A DNA stretch of 64,000 nt. Source: Owenia fusiformis (lineage: Eukaryota > Annelida > Polychaeta > Sabellida > Oweniidae). The notes under the pieces were generated by a model. The model ran no database searches. It saw only the letters and a program-made list of their open reading frames with translations, and was not told the origin of the DNA. Location of the stretch: positions 22,449,936 to 22,513,935 of the forward strand of contig CAIIXF020000006.1 in the NCBI GenBank assembly GCA_903813345.2, given 5' to 3'. Made by a program: the position numbers and the translations under genes. Positions 1-64,000 of this stretch are shown one piece after another; within the stretch, counting starts at the first letter, position 1; every line of letters begins with the position of its first letter.

Positions 1-2254
1 TACAATTGTGCTGACTTAATGGTGAAAAGAATAAAATGGGTTAGGCCAAGCTAAGAATAAAATCAACGAGCCTTCCTTTTAATCGAGAATCCTGTTCAAT
101 TGAAAATGAGTTTTTGAAAATTAAAAATTCAGTTTTATCTTGTTCAATTAGATGGGTCTCAAGATTTTGCTGCTCAAGGGTTTCTTAAAGGTTTTTTCTT
201 TGGGTTGAATGGCGCTTACATTGCAGAATCGAGTGTTTAGGAGTTGTACTCTTACCACAGACAATTAGATTAGCTGCATTAGGGAAATCATGAGCAATCT
301 TTTGTGATTCAAATTAGAGTCCGCATCTAATTCTAGTCTGTTCAAGGTAATTTCTTGTTTTCGAGAAAGATTGAGTTTAGAAGTTGTATTGAAGTCATTA
401 AACTTTCAAGATTTGTTTTTGATTTTACTTTTGAACAAAGAGATGGTGGGAATCGACTGGAGATAACCTATTCCATTCAGAGATCAATCTTAGCACTGGG
501 GCATTAATTAGTCGTGCAAAGAACACGAAAAGATGGAACTATTAACAGGACATGGTCGGAGTCCCCAAATTATCCTCACACGACTTGGTCGAATCCTAGC
601 TGTGGTAGGGTCGGATCCTTCTATTCGAGTTTTAAACCACATTTTCATGTACTTTTGTGATGTATTACGTCATGTTTGTTTATCAGTCGCACGCATTAAT
701 GCATGTACTTTATAAATTGCACGAAATTAGATATGTATACCGTAATATAAAAGAATTATTGCAATTGAAGTGTATTCTGTCGTGAAAAGTCTATGTTCGA
801 CCTATTTTCACCTATGAAGCCTTGATATTTTTTTCTTGCTTTCTTCATGAATTCATAGGTAATTATGTTGCCTATAGTTAACCAACCACAAAATATCAAA
901 ATTCGCTGTTTCCTACTTTTTCCTGACATTTTGTCAATTTTGGCCTCTTTGTCTCACGAAGGGATCGTATTCTAGCACACGAACGGACCATATCATACGG
1001 AGCGGGATGTGGACCGTGACGCAGGGTATGTATAGTTGATCTGTTCAAAATGAAGATTCGAGCCAGATGATATCCAACGGATGTTTTAAGGTAGTTCCTT
1101 GTATTCAGAATTTAGGCATTGTGTCTTTCTCATTGAAGTCCCATGCTTGTTTCAGGTACACATAGCCCATTCCAAATATGATATACATCTTTCTTTATCG
1201 CATGGTCTGTAAAATGAAGCATTCTGATTGGTCAGTTCTTGTGCTGTACCAATCTGTATTGCTACTGAGATTGTCCTCATTGATCATCTCCGTCGCAATA
1301 CAGAAAATATTGGTACGGAGGGGACATTCTCAGTAGCAATACAGAGGATCAGACGGTAACAACGTTATAGAATGATTAGAAAGTGCAATACAGGATTAAT
1401 TCTGTCTCGATATTCTGTATTGGCACTCGACTTCGTCTCGTTCCAGGATGAGCCAAGAAAAGGTAGCCCAAACAAATGTTAATAACTCATCCAACATGGT
1501 TTTAAATTAATTTTTGACATAATTTAACCTCGTTCAATGTTTATTCATTTTATCAAGTGTCATTGGTTTATTTCAAATGACCACAATTTTATGGCTATTT
1601 TACAAAACATCCTCCAAATGTCGGTGTAAAAAGGGTAGGAGGTCCTATCAACTTATGGTCCTACTTTCCATTGATTTATATGGTGACCTAAATACAACTC
1701 TTTCCCTTATTATCGTATCCACAATCAGGGCAAGTAAGGGTCTTTAAGAAAGGGGACCATAATCCCCAGGGGACCATAATTTCTTTTACACCGGTCTCAT
1801 CTCTGGAGGCCAATTTGAACGTACCGGATAAAGTTGTATGACTTCACGCTCAGAGATATCTCATGTATTGGCTCTTATCATCCGTTCGAAGCGAATGAAG
1901 GGTTTGCACGAGCCCTACGAAACCCCCTGTCACTATCCCCATGCTGCTAGAGTTGTAAGTGTGGACAATATCTCAAAAGATAAAAGTTTGGGGATTCATA
2001 TCGGGTGATTTTTTCGCATTTGGAGATTTGTAAATTTGCAATACAATCGTGACCATTTAAACTAGATCAATGAAAATAAGTATAATGAAAGAGCACTGAA
2101 CCACATATTTGGCACATTGAATTGTGCCAAATATGATTTGAAATCCATGTTTGAAGACGGAGTTATTGACATTTGTTTGAGTTACCTTTTTGACTCACCC
2201 TGTATACGACCAGGTCGTTCACGAAAAATGCTCTCATTTCAAAGGGTTTTCATG
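1..2254. other. flank with no recognisable gene
   Basis: No reading frame with family resemblance is visible on either strand; the longest open stretch (533-715, plus) is 60 codons of unremarkable composition. It holds one imperfect hairpin near 1.25-1.35 kb, listed separately, and otherwise looks like unique AT-rich intergenic DNA downstream of the minus-strand hydrolase gene. Confidence 0.6.
1254..1347. repeat. imperfect inverted repeat (hairpin)
   Basis: The left arm contains TGTATTGCTACTGAGA and the right arm near 1325-1347 contains its reverse complement TCTCAGTAGCAATACAGA. The loop repeats the fragment GCAATACAGA. It resembles a small MITE remnant. Confidence 0.5.
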
Positions 2255-2260
2255 TTTATT
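2255..2260 (-). other. possible polyadenylation signal of the SGNH gene
   Basis: TTTATT on the plus strand reads AATAAA on the minus strand, about 115 bases after the hydrolase stop codon. The position is reasonable for a short 3' UTR, but the motif is common in AT-rich DNA. Confidence 0.35.
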
Positions 2261-2375
2261 GTGAAATAAGGAAAAAAGAAAAACCGAACCAATATTTTCG
2301 GTAGTTTAATAAAAGTAGTAATAAAAGTAAACTAGTTTAATAAAAGGTGCAGTACCTGCGCGAACGCCCTATGCT

Positions 2376-3530
2376 TTACTTTATATATCTCCATGCAATC
2401 ATTGCTGCGTGTAATATGAAGTCATATGACCCATTGAGCATAATAGTGACGTTGAATCTTTGTTGTTCTTTTACATAATCACTGAGATTTATGTCATCAA
2501 CCTGAATGATTATTGTACCAGGAGAATATTTGAATGTCGTAAAATTAAACACGGGTGAAATTGGTTTCTGTCGCATACCAATCCATACAGAGATGATAGT
2601 CTCGTTGCAGAATTCACAGTTGACGTAGCCAAGTGAAAGGACCTGCTGGACACGACCAGAGGGTCTGATGGGTGCAACTAGGTCCAATGTAATCCAATCA
2701 CCTTGCTTGTTGCCCTTGAAACCATTAAACAAGTCTTTGCGATACTCCATTACCTCAAATTTGCGAAACCGGCGGAGGGATGTCCTGAGAATGTATTTAT
2801 GGAATCCGTTCAGTTCTGTCACCGACAGATTACTGTAACTATCAATCTGTTCATGGCGCTTGTTGGTGAAGCATACGGGATTGGTGATCCATGTGCTATT
2901 CAAAACTGGAGTGGGTAAATATGGATTTGGGAGACCCAAGGGTAAAGGGTTCAAAGCCTCTTTAATGATTCCTGCAAAGAATTTGATTAAAACGATCGCA
3001 ATATAGTGATGTGATAGATGACTGGGGTGGAAATAATCATAAGAAATTATGTCAGAGCTATAGAAGCCAAGTTGTTCACCATACACTGGGCAAACCATAT
3101 TAAATAACGACACCCCAGTGATGTCGTAATATTCCAATAATGGTTTGTAGTGTTTCTGTTCAAGATCGAATGAACAAGTATGACTACTATTAAACTCTGG
3201 ACCAAGAATCTTCTTATCAACAAAATCTGCCAGAATCAAAACCGGTCTGTTTTCACGTTGTTGTTTCATCGTATTGCGTATCAGTTCCTCTAGTGGCCGT
3301 CCCATTTCTCTAAATCCAGATTGCGAATGAGATAATTGGTCATTGGTAGCGAATTCCCCGATGACAATATCAGTAGTCTCCATAGAAACATGTGCGTTTA
3401 GGCAATGGGAGAAATATTCACTGTTAGCCCCGCCCATTGCAGTGTTCCGAGATTCAACAGGAATGCCAAAAACTGTGCTCATCCATTGTGCCAATATTTC
3501 CATGTACAGACAAGGGAACTCACATGAGCC
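2376..3530 (-). CDS. SGNH hydrolase exon 2 (blocks II, III, V and C-terminus)
   Basis: 1155 bases, in frame from GGC after the acceptor TTTTCAG to TAA. It carries oxyanion elements AMGGAN and FATND, the DYFHP triad block and the C-terminal domain. It starts upstream of the first ATG of the open frame (3501-3503): nine more codons beginning G-S-C-E-F join it to exon 1. Confidence 0.85.
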   Translation of the reverse strand, partial: GSCEFPCLYMEILAQWMSTVFGIPVESRNTAMGGANSEYFSHCLNAHVSMETTDIVIGEFATNDQLSHSQSGFREMGRPLEELIRNTMKQQRENRPVLILADFVDKKILGPEFNSSHTCSFDLEQKHYKPLLEYYDITGVSLFNMVCPVYGEQLGFYSSDIISYDYFHPSHLSHHYIAIVLIKFFAGIIKEALNPLPLGLPNPYLPTPVLNSTWITNPVCFTNKRHEQIDSYSNLSVTELNGFHKYILRTSLRRFRKFEVMEYRKDLFNGFKGNKQGDWITLDLVAPIRPSGRVQQVLSLGYVNCEFCNETIISVWIGMRQKPISPVFNFTTFKYSPGTIIIQVDDINLSDYVKEQQRFNVTIMLNGSYDFILHAAMIAWRYIK

Positions 3531-6488
3531 CTGAAAATGAATTGTTAAACATCACAAAATGTCACATGTAATAAAATACTTATTAATTCCCGGTTTGAGA
3601 TCTTCCACGACTAGTGTTATGACGTCAGGGGGTAGTTTCCAACTCCACGACAGTCGTAGGAATACAAGGACATTTCTATAACCTTTAAAATGAGGTACAT
3701 GTACATGAGGTATAACTTATATAGAACAATTCAGACTTATAACCGAATAAGGACCAAAGCAATAAAAGTTGTGGCAATTCGAAATTTTAAGAGATCATAT
3801 TTTGCAAAAGATTCCAATCGATATCATTACTATTTTATTATAAAATACACTTAAAACCTGCCTGTATAATTTCAAATAAATAAATGCAAAACTTCATAAC
3901 GCAAAAGGTGATTATTCTTAATTTATAGAGTAAGGTACATGTACAATTTCAAGAAAATTAATGGAATATTTGTGGAGTTATGATAAAAAAAGCTGATTTC
4001 GGCAACAAAATGGCCGCAATTTGATCAAACGAGGCGAGCTTTTGAGAGACCATGAGACCACGGGTAAAATTGAAAGCTTTGTATGGACACATTTTAAAAG
4101 TGAAACAATTTCAATTGTTTGAAACCAATTGTGGTTTGTTGGTTAACATGGGAATGTCGATTTTCAAAAAGTCATCAAATTTATCATTAATTTTCAATTT
4201 TGTAATCGAGGAAAAAATTGAGAAAATTTGGAGGTATTGAATATAAGGTCAAATTACGTTTCCATCAAAGAGCTCGTATAAGTATTTTCATCGCAGGTTA
4301 AGTAAATAAAAATTCAAAGGTGAAGAGGCTTTATCACGTAGTTCAATGGGGGAGCTAAGGTTACCAAACTTATGAAGGGGAGTGTATCATCTGATGTATT
4401 TAGAGTCCATGGCACAATAGTTTTATTAATGACAAATCATTGATTCAACAGTTTTCAGGAAAGTTACGGAAGTCACTGGTCAGTATCAAGCGAAGATAAC
4501 GGCCGTAGCCTTCGCATCTAAGATGGCGGACGGTAATTGTCGATTTCGATATTTTTAGATTTAATTCGATGAAAACTAAAAATATCGAAATCGACACTTT
4601 ACATCCGCCATCTTTGATATGAAGGTTACGGCTGTTACCATCGCTTGATACTGACCTTTTTAAAATCAATATTTTAAAATGAAGTGTATTTTCAAAACTT
4701 TAATCTCAAATAAAATCAGATTTTTTTGTCAACATGAAGTGTATTTTCAAAATTCAAATCTCGAATAAAATAAGATTATAGTGTCAGGACGAAATGGATT
4801 ACATACTACAGTTAAAAAGAGAAAGTATGAACGGCATAGTCTTTTATGATCAATATTGCTTCATATGGACAGACTAGTGACAAAGAACAAATGCAAAATT
4901 GACCTTGACATTAAAAGATGGTCTCATAACATTGAATCAAAAATTTATATACCCCAAGAAAGTGTCGTGAATTTTTACGATAGGTTTTGTTTATCGTACA
5001 ACATTTGTGCGACTTTGTCGTGGGTTTAAGTTTATGGAAATAGATTGTTACGTTAAAGTCCTGAACATATTTTATCGAAACGACCCCCAGGCTGCGTATG
5101 GTTGAAGATGATTGAAAAACATTTGCAGAATATAGGCACCCTGATTTACGTCCATCGACAAAATATAAATTTTTGTTTTAATATGAACGTGTTAAAGATG
5201 ACGTCTTTAGAACGCTTACATCAATTAATTTTGAATATGAACTCAGAAAAAGTAAACTTGCACATTACTATTATTATCTGAGTTAACACGTCACCAAAAA
5301 CTGAGAACATGTGTTTTTCTGATTTTGAATTTGAGATATTGAAAAATTCTTTAATTTTAAACAAAAAAGCCCCCGTCATTGCCGAAACGGGAGAGATCTT
5401 GTGTTTATTGAATATATCTTCAAGCAAAATGCAAATTAAATAAAGACATTTGACGGATGGACGATTATCAATATTTGCCACTCATGATCCATACAACCTT
5501 CGTCCGTTTTGATAAAAAAAACATTCAACTATTATGTTTTTGTATTGAAATCAATTCATTGTTTATTTAGAATAGAGCTAACATAAATAGTTGTTATGGT
5601 GAAGAATTAACTGACTTTGTGAATTTGTTTGAATGAGATTCGATAATGTACTTAATTAGCCGAAACTTTATTTGATTATGCATTAGCAGTTTTAAATAAA
5701 ATATTTTTGTACACAAGTAAAAGTTGTAAGGTATGTGTTTTGTGACACATAACGCTCCTGTGATACACAGTGCAATAGCTAGATATGGATTTTAAAACCA
5801 TTAACTTAAAATAGTACATGGTTCATTGTGTTATGGTGTAAACTGTAAATATATAAGTAATATAGCATAGCCTAGTGTGTCACATTATTTGAGATCACCC
5901 TGTAGCCATATTTAATAGGTCTGAGTTACAGTAAGATTATATAAATATTAACAAGGCATTAACCTCAAAATGTCACCACCTGTCATTTGTTACAGACGCC
6001 GAACGCCGAACCGTCGTCCACAAAAACGAACCAGTGAAGCATACCTGATCTATACCTCCGCCCGCAGAAACCGACCCACCGATAGTTGCCATAGATATTG
6101 GCGTTTTCTTTACAATTGCCTCTCTGAATATTTTCCTCAGCTTAACCGTGTTCCCTTTCCATAAGAACGCTCTCTCATACATCTCCTGAGTAATGTTATT
6201 ATTTGGAATGGCATCCTGAAGCCGTGCTAAAATATCTCTATCTGTGCTTCCCCTGAGAGTATATTTGTCTATTGGCTTGAAGTTGTCTTTGCTTCTACTT
6301 AGAATATTATTGTCTATTGACTTGAAGTTCTCTGATCCATTCCTTGTCCTGAGTTGTTTACGCTTGTGGTACGGTGAATATGAGTTGCTAAAAAGCTGAC
6401 TGGATATCTGCTGGTCATTTTTGAGTAAGAGATGCAATGAGAGCAAAACCACAATGGCCACCATCAGAAACAACCTCCATGATTTCAT
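2376..6488 (-). CDS. membrane-anchored SGNH/GDSL-type hydrolase (two exons)
   Basis: Joining 6045-6488 to 2376-3530 gives 532 codons. The splice is seen directly: exon 1 ends CAG before GTATGC, exon 2 follows TTTTCAG, phase 0 on both sides. The N-terminus (about residues 5-22, LFLMVAIVVLLSLHLLL) is a single hydrophobic signal-anchor after a short basic tail, so a Golgi or plasma-membrane type II topology is likely. SGNH blocks are visible in order: IGGSVSAGGG (Ser139, nucleophile), AMGGAN (about 180-184, oxyanion Gly), FATND (Asn211) and DYFHP (Asp313 and His316 of the triad). A cysteine-containing beta-type C-terminal region of about 150 residues follows. The family hydrolyses esters, often acetyl groups on glycans; the substrate here cannot be read from sequence. 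Block I and block II are split by the intron, so neither exon alone would be recognised easily. Confidence 0.85.
4060..4387 (+). repeat. 3' half of a CACTCCCC-type mariner MITE
   Basis: This ends in a variant of the terminal repeat GGTTGCCAAACTTATGGAGGGGAGTGTA and matches the right halves of the copies at 28645-29471 and 30044-31801. The left terminal repeat is absent, so it is 5'-truncated. It lies in the hydrolase intron. Confidence 0.7.
4479..4656. mobile_element. short palindromic MITE
   Basis: Arms start GGTCAGTATCAAGCGA and end TCGCTTGATACTGACC. The central arms AAAATATCGAAATCGACA also pair, so nearly the whole 178 bases folds on itself. It lies within the hydrolase intron. Confidence 0.75.
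5221..6038. other. remainder of the hydrolase intron
   Basis: AT-rich intron with nothing else recognised; the 86-codon minus-strand open frame at 5221-5481 has no family features. Confidence 0.5.
6045..6488 (-). CDS. SGNH hydrolase exon 1 (signal-anchor, stalk, block I)
   Basis: 444 bases, 148 codons from ATG at 6486-6488. It codes for the signal-anchor, a basic Ser/Asn-rich stalk with a repeated F-K-(S/P)-I-D motif, and the nucleophile block ending G-G-I-D-Q. The donor GTATGC lies at 6039-6044. The intron to exon 2 is about 2.5 kb. Confidence 0.85.
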
Positions 6489-7484
6489 CGTTATGTACTT
6501 CCTTAAAAATTTATTACAAATAAACTTACAACGATTTTATGTAATGTGAAATGATAACAATAGTACTACTCCTGTTGCTGAGGGTGTGATAGTGATTTCT
6601 CTCAATTTACTTTCCAATAATTTAAATCCTAGTTATTTTAAAGCTGTTTACCAATATGGTCGTCTATTTTCTTCAGGTCGTCTGTTGTGCATTTGTTTTT
6701 CCGTTTTTTGTTTTTTTATTACAGGGTAGCACAAAGGTGCAACCCTTTGTTTTTGGAATAACTTTGTCAATAATGAAGGAATCTTCTTGATTTTTCTTCT
6801 GTATCCTGAGATCATAGTATTTCCCGTCCAGGTTTCCCCTCGTATCAACTTATTCTGCGATTCAACCTTTTGCCAATTGTTACCAAATGATATGGTCATT
6901 TATAATTGCTTTCTTACACTTTATCCTTGAGATGGACTTAAACATTGTAACCTAAACGTAGACTTGAAAAGAGAGTTATCGGTTTCAATCCCACTGAAGT
7001 GAACTGACTTTTTCCACATCAGCCCTTATATTAGCATTGACTTTCATTTGTGCCAAACTCATGTGATTCAAAGTTATAGACATTTCTATTCAATGATTTT
7101 TTGTGTCTCTCTGTACAACTCTTGGCCAACATATTGCCTTAATTGAGTGTATTTAAAGCTTGAAGTTTTAGACTTGTATTCAATACTATAATCGTAGGGT
7201 TTTAAATATGTTTAAATACATAAGATATTTAGTGTGAGTTTCATATTTATACACTTACACGACGAATTAATCGATAACCACATCCAAGATTGAATATGGC
7301 TTTTATCCCAGAGGGACAATATTAATATCGTTCCAATTTAACATTGATTCAAATTACATAACAGTTTTATTAATACATTATTCACATTTCGTATTCATTA
7401 AAATGACACAACATTTCATTTTGATGTGATCATCATACACATTCATAATTTCTTGATATTACACAAACGTTTTACTTAAAGGCC

Positions 7485-7945
7485 CACGTTGCATATTTTC
7501 AGTTTTTTGGCAAAATAAAGACTTACATTTGAATTCCATAGATTGTCCAATGTATTGATAAGAACTTTATCTTTCATTTGACACCAATAACAGCTCAAAC
7601 GGACCACATCAAAGCTTACAATAAAGAATCAAAAAATATTTTCAGGCTATATATCAAGTTTTTATCATGGCACAGTTGTTTGTATTACATGATACATTCA
7701 TTTTTATAGAAGTATCGCCATCTTTTAAATCAAAAGTAATCTAAAACATGCACTTTGTTTAACATATGCATGCATGTCTAATGATCTCTGAAGTTCAAAT
7801 GCTCTTTACGATGTGAGTTATTTTTTTCTTGGTTCAATATTAAAGCAAATCAAACTTTGTGTCATATTAGACCGAGTGTGTGAGTAACATGATTCTATGA
7901 TTTTTTTGATTTTTCCTCTAAATTAAGTATAGTGGGCCTTTATTA
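7485..7945. repeat. dispersed repeat, copy 1
   Basis: Shares the succession CTTTCATTTGACACCAA, ACCACATCA, CGCCATCTTTTAA and CTTCAAATGCT, in the same order and orientation, with 16340-16695. The copies are diverged. Family unknown. Confidence 0.55.
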
Positions 7946-8789
7946 TGATTCACATTATATTATTTATTTGAATTTCAAAACAGTTAATTTCTTATTTGAT
8001 TCACATTTATTTGTACAGTTTCATTTCGATATGCTCCACATACTTATCATTCATCTAAATCACACTATTGTCTTGCTTTGACATGATTCCAATTAACTCT
8101 GGTCTAGCTACTATCCACTGTGACTACCCCCCCCCCCCCCCCCTCTGTTTGACTAACACCTCCTCACACAGTTGTAGTGGAGTCGTGGGGTCGTCACAAG
8201 GGCTTGTAGCTTGACTAAATTCATTTACACTACAATACAAATTCAAAATATAATTGAAACAAAATTAGTAGCCAATATTAGCCTATCGCAGCATTTCATT
8301 TTCGATTTCTCAGTCACGCAAAATGAAACTGACTCTCTTAAATCTTATTTTATACCATGGAGCAGTAATGTTAAACAGGAATAGATGATGACATTGACAA
8401 CTGACTGATGTTTTTAACCATATATAATTAAAGGTTGTGTACCAGTATATTATTAAACACGGACGTTTATAACATTTATTTTTAACAGTGTGTATTTACA
8501 GATAAAATGTATAATTATCATTTTCTTTTATTGCCGCAAATTAACAATAAATCACTTGATATATTTGTAATTCTACAAAAATAAAAGACACGTTTCTAAA
8601 TTCTTCAACAAACAACCTAGTATTGCTACATTTTGCAATTCTTCCACGCACAGTTGGACTTTTGCACCAATGTTCAGACTTAGGAAGTCAGAGCTAAGTA
8701 CCACATGTTTATTTGAGCCTCTATCCAATATAACTTGGCTAGAAATCGTCACATGTGGCCCGCCATGTAGTAAAATATTTAATACGCCA

Positions 8790-9240
8790 GATGCTAGTAT
8801 ATGTAGAAATAATCTTGATTTACTTCATTAAAAATGCAGTCAAAATGATGTCATATTTGGAATCTACATGTAAAATCACATCTAGAAATGTGGTTTTGAG
8901 AAGAGTTTATCAACTTTGAAAATTCAATTTTTTCTTTGAAAAAGTGACTTCTGGGTCGGGGAGATTCCCCATAGACCCCATGTTGTAAAATCACAAAAAG
9001 AAAAAATATCTTGTCTTGTGTTGGGCAGGTGTTAAGTGGACATATTTCAATTTGTATAACTATCAGATACATAAGGGTAATATCTAATATGAAACGTGAA
9101 CCATTAAAACTGATGATCATGATTATTCAAATTTAAGGGGATTTTGCAATACTCTGAGCATGTTACATGTATTTCCCCCGAATTAGCCACCTGGTGGCGA
9201 AAGTGGTAACTACCTACTCGCACTCTGAGTAATTTAGATC
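8790..9240 (-). repeat. dispersed repeat, copy near COX 3' end
   Basis: The reverse complement of this segment matches 48310-48770 over most of its length; for example GCCACCTGGTGGCGAAA here corresponds to TTTCGCCACCAGGTGGC there. One copy lies just beyond the COX gene, the other in a cPLA2 intron. No coding capacity was recognised. Confidence 0.7.
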
Positions 9241-9419
9241 TGATTTAGATATTATTTTAAAAATATTTAATGAATTGAATTGAACTTGAAGCAAACTAAA
9301 GTGAGATGTTTTGCATGATTTCGTCTAAAATCAACTGGCCTGTCATCTTTAAAATCTTCAAAATTAAACTTGATATCGATCTGGCCTTACCCTGAGCAAA
9401 AAACAAGATGGCCGCCGGC

Positions 9420-9425
9420 TTTATT
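9420..9425 (-). other. possible polyadenylation signal of COX
   Basis: TTTATT on the plus strand (AATAAA on the minus strand), about 115 bases past the COX stop codon. Confidence 0.35.
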
Positions 9426-9539
9426 GAACAAATTCTATGCTTTAAAAACAACATATAATTACAATCGATGAAAAAATGATTTTATAATTAGGTGGTATAA
9501 TTTACAGGACTGGACTATTGAGTCTGAAATCATAGTAGA

Positions 9540-9886
9540 CTATAGTTCATCTTGCATTGAATCTGTTTTTCCATCGTCATTGAGCGGCACGCTAAAAGCT
9601 ATTCTTGGACATCCATTCATGTTCATGCAAAATAGTTTTTGAAGAGTTGAGTCTTTCACCAAATTGAAGCCAACATCACCTCCAAATGTCGACGACCGCC
9701 AGTACAGTGGACTACATATTGGGTTAGACATGAGTCCCTTTACAGAATTGGGACCGCCCAACTCTATGACGGTCTGTCCTAGCATACCTCCATTCACGTG
9801 CCGTTCGAGCAAAATACCAACGTAAAACTCGACAGCGTCAACGTCCCCATAAAGCTGTTCGAGTTCAGTGGCTAACACCTTTTCTC
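9540..9886 (-). CDS. PTGS: COX exon 11 equivalent: C-terminal catalytic region
   Basis: Acceptor CTAG, phase 1 in, ending at TAG. It codes for [13 protein letters not shown], the channel segment [12 protein letters not shown] with Ser530, the conserved ICSPLYW and STFGG, then a short tail ending S-M-Q-D-E-L. It lacks the longer C-terminal insert typical of vertebrate COX-2. Confidence 0.95.
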
Positions 9887-12800
9887 CTAGAACAATCAAA
9901 TTTAAAATAACGATTTTTCTTTTGTTTCGTGAACCTTTTTTTCATAAACATTTCACAAGTTGCTTTATATTTATTTATTTATATGTTTATTTATTTATCT
10001 ATTTTTTATATTTATTTATTTACACATTGCGTGCAAATTAATAAGTTTTTATCTTAAAACCAAAATCAGGTATTTTATACTGAATGCATAAATATTTCTT
10101 CTGGATAAGACTATGTTGTGTCTAAATGAAAGTTAATCGAAACGAAATGAGATGTCATATATTTGAAAGATATATTTTGTCTAACCTGTGAGTTCCTCAA
10201 AGGTTTTATAAACTGGCAAATTGAACCGCTTTCTGTAGTTGTTGAAAGGCTGCATCCGTAATTCACGGCCATGTTTTATGGTTTCTAAGGCAACGTGTAT
10301 AGTATTTTCTGGGTGATTATTAGGTTCTACCTTGAAAATAAAAATTGAAAATATTGATTAACAATTAGTTCTTGTGAAACTGAGATCCATATTCTTTCTT
10401 CATATACTATCACATTATGAATACATAGACCTAATATACTTAGCACCCAAAACGTACGTCATTCTCCTTTTGGTATGTAACAAGGACGGACGTCATTATC
10501 CTTTTGGTATGTAACAAGGACGGACGTCATTCTCCTTTTGGTATGTAACACGGAATATCTAATCAAATTTCACCATTGTAGTGACCAGATTTATATTTGA
10601 TTTTACACTTACAGAGCCGGCTCGTTGTTTCACGAAGGAATCCACCATTTCCTTCATACCGTGTTTCAATGGCATCTCAGCATTAAAAACGTATTGCTGA
10701 GCTGTGTATTTCGTCCCATTGATCTCCAAATCATCAGGCATAAGCGGATGCCAGTGGTACAGATGGTTAAATTCCACAGTAATTCGGTTCTGATATTGGA
10801 AAGGATATCCAAAAAGTAGTTCCGGATTGAAAAACAGCTGAAGGTTGTAATTACTCAAATGTTGAACATAGTCCCTGATAACAATGTTGATGGTCTGACC
10901 TAGATTAAAGAAAGATGACAAAACATGAAGTCACAGATATTCTGTATATTGACATTTTTTGAATTAGTTCTGTTTTGACCTTCAGTCAGTTTGCTAGTTC
11001 CATATATCATTTGTAAACATGACCAGGGTCACAATGGGCATGGTCTGAATGATCCTAAAATAGCTTTTTCAGCCCTCTGAAAATGTGACTGAAAAGGTTG
11101 TACATTCGGAAATGTCATCAAACAGAATATTTGGAATCTTTCAGAACATGTGCCCAATATATGATAGAAGCTTTGGAAAACTGGATTCATTACAAGAAAT
11201 AGAAAAATGAAAAAATGATTTGAAAAGCGCTCTTTTTCTTTAATGACCGCCATTTTCTTACAGACTCCTATCAATTAGAGCTACATATCGGGCACATTTT
11301 CTGAAAAATTCAAATAGAAGTATTATGTTCTATGACCTTTTCGAAATTTTTACTTTTATATATTTTTCATACGACGATCTTTGTACGATTTAGTGATTTT
11401 GAAATAAATTATTTACTTCTATGATAACAAATCGCTTTAAATAACGTAATCCATAATCCAGCGTTTCCTTACCTATAATGATAAGTCTTGTGGTCTGAAA
11501 CAACTGCTCATCAGTCCACTCAGGATGCTCAATTCGCATGACATCACAAACACGATTATGTTCCCGCAACCAGATGGCGGAGAATACCACCAGACCTATA
11601 ATTTATGCTCTACAGGTGTAACAAAACGTACAATATGACTCACACTTAAACTAAAACATGTAGGTTCTAGATCTGAAAGAAAGCAGACTTGTCATGACTT
11701 TCAATGACTTTCATAATTATGATTACCAATAATCTATAAATGGCAATGAATTTCACATTTTATTATTTTACACAATATGATAGAATTAATTGTTCAAAAT
11801 CAAAATATTCGAATTAAATGTTGATATAACATTATTTTTCCTCGTCTCAACATACCTGGTAACATCCCAAAGAACTCATGACCAAGGCCTAGCTTATCTT
11901 CTGGTTTTACATTTGGAGGATATGTCATTGTGACTGGGGCATCTTTCAGTAATGGTGGCCACATCTCACCATTAACCATCTTGGATTATAAAATATGTTA
12001 AAAATACATATGCACGCAATTATCAATTTTTATTGTTATAATATTGTAAATGTTCACGTTTTTAAAGTATTTTATCTGAATAATGTGACACGTTTAACGG
12101 TGATATATTTTGATCCGATTTGATGAAAGGAATCGGATTTTGATTCTATACCTGATACTTTAGCTTTCCATCTTGGAATGTTCTGAGTTTATTCGAGGAT
12201 GCCACATCTGGCCCATATATATGTGAAACATCAATCTGAAAATGTGAAATACTCCAATATGTTACAATATGAAATATCAAAACGATTATCAATTCAAATG
12301 AAACATCTGAAAATGTGGCACATCAAGCTGAAATGTGAAACAACAATCTGAAAATGGGAAATATCATGCAATAGTAAAATGTGAAGCATTATTATAAACA
12401 CATACGACATTGCATTAGTAAAGGCACAGTTAACCTTATTGTGATGCTTTATAAAACACATTTTGTTCAATTGTTGCTATCTTCAGGTTACATGGTCCAC
12501 ATTGTTATGATCGGTTTGGGGTGGATTACACCAAGGACGTCTATCGTCCTTGATTATACCAAATAAAATAGAATTCCAGACAAATTATATCAAAATTACT
12601 CACTCCATGACCTCCCCATTGGAAACCAGGCCCTTTCTTCAAATCAGTCTTGAAGAACATATGACTAAAATGCTGAGCGAAGAACGCGAACAGAACATTT
12701 GTATTGATGGTATCCGGTTTGAACTTGGTCCTCACAAAGAATTTTCGGAAGAGTTCAACATCAGGAAGAGTCTTTGGCCCTGAATATGAATAAAAAAATA

Positions 12801-14710
12801 GTTAATCGTTTTTAGATGACATTCAGATTCAAGGACACAATACACTTGGCAAGCGGGGGGGGGGGGGGGTCGTGAAGCTGAGGAGACTTGTTTGCCGAAT
12901 TTGATGATCACGTAAGCTTATGGGGACCTGCTCAATTCAAAACAGCAATCACTACAATGATTGCACCAGAATCTACTAAAATATAATAGCTAATTGAAAG
13001 CCAATGATAATAGCTAGGTAATATCTTCTAGATTCATACCTTTAACACCCATGGGTGTTGGACAGTCTCTAGGCACAGGAGGCAACGTTCTAGCGTAATA
13101 TGACAAGTTTGCGGCCGACTCCCACGTGACATATTCATGTCCGGATGTAAACAATGGCGGGCTGTCTATCACGCTGTTTCTCACTGAAAGCAAATAATGC
13201 AGCTTTTAGAAATAATAGGTGCAAATGGGACTTTTTGGATATTTTTGCGCATGATGCACACGTATACATTTGAAAGTAAAATTTTTTATCAGAAAACGCA
13301 TGATACCTGAGCAGACCACCACCCCAAATCACATTTTGTTTCAAAAGTGTTTTATCTGTTGGCATACGATGCTTCTTCAATGGTTGAGGAAGATGTATCG
13401 AAACCAGCTGCTTAGCCCATTACTGAGGACATCTCGACTTATGACGATCTCACTTTACTTTATCCGTACCATGTTGAAAACGAATGCTAAATATCTTGCA
13501 TAGACATGAGTATCGACATCTATTTCTGATTTCGAGAGTGGGAAATATTGTTTGTTTTTCATGAATTAAAATGTTTTCATAAAATGTCACTTGGTCCTGT
13601 GCTTTTCAGATTGTAATAATGGATCCTGAAAGGTGGTAGTAAGGGGGCAGGCCCGTAGCCAGGATTTGCCAAGGGGGGGTTCAGTTTTCAAAAATTTCCA
13701 GGGGGGGTTCACTTTGGCAATTTTGGCCCAAATATGGCTAAAATCACTTGAAAAGTGCTCAAAATGGTGAAAAACTGCATGATTTTGAAAGAATTTTTGG
13801 CCAGGGGGGGGGGGGTTCGCCCGAACCCTGCGAACCCCCCTGGCTACGGGCCTGGGGGGTGTTAAATATAGTTTACTTATACTGTGCTTATGCCCTTGTG
13901 CTTTTTGTTGGTCTTTTCCTTTTGGTATTGTAATATCAGTGGCAGTGTAATATCACCCATAAGCGGACACATGTATCTCTATATAAGTATTATTCTTAAG
14001 AAACAAAATGTTTTATTTACCTAGATATACGCTTCTCATGATAAAGTTCCTCATAAAAGATGTGTTGTTGATGATATTCCACATCCATTGGAAGTTCGTT
14101 AGTAAATAGTGAGTTGTATATGGACCTGGCTTTAGCCATAGTTTTATCCTCAGCCAGAAGGTTGCTATCAGAATAAAAAAGCATTGTTTCTTATTATGGT
14201 CTTCGGAAGAATTTAATGTTTCGAAGATTTGTCACATGTTTACAACATATTTGCCCTCTTCATTTTTGTTCCATGGCGCGCCTATTTTCTGAATATTCAT
14301 CCATTTTGACTTTATTTCAAGAAAATGATTTGATTCTAGAAGGTTATCTTGCAATTTGGTTATTAAAAACTTGAGTTCCTTTTTTCCAATTAATTAATAA
14401 ATTTCTGCATCTTAAATCCAAAATTACTTTGACATCTGATCAGATAATCTAAATTTTTCAGAAAATTTGGATCGTAAGGGAAACATAGCTTGATTTGCAA
14501 CATAGCTTCCTGTACATATTAAGTTATATTAATATTTTCCATATATATTTCTATATGCTTGATTATACTTAAGTAAAAGGAACGTACGAATTTCACAATG
14601 GTCTCCATAGTAACCTGTGTTGGCACAATCACAGGTATATTCTTTGAAACCCTGAGTAAGACATACCCCTCTGTTTTCACATGGGAAGGAACAGCAGGGG
14701 TTATTATACT
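9540..14710 (-). CDS. PTGS: cyclooxygenase / prostaglandin G/H synthase (ten exons, signal exon missing)
   Basis: The family converts arachidonate to PGG2 and then PGH2 on the lumenal face of the ER and nuclear envelope. Ten exons join without a frame break to about 565 residues: EGF module with NPCCSFPC and CDCANTG; membrane-binding helices (KLWLKPGP); peroxidase/COX domain. Using ovine COX-1 numbering, visible residues are Arg120 (VRNS), distal haem His207 ([16 protein letters not shown]), Tyr355 (TYPPN), catalytic Tyr385 and proximal His388 (LYHWHP), and acetylatable Ser530 (GGPNSVKG). The C-terminus is Q-D-E-L, an ER-retrieval type tail. Exons on the minus strand: 14588-14710, 14021-14164, 13040-13183, 12604-12779, 12152-12235, 11856-11979, 11473-11595, 10613-10899, 10186-10330, 9540-9886. 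The start-codon exon must lie upstream and is not secure. COX-1 or COX-2 orthology should not be assumed; an independent invertebrate duplicate is possible. Confidence 0.95.
10186..10330 (-). CDS. PTGS: COX exon 10 equivalent
   Basis: 145 bases, phase 0 in and 1 out, with acceptor TTTTCAAG and donor GTTAGA. It codes for the stretch around [20 protein letters not shown], which matches the family Y-R-K-R-F block. Confidence 0.93.
10456..10553. repeat. 34-bp tandem repeat, three copies
   Basis: Units start at 10456, 10490 and 10524; each begins ACGTCATT(C/A)TCCTTTTGG and the last is slightly shortened. It lies in a COX intron just before exon 9 in plus coordinates. Confidence 0.9.
10613..10899 (-). 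CDS. PTGS: COX exon 9 equivalent: catalytic Tyr and proximal haem His
   Basis: 287 bases, the length I recall for the matching vertebrate exon. It codes for [16 protein letters not shown], then [19 protein letters not shown] with Tyr385 and His388. Acceptor AATCTAG, donor GTAAGT. Confidence 0.96.
11473..11595 (-). CDS. PTGS: COX exon 8 equivalent
   Basis: 123 bases, phase 1 to 1. It codes for [13 protein letters not shown] and [16 protein letters not shown]. Together with 11856-11979 it totals 247 bases, the length of one vertebrate exon, so an extra intron splits that exon here. Confidence 0.95.
11856..11979 (-). CDS. PTGS: COX exon 7 equivalent
   Basis: 124 bases, phase 0 in and 1 out. 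It codes for NGEMWPP, the Tyr355-bearing MTYPPNV and [10 protein letters not shown]. Donor GTATGT. Confidence 0.93.
12152..12235 (-). CDS. PTGS: COX exon 6 equivalent
   Basis: 84 bases, phase 0 to 0, codes for IDVSHIYG through KLKYQ. The family S-H-I-Y-G motif and the exon length both match. Confidence 0.95.
12604..12779 (-). CDS. PTGS: COX exon 5 equivalent: distal haem His
   Basis: 176 bases, phase 1 in and 0 out. It contains [16 protein letters not shown] (Gln203 and His207 of the peroxidase site) and ends G-G-H-G. Donor GTGAGT. Confidence 0.95.
13040..13183 (-). CDS. PTGS: COX exon 4 equivalent: Arg120 and membrane-to-catalytic junction
   Basis: 144 bases, phase 1 to 1. It codes for [10 protein letters not shown] (Arg120, carboxylate anchor of substrate and many inhibitors), [12 protein letters not shown] and CPTPMGVKG. 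Confidence 0.95.
13648..13854. mobile_element. MITE with CAGGCCCGTAGCCAGG termini
   Basis: Starts CAGGCCCGTAGCCAGG and ends CCTGGCTACGGGCCTG. The interior is G-rich with runs of 7-12 G. About 207 bases, in the intron between COX exons 3 and 4. Confidence 0.8.
14021..14164 (-). CDS. PTGS: COX exon 3 equivalent: membrane-binding helices
   Basis: 144 bases, phase 1 to 1. It codes for [19 protein letters not shown] followed by the amphipathic run to SVYL. It joins the EGF exon through a Pro codon split by the intron (C, then CA). The open reading in the first frame is a shadow; this is the third frame. Confidence 0.94.
14588..14710 (-). CDS. PTGS: COX exon 2 equivalent: EGF module
   Basis: Codes for the seven-cysteine EGF-like dimerisation module from N-N-P-C-C to GDHCEI. 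Donor GTACGT, phase 1 out. Two in-frame acceptors six bases apart exist (exon start 14710 or 14716); the choice adds or removes two residues. Both demand a phase 1 partner, as in vertebrate genes. Confidence 0.93.
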
Positions 14711-14755
14711 CTGCACCTATATAATTAAGCATAACAGTACACTACATTACAATGT

Positions 14756-14785
14756 ACCACACAATACAATACAATACAATACAAT
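14756..14785. repeat. (CAATA)n microsatellite
   Basis: Five or six tandem ACAAT/CAATA units in COX intron 1. Confidence 0.85.
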
Positions 14786-14801
14786 CGCAATACTATACAA
14801 T

Positions 14802-15908
14802 TACAGGGTGGGCCAATAAAAACTGGAACATTTTTCTTTTTTCTTTATTTTCGCAGTTCAATCCACAAAAATTCAGATACTGGTAAAATGATTATTTGTG
14901 AAAATGTTAAAGATACAAATATGTATGTATGATTAATTTTGGCTTGTCATGGTCATGATCTATATACTGTGTGCGTCATGAAAAATTTCCAAATTTTCTC
15001 TGCTTGAGACATCATTGCTGAAAATACAGTATCTCATACCATACAATATATGCCATTCAAATGGTCTCAACACAATTTAAATAAATTAAAACATATGTAG
15101 TTATTTCTAAGAGAAGCTAGACATGTTTCCCTTGGATAATATGACTAAACTGACCTCAGCTTTTTTCAAAACTGGCACAATATGTCTCAAAACCTGTCAT
15201 TAAAGCCAAGCATGACTGTCAAATACAGTTCAGACTGATTGTTCAGGTGGGTGGAGGACAAGTTTAGTAATTTAATGTTGAGCTTGTATATTCATATTTA
15301 CAGAATGACAATGAATTGTTTTTCAATTTTCTAAAGTATTGAAGATAATACATGACTAACAAAAAAGTTACAATCGATGGAAAAATGTTCCAATTTTTTG
15401 ACTCAACACAAGGGTTTCCTGAACTCTGTCTGCCACCTACCTGAACAATCAGTCTGAGCTGTATTTGACAGTTATTCATTGCTTAAATGACAGGTTTAGA
15501 GACATATTGTCACTTATTGTGCCAGTTTTGAAAAAGAGTTGAAATCAGTTAAGCTATATTATTCAAGGTAGATATGTCTTGCTTCTCTTAGAGATAACTA
15601 CATATAGTTTTAATTGATGTAAATTGTGTTAAGACCATTTGAAGGGTACATATTGTATGTTATGAAAGATACTGTATTTTCAGCAGTGATGTCTCAAGCA
15701 GAGAAAATTTGGAAAATTTTCGTGACGCACACAGTATACAGATCATGATCATGACAAGCCAAAATGAATCACACATACATACTTTAATCTTTAACATTTT
15801 CACAAGTAACCATTTTACCAGTATCTGAATTTTTGTGGATTGAACGGCAAAAATAAAGAGAATAGAATTAATAGAAAAATGTTCCAGTTTTTATTGGCCC
15901 ACCCAGTA
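14802..15908. mobile_element. foldback element with TACAGGGTGGGCC ends
   Basis: Begins TACAGGGTGGGCCAATAAA and ends TTTATTGGCCCACCCAGTA. The two halves are diverged inverted copies over several hundred bases each (CTGGTAAAATG on the left pairs with CATTTTACCAG on the right). Terminal TA suggests a Tc1/mariner-type non-autonomous element. No transposase. Confidence 0.85.
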
Positions 15909-16339
15909 CATTACATTATATTCAAATTTGCCAAGGGTGTCTCAGCCAATCAGTTGTATCATCATAGTTAGTATTTCGGAGCATTATCTCAAGGTATGGC
16001 CAACTGAGCAGAAACATTATTTTACACATTGCATTAGAATTGAAAGCCTTAAAGCCATTAACAAAAATATATTTGTTTAGTTGACGTATATTTTTGAAAA
16101 ATAGATTATAGAATACGAATATGAAATTTCATCTAAAAGTAACCTCGAAGTGTCATCAGAATTCATATTCTCAAACACTGATTGGAAAACGAATTGGATT
16201 TTGGGAGATCCTGGCCCAGTTTGAGCCCGGGAGTTTGAGCAACTCAGACTGGAGCAAAGATCAAGCGTTTTTAGTTAAATGGACAAAGTGCGTAAATGAA
16301 TTCTCACTTTTGATCTTCATAGTATTTCCAATGGATTAA

Positions 16340-16695
16340 TAAGTACCCGATCTTTCATTTGACACCAAAAAAAGTTCAAACAGACCACATCAGAGTTGAC
16401 ACTTGATCATGACAAAATATTTTTGATCTATCAATTTATATATGTCAAGTTGTTGTTTGCATTAATTATCAATTCATTTTTGACAGGATTTTCAAGCATA
16501 CGCCATCTTTTAATCCAAGAGTTATTTAAAACATACACTATTTGTGAAAAGTGGTAATTCACTTTTTTCAATCTCTGAACTTCAAATGCTGTTTTCTATG
16601 CAAGTAATTTTTTCACTTCAGTATTATCCCAAATTAAAGTTTTTATCATATTTGAGTGACTGTGTGAGTGACATGTCTCAAACAATATTTTGTCC
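16340..16695. repeat. dispersed repeat, copy 2
   Basis: Diverged copy of 7485-7945 in the same orientation, sharing CTTTCATTTGACACCAA and CGCCATCTTTTAA. Confidence 0.55.
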
Positions 16696-16899
16696 CTTTT
16701 CATTCAAAAATAGGCGCATTGCCTGTTTAAGATACATAATGATATTAAAAATATGATGTATGGTTGATGTTCTTACAATTTAGTGTTTTAATAATGAACG
16801 TTTATATAATATACACGCCTATTAAAATTTCATCAAATGTCACTTTACATAGGAAGTGTAATGTTAAGACTTGTGGTTCATTTGAATAATGCTACACAT

Positions 16900-17535
16900 T
16901 ACTTAGGGTGTCAAAAAACAACGGCACCCCCCTCTACAGCAAAAAGTCCTGAATGTTCCATATCGTGTCATACCTCATTTGAAAGATAATTTAATTCTGG
17001 AGTTACTCATCAAATTTCATTAAATAAAACTTAATATTGAAAAAGCTACATTGTTTCAAAGTTTGCTACTTCGGCACTTTGTTTGCTGCTCTGTTACTGG
17101 TTAAAAGTCAAATCTTTAGAAAGTGAAATATGAAAGAATTAACCCAGATCTCAACTGCACTGAATATATAGGTTCATTTCTGAAAAACAGGGTATAGGAA
17201 CTGATGGACAAAGAGCCTCTTGAAAAAAATACAGAGTAAGGATGTATTTCTGAAGAATGTGAGGAAAGTGCGAAGAGGATTATGCAATGCTACACCTTTA
17301 TGTGAATTTTTATTGAAATCATATATGTCCTAATAAGCTGCTGTTTGAGCAGCAACTGGTGGTCGTACCAACTACTAAGAATCAGCTGTAAATCTGTAAA
17401 ATTATATGATATAAAGTTGAAATTTCTCAGGTAACTCCAGAATTAAATTGTCTTTAAAATGAGATATGACACACCATGTAACATTAAGGACTTTTTGCTG
17501 TAGAGGGGGGTGCCGTTGTTTTTTGACACCCTGTA
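16900..17535. mobile_element. foldback element with AGGGTGTC ends
   Basis: Starts TACTTAGGGTGTCAAAAAAC and ends GTTTTTTGACACCCTGTA. The inverted arms include ACGGCACCCCCCTCTACAGC and its complement. Non-autonomous, TA-flanked, mariner-type ends. Confidence 0.85.
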
Positions 17536-18810
17536 TATCATAGATTTTAGTAATTTTGAGCATATTGTGACTTTATCACTAGTATACTTTAAATTGATAT
17601 GTAATATGCCGCACTGGGATCTCAGGATCATGTGTCACTGCTGTTAAAGTGTGTGCAAATATACAGGATAAAAGGTACCTAATAATCAGCAGTCTTGTAG
17701 TTTACATTTACCAGGTACTTAAATTAATAATAAAAATAAGGCAGTGTCACTGAGATAATTGGCCGAATCAATATATAATATAAAAAGCTAAATTATTTTG
17801 TGTCAATTAAAATCATTAGAAAAAGCATTGAGTATTGTTGAAAATGAGATGGTATAGCAACGTTCAGCAGGAGAAACACAAATAAGGTTACTCTGTTATC
17901 ATACTTCGATTATTGGAATTTTATGAAGTCGAAATGAAGAAACAAGGGTATAGCCCAGTCAAACTAATGAAAAAAATAGCTTAACCCAAAACAAATTGCA
18001 ATAGAAATCAAATTAGGTTAGTTATTTACATTTATTAACCTTGAAATACATACTAAAAATCTACCAAAATCGAAGTAGTGGAACAATGTTAAAATTTGAA
18101 TCGAAGATACCCCCTACCCCACCCCCTTCAATTTATGAGTGCATGACTAAAAAACATATTTCTTAAAGTTGAGGTCTTATTTTTACATAATTTAGCTTGA
18201 CCACGATTGGATATTGTTTTTCCTAGATAATAATATCAATTTAACAAAGAAAAAGTTCATTTGTCTTCTTTTTAACCCTTACAAACCCAGAAAAATAGAA
18301 AAAATCTCTCAAATTTCGCATATACTAATTTGAATATGTGATTTTATATTAATGGGACCTTCTAGAAAATGTCCTATAATTTGTAACGATGGACCAGCAT
18401 TACACTCATTATTTCTTTGTAATCTTGAAATGATAGGTTTATTGAATTTTGAGAAATAAACTTTTTGATACCGTTTGGTATGGCTACTAGAATGAAGGTC
18501 GGAAAATGAAATTTGTACAAATGAGAGGAAAAGGCACAAATAAGGTACCGTTGTAAAACTTATGACCCAACCTTTTCATATTCACTTGTATCCGAGTCTC
18601 AAATTTGTTACCAATAATGTCAAATGCCAGTTTCCATAGCAACCATTTGAATATTGTTAATAGATGTAATACATTATCAGGCAAATTCCACTCATTATTC
18701 GTCAACTCAAATTCATATTTGTATCATAATGAAGCAATAAATATGCAATTAGCTCATATGCAAATTAGCTCATTTGCTCATTTATTATGACATCATATGA
18801 TGTGTATTTT

Positions 18811-19330
18811 ATCGTACCTAAAAAGGTACGATACTGTTGTCTGCTTGGCGGGTTGGTGGTGTTGCATTTTTCTTGAAATCACGATTCCTGGAAAACCACT
18901 ACATGTATTCACTTCAAATTTTCACAAATGTTACATTGAAAGAAGTTCTAGAGCTTATTTACTTTTCGGTGGCCATCTTGGAAGTTTTTAGATAAATCTT
19001 GCCATCACAATTCCCAAAAAATCCCTCAACATATTTATTTCAAATTTTTCACATGGTACATGGTAAGAAGTTCTAGAGCTAATAAACTATTCAGAAGCCA
19101 TCTTGCATTCTGGTCCCCTTTCAGTGGCCATCTTGCATTGTGGAGGTCATTTTGGAAGTTTTTGGATTAATTTTGTCATTGGCATTCCATGAAAACCACT
19201 TCATGGATTAACTTCAAAACTTTACACATGTTACATGGTAAGATGTTCTACAGCTGATAAACATTTTGGTGGTCATCTTGCTAATAGGGTAAACAAGCCC
19301 ACACTGCTATGTATTAGGTACAATATTGTT
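18811..19330. repeat. tandem-unit element with GGTACGAT ends, copy 1
   Basis: Begins ATCGTACCTAAAAAGGTACG and ends near TTAGGTACAATATTGTT. Inside are about three diverged units of some 140-150 bases built from CACGATTCCTGGAAAACCAC, GAAGTTCTAGAGCT and GTGGCCATCTTG. It is the same family as 46717-47510. Confidence 0.75.
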
Positions 19331-19403
19331 AACCCTATGCCTTGTTCTACATTGTACTCATATATTTAGACACAATGTTGATTGGCATTGTAAAAGTTAC
19401 TAT

Positions 19404-19733
19404 TGTCACGCGGTAAACACGATACAAATATATGTCATATTCCGCAACGAATATGGCATATTCACTTGCGGTGTTTGCTAGATTCACCCGCGGTATATGG
19501 CATACACACTCACCAATGAGAACGCGAAATGGAGCCAATCAAATCGATGCTTTCTGTATAACGTTCTCATCTGCTGTATATGGCATATTCGGCAGTTGAG
19601 TGTATCACATATTTACTGTGGAATATGCCATACTCACCTGTGGAATATGCCATATTCTGCAGGTGAGTATGGCATATTCACCCGTATCACAAATATCGCA
19701 CAACCATGAATATATGCCATATTCCGCATTACA
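19404..19733. mobile_element. TGTTACGCGG element, short copy
   Basis: Starts TGTCACGCGGTAAACACG and ends CCGCATTACA, flanked by ACTAT and ACTAC (a 5-bp target duplication with one change). The interior carries inverted motifs such as GGAATATGCCATACTCACC. It is an internal-deletion version of 21271-21925. Confidence 0.75.
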
Positions 19734-20251
19734 ACTACATGACTATGGCTGGAATATGTAAGCACTAGTGGTTAAGGGTAGATACCAAAACTTGTTCAGA
19801 ACAAAGTAAGAAAATGAAAACATTAAAGTACAGAAGAGGGCCTCAAAAGCTACTTGAGTATACAATTTTGAAAAGCCAAAGTCATATTTTTGCGATTCTG
19901 ACACTAAGCTTTCATAATATTCTTCGAGGTTCGATGTACAGATAGCCGAGAATATGCTAATAGTTTTAGCCTCTTGCCGTCAGAGGGTATTTTAACCTAC
20001 TTTTGAGATTTGTATGGAAAATAGGTCAAAACAAAAAGTTCTAAATGAATGCAATGTTTGAGGTGTCAAAATACTGGAAATTTTTGAAATCAGAATTGAA
20101 ATCTGACTTCGAGTTTAGATTCTTTGATGTTTTGAAATCTTGAAAAGTCGACTTGATGATATCCTCATGTTAAGTCAATGGTGCGAATTTGATCAGCAAC
20201 CCACCAAACTACATAATCAGCTACTTACCCAACTACCTATATCATATTTAT

Positions 20252-20525
20252 AGTGTATATAATATTAATAAGATTTCATTTTCAAGTCCATGAGGGTTAT
20301 TGGTCTCAATTCTCCTAGTAATTTAAAAATAAGTGAAACAAATGAAGGCCTACCCCTATTTTTCAATTTGTTTTAAAAAATCATGACTTTATATGTATTT
20401 ATATTATATTTAAGGCATACATAATATATATAATTTCATTATAAAGTCCTTAGGGGTTAATGATCTTAATTCTCCCAGCGATTTAAAAATAAATGAAGCG
20501 AAAGAAGGCCTACCCCTAATTTTTT
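20252..20525. repeat. diverged tandem duplication, two units of about 150 bp
   Basis: Both units contain ATATAAT, TTTCATT, AAGTCC, GGGTTA, AATTCTCC and GAAGGCCTACCCCTA in the same order (about 20252-20370 and 20405-20525). It lies inside the 3.1-kb long-TIR unit. Confidence 0.7.
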
Positions 20526-21270
20526 TTTTTTTTAGTTTTTGAAAGTTATGATTTTCTTTCTCAACAACTAATTAATGCAGAATTCTCTTGCTTTGTATAT
20601 GTATGAATTACATAACAAGGTAAAACTGGGATTTTTTTATACATGATTAAGTCGCTTTTTAGGAATATAATGGCGTTCACATAAAATTACCATGCACATT
20701 TAATGCTAAATTTCAGATGAATAAGGGTTAAAAATATTCTTATTCACTCTGAATATCAAAGTTAAAGAGATACACAGATTGGGATACCTTATTACAAGCA
20801 AGAAATTGTAAAATTACTTTTAAAAAATTGCAGGCATTTGAAAAATAATTTTTTCCTTAGGGGGGTCTGTTTTTCAAGGGGAGGGGGTACCAAAAATGAT
20901 TTTTTGACATGTTCCACTGAATAGATTTTGGTAGATTTTTAGTATGTCATTTCATATGTTTATATGGATTGAAAAAACAACATTTTATTACTATTGCAAT
21001 TAGTTTTGGGTCAAATGTTACTTTGACTGGACTAGTAATTGTTTGGCAACGAACATAGTCTAGATATTCTGTTCGGTTTTGTTTCGTGTTCTGACTCCAA
21101 GAATGATTTAGTGGAAACGCCTTGTGCCTATATATAAATAAATTAAATTGATGTCATTCAGTACAGTTTAGGTCATTCAGTCCGTACTCGATCCATACAA
21201 TCTGTCGTTCGTGTACAGTCATCTATATCAACATTAAGTGCATATGTTCGATGTAAATTCAAATACCATT

Positions 21271-21925
21271 TGTTTCGCGGTAAACACGATACAAATATAT
21301 GTCATATTCCGCAACGAATATGGCATATTCACTTGCGGTTTATGCCAGATTCACCTGCAGTATATGCCATACACACTAACCAATGAGAACGTGGTGCGGA
21401 AGTTCGCAATTGCCAATTACATCGATTCAACGAACGTGCTAAACTGTATAACTTTATATTATTATGATAACTGAATCAACATCTTAATGCAGTGAATATA
21501 TCAACTAATACAAATGTAATAACACACGCCAGTATGGTACCTGTATTGTTTGATGTTGTTTTGTGTATGTGTTACACGCAAAAACACACTTCAAGGGAAA
21601 CATTATAACACATAACTAAACGAACCAACTATCGTGAAGCTTATAATTGACTTTTATAACCAAATCAATTCGAGGCTTTCTGTATCGTGTTTCCATCTGC
21701 GGTATATGGCATATTCCGCAGTTGAGAATGGCATATTCTGCAGGAGAGTATGAGATATTCCTCGGTGAGTATCTGGTATTCACTGAAATCAATGTATCGC
21801 ATATTCACTGCGGAATATGCCATACTCACCTGCGGAATATGCCATATACCGCAGGTGAGTATGGCATATTCACGCGTATCACAAATACCACACAACCATG
21901 AATATATGCCATATTCCGCGTAACA
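21271..21925. mobile_element. TGTTACGCGG element, full-length copy
   Basis: Starts TGTTTCGCGGTAAACACGAT and ends CCGCGTAACA, with perfect 5-bp flanking CCATT at 21266-21270 and 21926-21930. It is 655 bp with many palindromic AATATGCCATA/TATGGCATATT motifs. Open frames inside (for example 21647-21901) are by-products of those repeats. Confidence 0.85.
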
Positions 21926-21930
21926 CCATT

Positions 21931-22874
21931 TTCTTCCCTACTACTGCCTACTTACCTATTTTACATATAACTGTAAAAAGAAATACAATTCGTAAGATGC
22001 CTCGATTTCTATATGAATTTGACGCCATTGTCCGTGAGCCTGTTTAATAGTTGCCCGGCTAGATTTAAGTTTCAGTTTCCGTTTTCGTAAATGTTTTGCT
22101 TTTCCGCTTCTTATGATTATCCTGTCTCCTTAATCTGAAACAAAAATGTTTAATTGGAGTATACATACACGACGTTCAGCACATAGTGGACAAATGAAGT
22201 TTTTTGAATATACAGTATGCATGAGTCTATTGTGGCCTATAGTGTTGGGTGTAAGGGCGTGATCGTCGAGGCTTTAGATTATTTCACAATATCACTCCTA
22301 CTACTGATACACCTGTATGCATTAATTACCGATTAATATATCTATTTTTAAATGAATAAACATGCGAGTAATCTATTTCCGGTAAGGTCTAAAACATAAC
22401 TATGAGCAAACTGACAGAAGAGGAGAAATCTTCCATTTGTAAGTCAGTATAAGAAGGAACGAGTGTAGTGGTCTAGACCCAGGATGAAGAAAAAACCATA
22501 AATAATCTCTATAAAGATGAACAGGATCTACGAAGATGAATTAATTGTACTTTGAGAAATAGGTCAATGTGTTCTTTCATGGTGTGATGAATTATTTTTA
22601 TCTTATTTTTAATAAAAAAAAAATATGTTGTATACACCAAATATGAACGCTTCTTTCCGTGAACACGAGTCGTTTTATTACGCTATATGACCAGCCTAAC
22701 TTAAAATTCCCAATGTAATCCAATAGTATAGTTTCTAATTCCCCGGGTAGTATCGCAAAATCTCGCGAAATCCCGTTTTCGAAAATCTTGGGCCAGAAAA
22801 TCTCGGACGCCATTACTTTTCAATACACGCAAAACAATTTCTCCATCATAATCACAAATACGCAAATATCTACG
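21931..22874. other. intergenic, nothing recognised
   Basis: AT-rich sequence leading up to the SAP-like frame. A possible small minus-strand exon (TTTCTTTTTACAG, 15 bases, then GTAAGT) near 21950-21990 contains a stop and was not called. Confidence 0.4.
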
Positions 22875-23783
22875 ATGAATCGGCAGGAACATTTCCTGTC
22901 TTGGAAAGTGGAAGATCTCAAGCGTTGACTGTGTTACGCGGTATATGGCATACATTCATGGTTGCGCGGTATTCGTGATACGGTTGAATATGCCATACTC
23001 ACCTGCGGTATATGGCATATTCCGCAGGTGAGTATGCGATATTCCGCAGTGAATATGCGATACATTGATTTCAGTGAATACCCGATACTCACCTGCAGAA
23101 TATGTCATACTCACTTGCGGAATATGCCATATACCGCAGGTGAATATGACATATACCGCAGGTGAAAACGTGATACAGAAAGCCTTGATTTGATTGGTTG
23201 CGAAAATCGACTCTAAATGTAAAACTACGCTGGATTACCAATATAGTCAGTGCGTCGAGTACTAATATATGAATCCTGGTTTGATTGAGAACGTTTATTA
23301 CACGAGATTGGTGACTGATACTTCTGCTAAGTTAATATATTCGATACACAGTACTGTTGATTCAGTAATCATTATAATAATTTATAACGTTTTACTTGTT
23401 CGTTCAATCGATGTAATTGACAATTGCGTACTTCCGTATCGCGTTCTCATTGGTTAGTATGTATGCCATATACCGCAGGTGAATCTGTCATACATCGCAA
23501 GTGAATATGCCATATTCGTTGCGGAATATGACATATTTTTGTATCGTGTTTACCGCGTAACAGACTGGGCGAGCGGAAAGTGACGTGTAGTGGATACAAC
23601 AAGCCAGAGTTGGTGAGGATTGCCGAGGCAGTTTCCAAGCTGGATCTTCCGAAAAATCCAGATCTGCAAAGTGCAGTTCTTGCAAACAGATCGTCCCTGG
23701 ATCGCCTCCGTAGGCTTGGATTTAGAGAAGATCCTCTCAGGCTATTATTATTTTATTGGATGGGATATTTCACAAATGCTTGA
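22875..23783 (+). pseudogene. SAP-like domain reading frame interrupted by an element
   Basis: ATG at 22875 reads MNRQEHFLSWKVEDLKR and then hits the 631-bp element at 22932. Directly after the element the same frame continues with LGERKVTCSGYNKPELVRIA, then KLDLPKNPDLQ, until a stop at 23781-23783. The L-x(n)-S-G-Y-N-K-x-E-L-V pattern resembles SAP DNA-binding modules or the SAP-like leader of some transposon-linked proteins; this is inference from pattern only. Removing the element and one target copy leaves a continuous frame except for one TGA at the junction, where family members might have Trp. It may be a dead exon or a mobile-element fragment. Confidence 0.5.
22932..23562. mobile_element. 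TGTTACGCGG element, inverted copy
   Basis: Begins TGTTACGCGGTATATGGCAT and ends TACCGCGTAACA, flanked by GACTG at 22927-22931 and 23563-23567. It is 631 bp, in the opposite orientation to 21271-21925. TG...CA ends and a 5-bp duplication also fit a solo LTR; the 12-bp terminal inverted repeat argues for a MITE. Confidence 0.85.
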
Positions 23784-24289
23784 TTTAATTTTAAATGAAT
23801 ATGCCATGACCCATGATCTTGACGAGATATTACTTAAACGAAAGCTTGCAGAGCTTGTCTATCTTCAGTAATTCAATGGGGGGGGGGGGCTTCAATGAGG
23901 TTGGATAAATCGTTTATCATGTCGCTTGTATCATGGTTATCCTGGCATTGTGAACAACCACCTATACTTTCGTACAATAAATACCGATATGCGATACAAA
24001 AAATGTCATGAAGATTAAATTAATCTCAGTGATAAGATACATAAAATAATTACTACAGTGTCAGTTGCAATCTTCCTTCCTGCTTCGTCAGAATTTCCCG
24101 CTTCTTTCAATGCATCCTTCTAGCGAGGACAAAGATTGATTGATGGGAAAATTATGCAGAAAGTCACAATTTCTCATGGGAGGAACACCTGATATATACA
24201 GAGTGATCCCTAAAATTGCAACCCTCTTATTTTAAAAGAACAACAAGTGCAATTATGATGAATCGTTTTAATTTTTCAAGAAATGTGTA

Positions 24290-24432
24290 ATGCCTGGGTC
24301 ACATATGCTCCGATCCATCGGCCGGCGCCCGGCCGATTGAGTGTTTTGTTCAATATTGTATTCAATTTTGAACAAAATACTCAATCGGGCGAGCGCCGTA
24401 GTGAAAATCGGAGCAAATGTGACCACGGCATT
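24290..24432. mobile_element. hairpin MITE (GGCGCCCGGCCGATTGAGT family), copy 1
   Basis: Starts ATGCCTGGGTCACA and ends TGTGACCACGGCAT. The whole 143 bases folds: CCGATTGAGTGTTTTGTTCA pairs with TGAACAAAATACTCAATCGG. Related copies are at 41143, 45636 and 46111. Confidence 0.85.
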
Positions 24433-25145
24433 AGATGGGCATATCATAGAGCATATGCTCCCCTCTCAGTTATTCATAGGTTCATATGTCATTTGAAGAA
24501 TGCAATCCTATTTTCTTCACTTTATTGCTATTTTCACTGTTAATGAAAATTGTATGTTGGATGTACGTTTGGCCCTAAAAGGGCATCAGTACAAATAAAT
24601 CCTATTATATATATACTTAATCAACCATAACTATTCTCCCGACCTTCTGGATTCTTACTCAGGTCAACCGGGGCCAGTAAGGACCTAAAGAATGAGGACC
24701 ATAATTCCCGGCGGAACATGAATCTTAAATATTAACAGATTCTTGGTACTATTTTCTTTATCTCAGAAACCAGCTAAATGTGAGAGTATCTCCAGAATCA
24801 ATTTCAAGAAATGAGGTTCTGAAATCGGACGATAAAAACTTATCTTATATGGTTCAAATACATATTAGGGTACGAGGAACATGAACGATTTTGAAATTCC
24901 GTCCTGCATTACTAGTAATCCAGAGCGGAACTTCAAAATCAAGCCAAATGCTATTGCACAAATTATTGGTTTATATAGCATAACTGATACAAGATAGCTA
25001 GAGTGAGGTAAGTTGAAATATTAACTCTTTATTAATGATGACATATAAAGCGAATTAACCAAAATAGCTATCACATCAAACAAGTTGTCACTGCGTTCTT
25101 TAAAACGTTTAATGCATTCAAATTATTTTCCATAATGGTCAGTTC

Positions 25146-25628
25146 TAACACCCCAGTCATTATCCCGAAGTCCTGGCACGGGATAACCCAGTCACATTTC
25201 CTACGCCGACCGTGCAGTCTATCATTTTTGTGGTCAGTAACATTTCTACGCTCGCCGTAGAATTTCTGCGGTCGGATACTTTTGAAGTCACATTTTCTAC
25301 GGCAGCCGCACGGCGAATTTTGAATTTCTGTTGATAAAAGTTTATGTTTTCTTCTATTTAATTTAAATCAGTAAAATTCATAAATGTTATTTATAGTGCT
25401 AGGATATAATATCAAATAAAGTGTTAAGTAATAAATTGACCAATAGTAACTCAATCTTTTGTCATATAGGTTGCTTTGGTATCAATGACCTTTCAAACAC
25501 ACTGTTGATCCTCTCGATTACGCTGGTTACAGAAAGTAGTTTTCCTACGCTCGCCGCAGAAATTCACTGATTTAATTGATCTGCGGTCAACGTTCGGCTA
25601 CCGTACGATAAATTTGACTGGGGTGTTA
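25146..25628. mobile_element. MITE with TAACACCCCAGTCA ends
   Basis: Begins TAACACCCCAGTCA and ends TGACTGGGGTGTTA. The interior holds repeated TCTACG(C/G)(C/T)(C/G)GCCG motifs. 483 bp, no coding capacity. Confidence 0.8.
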
Positions 25629-27540
25629 ATGTAGCTCATTTTTCACCAGGGTTACCCAGTTTGCAATCCTGATATGTAGAAAATGAAATATATTTTCGAA
25701 AGCACTTCTATTTGATAGTACCCCAAACACTAATTAGTCACAAACTTTAAAGCTTGTTTTAAACACTTTCCCTTTATTGGATCATCATGAAATTTCACAT
25801 GGACAAACTAGAAACAAATTCCAACTCTCATTTTTTTTATTTGCTTGAATTTTAATTTTTAAATGAAGAAGAACATTTGAAGTTTTTAAATTACAATATA
25901 TTGTTTGTGAAGCCCTGTATTTAACAATTGTTTGTTCAAGGTAGGTGGAGAAATAAAGTACCAATATAAAAATACATTTTGACATTAATTCCTCCACTTT
26001 TTAAGATTAAACCACTTTGAACAATAACTACATTTAATGGTCATTTATAACCACATAATATTTAGCTATGATAGATCTAAAGCGGAAATGACACCTGTAT
26101 GGTTCTACATAGCGATTTTTGTTTATTTATTTGAGTTATCGCTATAATTAAATGTATCGTCAGCTTTATCAACAAACAGCCAATTAAAAATACAGAGGCA
26201 GAACATAAAAAACCTTCCTGGAAATATCAGTAATAAATAATTTCTATATAATGATACATTCTGAGAAAAAAGGAACAACGACAAGAGAAATATAATACAT
26301 CGGAGGCAAATTGTTGCTGAAATTACCAGAAAAATATCTCCAGGGAAACACAGAAAAAGTCTCATTAGGGTTTACGTTGCAACTTTTCTCATTAGTGCCT
26401 TAAGGCGTGTAAAATGATATTGATTAAGGCATCAGATAAAAACCAACATTCCTAGGTATAGGAACACCCTGAATCTTGCACTGTATGTTACATTACGTTA
26501 CAAGATATTAGTAAGCAAATAGTTTTTGGAGTTTCCATGCTAGTTATATAAATAGGCAAATATACAGGATGAAGTTTGGGTAAGTATAATTTGTAATTAC
26601 GGAATTATTTGATTAAGTTCCATTTCAATTACTCGTGACATTTTTTCGCATCTATTTATATCTTATAACCGTATCTGTTGCATAATGAGTTCGATACGCC
26701 AAAGGGGATTTTCATATTGACATTAATTCATCAAATGTCAGGTATATTTTTATATATTTTACTGATAAAGCAGATTACATGTCTTTTTAAAACAATTTTA
26801 ACCATCCATTTACTATTTCTGATTTTCTACCCGATCTGAGAATCATCGTGAATGATACACTAGCAGTTTTGTGAATCATGAATCGAAATTAATGAAACTT
26901 ACTCAATGTCCAAAATAAAATTTACATTTGTCATATAGGACGAAGAAAAAAGAGTTGCTGCGTCTGAACCTTCCTCAAATGACGCTTAACTCGAACGCCC
27001 ACAACTGGGGAGCAACCGGAACTCCGATCGGGTAAGTTACCTATATCATCAGGGAGGATTGGATTCCAGGGACGCAACTAGATTTTTTCCAACAATGGAT
27101 CCGATCTTGAAGGATGTCGTGATTTTCAAGTCAAATTTTTAATCGCGAGTTTTGGTCTTATTACATTAGAAAAAATTCAAAACACACAAGAAGTGATCAA
27201 GATATTGGCCCGAATCTTCTGAATTACTGATTATGATTTTATAACCAGTTAAATATCAAATAGTAACGCCCGACATTCTGACATTTTCATTGTTGGATAA
27301 TATCTAGATTACATTCTTTGATCCAATTCTCGCTATTATCATCGTGAAATGGCTATTTCAAAATTTGCTTTGGTATCTGTACGCTCACCAGAACTACTGT
27401 GTGCCCTTCGTGTCAACCTATATTAACATCAGAAATAATACGCATTGCTTGGTACACCTAAATTCATTGCTTCACTGATATAACAGTGTAAACTATACAT
27501 TTACATACTATTGTCGTTTTTAAACTGAATACCCCTTTAA
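25629..27540. other. intergenic, nothing recognised
   Basis: No repeat pair or family-like reading frame was found. The 80-codon minus-strand hydrophobic frame at 26123-26365 starts like a signal peptide but has no good donor in the phase COX needs. Confidence 0.4.
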
Positions 27541-28279
27541 TACAGGGTGTTAGAAAAACGCAACCCAAAGAAATCGCTATATCTTGGAAAATACTTGTCC
27601 AATTGTGTTCATTTTTTCAAGAGACTGTGTATGTATAGCTCATGTTGTTAGTTAGTTGTAAATCATGATGCCTTGGACAACTGCTCAAAAGACATTAGTA
27701 TTAGCGAAGATACGAAAACACAGTTAGAGACGACTGCAACAGCAATAAAACCAAATCACTTTCTAACCATAGTGTTTTGGCTATTCAAATTTGGCACAAA
27801 TCATCTTCATCCAATGTATGATAAATCTGTACAGTGAAATCAAAATCTCTACAGGGACTTTACAGTTTTGGTCGAAATGCTTTCAAAACTCAGTCACTGA
27901 AACACCCTGGTTCAGTCAGACTTAGGAGGCAGTTTTACCATGACTGTAAAGTCCCTGAAGTGATTTTAATGAAACTCCCCTAATTCACTACACATTATAT
28001 GAAGATAATTTGTCTTGAATCTGAAGTGCCAAAACACCATGGTTAGAAAGTTATTAGGGTTTATTGCTCTGGCGGTCACCTCTGACTGCGTTTTTCGTAT
28101 CTTTCTAATACTAATGTATTTTGAGCAGGTCTCCAAGGCATCAAGTTTTACAACTGACTAACAGCAGGAGCTATACATACACAGTCTCCTCGTTCTTTCC
28201 TGAAAAAATGAACACAATTGGATAAGTATTTCCCAAGATATAGCGACTTCTTTGGGTTTTGTTTTTTGAACACCCTGTA
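27541..28279. mobile_element. foldback element with TACAGGGTGTT ends
   Basis: Starts TACAGGGTGTTAGAAAAACG and ends TTTTTTGAACACCCTGTA. The arms of about 350 bases each are inverted copies (CCAATTGTGTTCATTTTTTC against GAAAAAATGAACACAATTGG). Terminal TA, mariner-type. Confidence 0.88.
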
Positions 28280-28458
28280 CTACTTATTAGATCATGCGAT
28301 AATTTATTTGTAATTGCTTATGTTTTTTGTGTTTTTGAATCGCGCTTTTTATAATATTCGCATATTCAAACTTTCTTTTGTAATTAAATATTGAAATTTG
28401 TGAGTGATGATTTAAACAGTGACTAGAAATCCTGGGCTAGATATATAAATTAACTTAC

Positions 28459-28606
28459 CTTTAAAACTCAAATCCAAACACCGTTCATTCCATGTACTTC
28501 CGATTGTAAGCGATGTCAACTTAATGTATTGATTGACAAGAAATGATAATATATAAATACAGATATAAGGAACTGTACTAATGACACATGTTCTAAAAAT
28601 CAACAC
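28459..28606 (-). CDS. speculative COX signal-peptide exon
   Basis: An ATG at 28604-28606 opens 49 codons starting MLIFRTCVISTVPYICIYIL, a hydrophobic leader, and stops at AAAG before GTAAGTT. The phase is 1, exactly what the EGF exon requires. However, the leader is followed by about 22 extra residues, the intron would be 13.7 kb of repeats, and AT-rich DNA yields such frames by chance. It is listed only as the best-phased candidate seen. Confidence 0.2.
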
Positions 28607-28644
28607 ACAGCAGGCGCCTGTTCAATTATGAGTGATATTGAATA

Positions 28645-29471
28645 TACACTCCCCTCCATAAGATTGGCAACCTTAGCTCCCCCATTGAACTACGTGTTAA
28701 AGCCCTTTACGTTTGAATTTTTATTTACTTAACCTACGATGAAAATACTTATATTGATGAAAACGTCATTTGACTTTATTTCCAATATCTCCAAATTGTC
28801 TCAATTTTTTTCCTCGATTACAGTAGGTAGAAAATTGATGATAAAATTTTTGAAAATCGTCATTCCCATGTAAACCAATGGGAAATGGTGGGTTCGGGAC
28901 AAATCAGACATCAGGATATCTATGCAGCAAAAGATTCAGCAAAAAATATTTTTATAGAGAAAATAAATTGAATTCTCTAACATTTTCGTACACTAAGTGT
29001 TTAGTTTAATTGATGAATACTAAAGTTACAGAGTCATTTTTGAAAATCATTTTCCGCCTCCTGTGTTATTTCTATGGGAGTGGTTTTTTGAAAAACAATT
29101 TTGTTGAACCTGAAGAAACGTATCAATCTTTTGTAAAATAAAGTTAACAAATTCAATTGCCTACCTAACTTGTATATTTTGCAAGGACTCGGATGAATGG
29201 GTATTTTGTCACATGACCATTTCCCATTGGTTAATATGGGAATGTCGATTTTCAAAAATTCATCAACTTTATCATCAATTTTCGACCTATTGTAATTGAG
29301 GAAAAAAATTGAGAAAACTTGGAGGTATTGGAAACAAAGTCAAATTACGTTGCCATCAATAGTATAAGTATTTTCATCGCAGGTTAAGTAGGTAAAATTC
29401 AAAGGTAAAGAGGCTTTAACACGTAGTTCAATGGGGGAGCTAAGGTTGCCAAACTTATGGAGGGGAGTGTA
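28645..29471 (+). mobile_element. CACTCCCC mariner-type MITE, complete copy
   Basis: Begins TACACTCCCCTCCATAAG and ends CTTATGGAGGGGAGTGTA, flanked by or including TA. It is 827 bp without a transposase. The body is about 75-90 percent like the cluster at 30044-31801 by eye. Confidence 0.88.
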
Positions 29472-30043
29472 CATATTTAGCCAGGGAATGGAACAAACAC
29501 CTGTTCATGAAGGTGAAATGTGTATTAATAAAGTAATAGTTATTTCTGACAAATGTTATGATGCGAAAATAACATTTCAAAGTTTTACGCGGATAAAAGA
29601 AGCTCTGCTTAATTATGTAATTGAAAAGTGTTTGAAATCTAGCTAAGATTTAAATTGTTTGATTCTATTTCTTTCTGAATTTTAGTGCTCGGTTTTATTA
29701 AATTTATTCTCTAAAAGTGTCGAGTGATTAATATCGCATTTACTCTCAACTTATTTATACTTTTCTATATCTTATATGTACTCAAATGACCACCCACATA
29801 TAATATCAATGGGACTTTCCTAATCCAGTGTGCCAGCTGCTGGTCACTCCGAGAACATTTCTAAACAAGGGCTGACCCAAAAGTTTTGCACACAGTCACG
29901 GACGGATATTATTCATATTTGGTTCCAATCATTAATTGTGCTATATACAGTTTTTATTATATCGATTAATATCGCATTTACTCTCAACTTATTATATTTA
30001 AACGGGAGATATATTTCGGATTGTGTATGGCCTAGGTAACACA

Positions 30044-31801
30044 TACACTCCCCTCCATAAGTTTGGCAACCTTTTTTCCCCATTGAACTACGTGTTAAAG
30101 CCTCTTTACGTTTGAATTTTTATTTACTTCACCGGCTATGAAATAACTTACACTCCCCTCCATAAGTTTGGCAACCTTTTTTCCCCATTGAACTACGTGT
30201 TAAAGCCTCTTTACGTTTGAATTTTTATTTACTTCACCGGCTATGAAATAACTTATAATATTGATGGAAACGTAACTTGACTTTATTTCCAATACCTCCA
30301 AATTTTCTCATTTTTTCCCCTCAATTACAATAGGTCGAAAATTGATGATAAATTTGATGAATTTTTGAAAATCGTCATTCCCATGTAATCCAATGGGAAA
30401 TGGAGGGTTCGGGGCAAATCAGAAATCAGGATATCTTTTCAGTAAAAGATTCAGCAAAAAAATATTTTTACATAGAAAATTGAATTGTCTAACTTTTTTG
30501 AACACTAAGTGATAAGTTTATTTGATGAATATTAAAGTTACAGCGCTTCAAAGTCATTTTTGAAAATAATTTTTCGCCTCCTGTGTTATTTCAATGGGAG
30601 AGGTTTTTTGAAAAACAATTTTGACTTTAAAGCCCTATAACTTTGTTGAACCTGAAGAAACATATCAATTTTTTGTTAAATAAAGTTAGCAAATTCAATT
30701 GCCTGCCTAACTCGTATTTTTGCAAGGACTCGGATGGATGGATATTCTGTCATATGACTTGCGGCAAACCTACCATTTCCCATTGGTTAACATGGAAATG
30801 TCGATTTTCAAAAATTCATCAAATTTATCATCAATTTTCGACCTATTGTAATTGAGGAAAAAAATTGAGAAAATTTGGAGGTATTGGAATTAAAGTCAAA
30901 TTACGTTTCCATCAATAGTATAAGTATTTTCATCGCAGGTTAAGTAAATAAAAATTCAAAGGTAAAGAGGCTTTAACACGTAGTTCAATGGGGGAAAAAA
31001 GGTTGCCAAACTTATGGAGGGGAGTGTATAATATTGATGGAAACGTAACTTGACTTTATTTCCAATACCTCCAAATTTTCTCATTTTTTCCCCTCAATTA
31101 CAATAGGTCGAAAATTGATGATAAATTTGATGAATTTTTGAAAATCGTCATTCCCATGTAATCCAATGGGAAATGGAGGGTTCGGGGCAAATCAGAAATC
31201 AGGATATCTTTTCAGTAAAAGATTCAGCAAAAAAATATTTTTACATAGAAAATTGAATTGTCTAACTTTTTTGAACACTAAGTGATAAGTTTATTTGATG
31301 AATATTAAAGTTACAGCGCTTCAAAGTCATTTTTGAAAATAATTTTTCGCCTCCTGTGTTATTTCAATGGGAGAGGTTTTTTGAAAAACAATTTTGACTT
31401 TAAAGCCCTATAACTTTGTTGAACCTGAAGAAACATATCAATTTTTTGTTAAATAAAGTTAGCAAATTCAATTGCCTGCCTAACTCGTATTTTTGCAAGG
31501 ACTCGGATGGATGGATATTCTGTCATATGACTTGCGGCAAACCTACCATTTCCCATTGGTTAACATGGAAATGTCGATTTTCAAAAATTCATCAAATTTA
31601 TCATCAATTTTCGACCTATTGTAATTGAGGAAAAAAATTGAGAAAATTTGGAGGTATTGGAATTAAAGTCAAATTACGTTTCCATCAATAGTATAAGTAT
31701 TTTCATCGCAGGTTAAGTAAATAAAAATTCAAAGGTAAAGAGGCTTTAACACGTAGTTCAATGGGGGAAAAAAGGTTGCCAAACTTATGGAGGGGAGTGT
31801 A
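30044..31801 (+). mobile_element. tandemly amplified CACTCCCC MITE
   Basis: The first 105 bases (30044-30148) are repeated at 30149, and the 773-base body 30255-31028 is repeated at 31028-31801. I saw no difference between the two bodies. Both end GGAGGGGAGTGTA. The two identical 70-codon frames at 30643 and 31416 are part of the repeat, not genes. Confidence 0.9.
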
Positions 31802-32329
31802 TATATTGTCAGTTTTCTACCATGTTATTTTTGGAGCGAGACTTAAAAATAAACATGGCTGAAGCTCTCAAAATTACAAGTTTGCAACGGTTTGGTGCAT
31901 GAATTTACGTTTGACGTACTTAATTACGATCAATTTAAGTGACTAGAAGCACGCAAGTGAAACAAGAACGGATGAATTCATTCATAATTATTAGTAGCCT
32001 GACATCACCAGTATTGAATCAATCAATGACTTAATCAAAGAGGAACAGATAAGGAATTGATCAATTGAGATTACCATGGAAACTAACAACAAAACAATTT
32101 ATCACGCGTATCCGTACACAAGAACTAATTAATGAATAAAAGCAAAAGAAAAACATCAAATATATTTGTAATGTTAAATTAAACTATGACTTAAGATACA
32201 ATAATAATGTTGGCAGTGTTAGCGAAGAGGAAAAAACTCAAGCGACAGCTTAGTGTAGTATTAGAGTGCTTGTTTATTTATTTATTCAAATTTTGTTGTT
32301 TGGCGAAATCAAGTAAGGGATGAATTGGC
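31802..32329. other. intergenic, nothing recognised
   Basis: AT-rich sequence between the MITE cluster and the LINE relic; no feature supported. Confidence 0.4.
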
Positions 32330-32409
32330 TCGACAAGGTTGGAACCCTGAATGCCAATCCTCCTTGCTTTCGAAAGGAGGATTGGCATTCAGGGTTCCAA
32401 CCTTGTCGA
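32330..32409. repeat. near-perfect hairpin at LINE 3' side
   Basis: The left arm TCGACAAGGTTGGAACCCTG and its exact complement CAGGGTTCCAACCTTGTCGA surround a short TTGCTTTCGA-type loop. A related single arm (GTTGGAACCCTGGGAGCCAA) lies at 34997-35016 on the other side of the reverse-transcriptase remnant. Confidence 0.8.
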
Positions 32410-32843
32410 CGACAACATTGAATGTCGTTATTTTCTGACATTATATCTATAAATGCATAATTAGCTATCCAAAATAGTTGAACTAATATCTTGATCACTT
32501 CTTGTTTTTGTTTTTTTTTAATAATCATTTATTTCAAATATATACTATACATACAATAATACAATAATAACGTTTGACTAGGTTACATTAGTAACATTAT
32601 TGTCAAACTAAAAACCTTAATGTAGTTACATTCATAAATTTTTACTTTACAAAGAAAGATTCATTATTTTATTTAAAATGGTCAAGTTGTGTGCTTAATG
32701 TGTAGAGTTTGGTTACGGGTCCAGTAGGTCTTTGGTGGATTGCAAAAATGAAACACTTGCTTTGATTATTAAAATATTAGTATTATCATCAAAATCAGGG
32801 TGACCAAATAAAAGCATGTCTATTTTATCAGAAGAATTACAAT

Positions 32844-35036
32844 CTAAAAATGCACTTTAGCAATCCGACCACAGGCACATTCTGGTGAAGGCACGTTGTT
32901 AAAATTATGTGCAAAAAGCTGGCTTTTCAAATAAAGATCTACTCTGAGTCTATTAAATGAAACTTCATTTTTCCTTTTAACATTACTATAAGTTATGAAA
33001 TTTGTACCATTGAAATTTTCAAAATGTGCCTTGATCCTGCGTTTAAAAATTGAAATTCGCTCACAATTTCTTATATCATCAGGTAAAGTATTCCAAGTTT
33101 CAATTGCTGCATAGAAAGTAGATTTCTCAAACCTTTTACTTATATCTAAAGGAATATTGTATTCTCTGAAAGCTCTTAGAGTTCGAGTTGGAATATTTCT
33201 GCAACCATTGAAAACTTGACTTACATATGGTGCTATTAAATTATGTCTGCTTTTGAAAAGAAAAGTACATAAATGAGATTTTCTTCTATCTGGTAACTTT
33301 GTCCAATTTAAAATATCTAACACCTTCTGAGTGCTAGAGCCATGCAGAGCGCCAGTTATCAAACAAGCTGCATTATATTGAAGTCTGTCTAACTTAATCA
33401 AAGATAATTCAGGAGCACTAGAATATAAGATATCACCATAGTCAATTCGACTCAAAATGAAGGCATTATAAATGGTTTCTAAGTGTTTAGATCTTAAAAC
33501 ATGAGTCAACCTTTTAAAAGGATTTAGCAAAGCTTGAGACTGTTTTATTAATTCGTTAATATGCTCTTTAAAGGTTAGTTTTTGATCTAAAATGATACCC
33601 AGGTGCTTATGGGTATTTTGTTTATCTATTGGGTTAGTTCCCAAAAATAAAATTGGTTCGTTTTGAATAACAGTTGTTGGTGAAGTGAAAGTCAAGTCAA
33701 CGGATTTTGAGGCTTTAAAGTTCATTTGCCATGTTTGGGCCCAGTTATATATTTTGTAGATAGATCTTGTTGTAAATCAAGACAATTTTGTGGCTGATCT
33801 TTTGGATAGGGGCTAAAAATTGAAGTATCATCTGCATAGATAAACGTTTTGGATTTTAAATTAGTTGGTAGATCATTTATATAGATAAGAAACATCAAAG
33901 GCCCTAAGATGCTACCCTGGGGTACACCTGCATTTAGAAAGTTTGGTTCAGACAAATTTGAAAGTTTTTCATTTATCTTGACTTTAACCTGTCTACCAGA
34001 AAGATAAGACTTTAAAAGCAAGAGTAAGTCATCTTTTATACCATAAGCTGATATTTTATGAAGCAAAAGATGATGAGGGACAACATCAAATGCTGATGCA
34101 AGGTCCAAAAAGATTGTACGGACATTGTTACCATTATTTAACTCCTCGTGGATACAATGAATAATATAGGCAAGTTGAGATGTGGTATTATGTAAAGGGA
34201 GAAAACCAGATTGGAGGTCATAGAAAGATTATTTTGACTCATGTGATTAAAGATTCTATTGTAAAGCACCTTTTCTAAGATTTTGGACATTGAATTTAAA
34301 ATTGTTATTGGGCGATAGTTTTCAATATTTGATTTATCTTTCTTCTTATGGAGAGGTATTATGATACCCTCTTTCCAAACCTTTGGGAATGAATGTGAAT
34401 TTAATATCTTGTTAAACAATAGTGAAAGAGGACTGGTTAAACTGTTTGCAGAATAGAATAACATCCTATTTGTGATACCATCACTGCCACCCCCCTTTGA
34501 TAAATCTAAATCTTTCAGTAATTTTAAAACTTCTTCTTCACTCGTTTGTATACTACATAAATTATTGTTGCATAAAGTAGGAAACTCTGGTAACACTTCT
34601 TGATGGACAATATTAATATGATTTTTCTGGGTAAAATATTTGAGAAAAAGTTCGGCCTTTTCAATAGAAGTACCAGCTGATAATTTAGGATTGTCTAAAT
34701 GTAAAAAAGGCAGTGATGTGTCAAAGGATTTACCTAGCAATTTCTTAAGAAGTACCCAATAGTCAGATGAGTTTGAATTAAGAATAGATATATTATCACA
34801 AGTATTTTCAATATACGATTGTTTAGCTTCTTTAATTAATTTGACCACCTTATCACTCTGTGTCTTAAATTTATTAAAAAAGTAATCACTTCTTGTGTGT
34901 TTTGAATTTTCTTAAACTTGCGATTCATATTTTGATAGATGGCGGCTGTTCGATTTTGAAATTTGTAATTACGACATGATATGGTAGAATGTCGAGTTGG
35001 AACCCTGGGAGCCAATCCTCCTTGAGATGAAAACAC
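32844..35036 (-). pseudogene. non-LTR retrotransposon reverse transcriptase, frameshifted
   Basis: Reading 3'-ward on the minus strand: a pre-RT region (VVKLIKEAKQSYIENT), RT fingers/palm with GGGSDGITN and YRPITILNSMSKILEKV, then LASAFDVVPHHLLLHK, GVPQGSILGPLMFLIYIND and the catalytic FIYADDTSIF. A thumb/connection region (LDRLQYNAACLITGALHGS) and a Cys-containing tail follow. The frame changes near 34217 and near 33755, and no endonuclease domain precedes the RT, so this is a 5'-truncated dead copy. It resembles the Jockey/CR1 type of LINE; the clade is not assigned. Confidence 0.9.
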
Positions 35037-35541
35037 TTGGGATTTTGGTTACTATTTATTTTGGAAACTATGTTACAGTGAAACCGGCATATCCGTACAA
35101 CTCTCTACCCCGAACACCCCCCCCCCCCCAATTTGAATACTTTGAAATATGAACACATGCTGATCCGAATACTTTGCTGCTGGTCCCAGAGGCGTTCGTT
35201 TAGACAAATTTTACTGTACTGTTAACAATATTCCTTTCTCTTTGTTTTTTAATTGTTCACCAAAATCCTTAAGTACAATTTGATTATTTGGGAGGGAATT
35301 CTGTTTGTTTGTGGCAACCCCGGTGGTAACACTGAGTTAGGCTGCAGGTTATGCCTTCCCATGGTACTCCATCCTGATACTCATCACATCGTTTTTATCC
35401 CGAGCGCATAGCTAGTTTCTCGGCTAGTTCCAAAATGTATGTTTCAAGGAGCCAAGTTATAGAAAGGCGAAGGGTACATCTTTCTGTTTTCAACTAAAAA
35501 GGTAGGAAGAAGGCCATGATTCATTTTTTATGAATCGCATG
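35037..35541. other. intergenic, nothing recognised
   Basis: Contains a C run near 35118-35130; no gene-like feature. Confidence 0.4.
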
Positions 35542-35752
35542 CAGGCCTCCTAGACTTCCAACAACGCGAACATCAGTTCTGATACCGCGATTACGGATCT
35601 CTGTGCGCGGTACAAGAAATATGTTCGGAAACAAGGAAATGGTGGTGCGCGACATTTCACGTTCGCGATATGAGATTCGTGGTTCGAGTGCAAGGAACGT
35701 AGTTCGCGGTATCAGAACTGATGTTCGCGTTGTTGGAAGTCTAGGAGGCCTG
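35542..35752. mobile_element. palindromic MITE with CAGGCCTCCTAG ends
   Basis: Starts CAGGCCTCCTAGACTTCC and ends GGAAGTCTAGGAGGCCTG. The arms continue through AACGCGAACATCAGTTCTGA and its complement, leaving a short centre. 211 bp. Confidence 0.88.
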
Positions 35753-36081
35753 ACATGGACTTTTCAATTTATGCTACATATAAAACTTTCGTTTCGAATC
35801 CGATTTTGTAATGAACACAATCCATTCAACTACCTGCTTCCTGTCGTGACTCTGGAATGCGATTACCCATGATGTAGTTTTGATTTAGATAGATGTCGCC
35901 TAACTCATGTTCATCTTGATTCACAAGGTTTCAAATGCTCCAACTTAATTAATGATCGCCTTGTTGAAATTCGAAGAAGACTCGTGTTTGAAATCCAAAC
36001 CTTTCCAGTTTCGAATTAACAAGAGTGGTACATAAGGGTTTCAGTGCATAACCCGAAGGGTTGAAGCTCTCTTTTAAGGTT

Positions 36082-36409
36082 CTATTGACCTTCAATTTTC
36101 TCCCTCGGGAGATCATTACATTATATAGAGGTTCTTACTCAAGTAAATACCCTTTGCATTCGTTTGACTTCACTTCTTAAAAGAGAGCTTCGTCTTCGTT
36201 TAACTAGACTCTGAACGCAGGGTATCAAGTAAACGGTGTGCGGTGGTGGTCTCTAGCACCAACCATCATTGCAAAATATTAGGTGGACCGTACAGTAGCA
36301 TTTAGTAATGATGGTTGGTGCTAGAGACCACCACCGCACACCGTTTACTTGAGTAAGAACCTCTATATAATGTAATGATCTCCCTAGGGAGAAAATTGAA
36401 GGTCAATAG
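36082..36409. repeat. large palindrome split by a 77-bp insertion
   Basis: The left arm CTATTGACCTTCAATTTTCT pairs with the right arm end, and CGGTGTGCGGTGGTGGTCTC pairs with GAGACCACCACCGCACACCG. The right arm is continuous; the left arm is interrupted at 36148-36224. Confidence 0.88.
36148..36224. mobile_element. 77-bp MITE with 9-bp target duplication, copy 1
   Basis: TACCCTTTGCATTCG...ACGCAGGGTA flanked by TCAAGTAAA on both sides (36139-36147 and 36225-36233). The uninterrupted opposite palindrome arm shows the empty site, proving the insertion and the duplication length. Related copies are at 52100-52183 and 57034-57105. Confidence 0.85.
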
Positions 36410-37015
36410 TATATTATGCCCTTCAACTAGAACAAAGATAGAATACTCATTGCCTTCTCTTTCATATGTTATATCCACCATGTACTTGATTATTACACCT
36501 TGGATCGAATTATTAACTATCATTTCAATTTTGATTTGGAAAGTTCGTTTTGTAAAGGGTATATATTCAAAATAGTTATGTAGGTGGACCGTACAGTTGC
36601 ATTTAGTATGTATCCGACAAGACTGACTTCTCCATTCTGATACTCATAGCATCTTTCTGTTTCACTTGAAATATCTCAGGGCTGAGAAGATTTGAGATGA
36701 CATGGTTTATCATGATGGACTTCTCAACCTCATGTACAGTTCTGTGTGGAAATTGGCGTGACATTCTATGCCCAAAATTATCAAATTGAGTAATCATTAC
36801 TTTACAAAAATAAACATATTATAACACTTCAATTAGGTAATAGGGTATAACTAGATACTATAAAAAGTAACATACTGCATTGTCAAGTATGGATATACGG
36901 CTAAGGAAAGTAACAAATATGCATTTATGAATTTACTACATCGGCCATTTTGAATAACGATTCCCATGCAAACAAATATTTTTAATACATTTTAACATAT
37001 ACGGCGTGTAGTCTT

Positions 37016-38093
37016 ATGATCCTGTCCCTAGCTCCGATTTCGTTACTCGGCTGGGAAAAAAGGTTTGTTGGTATCATTTTGTTCCAGACACTCTCTAGAA
37101 TAAATTCATCTTGGGTGGAATAAAAATGTGTGGTAAACGAATTCGCTATGGGCAGTTAAAGAGGCGCCATCTATTCATTTTCAAACAGGGGGTAGGGGTA
37201 TAAAATAATTTTTAACACATTTTAATAGTAAAATGACATTGAAATACTAATAAAATCTTATCAAAAACATTATTTACAATCAGTATGAATTTTCTTGTGT
37301 TGATTAGGGTGAAAATAAGGGCATAGATTCGTTAAGGTACGAAATGTACTGAAAAAATTCATTCTGAAGGACCTATATATGTTCATACTACATACTTAAA
37401 ATTATAACTTCCAAAATATGGAGCATATGTATCTCAAATGTGCTCAAAATGGTGTATATACTCTTGCTTTGTCATAATATTAGTAATAAGAAGTAGAAAA
37501 ATGATTGTACATTTTAGAAATTATTAATTCTCATTTTGGCTTCTGACGTCCCAGGGGTGACCATATCTCACCTTAATAACTTCCAAAATATGGAGCAACG
37601 TGAGATATGGTCACCCCTATCCTGTATGATGCCACAATTTTCAATTTCAATATTTTTTTTCTCCGAAGGTACAAAAGCTATTTATCCAAGTTCAGTTCAT
37701 TTTGTACCTTAACGAATCTAAAATAAGTTATTACACGGGGTAGAAGTACGAAAATAGGTGGCGCCCCTTTAGTGAATTTCAAGATATGCCCTTTTTTCAC
37801 CCTAATACACACAAGAAAATTCATACTGATTGTAAATAATGTTTTTGACAAGATTTTATTAGTATTTCAATGTCATTTTACTATTAAACTGTGTTAAAAA
37901 ATTATTTTATACCCCTACACCCTGTTTGAAAATGAATAGATGGCGCCTCTTTAACTGCCCATAGCAAATTCGTTTACCACACATTTTTATTCCACCCAAG
38001 ATGAATTTATTCTAGAGAGTGTCTGGACAAAATGATGCCAACAAACCTTTTTTCCCAGCCGGGTAACGAAACCGGAGCTAGGGACAGGATCAT
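37016..38093. mobile_element. 1.08-kb foldback element
   Basis: Starts ATGATCCTGTCCCTAGCTCC and ends GGAGCTAGGGACAGGATCAT. The arms stay complementary for over 350 bases (ATAGATGGCGCCTCTTTAAC against its complement at 37155-37174). No coding capacity. Confidence 0.88.
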
Positions 38094-38153
38094 TACATTT
38101 CTGCCAATTTCCCAAAAATGTCAGAATAATTTATTTAGAAATTAAATAGTATA

Positions 38154-39153
38154 TACAGGGTGTCCAAAAAAAAGCAGGACCGTAAGAAAGTTGAATAACT
38201 CAGTCAATTTTGCATATTTTGTCTTGAAATTTCAGAATTATTTAGTTCATTCAATGTGAATTTTGTTGTGAAAGTTTGACAATAATCTGCCAATTGAGTC
38301 AAAAATTAAAGCTCCTTACAAAACATGCCCTAAATGTGCACCTCTCCTCTCTATGCACAATTTAATCCTGCGATCAAAGTTGTTGATGATCCTCCTACAC
38401 ACACGTCTTTCTGAATGGACAAGTTTTTTTCAAGAACAATTGCTACTTAGGCTTACTTTCCTCCTGATGAAGTGCTACAGTATCCATTGCATTCTGAGCA
38501 ATGCACTGCCTGGGTGGCAATGAGGAAACATGGAATCATCAGTCCTTTTTTGTTCGAGGGTGACTGGGGACATGCTATCACCATGAACAAGGACCAGTTA
38601 GTTCTCACTTAGTTTTTTGGAGGTCACTAAGCACCAGAAGGGACATCTTAGGAGATAAGCAGTGGTTTCAACAGGCCAATACCACCCCAAAACTGCAAAT
38701 GATATGCTGAAATGGTCTAGGCAATGATTTGGTGGTCAGCTCATCAGTTGCAGAACGCAAACCATATGGGCAGCTCATTCCCCAGATCTAAATCCCCCAA
38801 ATTTTTATCTTTGGGGATTTCTCAAGCCCAATGTGTATACAGACAGGCCCCTAACAATCTTAAGAGGGCAATAACTACCCCAATATTTACCATCCACATT
38901 GATGTGTATAGGTCAGGGTCATTAACAACTTTCTTAGCAGGATTCGTTTGTGCATAGAGAGGAGAAGTGCCCACTTTGACCATGTTTTGTAGAGAACTGT
39001 AGTTTTTGACACAATGGACAGATTATCATGAAACTTTCAGAACAAAATTCACATTGAATGAACTAAATAATTTTAAAATTTCAAGGCAAAATATGTAAAA
39101 TTGACCGAATTATTCAACTTTCTTACGGTCCTGTTTTTTTTGGACACCCTGTA
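38154..39153 (+). pseudogene. mariner-type transposon with dead transposase
   Basis: Terminal repeats TACAGGGTGTCCAAAAAA and TTTTTTGGACACCCTGTA with TA ends. Between them, across frameshifts and stops, mariner transposase features can be read: W-F-Q-Q, then S-P-D-L-N-P-P-N-F (the region of the last catalytic Asp) followed by L-W-G-F-L. The copy is about 1 kb and cannot code for an active enzyme. Confidence 0.85.
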
Positions 39154-39174
39154 CATTCCAGAATCAATACGTTA

Positions 39175-40099
39175 TACGAGGGTTTATCATAAAATTCTCA
39201 TAATATCTCTCTTAATTTTTTTATTTTTCAATAAATGAAATTTTCATGAAATCTGCAGTATAGAACACTGTATTAATCTATCAAAAAATATTTGGTATAA
39301 CAGAAATATTAGGTAAGTAATGGTTGCCATAGTAACCGGAAACCAAGGCACCCGGGGGCAAATAGAAATAATTGAGAAAATGCGCATTTTACATACTTAG
39401 TAAACTCTCATAAATAAACAAACACAAAATGTTATCTTGAATATGTTGTTAAATGCTTTTACTATAAAATAAATTGATCATGTGAAGTGTAATGTCATAG
39501 AGGATGCTTACATGCTTCATCATCATCAGAAAAATAAAATGCATACTTACAAAAAGTTTAGTTAAGTTCGAAAAATCCTTTGCTCATACTAAGATGTTTT
39601 AAAACAAATATGTTGCAAAGAATATCAACAAAAGCATCCCCCTATTTGTGGTTTAAACATATTTAAGATAAACTTAAGGGGGAAATTGACTTTTCTTGGA
39701 ATATTTGACAAAATAGTTGTAGTGTCTAACATCACTTCTAATGAAGCATTACAATTATCCATTATGAGATCACACAATTCACATGACCATTATAATTGTT
39801 CAAAACAGTCAAGAACACATGGTATTTGACAATTTGATGGGTTTCATATAGTTTATTTGATAACTAAGCATTTAAACATGGTTAGTTATATAGGGGCTAT
39901 TCTTGCACGATTTTTATTTGCCCCGGGTGCCTCGATTTCCTTTTACTATGGCCACAATTTCTGAAATAATATTTCCTGTTATACCAAATATTTTTGATAA
40001 GCATTCTATACTACACATTCTGTGAAAAATTCATCAAAATATATTAAAAAAATAAAATATAAGAGAGATATGATGAGAACTTTATGATATATCCTCGTA
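39175..40099. mobile_element. foldback element with TACGAGG ends
   Basis: Begins TACGAGGGTTTATCATAAA and ends TATGATATATCCTCGTA. Inner arms include CAAGGCACCCGGGGGCAAAT and ATTTGCCCCGGGTGCCTCG. About 925 bp, adjacent to the mariner relic. Confidence 0.82.
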
Positions 40100-40733
40100 T
40101 ATGTGAATATAATTGCTATCCACAAAGCAGATTTACACTACAAAGCACTATAAATACTTGTTTATCAAACGGCATACACAAGGCTTAATACTGGGAAAGT
40201 ATTTGAATAGGACTTATTTTGAACAACGCGATATTGGTCTCTTATAAAAACACCAAGCATACTTTTACATGTATACGGTACACACCGTGGTACATAAGGG
40301 CTCATAAGCTGATCGATGGATGAATCAAGCAGGGTTTTCTCGATGAAGACTGACTCTTAATGGTCATATATACTTGTCAGGGTAACATTGTCGGTGAAAT
40401 ACATAAATAAGATTTCTGTGAAATAGATAAGAATTGTCAAACAGTTTGGAGCAAAGGGATTGTTAACAGTGTTAATAATGAACAATATTAAGGAAAATAT
40501 AACTGGTGCCTAAGGACTGCTGCGAGACTTAATGGTTAAGTTAATCAATGCACATATGCTTTGAATCGAATCAGACAAATGTAAATATACGCGAGTAAAT
40601 GTCCTTCAACTAAACAGCCAAACAGGAGTGTAAAATACAACTGATCAAATCTTAGACAGGCTACAATATGATGGTTAATTTCAATTTCATGCTGAAGGAA
40701 AACTGAGAGACAGTAATTGGATAGTGGGTGTCG

Positions 40734-40739
40734 TATATA
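40734..40739 (+). promoter_or_regulatory. possible TATA box of the cPLA2 gene
   Basis: TATATA about 105 bases before the proposed start codon. It fits a short 5' UTR, but TATA-like strings are frequent here. Confidence 0.25.
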
Positions 40740-40841
40740 GTGCAGTGCTTGTTGAGAGGTGAAATCAGAATAAATCAGAAAATACCATACTTCACATGTT
40801 AGCCCTGCAGTGCAATAATTTACAAAGATTGGCTATTGAAA

Positions 40842-40851
40842 ATGAAGAAGG
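40842..40851 (+). CDS. PLA2G4: cPLA2 start exon (ATG plus seven bases)
   Basis: ATGAAGAAGG followed by GTAAGT, phase 1 out. It joins to 41509-41554 as M-K-K-G-K-P-A-L. Chosen because the phase is right, the donor is strong, no earlier candidate lies closer and the A of AAAATG gives an acceptable start context. Transcript evidence would decide. Confidence 0.55.
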
Positions 40852-43800
40852 GTAAGTTTTTTGTCTTCTACTACATCAACAAAACACAGAAACATAACGC
40901 AACACAACAGAGTATATCACAACATAAAAGATCAGAACTATAATACAGCACAGTCCTCACTAATTCAATACTTCAAATACCAAATAAATATACGATTGGC
41001 ATTTACATTTTGTTAATACACTTAGAAATACACTTTGTTATGAACCACCGCTGGCGGATCTGGGGGGGGGTACCAGGGGCGGATCTGGGAACCAACAAGG
41101 GGGGGGCCCAAAGTTGTGGTCTGAGAAAAAAACGTCCGAACGTTTGCTCCGATCCATCGGCCGGCGCCCGGCCGATTGAGTGTTTTGCTCAATATTGTAC
41201 TCAATTTTGAATAAAATACTCAATCGGCCGGGCGCCGTAGTGAAAACCGGAGCAAATGTGACCAAAACATTACTGTATGCAATGTTACGGTTCCCAGTTT
41301 GATTTTCGATCGATCCAAGATGTGAATGTTAGAAATTGTGAAATATATCTATATTCTTTGTTTTGAGAATTTCGAATCTGACTAATTTAAATCTGTATCT
41401 TGGGAGTGGGGAGGGGATAACCTCACAAACAGCATTGCATATGAAATAGAACACCTGGGGATATCGTCATTTTTGTTTCTGTATAAATGTAGTCTTCCAT
41501 GGTTTCAGGTAAACCTGCTCTTGTTAAAAGACTTGCTAGTGAAGCAAGTTTTGAGTAAGTAACCCCCTTATATTAATTGTATTTACATTTGCATGCTTGT
41601 AATATAGAGAGCAGAGGAATCAGAGATAGAATAAAATGTTTTCAAATATGTCAGGTACATTCCCCTCAAAAACTGCCGATTTCATTTATTTCATTAAACT
41701 TGGCAACAGAAACTTGCGGAGTGGAGTGTATTCGATTTTTGAATCACCATCATGCGAAAGCATGGCCTTTTATTAGTTCCTTTCTAGTTGAAAAGAGAAA
41801 GATATGTACCCCCATAAATGTGGGGTTATTTTGAGGTTTTTTATATTTAGTAGGATATTTGTTTCAAAAAACTCAAAATAACCCCACATTTATGGAGGAA
41901 AAGATATGATGCGTATCAGAACAGTATGACACGAACAAAAATAGCCACATTGCATGAAGTACTGCAGTTATATAAATTCTCACTTGACTGAGCTTGTCCA
42001 TCCTTGTTCCATTGGTATTTCACTTCTTTCCATACCACGGTCCCGTTTACACCGTTCCGTATTATAGACTGTGGACTACTCTGATAATTGCAACTTCTAC
42101 TTTTCATGGAAGGTCACACATTCCAACATATTTCAAACAGTCTGTATGGTTATGCTGGGCACTTTCTGGGTAGTTGGACTACATGTAGGGGTGGCAGACG
42201 GCCCTCAGGCCAATTCATACCCCCACCCCAAGAAAACCTTGAGGGTACTTTAATACCACCTGATAAAAAGAATACTAATGCATGTTATACATTCATAGTT
42301 TTATAGTAGGCAGGGCATACCATGGTTAGTCAGTGCCAGGAATGTCCAATCTCTAACTTATATGGTTACCATGGAAACAGTATTTATGTCTCAAAATCTT
42401 CTCAATTTGACCTCCTACAAAATATGTCCCTTAGCCCTCAAAGTGAAATATTTGCAAATGTGTTTGGATTTTGTGGCTATCACTTTGTCAAAAGTTGTAT
42501 AAATATGTACATATTCACACTAAAGCATTAAAAAGTTTATATAATTCTCCAATAAATCAATGATGTTTATCAAATATAGTCACACACAACTACTTTTAGG
42601 GAAAAGTGGGCGTGGCACTTTTTGGTACTTGTGTAATTGTTGCAGCATTAAGCGAAAATACATATTACACTAACAATAATTGACATTTAATTATCATTTA
42701 CTAACATTGTGTAACATTGTAATATGTTCATTATCATTATTAGATACTTAGGATATTTTATGTAAGTGTTATCATGAACTTTCCCTTTATCCCTATACCA
42801 TACAGGGTGGGCATCACCAATGGTGTCAAACTAACTTTTCTGTTTAACTTATTTTTTACCATAGACAAGAGAAAAAGCTTTACTTGAAGTAGTGACCTCA
42901 TTAGGTGCTATGTATATGGCTAGTCGGTAGATGGCAGCACTTGTGCTAGTTGGGCTAGATACTTGTATTTACCATTGACTTGACATATGTCACTTAGTCT
43001 ATTGATTTACCATATTCGTTCTGTTGGATTAAAGTAAAACTGCATTTGCATTGAATTTGAATTTGATGATGTTCAGATTGTGTTTGAAACTTGATGATAA
43101 TCAGAAGTGTTTGAAACTGGATGTTGTTCTGATTGTGTATACATGAACTTTAAAAGGACCACTGAAATAATAATTCAATGTTTAAGATTCTTTAAAATTA
43201 TCTTAATGAGAATTTAGCCTGTTAACCTAAAGTTAAACTATACTTCAGCAAGATTTCGAAGCTATATAGCAGATCTCATCATTTGCAACTTTTTCATTAT
43301 TTGATAATTTAACCCATTATTCATTATAGTGGGGGGAATTTAGTAGAAAATATTTCAAATGGTGATACAAGCAAATTTATTGGCTTAATCTGTTATTTAA
43401 ACTATTTGGAAAAATTCTGTCCCCATGATCGATCAAACTGAAAAGACTAAAGCTGCTAATCACAACAAAACCTGAAGGACAATAGTGCCACAAGCAATGA
43501 TACTCTATTGTTTAAACTCACGTCAAAATTCTGCAATTATTTTCTTGATGGTGTCAAAGTAATGGTGTTGTAGTTGTAAAACATGGTAAATACATTCATA
43601 AATCTGCAAAACTCACTCAGTACTCAATTTCAGTTGATTTTGGCAACTTCAGTTGTTTTGGCAATTTACACAAATTGATTTTGTTGTAAATTAGTGCATT
43701 TGTAAGTGTAAAGAATAAGAAGGGTTTCAAAAGTGAACCTTAAACTGCTCCTATGTTATAATGACTTTTAAAAACTGATTTTGTTGTAAATTAGTGAATG

Positions 43801-46800
43801 AATATTCCTAATTATAGAACCAATGATGTTAAATACATTAAACTTAATTATGACGTGCAGGGACCTGGGGACAATTCGGGAAATACGGGCTAATCTCCGC
43901 TTTAAGCGTTAATATCTGCCTTATTTAAAAAGCTAACTTTATGCATTATATATCATTTTGAAGTATTTTTTATTCGCATTTCACTGAAATTATTTTTCCT
44001 TGAAAAGTGTGATGGGATCTACCATATTTTTTAAGTTAAATGTACTCCGACATCGTCAAATACGCTGTAAGGCGTAACATTTCACGCTTACACGGTTCGT
44101 TGAAATCAGGATAACTTTTGAAATACTGATCAGAATTTTACTAAAATTTCACATTTTATTCATTGAAACATGTGCTTTAATGACGTCACAATTGCCTCGC
44201 GGCTACAGTTCAAATCGTCTTATATGAACGCTTTAAAGATTTTCAAAATTGTGTAAGGTTTTGAAGGCGAGGGAGACAAGCAATAAGTTTACCTTTATTT
44301 AACCTTCTAATTTAGGTCTGATTTCAAAAAAAATCTAACTGCACAATATTGTCATGGCGAAATTTACAAAACAATAACCGATTTCTTTATTTTTCAAATA
44401 ATAAGAGAATAAGAGCTGCTTTTAGAGACTTGAAAAAATGTAACGCATCGATTTTTTACCACAAATCCCATACATATCAATTTTTACTGACGCCCCGAGT
44501 GGATTTCCTGACCGTTTTTCAAAAATCAAAAACATTTTAGAAATATTGTCCTCGAGATCTTCTTGCTCTGTGAATTTCACCAGGATTGAATAAGAATAAA
44601 GCATCTTATTTTTAGGTTGACTAAACTTGACAAAATGTAACGCTTGTCGTTTTTGACGTTATAATGCTGATTGCGCCCTATACTGGTCATTGTATTGTTT
44701 TGGTATTTTGACGCCATAATGTTACTCTAATTGTCCCCAGTTTCGTGCGACGTGTAAATAGAGTATCCATTGTACCAATTTGTGAGTATATAAAATAAGA
44801 AGAGTGTCAGGAATGAACCTTGCTTAACTCCTAATTATTTATTTTGACTTGAGTTCATAACAGTATTATGTGTTATGTGTGTATGTTGTATACTACAGCT
44901 CTAAACATAAACATGTCTCATCATACTCTGATGAAATCATAGCAACCTCTCTTTTATGATTACATTACATTACATAGTACTACATAACATTACATAGTAC
45001 TACATAAACATTTCACCACGAGAGCATGAATTTCCCAAAAAAAAAATTTTGCCCACCCTACATGTTATTTAAGTCATACTTTGTCGGCCATCTTGGATTT
45101 TGGGGGGGAAAAGTGAAATATTCCGTCGATCACAGGGACAGATTTTTTGAAAAAGGTTTTAAGAAGCAGAAAAGCCAAAGTTTATACTTGTATCACCATC
45201 TGAAATATTCTGCCTAATATAGGGGTAAATTCCCCCCACTATTATTGCTGATTTAAAAATTGCAAGGAATTCAAATGACCAAGGGAAGCCAGTGATATGA
45301 ATTGGCCTTATTCATTGAATAAAGTATTAAAGTACCCCCAAGGTTTTGTTGGGGTAGGGGTATAAATTGGCCTGAGGGCCTTCTGCCACCCCTACATAAA
45401 GTCCAACTACCCAGAAAGTGTCCAGCATAATCATACATATTGTTTAAAATATGTTGGAATGTGTGACCTTCCATGAAAAGTAGGATGCATTTCTAGAGCA
45501 CTTCTACAGAATAGTCCACAGTCTATTAGTGGTTTTGTTAACATTAATACGGAATAAATCATACCATTTCATGACAAATGGTGAGATTGTCCTACGGAAA
45601 TTGAGATTATGTTTCACAGCAAGTTCGCACGGCGTCATGCCGTGGTCACATTTGCTCCGATTTTCACCACCGGCGCCCGGCCGATTGAGTATTGTGTTCA
45701 AAATTGAATACATTATTGAACAAAACACTCAATCGGCCGGGCGCCGTAGTAAAAATCTGAGCAAATGTGACCACGGCATTACTGTATAGCACATGCTCTA
45801 GGTAATTGATTCTACTTTCTATAGACACCAAACACATCTCTGTCGATAGAATAATGAAAAAGCCTTAGGGTCCCAACCTCCTTTGTTTACATTTACAAAA
45901 ACGTGAAAAATGACAAAAGCTGTTATAACTTTTTAAATCTAAAACTCTTGAAACCGATTTCACTTGCCAGCGACAGATACTTTAGTCTTTCACGAACCGA
46001 ACATGTCAGTTTGGTTTGTAATATCTCCAAATAAACGATAAATAAACGCGCCGGCCGATGAAAATGTGACGCCGGAACAAATGTGACCCAGGCATCTGTT
46101 TATGTCCCCAATGCCTTGGTCACATATGCTACGATTTTCACTTCGGCGCCCGGCCGATTGAGTATTTTGTTCAATATTGTATACACGTTTGAACAAAACA
46201 CTCAATCGGCTGGGCGCCGGCCGATAGATCGGAGCAAATGTGACCCAGACATTAATGAAATGCAAATTACTTTTAATTTGGATTCTAATGCCTTGGTCAC
46301 ATTTGACGTTCGTTAAATCAATTTCAAAATGACGGGTGTATGAAAATTAATAGGGAAGTCCGTAGCCGACAACCGAAAGTTGCATTTGCGAATACAAGTT
46401 AGGCTATGCTTTGTAAACGCACATTATTTACAAGTACTAACAATATAGCATAATAGCACTATTATATAGGCTTCCAGAAAAGAGGATTAGCTCCCAGCAT
46501 TATTTTTTCTTTCGATATTCTCTTTTGACCGGTTTGAACCACTTCTGTAACAATATTCCTATTTCGTGTTCAGGCCCTTTAGTCGGGATATGAACATTAT
46601 GATAATATTATTACCAATTTGGTCCATGAATGTCATGGAAGGTCGAGAAAGAATGCTAGGAGCCAATCCTCTTTGACTTCCAACATGCCCCGAGCATGCG
46701 CATGCTTTAATTATTATCGTACCTAAATAAAGGTACGATATTGTCTTCAGCTTGACGGGCGGGCGGCGGGCGACTTCTCACTTTCTTGTCATCACGATTC

Positions 46801-49800
46801 CAGGAAAACCGCTTGACGGATTTTCTTCAAATAATCACACATATTACATTGTAAGGATTTCTAGAGCTGATTAGCTTTAACGGCGGCCATCTTGAATCCT
46901 AGCGGCCATCTTGGATGTTTTAGATAAATCTTGTCATCGCGATTCCAGGAAAACCACTTGACGGATTTACTTCAAATAATCACACATATTACATTGTAAG
47001 AAGTTCTAGAGCTGATTAACTTTTCGGCGACCATCTTGAATCCTGGCGGCCATCTTGGAAGTTTTAGATAAATCTTGTCATCGCGTTTCCAGGAAAACCA
47101 CTTGACGGATTTACTTCAAATAATCACACATATTACATTGTAAGAAGTTCTAGAGCTGATTAGCTTTAACGGCGGCCATCTTGAATCCTAGCGGCCATCT
47201 TGGATGGTTTAGATAAATCTTGTCATCGCGATTCCAGGAAAACCACTTGACGGATTCACTTCAAATTATCACACATGTTACATGGTATGAAGTTCTAGAG
47301 CTGATTAACTTTTGGGCGGCCATCTTTAATTCTGGCAGTCATCTAATAAGTTTTTGGATAAATCTTGTCTTCGCGATTTCAGGAAAACCACTTGACGGAT
47401 TTTACTCTAAATTTTAATGTTAAGGAGTTCTTGAACTGATTAACTTTTCGGTGGCCATCTTGCTTTATGGTTCATCAAGCTCACACTGCTATGTTTAGGT
47501 ACGATATTGTTCACACTGTGCCTTGTTTTTTGTTCTGTAACACTGTTACAGGTAATCACTCTATCGACAGAGCCTACTTTACTTTATACTAATAAGAGTA
47601 ATATTAGAAAATAAGGTGAAATAATGTGTAAATAATTAAATATTACTGTATAGAGAGAAACCAAACATAAAAATGTTCACGGTATTAAAAATGTTGATAG
47701 TTAAGGTTAATTTCATCACGGTTTATCATCTATACCTCTATATGGCGAAGCGAAAAAATTGATTCGATGACTGTTGAAATTGTATCACCATATCTTCAAG
47801 TTAAAATCTTCATTTGTTACTGGAATTGTTTGTTTCAGATTTGACCCATTTCAAGTATTCGAAGTGAGGCATCGAGCATGTTCTCTCCTGTATGTCACTG
47901 TAAAATGTGGCCGCAACATTTCGAAAGGGTCATCCACAAAGGATCTTAGTAAGTATGCATTATTTTGGTAATTCCGTGCGATAAATCGTACCCTTCGCAG
48001 AGAGTTTGAAATCGAGCCTCTGAAAGAGAGCATACACGGTAGCAAAAGAGTGTTTAATAGAGAGCATTCTTCACTACACTCGTCGAATAGAAAACAATTC
48101 TTTGATTTATCATTATTCAGCCATATTTAGTTATGCAGATCTACCCAATCACAATCAGAAGCACTGTACTGTATTTCTTTCTTTTTCTCCAATAATGCAT
48201 AACATTAATGCCATAAAGACTATGAAAGCAACTTTTTGGCCATCAAGATCTAATCAATATCAGAATGTATATTCATTTTTACTCCTAAGAGAGTAATATT
48301 GCTTGTCTTTTATAGTTTTAGGGTAATGAATTACTCAGATGCGAGTAGGTAGTTACCAGTTTCGCCACCAGGTGGCTGATTCGGGGGAAATAACGTGGCA
48401 GGGTATTCCAAACTTCCCTTAAACCTGAATATTCATCAGTTTTAGTGGTTCACTTTTCATATTATCCTTATGTATGTGATAGTTATACAAATTAAAATAT
48501 GTCCAGTAAAAGAAAATATTATCTGCTCAACACAAGAAAAGATATTTCACATTTTGTGGTTTTACAACATGGGGTCTATGGGGAATCTCCCCGACCTAGA
48601 AGTCACATTTTCAAAGAAGATTAAATTTCCAAAGTTGATGAACTCTTTTCAAAACCATATATCTAGATGTAATTCTACATGTAGATTCCAAATATGACAT
48701 CAGTTTGACTGAATTGTGAATTTTTAATGACGTAAATCAAGATTATTTCTACTCGCATCTAGGATATTGTGTAGGGTATAATGATATTGTAATAAGATAG
48801 GCTCGACTAGATATAGGGTGAGACAAAAAAAAGCTTTCAACAAGCCTCGGATCTCATTTATGATGGAATCCTCGTCACTTATCTTACGTAGAGTATTTAA
48901 TGCGAGAAATAATATATAAATAGGACCTTGATGCAATTTGGGATTTAAAGAAATAAACGAAGAATAATTCACGAAGACGCAGATATCATATCCATTCGTG
49001 GATAAAAATCATATCACTCATAAATCATAGGATATCCTCTATATATTTAGAACATTTGTTCACATTGTTCAAACGTATCTTATTCATTTTACGCCGCCCG
49101 CTTAAAAATAAAAATCGCAATCGGATAATATTTCTCAAGTAGAAATCAACTACTTGGAAAAGGAAACAATTAGTTTAGTATTGCCATCTACTATAGCCTT
49201 TCAAATTCTCGAGTGTTTTCTCGTATACCTAATTAATTTGAATTCTAAGAAAATATTAATGATTGTGCAAAAATGAGTAGATCGTCTTACTGCACTCATA
49301 GTTTCACGAATGTACTATACTGTTGTGGCTTTAACATCATTGTACACGTTTGTACTTCATTTAACAGCACACGTATAGCTTTCGAGGAGGATCCCCGGGT
49401 GCACGATGGTTGGCTTCATTGATCATCGAGGAATACTTCAATAAAAATAATGACCTTGACCTCATTAATTAAGGATGGTTACATAATAAATTAATTCAGA
49501 GATGTTTTTGTGACTCTGATTAATTATGGTCACAATTGAGGATTTTGGGTTACGTTGCTACTTTGAAGTGGAACCCATTCAGTAGTGATTGAAGATTTAA
49601 CTACATCAGAGGTGGCCATATCATTAGAATCGTAAAAGGGTATCCGTTTTTTCAATTCAATTGTTTGTCAGATAAAAGTGGAAGATCAGAGAGTCAGAAT
49701 TGTTTGACCGTCTGAAAAATAGTTGGATGAAACGGAATGTTGTTGGCCCAAAAATAGAACATTTTAAAAATTATTTAGATTCTCCTCCAAGTTTTTGTTG

Positions 49801-52800
49801 CACCTTTAACATTATGCCGTCTATCAGTTACTTCCGTTCCTCTAATGCTGTATTTCCTTGTCAGTGACGTTTTGACGTTCGCAAATGTAATATATGGCGT
49901 TATTTCGACTAAGTAGAAACCCAATGCTATTCCCTATTCAATACCTAATTGTATTTGTCAATCCCTAGGCTATAAGGCAAATGTATAATGTCAAAGAGAT
50001 CACATAATGGGGCAAAGGGAATCGATGTCTATAGATCAAAGTGGTCTCCATGTCATTTTAATGTGCACTGTATGTTCAACATACCTCAGGTTATATAACA
50101 TCATTTCATCATTTTCTATACCCGGTGCGTACTTTATACTTTTTACAATGTTGCTTCTTGTGCTGAACTCAATCTAAAAACAGAAATGCATTCATTGATT
50201 CAGATTTTTAACTGTAAATTTGCATTTGTGTTTTCACAGCCTGTGTATCATAAGTAAAATTTTTTGCTTTCTTAATTGCCATTTCTGTTTTCTCATTTAG
50301 TGGATACACCAGATCCTTACGTACGGCTGCGTCTGCCCAACTCACCCGATGGACGTAGGAAAACGATGCACTACGACAATGAGATAAACCCTAAATGGGA
50401 AGAGAGCTTTCGCTTCTATTTGGACACTGACAAAAATAATACTCTTTGTACGTTTCATATGTATAGTGAAGTATACAACAGTTAATTGTGGTAAAGTATA
50501 AGTGGGGTATAGAGGCCCCAGTGGCCAATGAGATCTCTTTTTTTCGTAGCAACTCTTGCGCCAAATATAGAACTGGTACAAACACTTACATAACACGAAA
50601 TTGACTCCAGGCAATTATTTCAATTAGAGATTTTTTGGGGTTCTTTTGAATTTGTTTATGTTGATGGTTTCCATTCCGTTTTTCTCATTATGTGCACTTA
50701 TTATTACGCTATCAGTAAGTTAATAAATATACGAGTACAGTATTTACATCATAAGGCTGGTCGCTTTAAGTGGTTTTCCAAGAAGCTGCACTATATGGAG
50801 TCAGGGAATTTCAGTCATACAAAGTAGAAGCTTAAAGGGAGAATTAGATCTAGCGAGCAAGCCAAACAAAAGTTGTTTCAATTTTAAAATATTTTTGGCA
50901 CATATCACTCTTTTTCATGTCTATTTTCTAAGAACCTCAAAGTGTGTTCTATGTGTAATATTTTGAGTAAAATTTAATCAATTGTCTCTACGCGTAAAAA
51001 GTTTCATTTAGTGTACTTGCCATTTACAGAGAAAATGAATGAACTATTTCTGTTTATTTTTTGGAAAGGTTTCAAATATGCTTTTTCGGTCTTATAACAA
51101 TTAACAGAATAAAATTTCCGTTCATATATTGTTGCACCATAATCATAGAATCTCGGTCTACCAATACTTGAAATACGGCAATAGAAAGTGTTAAATGTGC
51201 TTTGGTATGTTTTTCAAATGGTGCTACAATAACCAATCAGTATACACAGATTCTAGCAATGGTATAATAATATATGTTATTCCAGACTTGGATCTGATGG
51301 ATGCCAATGTCATTTCTGATGAAGTCATCGATACACAAGAATTCAAACTCAACAATTTAGAACCTGGTCGTGCTGAGCATATTACGTTTAAATTTAAAGA
51401 GGTAATTATCAGCTAAGACTGAAATTCATGCTATTAAGGTCTCCTCATATCTGAACGAATCAACTAAACGTAATCTTTGGATAAATTGGATAAAGTGTCA
51501 GTGCTGACGATTGGGAACGTAAACTTGCGAACCAAAGCGCACCTTTGCGAAACCTTCCGAAAGGGTACTTCAGCATACGAATGCCCAAGCAATGTGTTGT
51601 GTATACTGTATACATATATACTAATGGGAATGGATTTTACTCAAGTCCTATTCTCAAATACACATAAGTTGACGTCGGTTTTTTTTCGTTCATATGCGAG
51701 GAGGCCTTTTTCGTTTTACATACATGTAGATACTTAAAAACAATTTATAACATGATAAAAGCCATGCATTTGTGTTCAAACTGATCTTTACATATTTATT
51801 AATTTTTTATTTCCAGTCATCAGAGGTGGATGTCGATTTGAAATTGGTTTGAGTAAGTTTTAATTCACCAGTATTCATCTTCCCACGCTCGGTCATTACT
51901 GCATTCTCAACAAAGGTGACATCAATATCAAGACAATCATTTCTAAACCAAAAGACACATCTTGGCATTCTACATCAATCTGGTTTATTAAAAGATATAT
52001 GTATGATATCATATGATTTGGGAATTATAAGTGTGCACTAACACCCGGTACGTACACTTGACCCCGCTTTTTCAATTTAATGAGCCAGACAATTTTAATT
52101 ACCCTTTGCATTCGTTCGACCGACATCACTTCTTAAAAGAGAGCTTCGTCTTCAGTTTATAACAAGACTCTGCGCGCAGGGTAATTTTTAATAGTACAAA
52201 CTAGAAGAACAAATACCCAGATCGAGACTCTTTTAATATCTCATTTATAATTTAGGACAGAACCCCCCGACACTGTACTTCACGTTACCGTTGAGACAGG
52301 AAATGACATCACTAAAGGAGGATGTATAGCAGATATGAGTACGTATTCAATTTCTTCTTTATATAACATTTCATATAATAAGGAATTGCAACTTCTTTTA
52401 CATTTGTAAACGATTAACAAGCCAGCTTCTTTGTTAGATTACATCTGGTACATGTTGTTAATAACGGATATTAAATATCAGTTGATGCGACACCCGCGGC
52501 ATATTAGAATGCTTTTGTGCCGTAATTGTCATGCTAAGTGTATAATATTATATTTCAGTTGATACTCCCGATCCTTATGTGCAACTGAGAGTGCCAGCAT
52601 CTGTATCAGGTCGTAAGAGAACAGCTTACAAGAACAATGATGTCAATCCAGTGTGGAACGAAAGTTTCAAGTTCACGTTGGATCAAAATAAGAAAAATAA
52701 ACTAGGTACGCACAGATCTTTGACTTGGCATCAAACCGTTGAGTGTATTTCAAGAGGTTAATTTCAAGAAATTCCATATTATTAAATGATATAAAACGTA

Positions 52801-55800
52801 TGGCTAAATGTGTTTTTTTCTGAAAATAAACATTTTCCTGCGGAATCGATAAGCACAATTATAGACCAAACTCATTAAAAATGAAAAATGATATCAATCA
52901 AATACATTGAAGTGATCCACAAGTCTGGTTATATTTTTTAATGATACCTAAACATAAAATATGTCAAAATAAAAAGCCCATCATTCACATGTATACTGCT
53001 TTGTGTTCCAGAGATTACTCTAATAGATAAGAATATTGCATTTGGTGATGAGATACTTGGAGTGGAGGGATATGACCTGGATACATTGCCACTAAACGAA
53101 CATCGCAATATTGAAATAAAATTCACCAATACGTCAACAGTCCATTTAAAACTTAGAAAAACTAAAGAGTAAGTACAGCCTTTGATAGGAACTAGTTGTG
53201 CAAAGACTTAAAGCCCCCGGGCAAAGTTTGGAAATATTGTAATCGTTGGTGAAAACGGAAAATTTGAGTAATTTCTTATTTGATAATTTGTAATTGCACA
53301 TCTGTATCCATTCAATATTTACTTTTATGTCTATTCTTATTTTCAGGGAGCATAAAGGCTTGCGTTCCAGTCTTGCTCTTTGTGACGAAGAGAAAATGTT
53401 CCAGTATGCGCGCAGAGAGAAGATATTTCACAACATGCAATACATCTTGGGCGAAGACGCCCCTTCAAATATTAGCGAAGTATGTTTACAAAATGTATAG
53501 TTGTAGCTCTATTTTGGATTTCAAAACGAAACCGAATTAGTTTTAAGGCAAAATTATTTATTTATTGTGATATTGTAGTTTTTTATTCATTTATTCATGA
53601 ATTCATTTTGATTCATATAATTCAATTTTATACCCCATTGTAGAGATCGAGTCCAACATAAAATTTAAACTATAACTTGAAGTATATTGTTGTGGAAAAT
53701 ATTCCTTTAACAAAAATCTCTTTTGCTTGTGTATGATTTTCTTAGGTTCCTCATATAGCAGTACTGGGCTCTGGAGGTGGTTTCAGAGCTATGGTTGGAT
53801 TGAGTGGTGTATTCAAAGCTTTATCAGACACCAAGATACTTGACATGGTGGAATATTGTGCTGGGCTCTCAGGCTCATCGTGGTAAGTAAATAAACATAA
53901 CTAGCAAGATCAACCATATTGTATTTAGATTATTCAAGAATTTCAACTGTTTAACATTCAATAAACGATCGTAAATCTGACAAAATGAGTGGAGAGGGGG
54001 AGGTATGATTTATGCTATTTCAATTTCAACTAATCTTGCTGCAATGATTTTTTCATGAGAAAGTTCACTAATTACGCTAAATGAATAGATGCATGGTATG
54101 GTAAACTCTGTCGGGTCTTATATGATTTTTTAACTGATACCCTCCCGCAACGTCACCAGCTTTCAAAAGTCAATATGTTTGCTATAAATCAAGCAGTGAA
54201 TGAGTCAGTTGCACCTCTTTGAATAGGTACATCTTAGAAATCAGTTCAAAAAAGTATAGAATACCTAATAGATTTCAAGATAACGTGTACCATGGTATAT
54301 ATTTATTTAGCATTTGAAAAAATAAATCTTCTATGAGAAATCATATGGTTGATCTAGTTTGGGGTTTTATTGTGTTGAATTATTCTCAACACATATTGCA
54401 CACGTCTGATCTGATAATGCGTATTTATGAGCATATTTTATACATACATATATGGTACTTGTAAATGTGCGAATTTTAAATAAATAAAATTAGTAATTAA
54501 AAAATTAAAACTAACATGCAATTTTTTATCTATCATATTAAAGCACGAAATGACGATTGAATTATTGTGCAGTGAAAAAGAGGGTTTATTTTTAGGTATA
54601 TATCTCAACTATACTCCCACAAAGACTGGCCTAATATCAAACCAGGCAAACAAAATCTAGAGCTACGCCAACGTATCGAATCTTCATGGACGAAACTCTT
54701 AATAACGCCAAAAACCATGTACAAGTACATATCCAGTATTATTTCCAAACGTCGCCAGGGGCAACCAGTCAGCTTCACCGACTTCTTTGGCCATTTGATA
54801 GGAGAAACTCTCATAGGAGATGTAAGTTTTAATATTGAATATCAAGAGTGTAACATTTTTCTATTGTGATTATATTAATAAATCGAAAAACGGATTTTTA
54901 TAATAAAAATTAAGAATTTTTATGTTGAAATTACATGAACTCAATCTCTAAAAAATCACTGGCCTCGAACCTATAAGTGTTATTTTAATGTTATTTTCTC
55001 ATGGAATAATCTTGAAGTCGACGTTAAGCACCCTTAACCATCCACCTCAAAGAGATCACCATAACAACAGTTGGTGTGATGGACTGTAACCTTAGTTGTG
55101 AAGTGTAATGCATGAATAAAGGTATTTCATATCCCAATGACTATCTTGTTACAGAGGATGGACTGCAAGCTGTCTGATATGGCTGCCAAGGTAATTGATG
55201 GCCAAGCCCCGATGCCTCTCATGACGTGTCTCCACGTAAAGAAACATGTGTCAGCAATGGTCTTTCATGGTGGGTTGGATCTGAGCTAGCTATAACAAGC
55301 CATTACTACACTTCCTTTCATAAGTTTGTCAACCGGCAATTTTCATTGGATAGCACTTTAGTAGCATCTTTAGTAATTATCCCAACGAACGAAGTTCGGT
55401 AGGGATATAGTGAAGCCGTCCGTCCGTCCGTCAGTCCGTCAGTCCGTCCGTCCGTCCGTCCGGAAGATAACTCAAATATTAAAGAAACATGTGTCAGCAA
55501 TGGTCTTTCATGGTGGGTTGGATCTGAGCTAGCTATAACAAGCCATTACTACACTTCCTTTCATAAGTTTGTCAACCGGCAATTTTCATTGGATAGCACT
55601 TTAGTAGCATCTTTAGTAATTATCCCAACGAACGAAGTTCGGTAGGGATATAGTGAAGCCGTCCGTCCGTCCGTCAGTCCGTCAGTCCGTCCGTCCGTCC
55701 GTCCGGAAGATAACTCAAATATTAAAGAAACATGTGTCAGCAATGGTCTTTCATGGTGGGTTGGATCTGAGCTAGCTATAACAAGCATCTTTAGTAATTA

Positions 55801-58800
55801 TCCCAACGAACGAAGTTCGGTAGGGATATAGTGAAGCCGTCCGTCCGTCCGTCAGTCAGTCAGTCCGTCCGTCCGGAAGATAACTCAAATATTAGTTGAC
55901 GGATTTTCTTCATATTTGGTGGAAAGATGTATATTGATGAATAGTTTTACGCAAAAAAAAACTTTTTCAAGATGGCCGCCGCTTTAAAAATGACGGGACT
56001 TCTTCTTAAAAATCATAAATTTTTCATTCTAAACCAAAGTAATTAATATTATTGTTTGAAATTTTGGTAGTATATTCGCAACATCTATCTATTTCACATA
56101 TATTCCGTGTTATTCATCCTGACCCCCAGGGGTCGTGTATGGGGGTCAGGAAAACAGAAATTTTCGCTAATTTTTAGATCTTTCTGAAGTATAGCTTTAT
56201 TATACTCAAATGAAAGGCAATTAAGAGTAGATTGCAAATATTGTATCTTTTTTCTGATTCGAGCCTCGTAAAATTCAAAATGGCCGTCTAATGTACGATT
56301 TCGCAATACTTTTTCGATCCCTTCAAAGTATGGCTATATAATACTCAAATTGAAGGAATTTTGGAGTAGATCACAATTATGGTATTATTTGTCAGATTTG
56401 TACCTCAGAAAATTCAAAATGGATTTTTTCAAGATGGCCGCCGCTTTAAAAATGACGGGACTTTTTCGCAAAAATCATAAATTTTTCATTCTAAACCAAA
56501 GTAATTAATATTATTGTTTGAAATTTTGGTAGTATATTCGCAACATCTATCTATATCACATATATTCCATGTTTTTCATCCTGACCCCCAGGGGCCCGTG
56601 TATAATAATGGTCAGGAAAACAGAAATTTTCGCTAATTTTTAGATCTTTCTGAAGTATAGCTTTATTATACTCAAATGAAAGGTAATTAAGTGTAGATTG
56701 CAAATATTATATCTTTTTTCTGATTCGAGCCTCGTAAAATTCAAAATGGCTTTTTGATCCCTTCAACGTATGGCTATATAATACTCAAATTGAAGGAATT
56801 TTGGAGTAGATCACAATACACTGTATTATTTTTCAGATTTGTACCTCAGAAAATTCAAAATGGCTGCTTTGCAGGAATTCGCAATTCTAAAATCTAAATT
56901 TTTCAATTTTAACCAAAGTAATGAGTATAATTGATTGGAATTCGGTAATTGATATTCTGTTCGTTGGGATTTGCTACTCCGCGGAGTTGCCATTATTGTT
57001 ATTTTACTAATTTTAACAGGGTCAATAATTTTTTACCCTGCGCGCAGAGTCTAGTTAAGATGAAGGTCTCTTTTAAGAAGCGAAGTCGAAATATTGCAAA
57101 GGATAGTATTTTTTCGGCGTAGGCCTTGCACCTGCACCTGCACCTGTAATTATAACTTGTTTTGCACTGGTATAAATATATGAAATAAAGAAAACAGACT
57201 AAAATATGCTTCGATGTGCCCAAGTTATCAATCACATTTAACGTTCCATATTTATAAAACAAGGGCTTCAACAGAATGTTGTTGACTATATTTTGTTGTT
57301 TACATTTCAGAATGGGTTGAATTTTCGCCATTTGAAATCGGAATGCCAAAATATGGTGTGTTTATGAAGCCCCATCATTTTGGGAGCAAGTTTTACATGG
57401 GTCGACTTCTGAAAGAACACAACGAGCCACCATTGCATTTCTTACAGGGTGAGGATATAAAAAGCGACATCTTTTAGTGGGTTTCTTTGAAATGGTGGAC
57501 ATAGAGTATTTTTGTTAAACGTACATTGTAGTTGTTCAGTTTTTGTTCAGTGACATGGGGCTTATGTGTTTTGAACTCCAATGCATACAGCGGGTTTGTA
57601 ATGCTGGGTATACAAAAGGGCAGCGAGACCTGAGGGCAGAGGCCATATATAAAACTCAAAAATCAAATTACGTCGGCCTTGTGGAATATCCCTTGCAAAC
57701 AGAGATATTTTTAGGTAAAATACCAGTTAAAAATGCCAGATTACTTATTGTTCTCGGCCTTCCTTAATTTATTTATAATATGTTTCTTCTACAGGTATCT
57801 GGGGCAGTGCATTCACGATTCTGTTCAAACGACTTTTAACGACGAGTGATGCGACTAAGAAAGACCCAATTCAGCTGATGAGAATGGATTCTCAGGATGA
57901 GAGAATGGATATGGGTAAGTGTTAAGTATGCTACTGACGTAAAAAATTCGATATTTAAATATTGTATTGCGAGAAAATGAACTTCTGAGGGGTGGGCAGT
58001 TAATAATCTTTCAGTTTCTTAAACATGTTCTTCAGGTGGGATTATTAAATCACAAAACTAGTAAAATAAAGGTTGTGAATAGAATAGAAGACAAAATAGT
58101 TTTGTGATTTGTAGTTCGATATAATTTGATATTTTTCTTATACTTTTTCGACATTAACTATTTGGAAAGAATGTCACATGGGGAAGAGCTTTGTATTCAG
58201 TTTATTGTTTTTATTCTTAGATTCTGCAGTTTCAGGTATGCATGAAAGCCAACTTTCTTATTTAATTTGCTTATTATGTATATCTTATTTAATTAGCATA
58301 TTGCTTATTGTGCTTCTCCCTGCAATTGTGCAGTTTGTAATGTGAAATGCATGTATAGTGTATACCACCATCATTGAAATGTACACCATGTACATGTACA
58401 CATGAACATGTACATCATGTACACCATCATTGATCCACAAGCCTTCTTTTTTTCAAAATGTTGTATTCCCTTAAATGTTTAAAATTGAAGGCTTTCCCAG
58501 ATCCCCACCATATTAGCGAAAACTCTGGTCCAATGGATGGTGCTGACATTAATATATGTCAATATATAAATGCATACTGATAAACATGTACCATGTGTTA
58601 CCATATGTTAAGGTACATTGTCAGTGATGTGTATGGCATTTATTTAATATCATGCCAATGTGATTTTAGTAATAGATATTTTGTTTTATCCACTCATAAT
58701 ATCAGTTAACTAGAGTTTAAGGCGTTTTGTTAACAAATGTAAATTTTTGCACTTATTGTTTGAATTTAAATTGAGTCTTTTATATCGCAATTGCAGACAC

Positions 58801-61800
58801 AGCTATAACTAATGATGCTACTGTTGACACAGATGACGAGGAATCAAGTGATGCGAGTGATAGTGATACTGAGAGTGAACTGGATGATGATGATGATGTT
58901 GAAGACCTTCTGGTCAACAACGACGGTGTCAACTCTGAGAGAAAAAACGAGTTCTTTATCGAGATGGAAAATATCGAAGAAGCAACTAATGATGCCCTTC
59001 ATTCAGATGAAACCAGTAGTGATAGAGATGACAATCCAAATGACAATGTTAAATCAAATGAAAACATACCTAGTAGTGCTAAAGATGAAACCATATCAAG
59101 TCCCACATCTGCTACAAGTCAGAGTACAAACCCAGCAGAAATATATAAACGGACATCCAGAAGGATGTCTCTAATGGGCAAAGTAAAACCTGTACCTCAA
59201 GGCCCAACTGTGAAGAAGCTTCGAAAACAGCAATCAAGCTCTCAGAAAAAGTACAAGAGTAGAAGTATGTGGCAGACAATGCTTATGTCAATGTTTGAGA
59301 AAAGCGAATTGTTAAGTACAAGAGCTGGACGAGCAGGGCTTATACATAACTTCATGAGAGGACTACAAGTAGAGAAGGTCTACCCATTCTCACCGTTTTC
59401 TCCTACCACGCCATCCGACCAAAGTAAATGTTCATTTATTTCATTTTCAAAAAGCGATACTGAAATAGGTATAGTGGCAAACGTAAATCACGAAGAGCTA
59501 AATAATAAAGCCGTGTGCCCTTATTGTATGTGGTAAACGTAAATCACCAAAAGCTAAATAATAAAGCATTGTGCCATTTGTTACCATTTCATTTCAAGCG
59601 TTTGTTTCTCTAATTTCAGCCGACTTTAAGTCAATATTTGAAGAGTATGCTACCGATATGAAGAGGCTGTATATGGTAGATGGCGGACTGACTTTTAATT
59701 CTCCATATCCCTTAGTTCTACGGCCACAGAGAAAGGTCAACCTGATCCTGTCATTTGACTTCAGCGCTAGAGATTCTGATGATGCTCAACCGTTTAAGGT
59801 AGGATATTGGTCAATATATCTGGATATTTTAAATATGTTCTTTCTATTGCAAGAGAGCAAATGGGTACATTTCTCCTACCTAAATACAAGGCAACTTAAT
59901 GTATACCGATTCATTACTTAAGCCCACGACCCTTGGCCATTATTAGTATGAATGGTTTACCTTACTTAACTACTACACCTACACTTAAAACCATGTGGAA
60001 ATACAACCAAGCAGATACTCATATGTTAGCAATAACTAATCATGATTAGAACAATTTATTTGCTACCATTTCTTTAGTAACTACCAAAATAGAGACTCTC
60101 TTACAAAAGATTTTACCAGCTTTTTACTCGAAATCATAAGAATCATATTCCCGACAAGTTGCAAAAATTAAGGAAAATGCAAGACCCTGGTTTAATAGCA
60201 AACCTTCCCATGAATTTGCCAAGAAAGATAAACTTTATCAAAGATTTCAACATCTGAACACTGATCAAAATTACAATGCATATAAGATCAAACTTATGTA
60301 AAATCTTGATTTGTGACGTTAAGGTCAAATATACAGATTCAATTATTTTCCACATATTTGATTCTGAAGAAAAATTCTCTAGCATGGTAAAAATGGTAAA
60401 AACTTGACAAAATTGAACAAACATAACATTAATTTTCTCTTTTTTATCAATATTTGTATGATTTCAATACTTGTATGACATTATGAAGCCCGACATACAC
60501 TCTACTATACTTGCATTTAGTGTTCATGAGCAACCCATTTGGCTTATAAATAATGATTATGTGACTTGTTCTTATTTGTCTGTTCCTTATTATTGGTTTA
60601 TTGGATGACCGTTAGATGTTAATAAGGTACTTTCAAAAATATACTAAATAATACAATTAGACAAACAGAGTATCTTATATTATGCATTTCTAGGGGTAAG
60701 ATATAGTAGAGTGACATAGGCCTACACCAATGGGGCAGAGTTCCACTTGCCTGATTAAGTCACACCGTGTCCCTATCGAGTTCCGCAAACCTCTTTGACT
60801 TTGCAACATGGAGTCCCATCGTGCCCCATTTGTGTATGTTGGGCCCATTGATCTTTTGAGAACGAAATAATAAAGCACGTATGCCATGCAAATATCACCA
60901 ATCTTATCTAACTTATTTTATCGAGTTAAAATTTTATGCCTTAGCTTAGTATCAAAACGAGTATGGCCTATACAACCGGTATGCTCATTCCAGGAACTCC
61001 TTCTTGCCGAGAAGTGGGCCAAAATCAACAGGGTACCATTTCCAAAAATAGATGTCTCTAACTACGTAGACGAACCACCAAGAGAGTGTTATGTATTCCG
61101 GAATGACGACATTCCTTACTGTCCTGTAGTCATGCACTTTTGCCTTGTAAATAACGAGTTCAAGTTTTACAAAAAGCCTGGTAGGTATCATAACGAATTT
61201 TTTGTTGTATTTAAGAAACAGAATTTTGATTGGAGGTTTGTCTTGTTCTGCTGTTATTTTAATTACTAAAGAATTGTTGAACTGTTGTTATCCCCTTGCC
61301 ATTGATTGAATGATAAAGGCACAAGACTCAATGAATTGTAGGGTGATTTATCAACGAAAGTTTTGTTTCCTGGCTTTGAATGAGAGCGACAGCATGAATT
61401 TAAAGTCTAAGATAAAAGACATGAATGGATCAAATCATCTTCAATTCATTAAGTCGTGTACATTTCACACATTGCAAAAGATTTCGCACAGTATTACTTA
61501 TTTATGGATTTGAGTGATTTTAGAGGCTAAATGGTCAAAACTAGTTCAACACTAACGTACAATTTGACATTTGACCGGCCTGTATTAGCCCATGCCTTGC
61601 TATTCCTTATGATACTATTTACATGTTTTCACTTAACTGCCATGAACGTGAAATTGTGAAATTGACGAGGGTAATAAATTTCAACGAATCTAAAAATAGC
61701 CTAACCATGCTTTGTTGTAATTTCAAGAATGCTAATTATTTGAAATACTGTGTTCTGATTGGCTGGAATATGATATATATTGCCTATGTGCGAATGATGA

Positions 61801-62249
61801 TTTAGAATTCTACCTAATCTTTGGAAAAGAATGGACATCAGTTATGTTGTTGATATCACAATAAATGTTCACACATAGCGTAGTACTATTCTTAATGACT
61901 TAAAACTGTTACAGGAGTTCGACGCGAGACGAAAGAGGAGACGGACTTTGCCGACTTCAGTTTATTTGACGACCCAGAGGCACCTTACTCAACCTTCAAC
62001 TTTACATACTCAAACAAATCATTTGACAGACTTACTCAACTAACCGAGTTCAACACACGTCTCTGCGTGGATCGCATACGAGAGGAGATTCTCAAATGCA
62101 TTGAGAATAAAAAATCTGGTCAGCGAGCCCAAATGTCGATGAAAGACATTCCGAGATTACGTCGTATGATGTCTAAAGACAATGCTTCACTATTGGAGTC
62201 ATATATAAAGGAAGACGAGGAATCTAATACTTCCTCCCAGGTTGACTAA
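40842..62249 (+). CDS. PLA2G4: cytosolic phospholipase A2, group IV, with two C2 exon sets
   Basis: The family moves to membranes on calcium and cleaves arachidonate from the sn-2 position. Exons: 40842-40851, 41509-41554; C2 set A 47839-47948, 50301-50447, 51286-51401, 51817-51852; C2 set B 52256-52338, 52559-52705, 53012-53168; catalytic part 53347-53479, 53746-53882, 54596-54821, 55155-55269, 57311-57448, 57795-57914, 58221-58235, 58797-59423, 59620-59798, 60994-61180, 61915-62249. Visible: GSGGGFRAMVG (oxyanion Arg), GLSGSSW (nucleophile Ser), VDGGLTFN (catalytic Asp), SFDFSAR, and YPFSPFSP at the place of the MAP-kinase Ser505. Skipping set A gives an open frame of 884 codons; using A plus B would give about 1020 but set A ends in TGA as sequenced. 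Human PLA2G4A is 749 residues with one C2. Which human paralogue it is closest to is not certain. Confidence 0.93.
41143..41270. mobile_element. hairpin MITE (GGCGCCCGGCCGATTGAGT family), copy 2
   Basis: TTTGCTCCGATCCATCGGCC on the left and GGAGCAAATGTGACC on the right, with long pairing arms. It lies in the first cPLA2 intron, beside a G-rich stretch (41060-41110). Confidence 0.8.
41509..41554 (+). CDS. PLA2G4: cPLA2 exon 2, N-terminal linker
   Basis: 46 bases between GGTTTCAG and GTAAGT, phase 1 in and 2 out: GKPALVKRLASEASF then a split Glu. Phase 2 fits both C2 set A (47839) and C2 set B (52256). Confidence 0.65.
41812..41895. repeat. hairpin in cPLA2 intron
   Basis: CCATAAATGTGGGGTTATTT and its exact complement flank a loop of about 35 bases. 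Confidence 0.75.
42063..45525. mobile_element. 3.5-kb unit with about 200-bp inverted ends
   Basis: The left end reads ATAGACTGTGGACTACTCTG, CTTTTCATGGAAGGTCACAC, GGGCACTTTCTGGGTAGTTG, GTAGGGGTGGCAGA; the right end (45300-45525) carries the complements in mirrored order. It encloses the 43867-44741 element and about 1.5 kb of unique AT-rich DNA with no recognisable transposase. It sits in cPLA2 intron 2. Confidence 0.65.
43867..44741. mobile_element. candidate element with CTGGGGACAATT ends
   Basis: CTGGGGACAATT at the left and AATTGTCCCCAG at the right, 875 bases apart. The interior is not foldback and has no family-like frame. Only the ends support it. Confidence 0.45.
45636..45783. mobile_element. 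hairpin MITE (GGCGCCCGGCCGATTGAGT family), copy 3
   Basis: ATGCCGTGGTCACATTTGCT at the left and AGCAAATGTGACCACGGCAT at the right; the GCGCCCGGCCGATTGAGT arms pair. Confidence 0.85.
46111..46253. mobile_element. hairpin MITE (GGCGCCCGGCCGATTGAGT family), copy 4
   Basis: ATGCCTTGGTCACATATGCT at the left and AGCAAATGTGACCCAGACAT-like DNA at the right end of the same fold. Fragments of further copies flank it at about 46040-46096 and 46288-46306. Confidence 0.82.
46717..47510. repeat. tandem-unit element with GGTACGAT ends, copy 2
   Basis: Starts ATCGTACCTAAATAAAGGTA and ends TTTAGGTACGATATTGTT. It has about five units of some 140-150 bases containing CGATTCCAGGAAAACCACTT, GAAGTTCTAGAGCTGATTA and CGGCCATCTTG. 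Same family as 18811-19330. Confidence 0.85.
47839..47948 (+). CDS. PLA2G4: cPLA2 C2 set A, exon A1
   Basis: 110 bases, phase 2 in and 1 out: FDPFQVFEVRH, LLYVTVKCGRNISKG and KDL. It corresponds to the first beta strands of the human C2 domain (start near its F-I-D-P-Y-Q). Confidence 0.9.
48310..48770 (+). repeat. dispersed repeat, copy in cPLA2 intron
   Basis: Inverted relative to 8790-9240; the shared blocks include TCGCCACCAGGTGGC, ACATGGGGTCTATGGGGAAT and TGTAGATTCCAAATATGACA. Confidence 0.7.
50301..50447 (+). CDS. PLA2G4: cPLA2 C2 set A, exon A2 (calcium loop 1 and 2)
   Basis: 147 bases, phase 1 to 1: MDTPDPYVRLRLP with calcium-binding Asp residues, and NEINPKWEESF. It has the same length and phase as exon B2. 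Confidence 0.93.
51286..51401 (+). CDS. PLA2G4: cPLA2 C2 set A, exon A3 (calcium loop 3)
   Basis: 116 bases, phase 1 in and 0 out: LDLMDANVISDE, with the LMDAN calcium-loop motif, through EHITFKFKE. Confidence 0.9.
51817..51852 (+). CDS. PLA2G4: cPLA2 C2 set A, exon A4, ending in TGA
   Basis: 36 bases after TTTCCAG: SSEVDVDLKLV then TGA directly before GTAAGT. It is homologous to the last strand in exon B3. By homology it should leave phase 2 (GA before the donor); one T fewer in the GGTTTGA run would restore that. Real stop, sequencing error or decayed exon cannot be told apart here. Confidence 0.7.
   Translation, partial: SSEVDVDLKLV
52100..52183. mobile_element. 9-bp-TSD mini-MITE, copy 2
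   Basis: TACCCTTTGCATTCGTTCG to TGCGCGCAGGGTA, 84 bp, flanked by AATTTTAAT and ATTTTTAAT (8 of 9 match). It lies in the intron between C2 sets A and B. Confidence 0.8.
52256..52338 (+). CDS. PLA2G4: cPLA2 C2 set B, exon B1
   Basis: 83 bases, phase 2 in and 1 out: TEPPDTVLHVTVETGNDI, TKGG and ADM. It matches A1 from LLYVTVKCGRNISKG onward. Confidence 0.88.
52559..52705 (+). CDS. PLA2G4: cPLA2 C2 set B, exon B2 (calcium loops 1 and 2)
   Basis: 147 bases, phase 1 to 1: IDTPDPYVQLRVP and NDVNPVWNESF. All predicted calcium ligands are kept. Confidence 0.93.
53012..53168 (+). CDS. PLA2G4: cPLA2 C2 set B, exon B3 (calcium loop 3, last strands)
   Basis: 157 bases, phase 1 in and 2 out: EITLIDKNIAFGDEILG through VHLKLRKTK. 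It corresponds to A3 plus A4 without the intervening intron. Confidence 0.92.
53347..53479 (+). CDS. PLA2G4: cPLA2 exon, start of catalytic domain
   Basis: 133 bases, phase 2 in and 0 out: LRSSLALCDEEKMF and QYILGEDAPSNISE; LALCDEE is the family entry to the lysophospholipase-like fold. Confidence 0.95.
53746..53882 (+). CDS. PLA2G4: cPLA2 exon with oxyanion Arg and nucleophile Ser
   Basis: 137 bases, phase 0 in and 2 out: VLGSGGGFRAMVGLSG and CAGLSGSSW. The Gly-rich loop plus Arg and G-L-S-G-S form the active site (human Arg200 and Ser228). Confidence 0.97.
54596..54821 (+). CDS. PLA2G4: cPLA2 catalytic exon
   Basis: 226 bases, phase 2 in and 0 out: YISQLYSHKDWP, LLITPKTMYKYIS and QPVSFTDFFGHLIGETLIGD. 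Confidence 0.96.
55155..55269 (+). CDS. PLA2G4: cPLA2 catalytic exon whose 3' end is triplicated
   Basis: 115 bases, phase 0 in and 1 out: RMDCKLSDMAAKV and PLMTCLHVKKHVSAMVFH. The donor GTGGGT at 55270 is copied again at 55513 and 55756. Confidence 0.94.
55238..55888 (+). repeat. 243-bp tandem duplication copying an exon end and its donor
   Basis: The unit starts with AAAGAAACATGTGTCAGCAA at 55238, 55481 and 55724 (exact 243-base spacing). Copies 1 and 2 are complete; copy 3 loses about 80 bases after ATAACAAGC. Each unit holds 32 coding bases, the splice donor, intron and a (CCGT)n run from the adjoining element. Confidence 0.93.
55379..56970. repeat. element with ATCCCAACGAAC ends and tandem body
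   Basis: Begins ATCCCAACGAACGAAGTTCG and ends GTTCGTTGGGAT. After (CCGT)n it holds two units of about 450 bases with TTCAAGATGGCCGCCGCTTT, TTGAAATTTTGGTAGTATAT and CTGACCCCCAGGGG. It is organised like the GGTACGAT elements (short inverted ends, tandem units, GATGGCCGCC motif). Confidence 0.75.
57034..57105. mobile_element. 9-bp-TSD mini-MITE, copy 3 (inverted)
   Basis: TACCCTGCGCGCAGAGTCTA at one end and TTGCAAAGGATA at the other; the flanks ATAATTTTT and GTATTTTTT match 7 of 9. It is the reverse orientation of copies 1 and 2. Confidence 0.65.
57311..57448 (+). CDS. PLA2G4: cPLA2 catalytic exon
   Basis: 138 bases, phase 1 to 1: EWVEFSPFEIGMPKYG, FGSKFYMGRL and EPPLHFLQ. Confidence 0.97.
57795..57914 (+). 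CDS. PLA2G4: cPLA2 catalytic exon leading into the acidic loop
   Basis: 120 bases, phase 1 to 1: GIWGSAFTILFKRLL then a polar, Met/Asp-rich run. Confidence 0.95.
58221..58235 (+). CDS. PLA2G4: candidate 15-base microexon
   Basis: TTATTCTTAG, then ATTCTGCAGTTTCAG, then GTATGC. Phase 1 in and 1 out, adding D-S-A-V-S without breaking the frame between 57914 and 58797. Skipping it is also in frame, so it could be optional. Confidence 0.5.
58797..59423 (+). CDS. PLA2G4: cPLA2 large exon: acidic/Ser-rich loop and phosphorylation site
   Basis: 627 bases, phase 1 to 1. It opens with an Asp/Glu/Ser-rich run (DTDDEESSDASDSDTESE), continues with a Ser/Asn/Lys-rich disordered stretch, then RAGLIHNFMRGLQ and VYPFSPFSPTTPSD. 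The S-P motifs match the MAP-kinase site of vertebrate cPLA2-alpha. The loop is longer than in the human enzyme. Confidence 0.93.
59479..59575. repeat. 56-bp tandem duplication in intron
   Basis: AAACGTAAATCAC(G/C)A(A/G) followed by AGCTAAATAATAAAGC occurs twice, 56 bases apart, just after the donor at 59424. Each copy includes AATAAA. Confidence 0.75.
59620..59798 (+). CDS. PLA2G4: cPLA2 exon with catalytic Asp
   Basis: 179 bases, phase 1 in and 0 out: DFKSIFEEYATDMKRLY, MVDGGLTFNSPYPLVLRPQR and LILSFDFSAR. Asp in VDGG corresponds to human Asp549; the following residue is Gly rather than Ser. Confidence 0.97.
60994..61180 (+). CDS. PLA2G4: cPLA2 exon
   Basis: 187 bases, phase 0 in and 1 out: ELLLAEKWAKINRVPFPKID, CYVFRNDDIPYCPVVMHF and KFYKKPG. 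Confidence 0.96.
61915..62249 (+). CDS. PLA2G4: cPLA2 terminal exon
   Basis: 335 bases, phase 1 in, TAA at 62247-62249: ETDFADFSLFDDPEAPYSTF, NFTYSNKSFDRLTQL, then QRAQMSMKDIPRLRRMM (near the Ser727 region of the human enzyme) and an acidic tail ending S-S-Q-V-D. Confidence 0.96.
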
Positions 62250-62709
62250 AATGTGTTCGCCCTTGTCCATTATGTTCATATTTGACTGGATATTGATCAT
62301 GCTCCTAGATAATGTTTCAAGGGCATTATAAGGTACTTTTTAAGGTCAAACCTTGGTGTCAAATATAAACAATTACAAACAGCCATAACATTGTTTTTTC
62401 CTTGGTTTCAACATAGTTTATAATCGTATCCCTGAAATATGAGCCCCCATTACAATTGTTTTCCCCAGGGTGTCTCATTTTTAGGTGGGGTGGGCCAATT
62501 TATAAGTTTTGATAACGTCATTATCAACTTCAGTTAGAGTCATTCTAAGTGAAGCCATTTTCTTTAAAATTCTCCAATATCGCGGTTGTTTGAGCATCTA
62601 TTTGTGGTTATTTACCTTTGTAGCTTTATTAATTTGCATCGCGAAACATTTGGAATCCAGATTAAACTTAGTTTACCTGAAATCGAAAACGAAAGAATTT
62701 CGGCAACAG

Positions 62710-62715
62710 AATAAA
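62710..62715 (+). other. possible cPLA2 polyadenylation signal
   Basis: AATAAA 460 bases past the stop; a second at 62860-62865. Confidence 0.4.
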
Positions 62716-63394
62716 GCTAATTGGAGTTGGAGTCATCCAACTGAGGAACATTATTGTATACCTCATTGATTTGGTAATATGCATGCACCTCATTTCTAGA
62801 AATGAATTCTTGCCTATCATGACAACTATTGTGACATTTTATGTGAGAAGTTCGACATAAATAAAATTACCTGAATACATGATCAGTCTTTAAACTGTTT
62901 ATTTAATGAAATTCGACTGTACAAACCCATGCATTAGTACAACTCACAAACAATATTGAAATCCAAGCCACATGCGGGTCCAAATATGCACGTTGAAAAA
63001 CCGTTAAAATTTGAATTTTAGATCTACCACCGATGTTAAAATCAAAGATTTCGAGTCTCACACTACACCGTATATACTTGTTCCTTTAACAAAAATATCT
63101 TTCAGTTGGTACATTCAACTGCAATACAATGTCCCTCTCGTTTTAGTGGCGTTTTGGGTACCCAGCTTAAATCGTGACACTGGTGAAAATTCAAATTAAT
63201 GGTTTTCCAACATTGATATTAGTTGGACCCGTGTGACCCAGCACGAGGATTAGTTTTGCTAGTTTCCTTTTCCATGTATAAGGTTAGTTAGCTATTTAAC
63301 GGCTGGCCAGAAAATAACTACGATAAAGTGTATATAATTTTACATATTAAAACGACCACAGACATGATTATGCTTCATAATCAAACGAAAACGA

Positions 63395-63464
63395 AAATTC
63401 AAAGGTAAAGAGGCTTAACATGTAGTTCAATGAATAGGTTGCCAAACTTATTGAGGGGAGTGTA
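63395..63464 (+). repeat. 3' end fragment of CACTCCCC MITE
   Basis: ATTCAAAGGTAAAGAGGCTT then GGTTGCCAAACTTATTGAGG and GGGAGTGTA; the remainder of the element is missing. Confidence 0.75.
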
Positions 63465-63593
63465 GGTTACCTACTTCGTATTTTGATTATTGGTTTTCAA
63501 AAATTACAAATTTTCAATCGTTTTTGTCTTATATTATTTGAAGAATGTTCAGAATGTCTCCGAGTGTACTAACTGCTTTTATGAAGTGCTGTG

Positions 63594-63661
63594 TACGAGG
63601 GGTGATTAGAAAATAGCGAAGTTAGAGCGGGGCGTCCAAGACTTTTGGATCACCCCTCGTA
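63594..63661. mobile_element. 68-bp hairpin with TACGAGGGGTGAT ends
   Basis: TACGAGGGGTGAT and its exact complement ATCACCCCTCGTA at the two ends, TA-terminated; probably a collapsed mariner-type element. Confidence 0.75.
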
Positions 63662-64000
63662 TGTATAGAAATGATCAAAATAAATAAGATTTTGACTAAA
63701 GCTGAAAAGAATGAGTGAACGATGGATATACACGAAATGTAGTTTTTAAATATTTTATCACTGTATTCCCGCCCTAAGTTGGTACTGATGGCATTGGATT
63801 GTGATGTGATCTCTAACAATGAGCAGATGAACTGACACTACTATACAAAACTACGTCAATAATCCATTTGATTGACACATATGATGATTGACAGAAGCGA
63901 TAATACATGAAAATCAATGACGAAGGTATCAGGTCGGCCATATTTGAAAAACACTTAAACTTTTTATTAGTTCACTTGTTTACACAAAATATGCTGAGCT

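Follow-up and report, generated by a model that had tools for sequence, protein, structure and literature searches.

In the annelid Owenia fusiformis, the gene for a predicted cyclooxygenase (COX, minus strand) and a gene for cytosolic phospholipase A2 (cPLA2, plus strand) are immediate neighbors and divergently transcribed, and we consider it probable that they form an inherited head-to-head pair of bilaterian age, kept together while the neighbors that we tested scattered, with shared regulation as the likeliest cause. The exon models bear out the divergent arrangement that an earlier note had read from this DNA, and its suggestion of a kept ancestral linkage is now well supported, by COX and cPLA2 on the same contig in several molluscs and by the head-to-head pair in human. 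We found no report of COX-cPLA2 linkage outside vertebrates in the open-licence literature, covered in part through the best 15 to 20 of many matches.

Two genes and the interval between them

The window—the whole stretch of 64,000 nucleotides analyzed here—spans C6:22449936-22513935 of a chromosome-scale assembly. COX, a single copy in the genome, begins with exon 1 at 21956..22028 (minus strand), which encodes the signal peptide, MASNSYRNRGILRIVFLFTVICKI, and the first base of a Gly codon and matches the N terminus of the public Owenia protein P0001; exons 2 to 10 lie at 9540..14716 (minus strand; ten exons, as exon 7 is split in two), with the stop at the low end and a C terminus ending in QDEL. 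The exons from 14716 to 9540 have GT-AG borders and agreeing phases, and the model of 566 amino acids is 100% identical to P0001. It combines a haem peroxidase domain (An_peroxidase, 4.9e-52) with an EGF-like module and a membrane-binding region, the features by which a prostaglandin G/H synthase is recognized; residues 30 to 582 align to COX-1 (6y3c_A) at 1.3e-223, and the catalytic positions Tyr385, His388, His207, and Arg120 and the aspirin Ser530, in COX numbering, are matched in that alignment. Owenia COX is thus a predicted prostaglandin G/H synthase with putative cyclooxygenase activity.

The plus-strand cPLA2 model comprises 13 exons (52256-62249; 860 amino acids plus stop, phases agreeing), and the public Owenia protein P0121 is 100% identical to it over 97% of the model. 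The exons 52256-52338, 52559-52705, and 53012-53168 (span 52256..53168, plus strand) encode a C2 domain, C2b (C2 match 9.4e-16), and exons 4 to 13 (53347..62249, plus strand) the catalytic part (PLA2_B, 3.1e-67), with GGGFRAMVG, GLSGS (within GLSGSSW), and MVDGG (within MVDGGLTFN) aligning to the sites in 1cjy that are Arg200, Ser228, and Asp549 in group IVA cPLA2 numbering. P0121 itself has the domain order C2 (6.3e-13) then PLA2_B lipase (3.1e-67), and matches 1cjy_A at 2.3e-197; judged from its sequence, the window gene encodes a predicted group IVA-type cytosolic PLA2, at one of at least three cPLA2 loci in the genome. A further, N-terminal C2 domain, C2a (C2 match 2e-14), is encoded by exons 47839-47948, 50301-50447, and 51286-51401 (plus strand) and probably ends in a small exon at 51816..51851 (plus strand; SSEVDVDLKLV) that has TGA at its donor. 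Two sets of C2 exons therefore precede the lipase domain, mutually out of frame at this probable joining exon; among the 119 C2-matching proteins listed, only P0122 has more than one C2 match. Coding sequence begins at or before 47839, and the exon with the start codon was not found.

Between the recognized coding exons lie 25810 bases (25.8 kb); the inner coordinates of the earlier note had to be moved, COX starting at 22.03 kb rather than 14.8 kb and the first recognizable cPLA2 coding exon lying at 47.84 kb rather than 40.8 kb. This interval (22029..47838), candidate shared regulatory DNA, contains a LINE reverse transcriptase remnant (32844..34911, minus strand; three overlapping ORFs, two with RVT_1 at 3.5e-21 and 0.0028) and, as judged by eye, a mariner-like fragment. 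A Pfam scan of 18 of its many ORFs recognized no host gene and, besides RVT_1, gave only matches under curated cut-offs (Nab2, PUS7L_N, and DUF4738); for these ORFs, the earlier statement that no other recognized protein gene separates the pair stands, with only transposon pieces and unmatched ORFs between the two. An Rfam search gave no match, and relatives sought in viral_contigs and genome_contigs were not found. The ten flanking ORFs that we scanned contained no vertebrate PTGS2 neighbor; they gave a sub-threshold gag-like match, one 7tm_1 match, and one SPX match.

It is very improbable that the pairing is an artefact of the Owenia assembly. The window and both public proteins (P0001 and P0121) lie on one contig of 40838847 bases (40.8 Mb), neither the window nor the adjoining flanks, which are continuous with it, contain any N, and mollusc assemblies display the same COX-cPLA2 linkage, for which the misjoin considered in the earlier note cannot account; on these grounds, we rejected a misjoin. 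With 26966 genes in Owenia (PMC9977687), the odds that the single COX lies next to one of three cPLA2 genes by chance are ∼2e-4.

COX linkage and the two cPLA2 clades

We called a COX and a cPLA2 linked when the same contig size was recorded for both database proteins; outside Owenia, linkage in this sense is mostly chromosome scale and not adjacency. The earlier note had held that a pair unlinked in related invertebrates would speak against kept linkage. Instead, of the 19 invertebrates that could be compared, 10 have COX and a cPLA2 on a shared contig (Owenia, Haliotis cracherodii, Saccostrea, Mactra, Mytilus trossulus, Dreissena, Mya, Mercenaria, Littorina, and Bradybaena), and a purely local rearrangement in Owenia was rejected because of this same-contig linkage elsewhere. 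The contig shared in Saccostrea measures only 408325 bases (408 kb); in Mytilus trossulus, a second COX lies on a different contig. Among vertebrates, PTGS2 and PLA2G4A lie on one contig in Latimeria and in Eublepharis, and the Eublepharis PTGS1 is not on the PLA2G4A contig. Among the proteins listed, the two families are on different contigs in the amphioxus Branchiostoma lanceolatum (22385587 and 23752511 bases), as are PTGS2 and PLA2G4A in the teleost Chanos.

Molluscan cPLA2 falls into two clades, A (support 91-100) and B (97-100, including the Owenia copy on chromosome C12 and Tubulanus), and the linkage to COX follows this division: the linked copy belongs to clade A in eight linked molluscs, and the COX-linked copy of Owenia is not B. 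A non-B cPLA2 lies on the COX contig in 9 of 13 species, compared to 1 of 14 for a B cPLA2 (one-sided Fisher P = 0.0012, which describes the contrast only, as the species share history). The four non-B misses among the 13 species are panpulmonate snails, whose clade-A cPLA2 is not on the COX contig among the proteins listed, and Pecten, Solemya, Gigantopelta, Liolophura, and Potamilus, with only B copies among the matches listed, provide no test of A. On 205 alignment columns, the Owenia window copy falls inside A (clade A with the Owenia copies, support 86); on 742 columns, it groups with arthropod cPLA2 (68-80), beside A (58-61), and we call it non-B because the full-length trees place it with the arthropod proteins. 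Taken with these trees, the contrast between non-B and B copies indicates that the linkage is of shared ancestry, with amphioxus and Chanos as exceptions.

The vertebrate pair and competing explanations

The human PTGS2 and PLA2G4A promoters are head to head and in 3C contact (PMC3905862), in agreement with the order and orientation that the earlier note had ascribed to them, although 149 kb apart compared to the much shorter Owenia gap. In mouse, the same acquired enhancers are assigned to both counterparts, Ptgs2 and Pla2g4a, within one TAD (PMC6341744), and PMC8470100 lists PTGS2 and PLA2G4A side by side in a turkey chr10 region. The vertebrate locus (human 1q, turkey chr10) holds the same two families next to each other, head to head in human as in Owenia; vertebrates have an additional PTGS1, whereas Owenia has one COX. 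The genes given before the pair in that turkey source are HMCN1, PRG4, TPR, C10H1orf27, and PDC, of which TPR, ODR4 (the C1orf27 homologue), and the phosducins sit elsewhere in Owenia. ODR4 and CDC73 are on the same Owenia chromosome as the pair, C6, at distances of 6.7 and 12.9 Mb, and C1 carries TPR, so that local order is otherwise scrambled, as judged from three usable markers only; phosducin (C5 and C2) and TROVE (twice on C5, once on C6) were left out because they are multi-copy.

Two other histories have to be weighed against an inherited, jointly regulated pair. The linkage could be ancestral and have survived without any regulatory bond, only through slow rearrangement in Owenia, many molluscs, and vertebrates. 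Owenia is reported to keep ancestral linkage groups (PMC9977687), ODR4 and CDC73 remain on C6, which leaves the chromosome partly conserved overall, and several lineages do not have the two genes on a shared contig; yet none of the three tested vertebrate neighbors is near the Owenia pair, suggesting, for these markers, that adjacency is not the general rule, and we regard such neutral survival as rather unlikely. Independent assembly in vertebrates and lophotrochozoans, or local assembly in Owenia, appears improbable: the non-B copy is the linked one in an annelid, two gastropods (Haliotis and Littorina), and six bivalves, and the Owenia orientation is that of human. This verdict allows for the lack of linkage in amphioxus among the proteins listed, for the tree on 742 columns, in which the Owenia window copy does not fall strictly within mollusc clade A, and for Bradybaena, where COX and a clade-B cPLA2 lie on one contig (locus tags 20 apart) in what could be a second, independent linkage.

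We therefore favor the inherited pair, which probably predates the divergence of worms, molluscs, and vertebrates from one another. COX and cPLA2 would have been neighbors by the time annelids and molluscs split, and most likely as early as the bilaterian ancestor. A duplication of cPLA2 before the annelid-mollusc split would have given the copy that stayed with COX and the B copy, which lies on a different chromosome, and PTGS2-PLA2G4A would be the vertebrate form of the pair. Shared regulation, argued by analogy from the human and mouse papers, is the likeliest reason for its survival: enhancers in and around the interval may act on both promoters and so raise the release of substrate together with its use. 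We infer that the molluscan genes, too, are close and head to head, that the Owenia pair is jointly regulated, and that selection has kept the two together.

A possible regulatory unit

Ancient microsynteny under cis-regulatory constraint keeps neighboring genes together across phyla, and the well-known cases mostly pair a developmental gene with a bystander. The Owenia pair differs from this class in that both genes encode consecutive steps of one pathway, and such enzymes rarely stay neighbors in animal genomes. Tentatively, and short of calling it probable, we propose that COX and cPLA2 have been a regulatory unit since the bilaterian ancestor, for more than 500 million years, held by enhancers that lie between the two genes and on either side; of the duplicated cPLA2 copies, only the one retaining these enhancers would have remained with COX as the prostaglandin supplier, leaving the B copy free for other lipid tasks. 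If the pair is indeed as old as the bilaterians, then the contact between the COX-2 and PLA2G4A promoters in human cells would be a remnant of an ancient arrangement instead of a vertebrate invention, and Owenia, with one COX gene, would be a clean system for finding the ancestral control DNA. The linkage also offers a guide to which cPLA2 of invertebrates would be worth studying as the supplier of prostaglandin synthesis.

The divergent COX and cPLA2 genes of Owenia

The gene for prostaglandin G/H synthase (COX; 22028-9540, minus strand) and that for a group IVA-type phospholipase (cPLA2; 52256-62249, plus strand) are head-to-head neighbours in Owenia fusiformis, confirming what an earlier note had read from the sequence alone. 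COX has 11 coding exons with GT-AG borders and consistent phases, and its 566-amino-acid model equals the public Owenia protein P0001 over the full length; the start near 14.8 kb proposed in that note was wrong, as exon 1, which lies 7.2 kb upstream of exon 2, had been overlooked. Alignment to solved COX-1 showed an EGF module and residues equivalent to Arg120, His207, Tyr385, His388 and Ser530 in COX numbering. A genome search with P0001 found no second COX in Owenia, the remaining matches being weak (best E 1.8e-6). Among the 120 best COX matches listed, the only named annelids were Owenia and one Arabella entry without a contig; in many annelids, COX may have been lost or have diverged.

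The main part of the cPLA2 gene comprises 13 exons in frame, which encode a single C2 domain and the complete lipase domain. The public Owenia protein P0121 matches this model at 100% across 97% of its length, and the motifs GGGFRAMVG, GLSGS and MVDGG align with solved cPLA2. Two C2 exon sets lie upstream of the lipase domain (47839-53168): three exons upstream of the main 13 encode an additional domain, C2a (47839-51401, plus), and are followed by the second set, C2b. C2a is absent from P0121, which starts within C2b; this would be explained by a likely linking exon (51816-51851, plus) that has a TGA at its donor and is out of frame with C2b. Of 35 C2 domains taken from other cPLA2 for comparison, 21 are 45-51% identical to C2a; for C2b the identities are 27-46%. 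The two are sisters in the C2 tree, a placement that looks as it would after a duplication in Owenia's lineage. Among the other cPLA2 listed, multiple C2 matches occur only in P0122 from Branchiostoma belcheri, which may be a fused gene model. A recent duplication within the cPLA2 gene is seen in a tandem array of a 243-base unit (55237-55786; 2.3 copies, 100% matches), which repeats the 3' end of exon 7 together with its splice donor.

The recognised coding exons of the two genes are 25810 bases apart. The interval holds one reverse transcriptase, tandem repeats and, judged by eye, a mariner-like fragment; among the 18 interval ORFs scanned, nothing besides the reverse transcriptase gave a Pfam match above cut-off, and no Rfam family reached its gathering score in the window. 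Two open stretches on the minus strand (2376-3551 and 5973-6536) are of a protein resembling, by eye, an SGNH-type hydrolase (GANSEYFSH, GEFATND), with no Pfam match besides one sub-threshold EF-hand.

Linkage in other species and the cPLA2 copy concerned

Each database protein cluster carries one name and the size of its longest contig. Equal sizes for COX and cPLA2 within a species very probably mean one contig, although large clusters could in principle take name and contig from different members. Owenia agrees with this: the window is C6:22449936-22513935, and the size of C6, 40838847 bases, is the one listed for both P0001 and P0121. Among the 120 best matches per search, COX and cPLA2 share a contig in 10 of the 19 invertebrates with both placed, namely, Owenia, Haliotis cracherodii (41868944), Saccostrea cucullata (408325), Mactra antiquata (32142164), Mytilus trossulus (103707636), Dreissena polymorpha (111411237), Mya arenaria (56306838), Mercenaria mercenaria (74526284), Littorina saxatilis (49992114) and Bradybaena similaris (96078044). 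No common contig appeared among the matches listed for the other nine (Potamilus, Pecten, Gigantopelta, Solemya, Branchiostoma lanceolatum, Biomphalaria, Candidula, Liolophura and Physella), with Potamilus, Candidula and Physella being little informative because their scaffolds are ∼1.2 Mb or smaller. The two Biomphalaria contigs are near-equal in size (47424052 vs 47122645) and might represent different assemblies. In Mytilus trossulus there is another COX (P0025), which sits on a different contig. PTGS2 shares a contig with PLA2G4A in two of the three vertebrates placed (Latimeria and Eublepharis, not Chanos), and PTGS1 in neither of two (Eublepharis and Varanus).

At least two further cPLA2 loci are present in the Owenia genome, one at C6:24.54 Mb and one at C12:32.13 Mb. 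The former (C6:24539650-24541650) lies 2 Mb from the window copy, its closest relative. One of its exon matches contains an in-frame stop, and LFSGGGY replaces LGSGGGF; it may be a duplicate that has diverged or decayed. Our trees cover a selection from the listed cPLA2 (67 sequences, or 79 including exon peptides of these two loci), leaving out unnamed transcript entries and most vertebrates. In every tree made, molluscan cPLA2 formed two clades, A and B. Support on 205 and 742 columns was 91 and 100 for the mollusc A split, and 97 and 100 for the split uniting B with Tubulanus and the Owenia C12 copy. Owenia's C6 copies are a sister pair (support 100), found inside A on 205 columns (86) and, on 742 columns, with arthropod cPLA2 (68-80) in a group beside mollusc A (58-61). 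Under either placement, Owenia has one B copy, on C12, and a COX-linked copy that is non-B, which makes the cPLA2 duplication older than the annelid-mollusc split.

The non-B copy is on the COX contig in 9 of 13 species and the B copy in 1 of 14 (one-sided Fisher p 0.0012, which describes the contrast and is no clean test because species share history). Wherever both kinds are placed outside the panpulmonates, non-B is linked and B unlinked (7/7 species); the four non-B copies off the COX contig all belong to panpulmonates. The case for ancestral linkage, which the earlier note had raised as one option, is stronger than could be known from that note. The sole B match is Bradybaena similaris, whose COX and clade-B cPLA2 (P0062, P0188) lie on one contig with tags 20 apart (BsWGS_09056, BsWGS_09076) and whose clade-A copy sits on a different one; in land snails the genes may have been re-linked or rearranged.

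Chromosomal surroundings and retention of the pair

ODR4, the C1orf27 homologue, and CDC73, a gene of human 1q31, both lie on Owenia C6 (8.2% of the assembly), the latter at 9.51 Mb. The turkey region is reported to run HMCN1, PRG4, TPR, C10H1orf27, PDC, PTGS2, PLA2G4A (PMC8470100). Owenia TPR is on C1 and ODR4 at 29.25 Mb of C6. Linkage therefore survives in part at the level of the chromosome and most of the local order is gone, and yet COX and cPLA2 are still neighbours. A serious rival to a functional reading is neutral retention of the pair in slowly rearranging genomes; the Owenia assembly, described as 12 chromosome-scale scaffolds with 43% repeats, is reported to retain ancestral linkage groups (PMC9977687).

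In human cells, COX-2 and PLA2G4A are reported to be arranged head to head at a distance of 149 kb, with promoters that touch by 3C, both genes being activated by small RNAs targeting COX-2 promoter RNA (PMC3905862); in mouse macrophages, Pla2g4a and Ptgs2 were assigned the same acquired enhancers, in one TAD (PMC6341744). The simplest extension of these data would be that both genes shared enhancers around the interval in the ancestor and continue to share them; joint enhancer use in any invertebrate is what we infer from human and mouse. The vertebrate PTGS2-PLA2G4A pair is already known; what is new, as far as literature searches show, is how deep the linkage goes and that it is confined to a single kind of cPLA2 copy.
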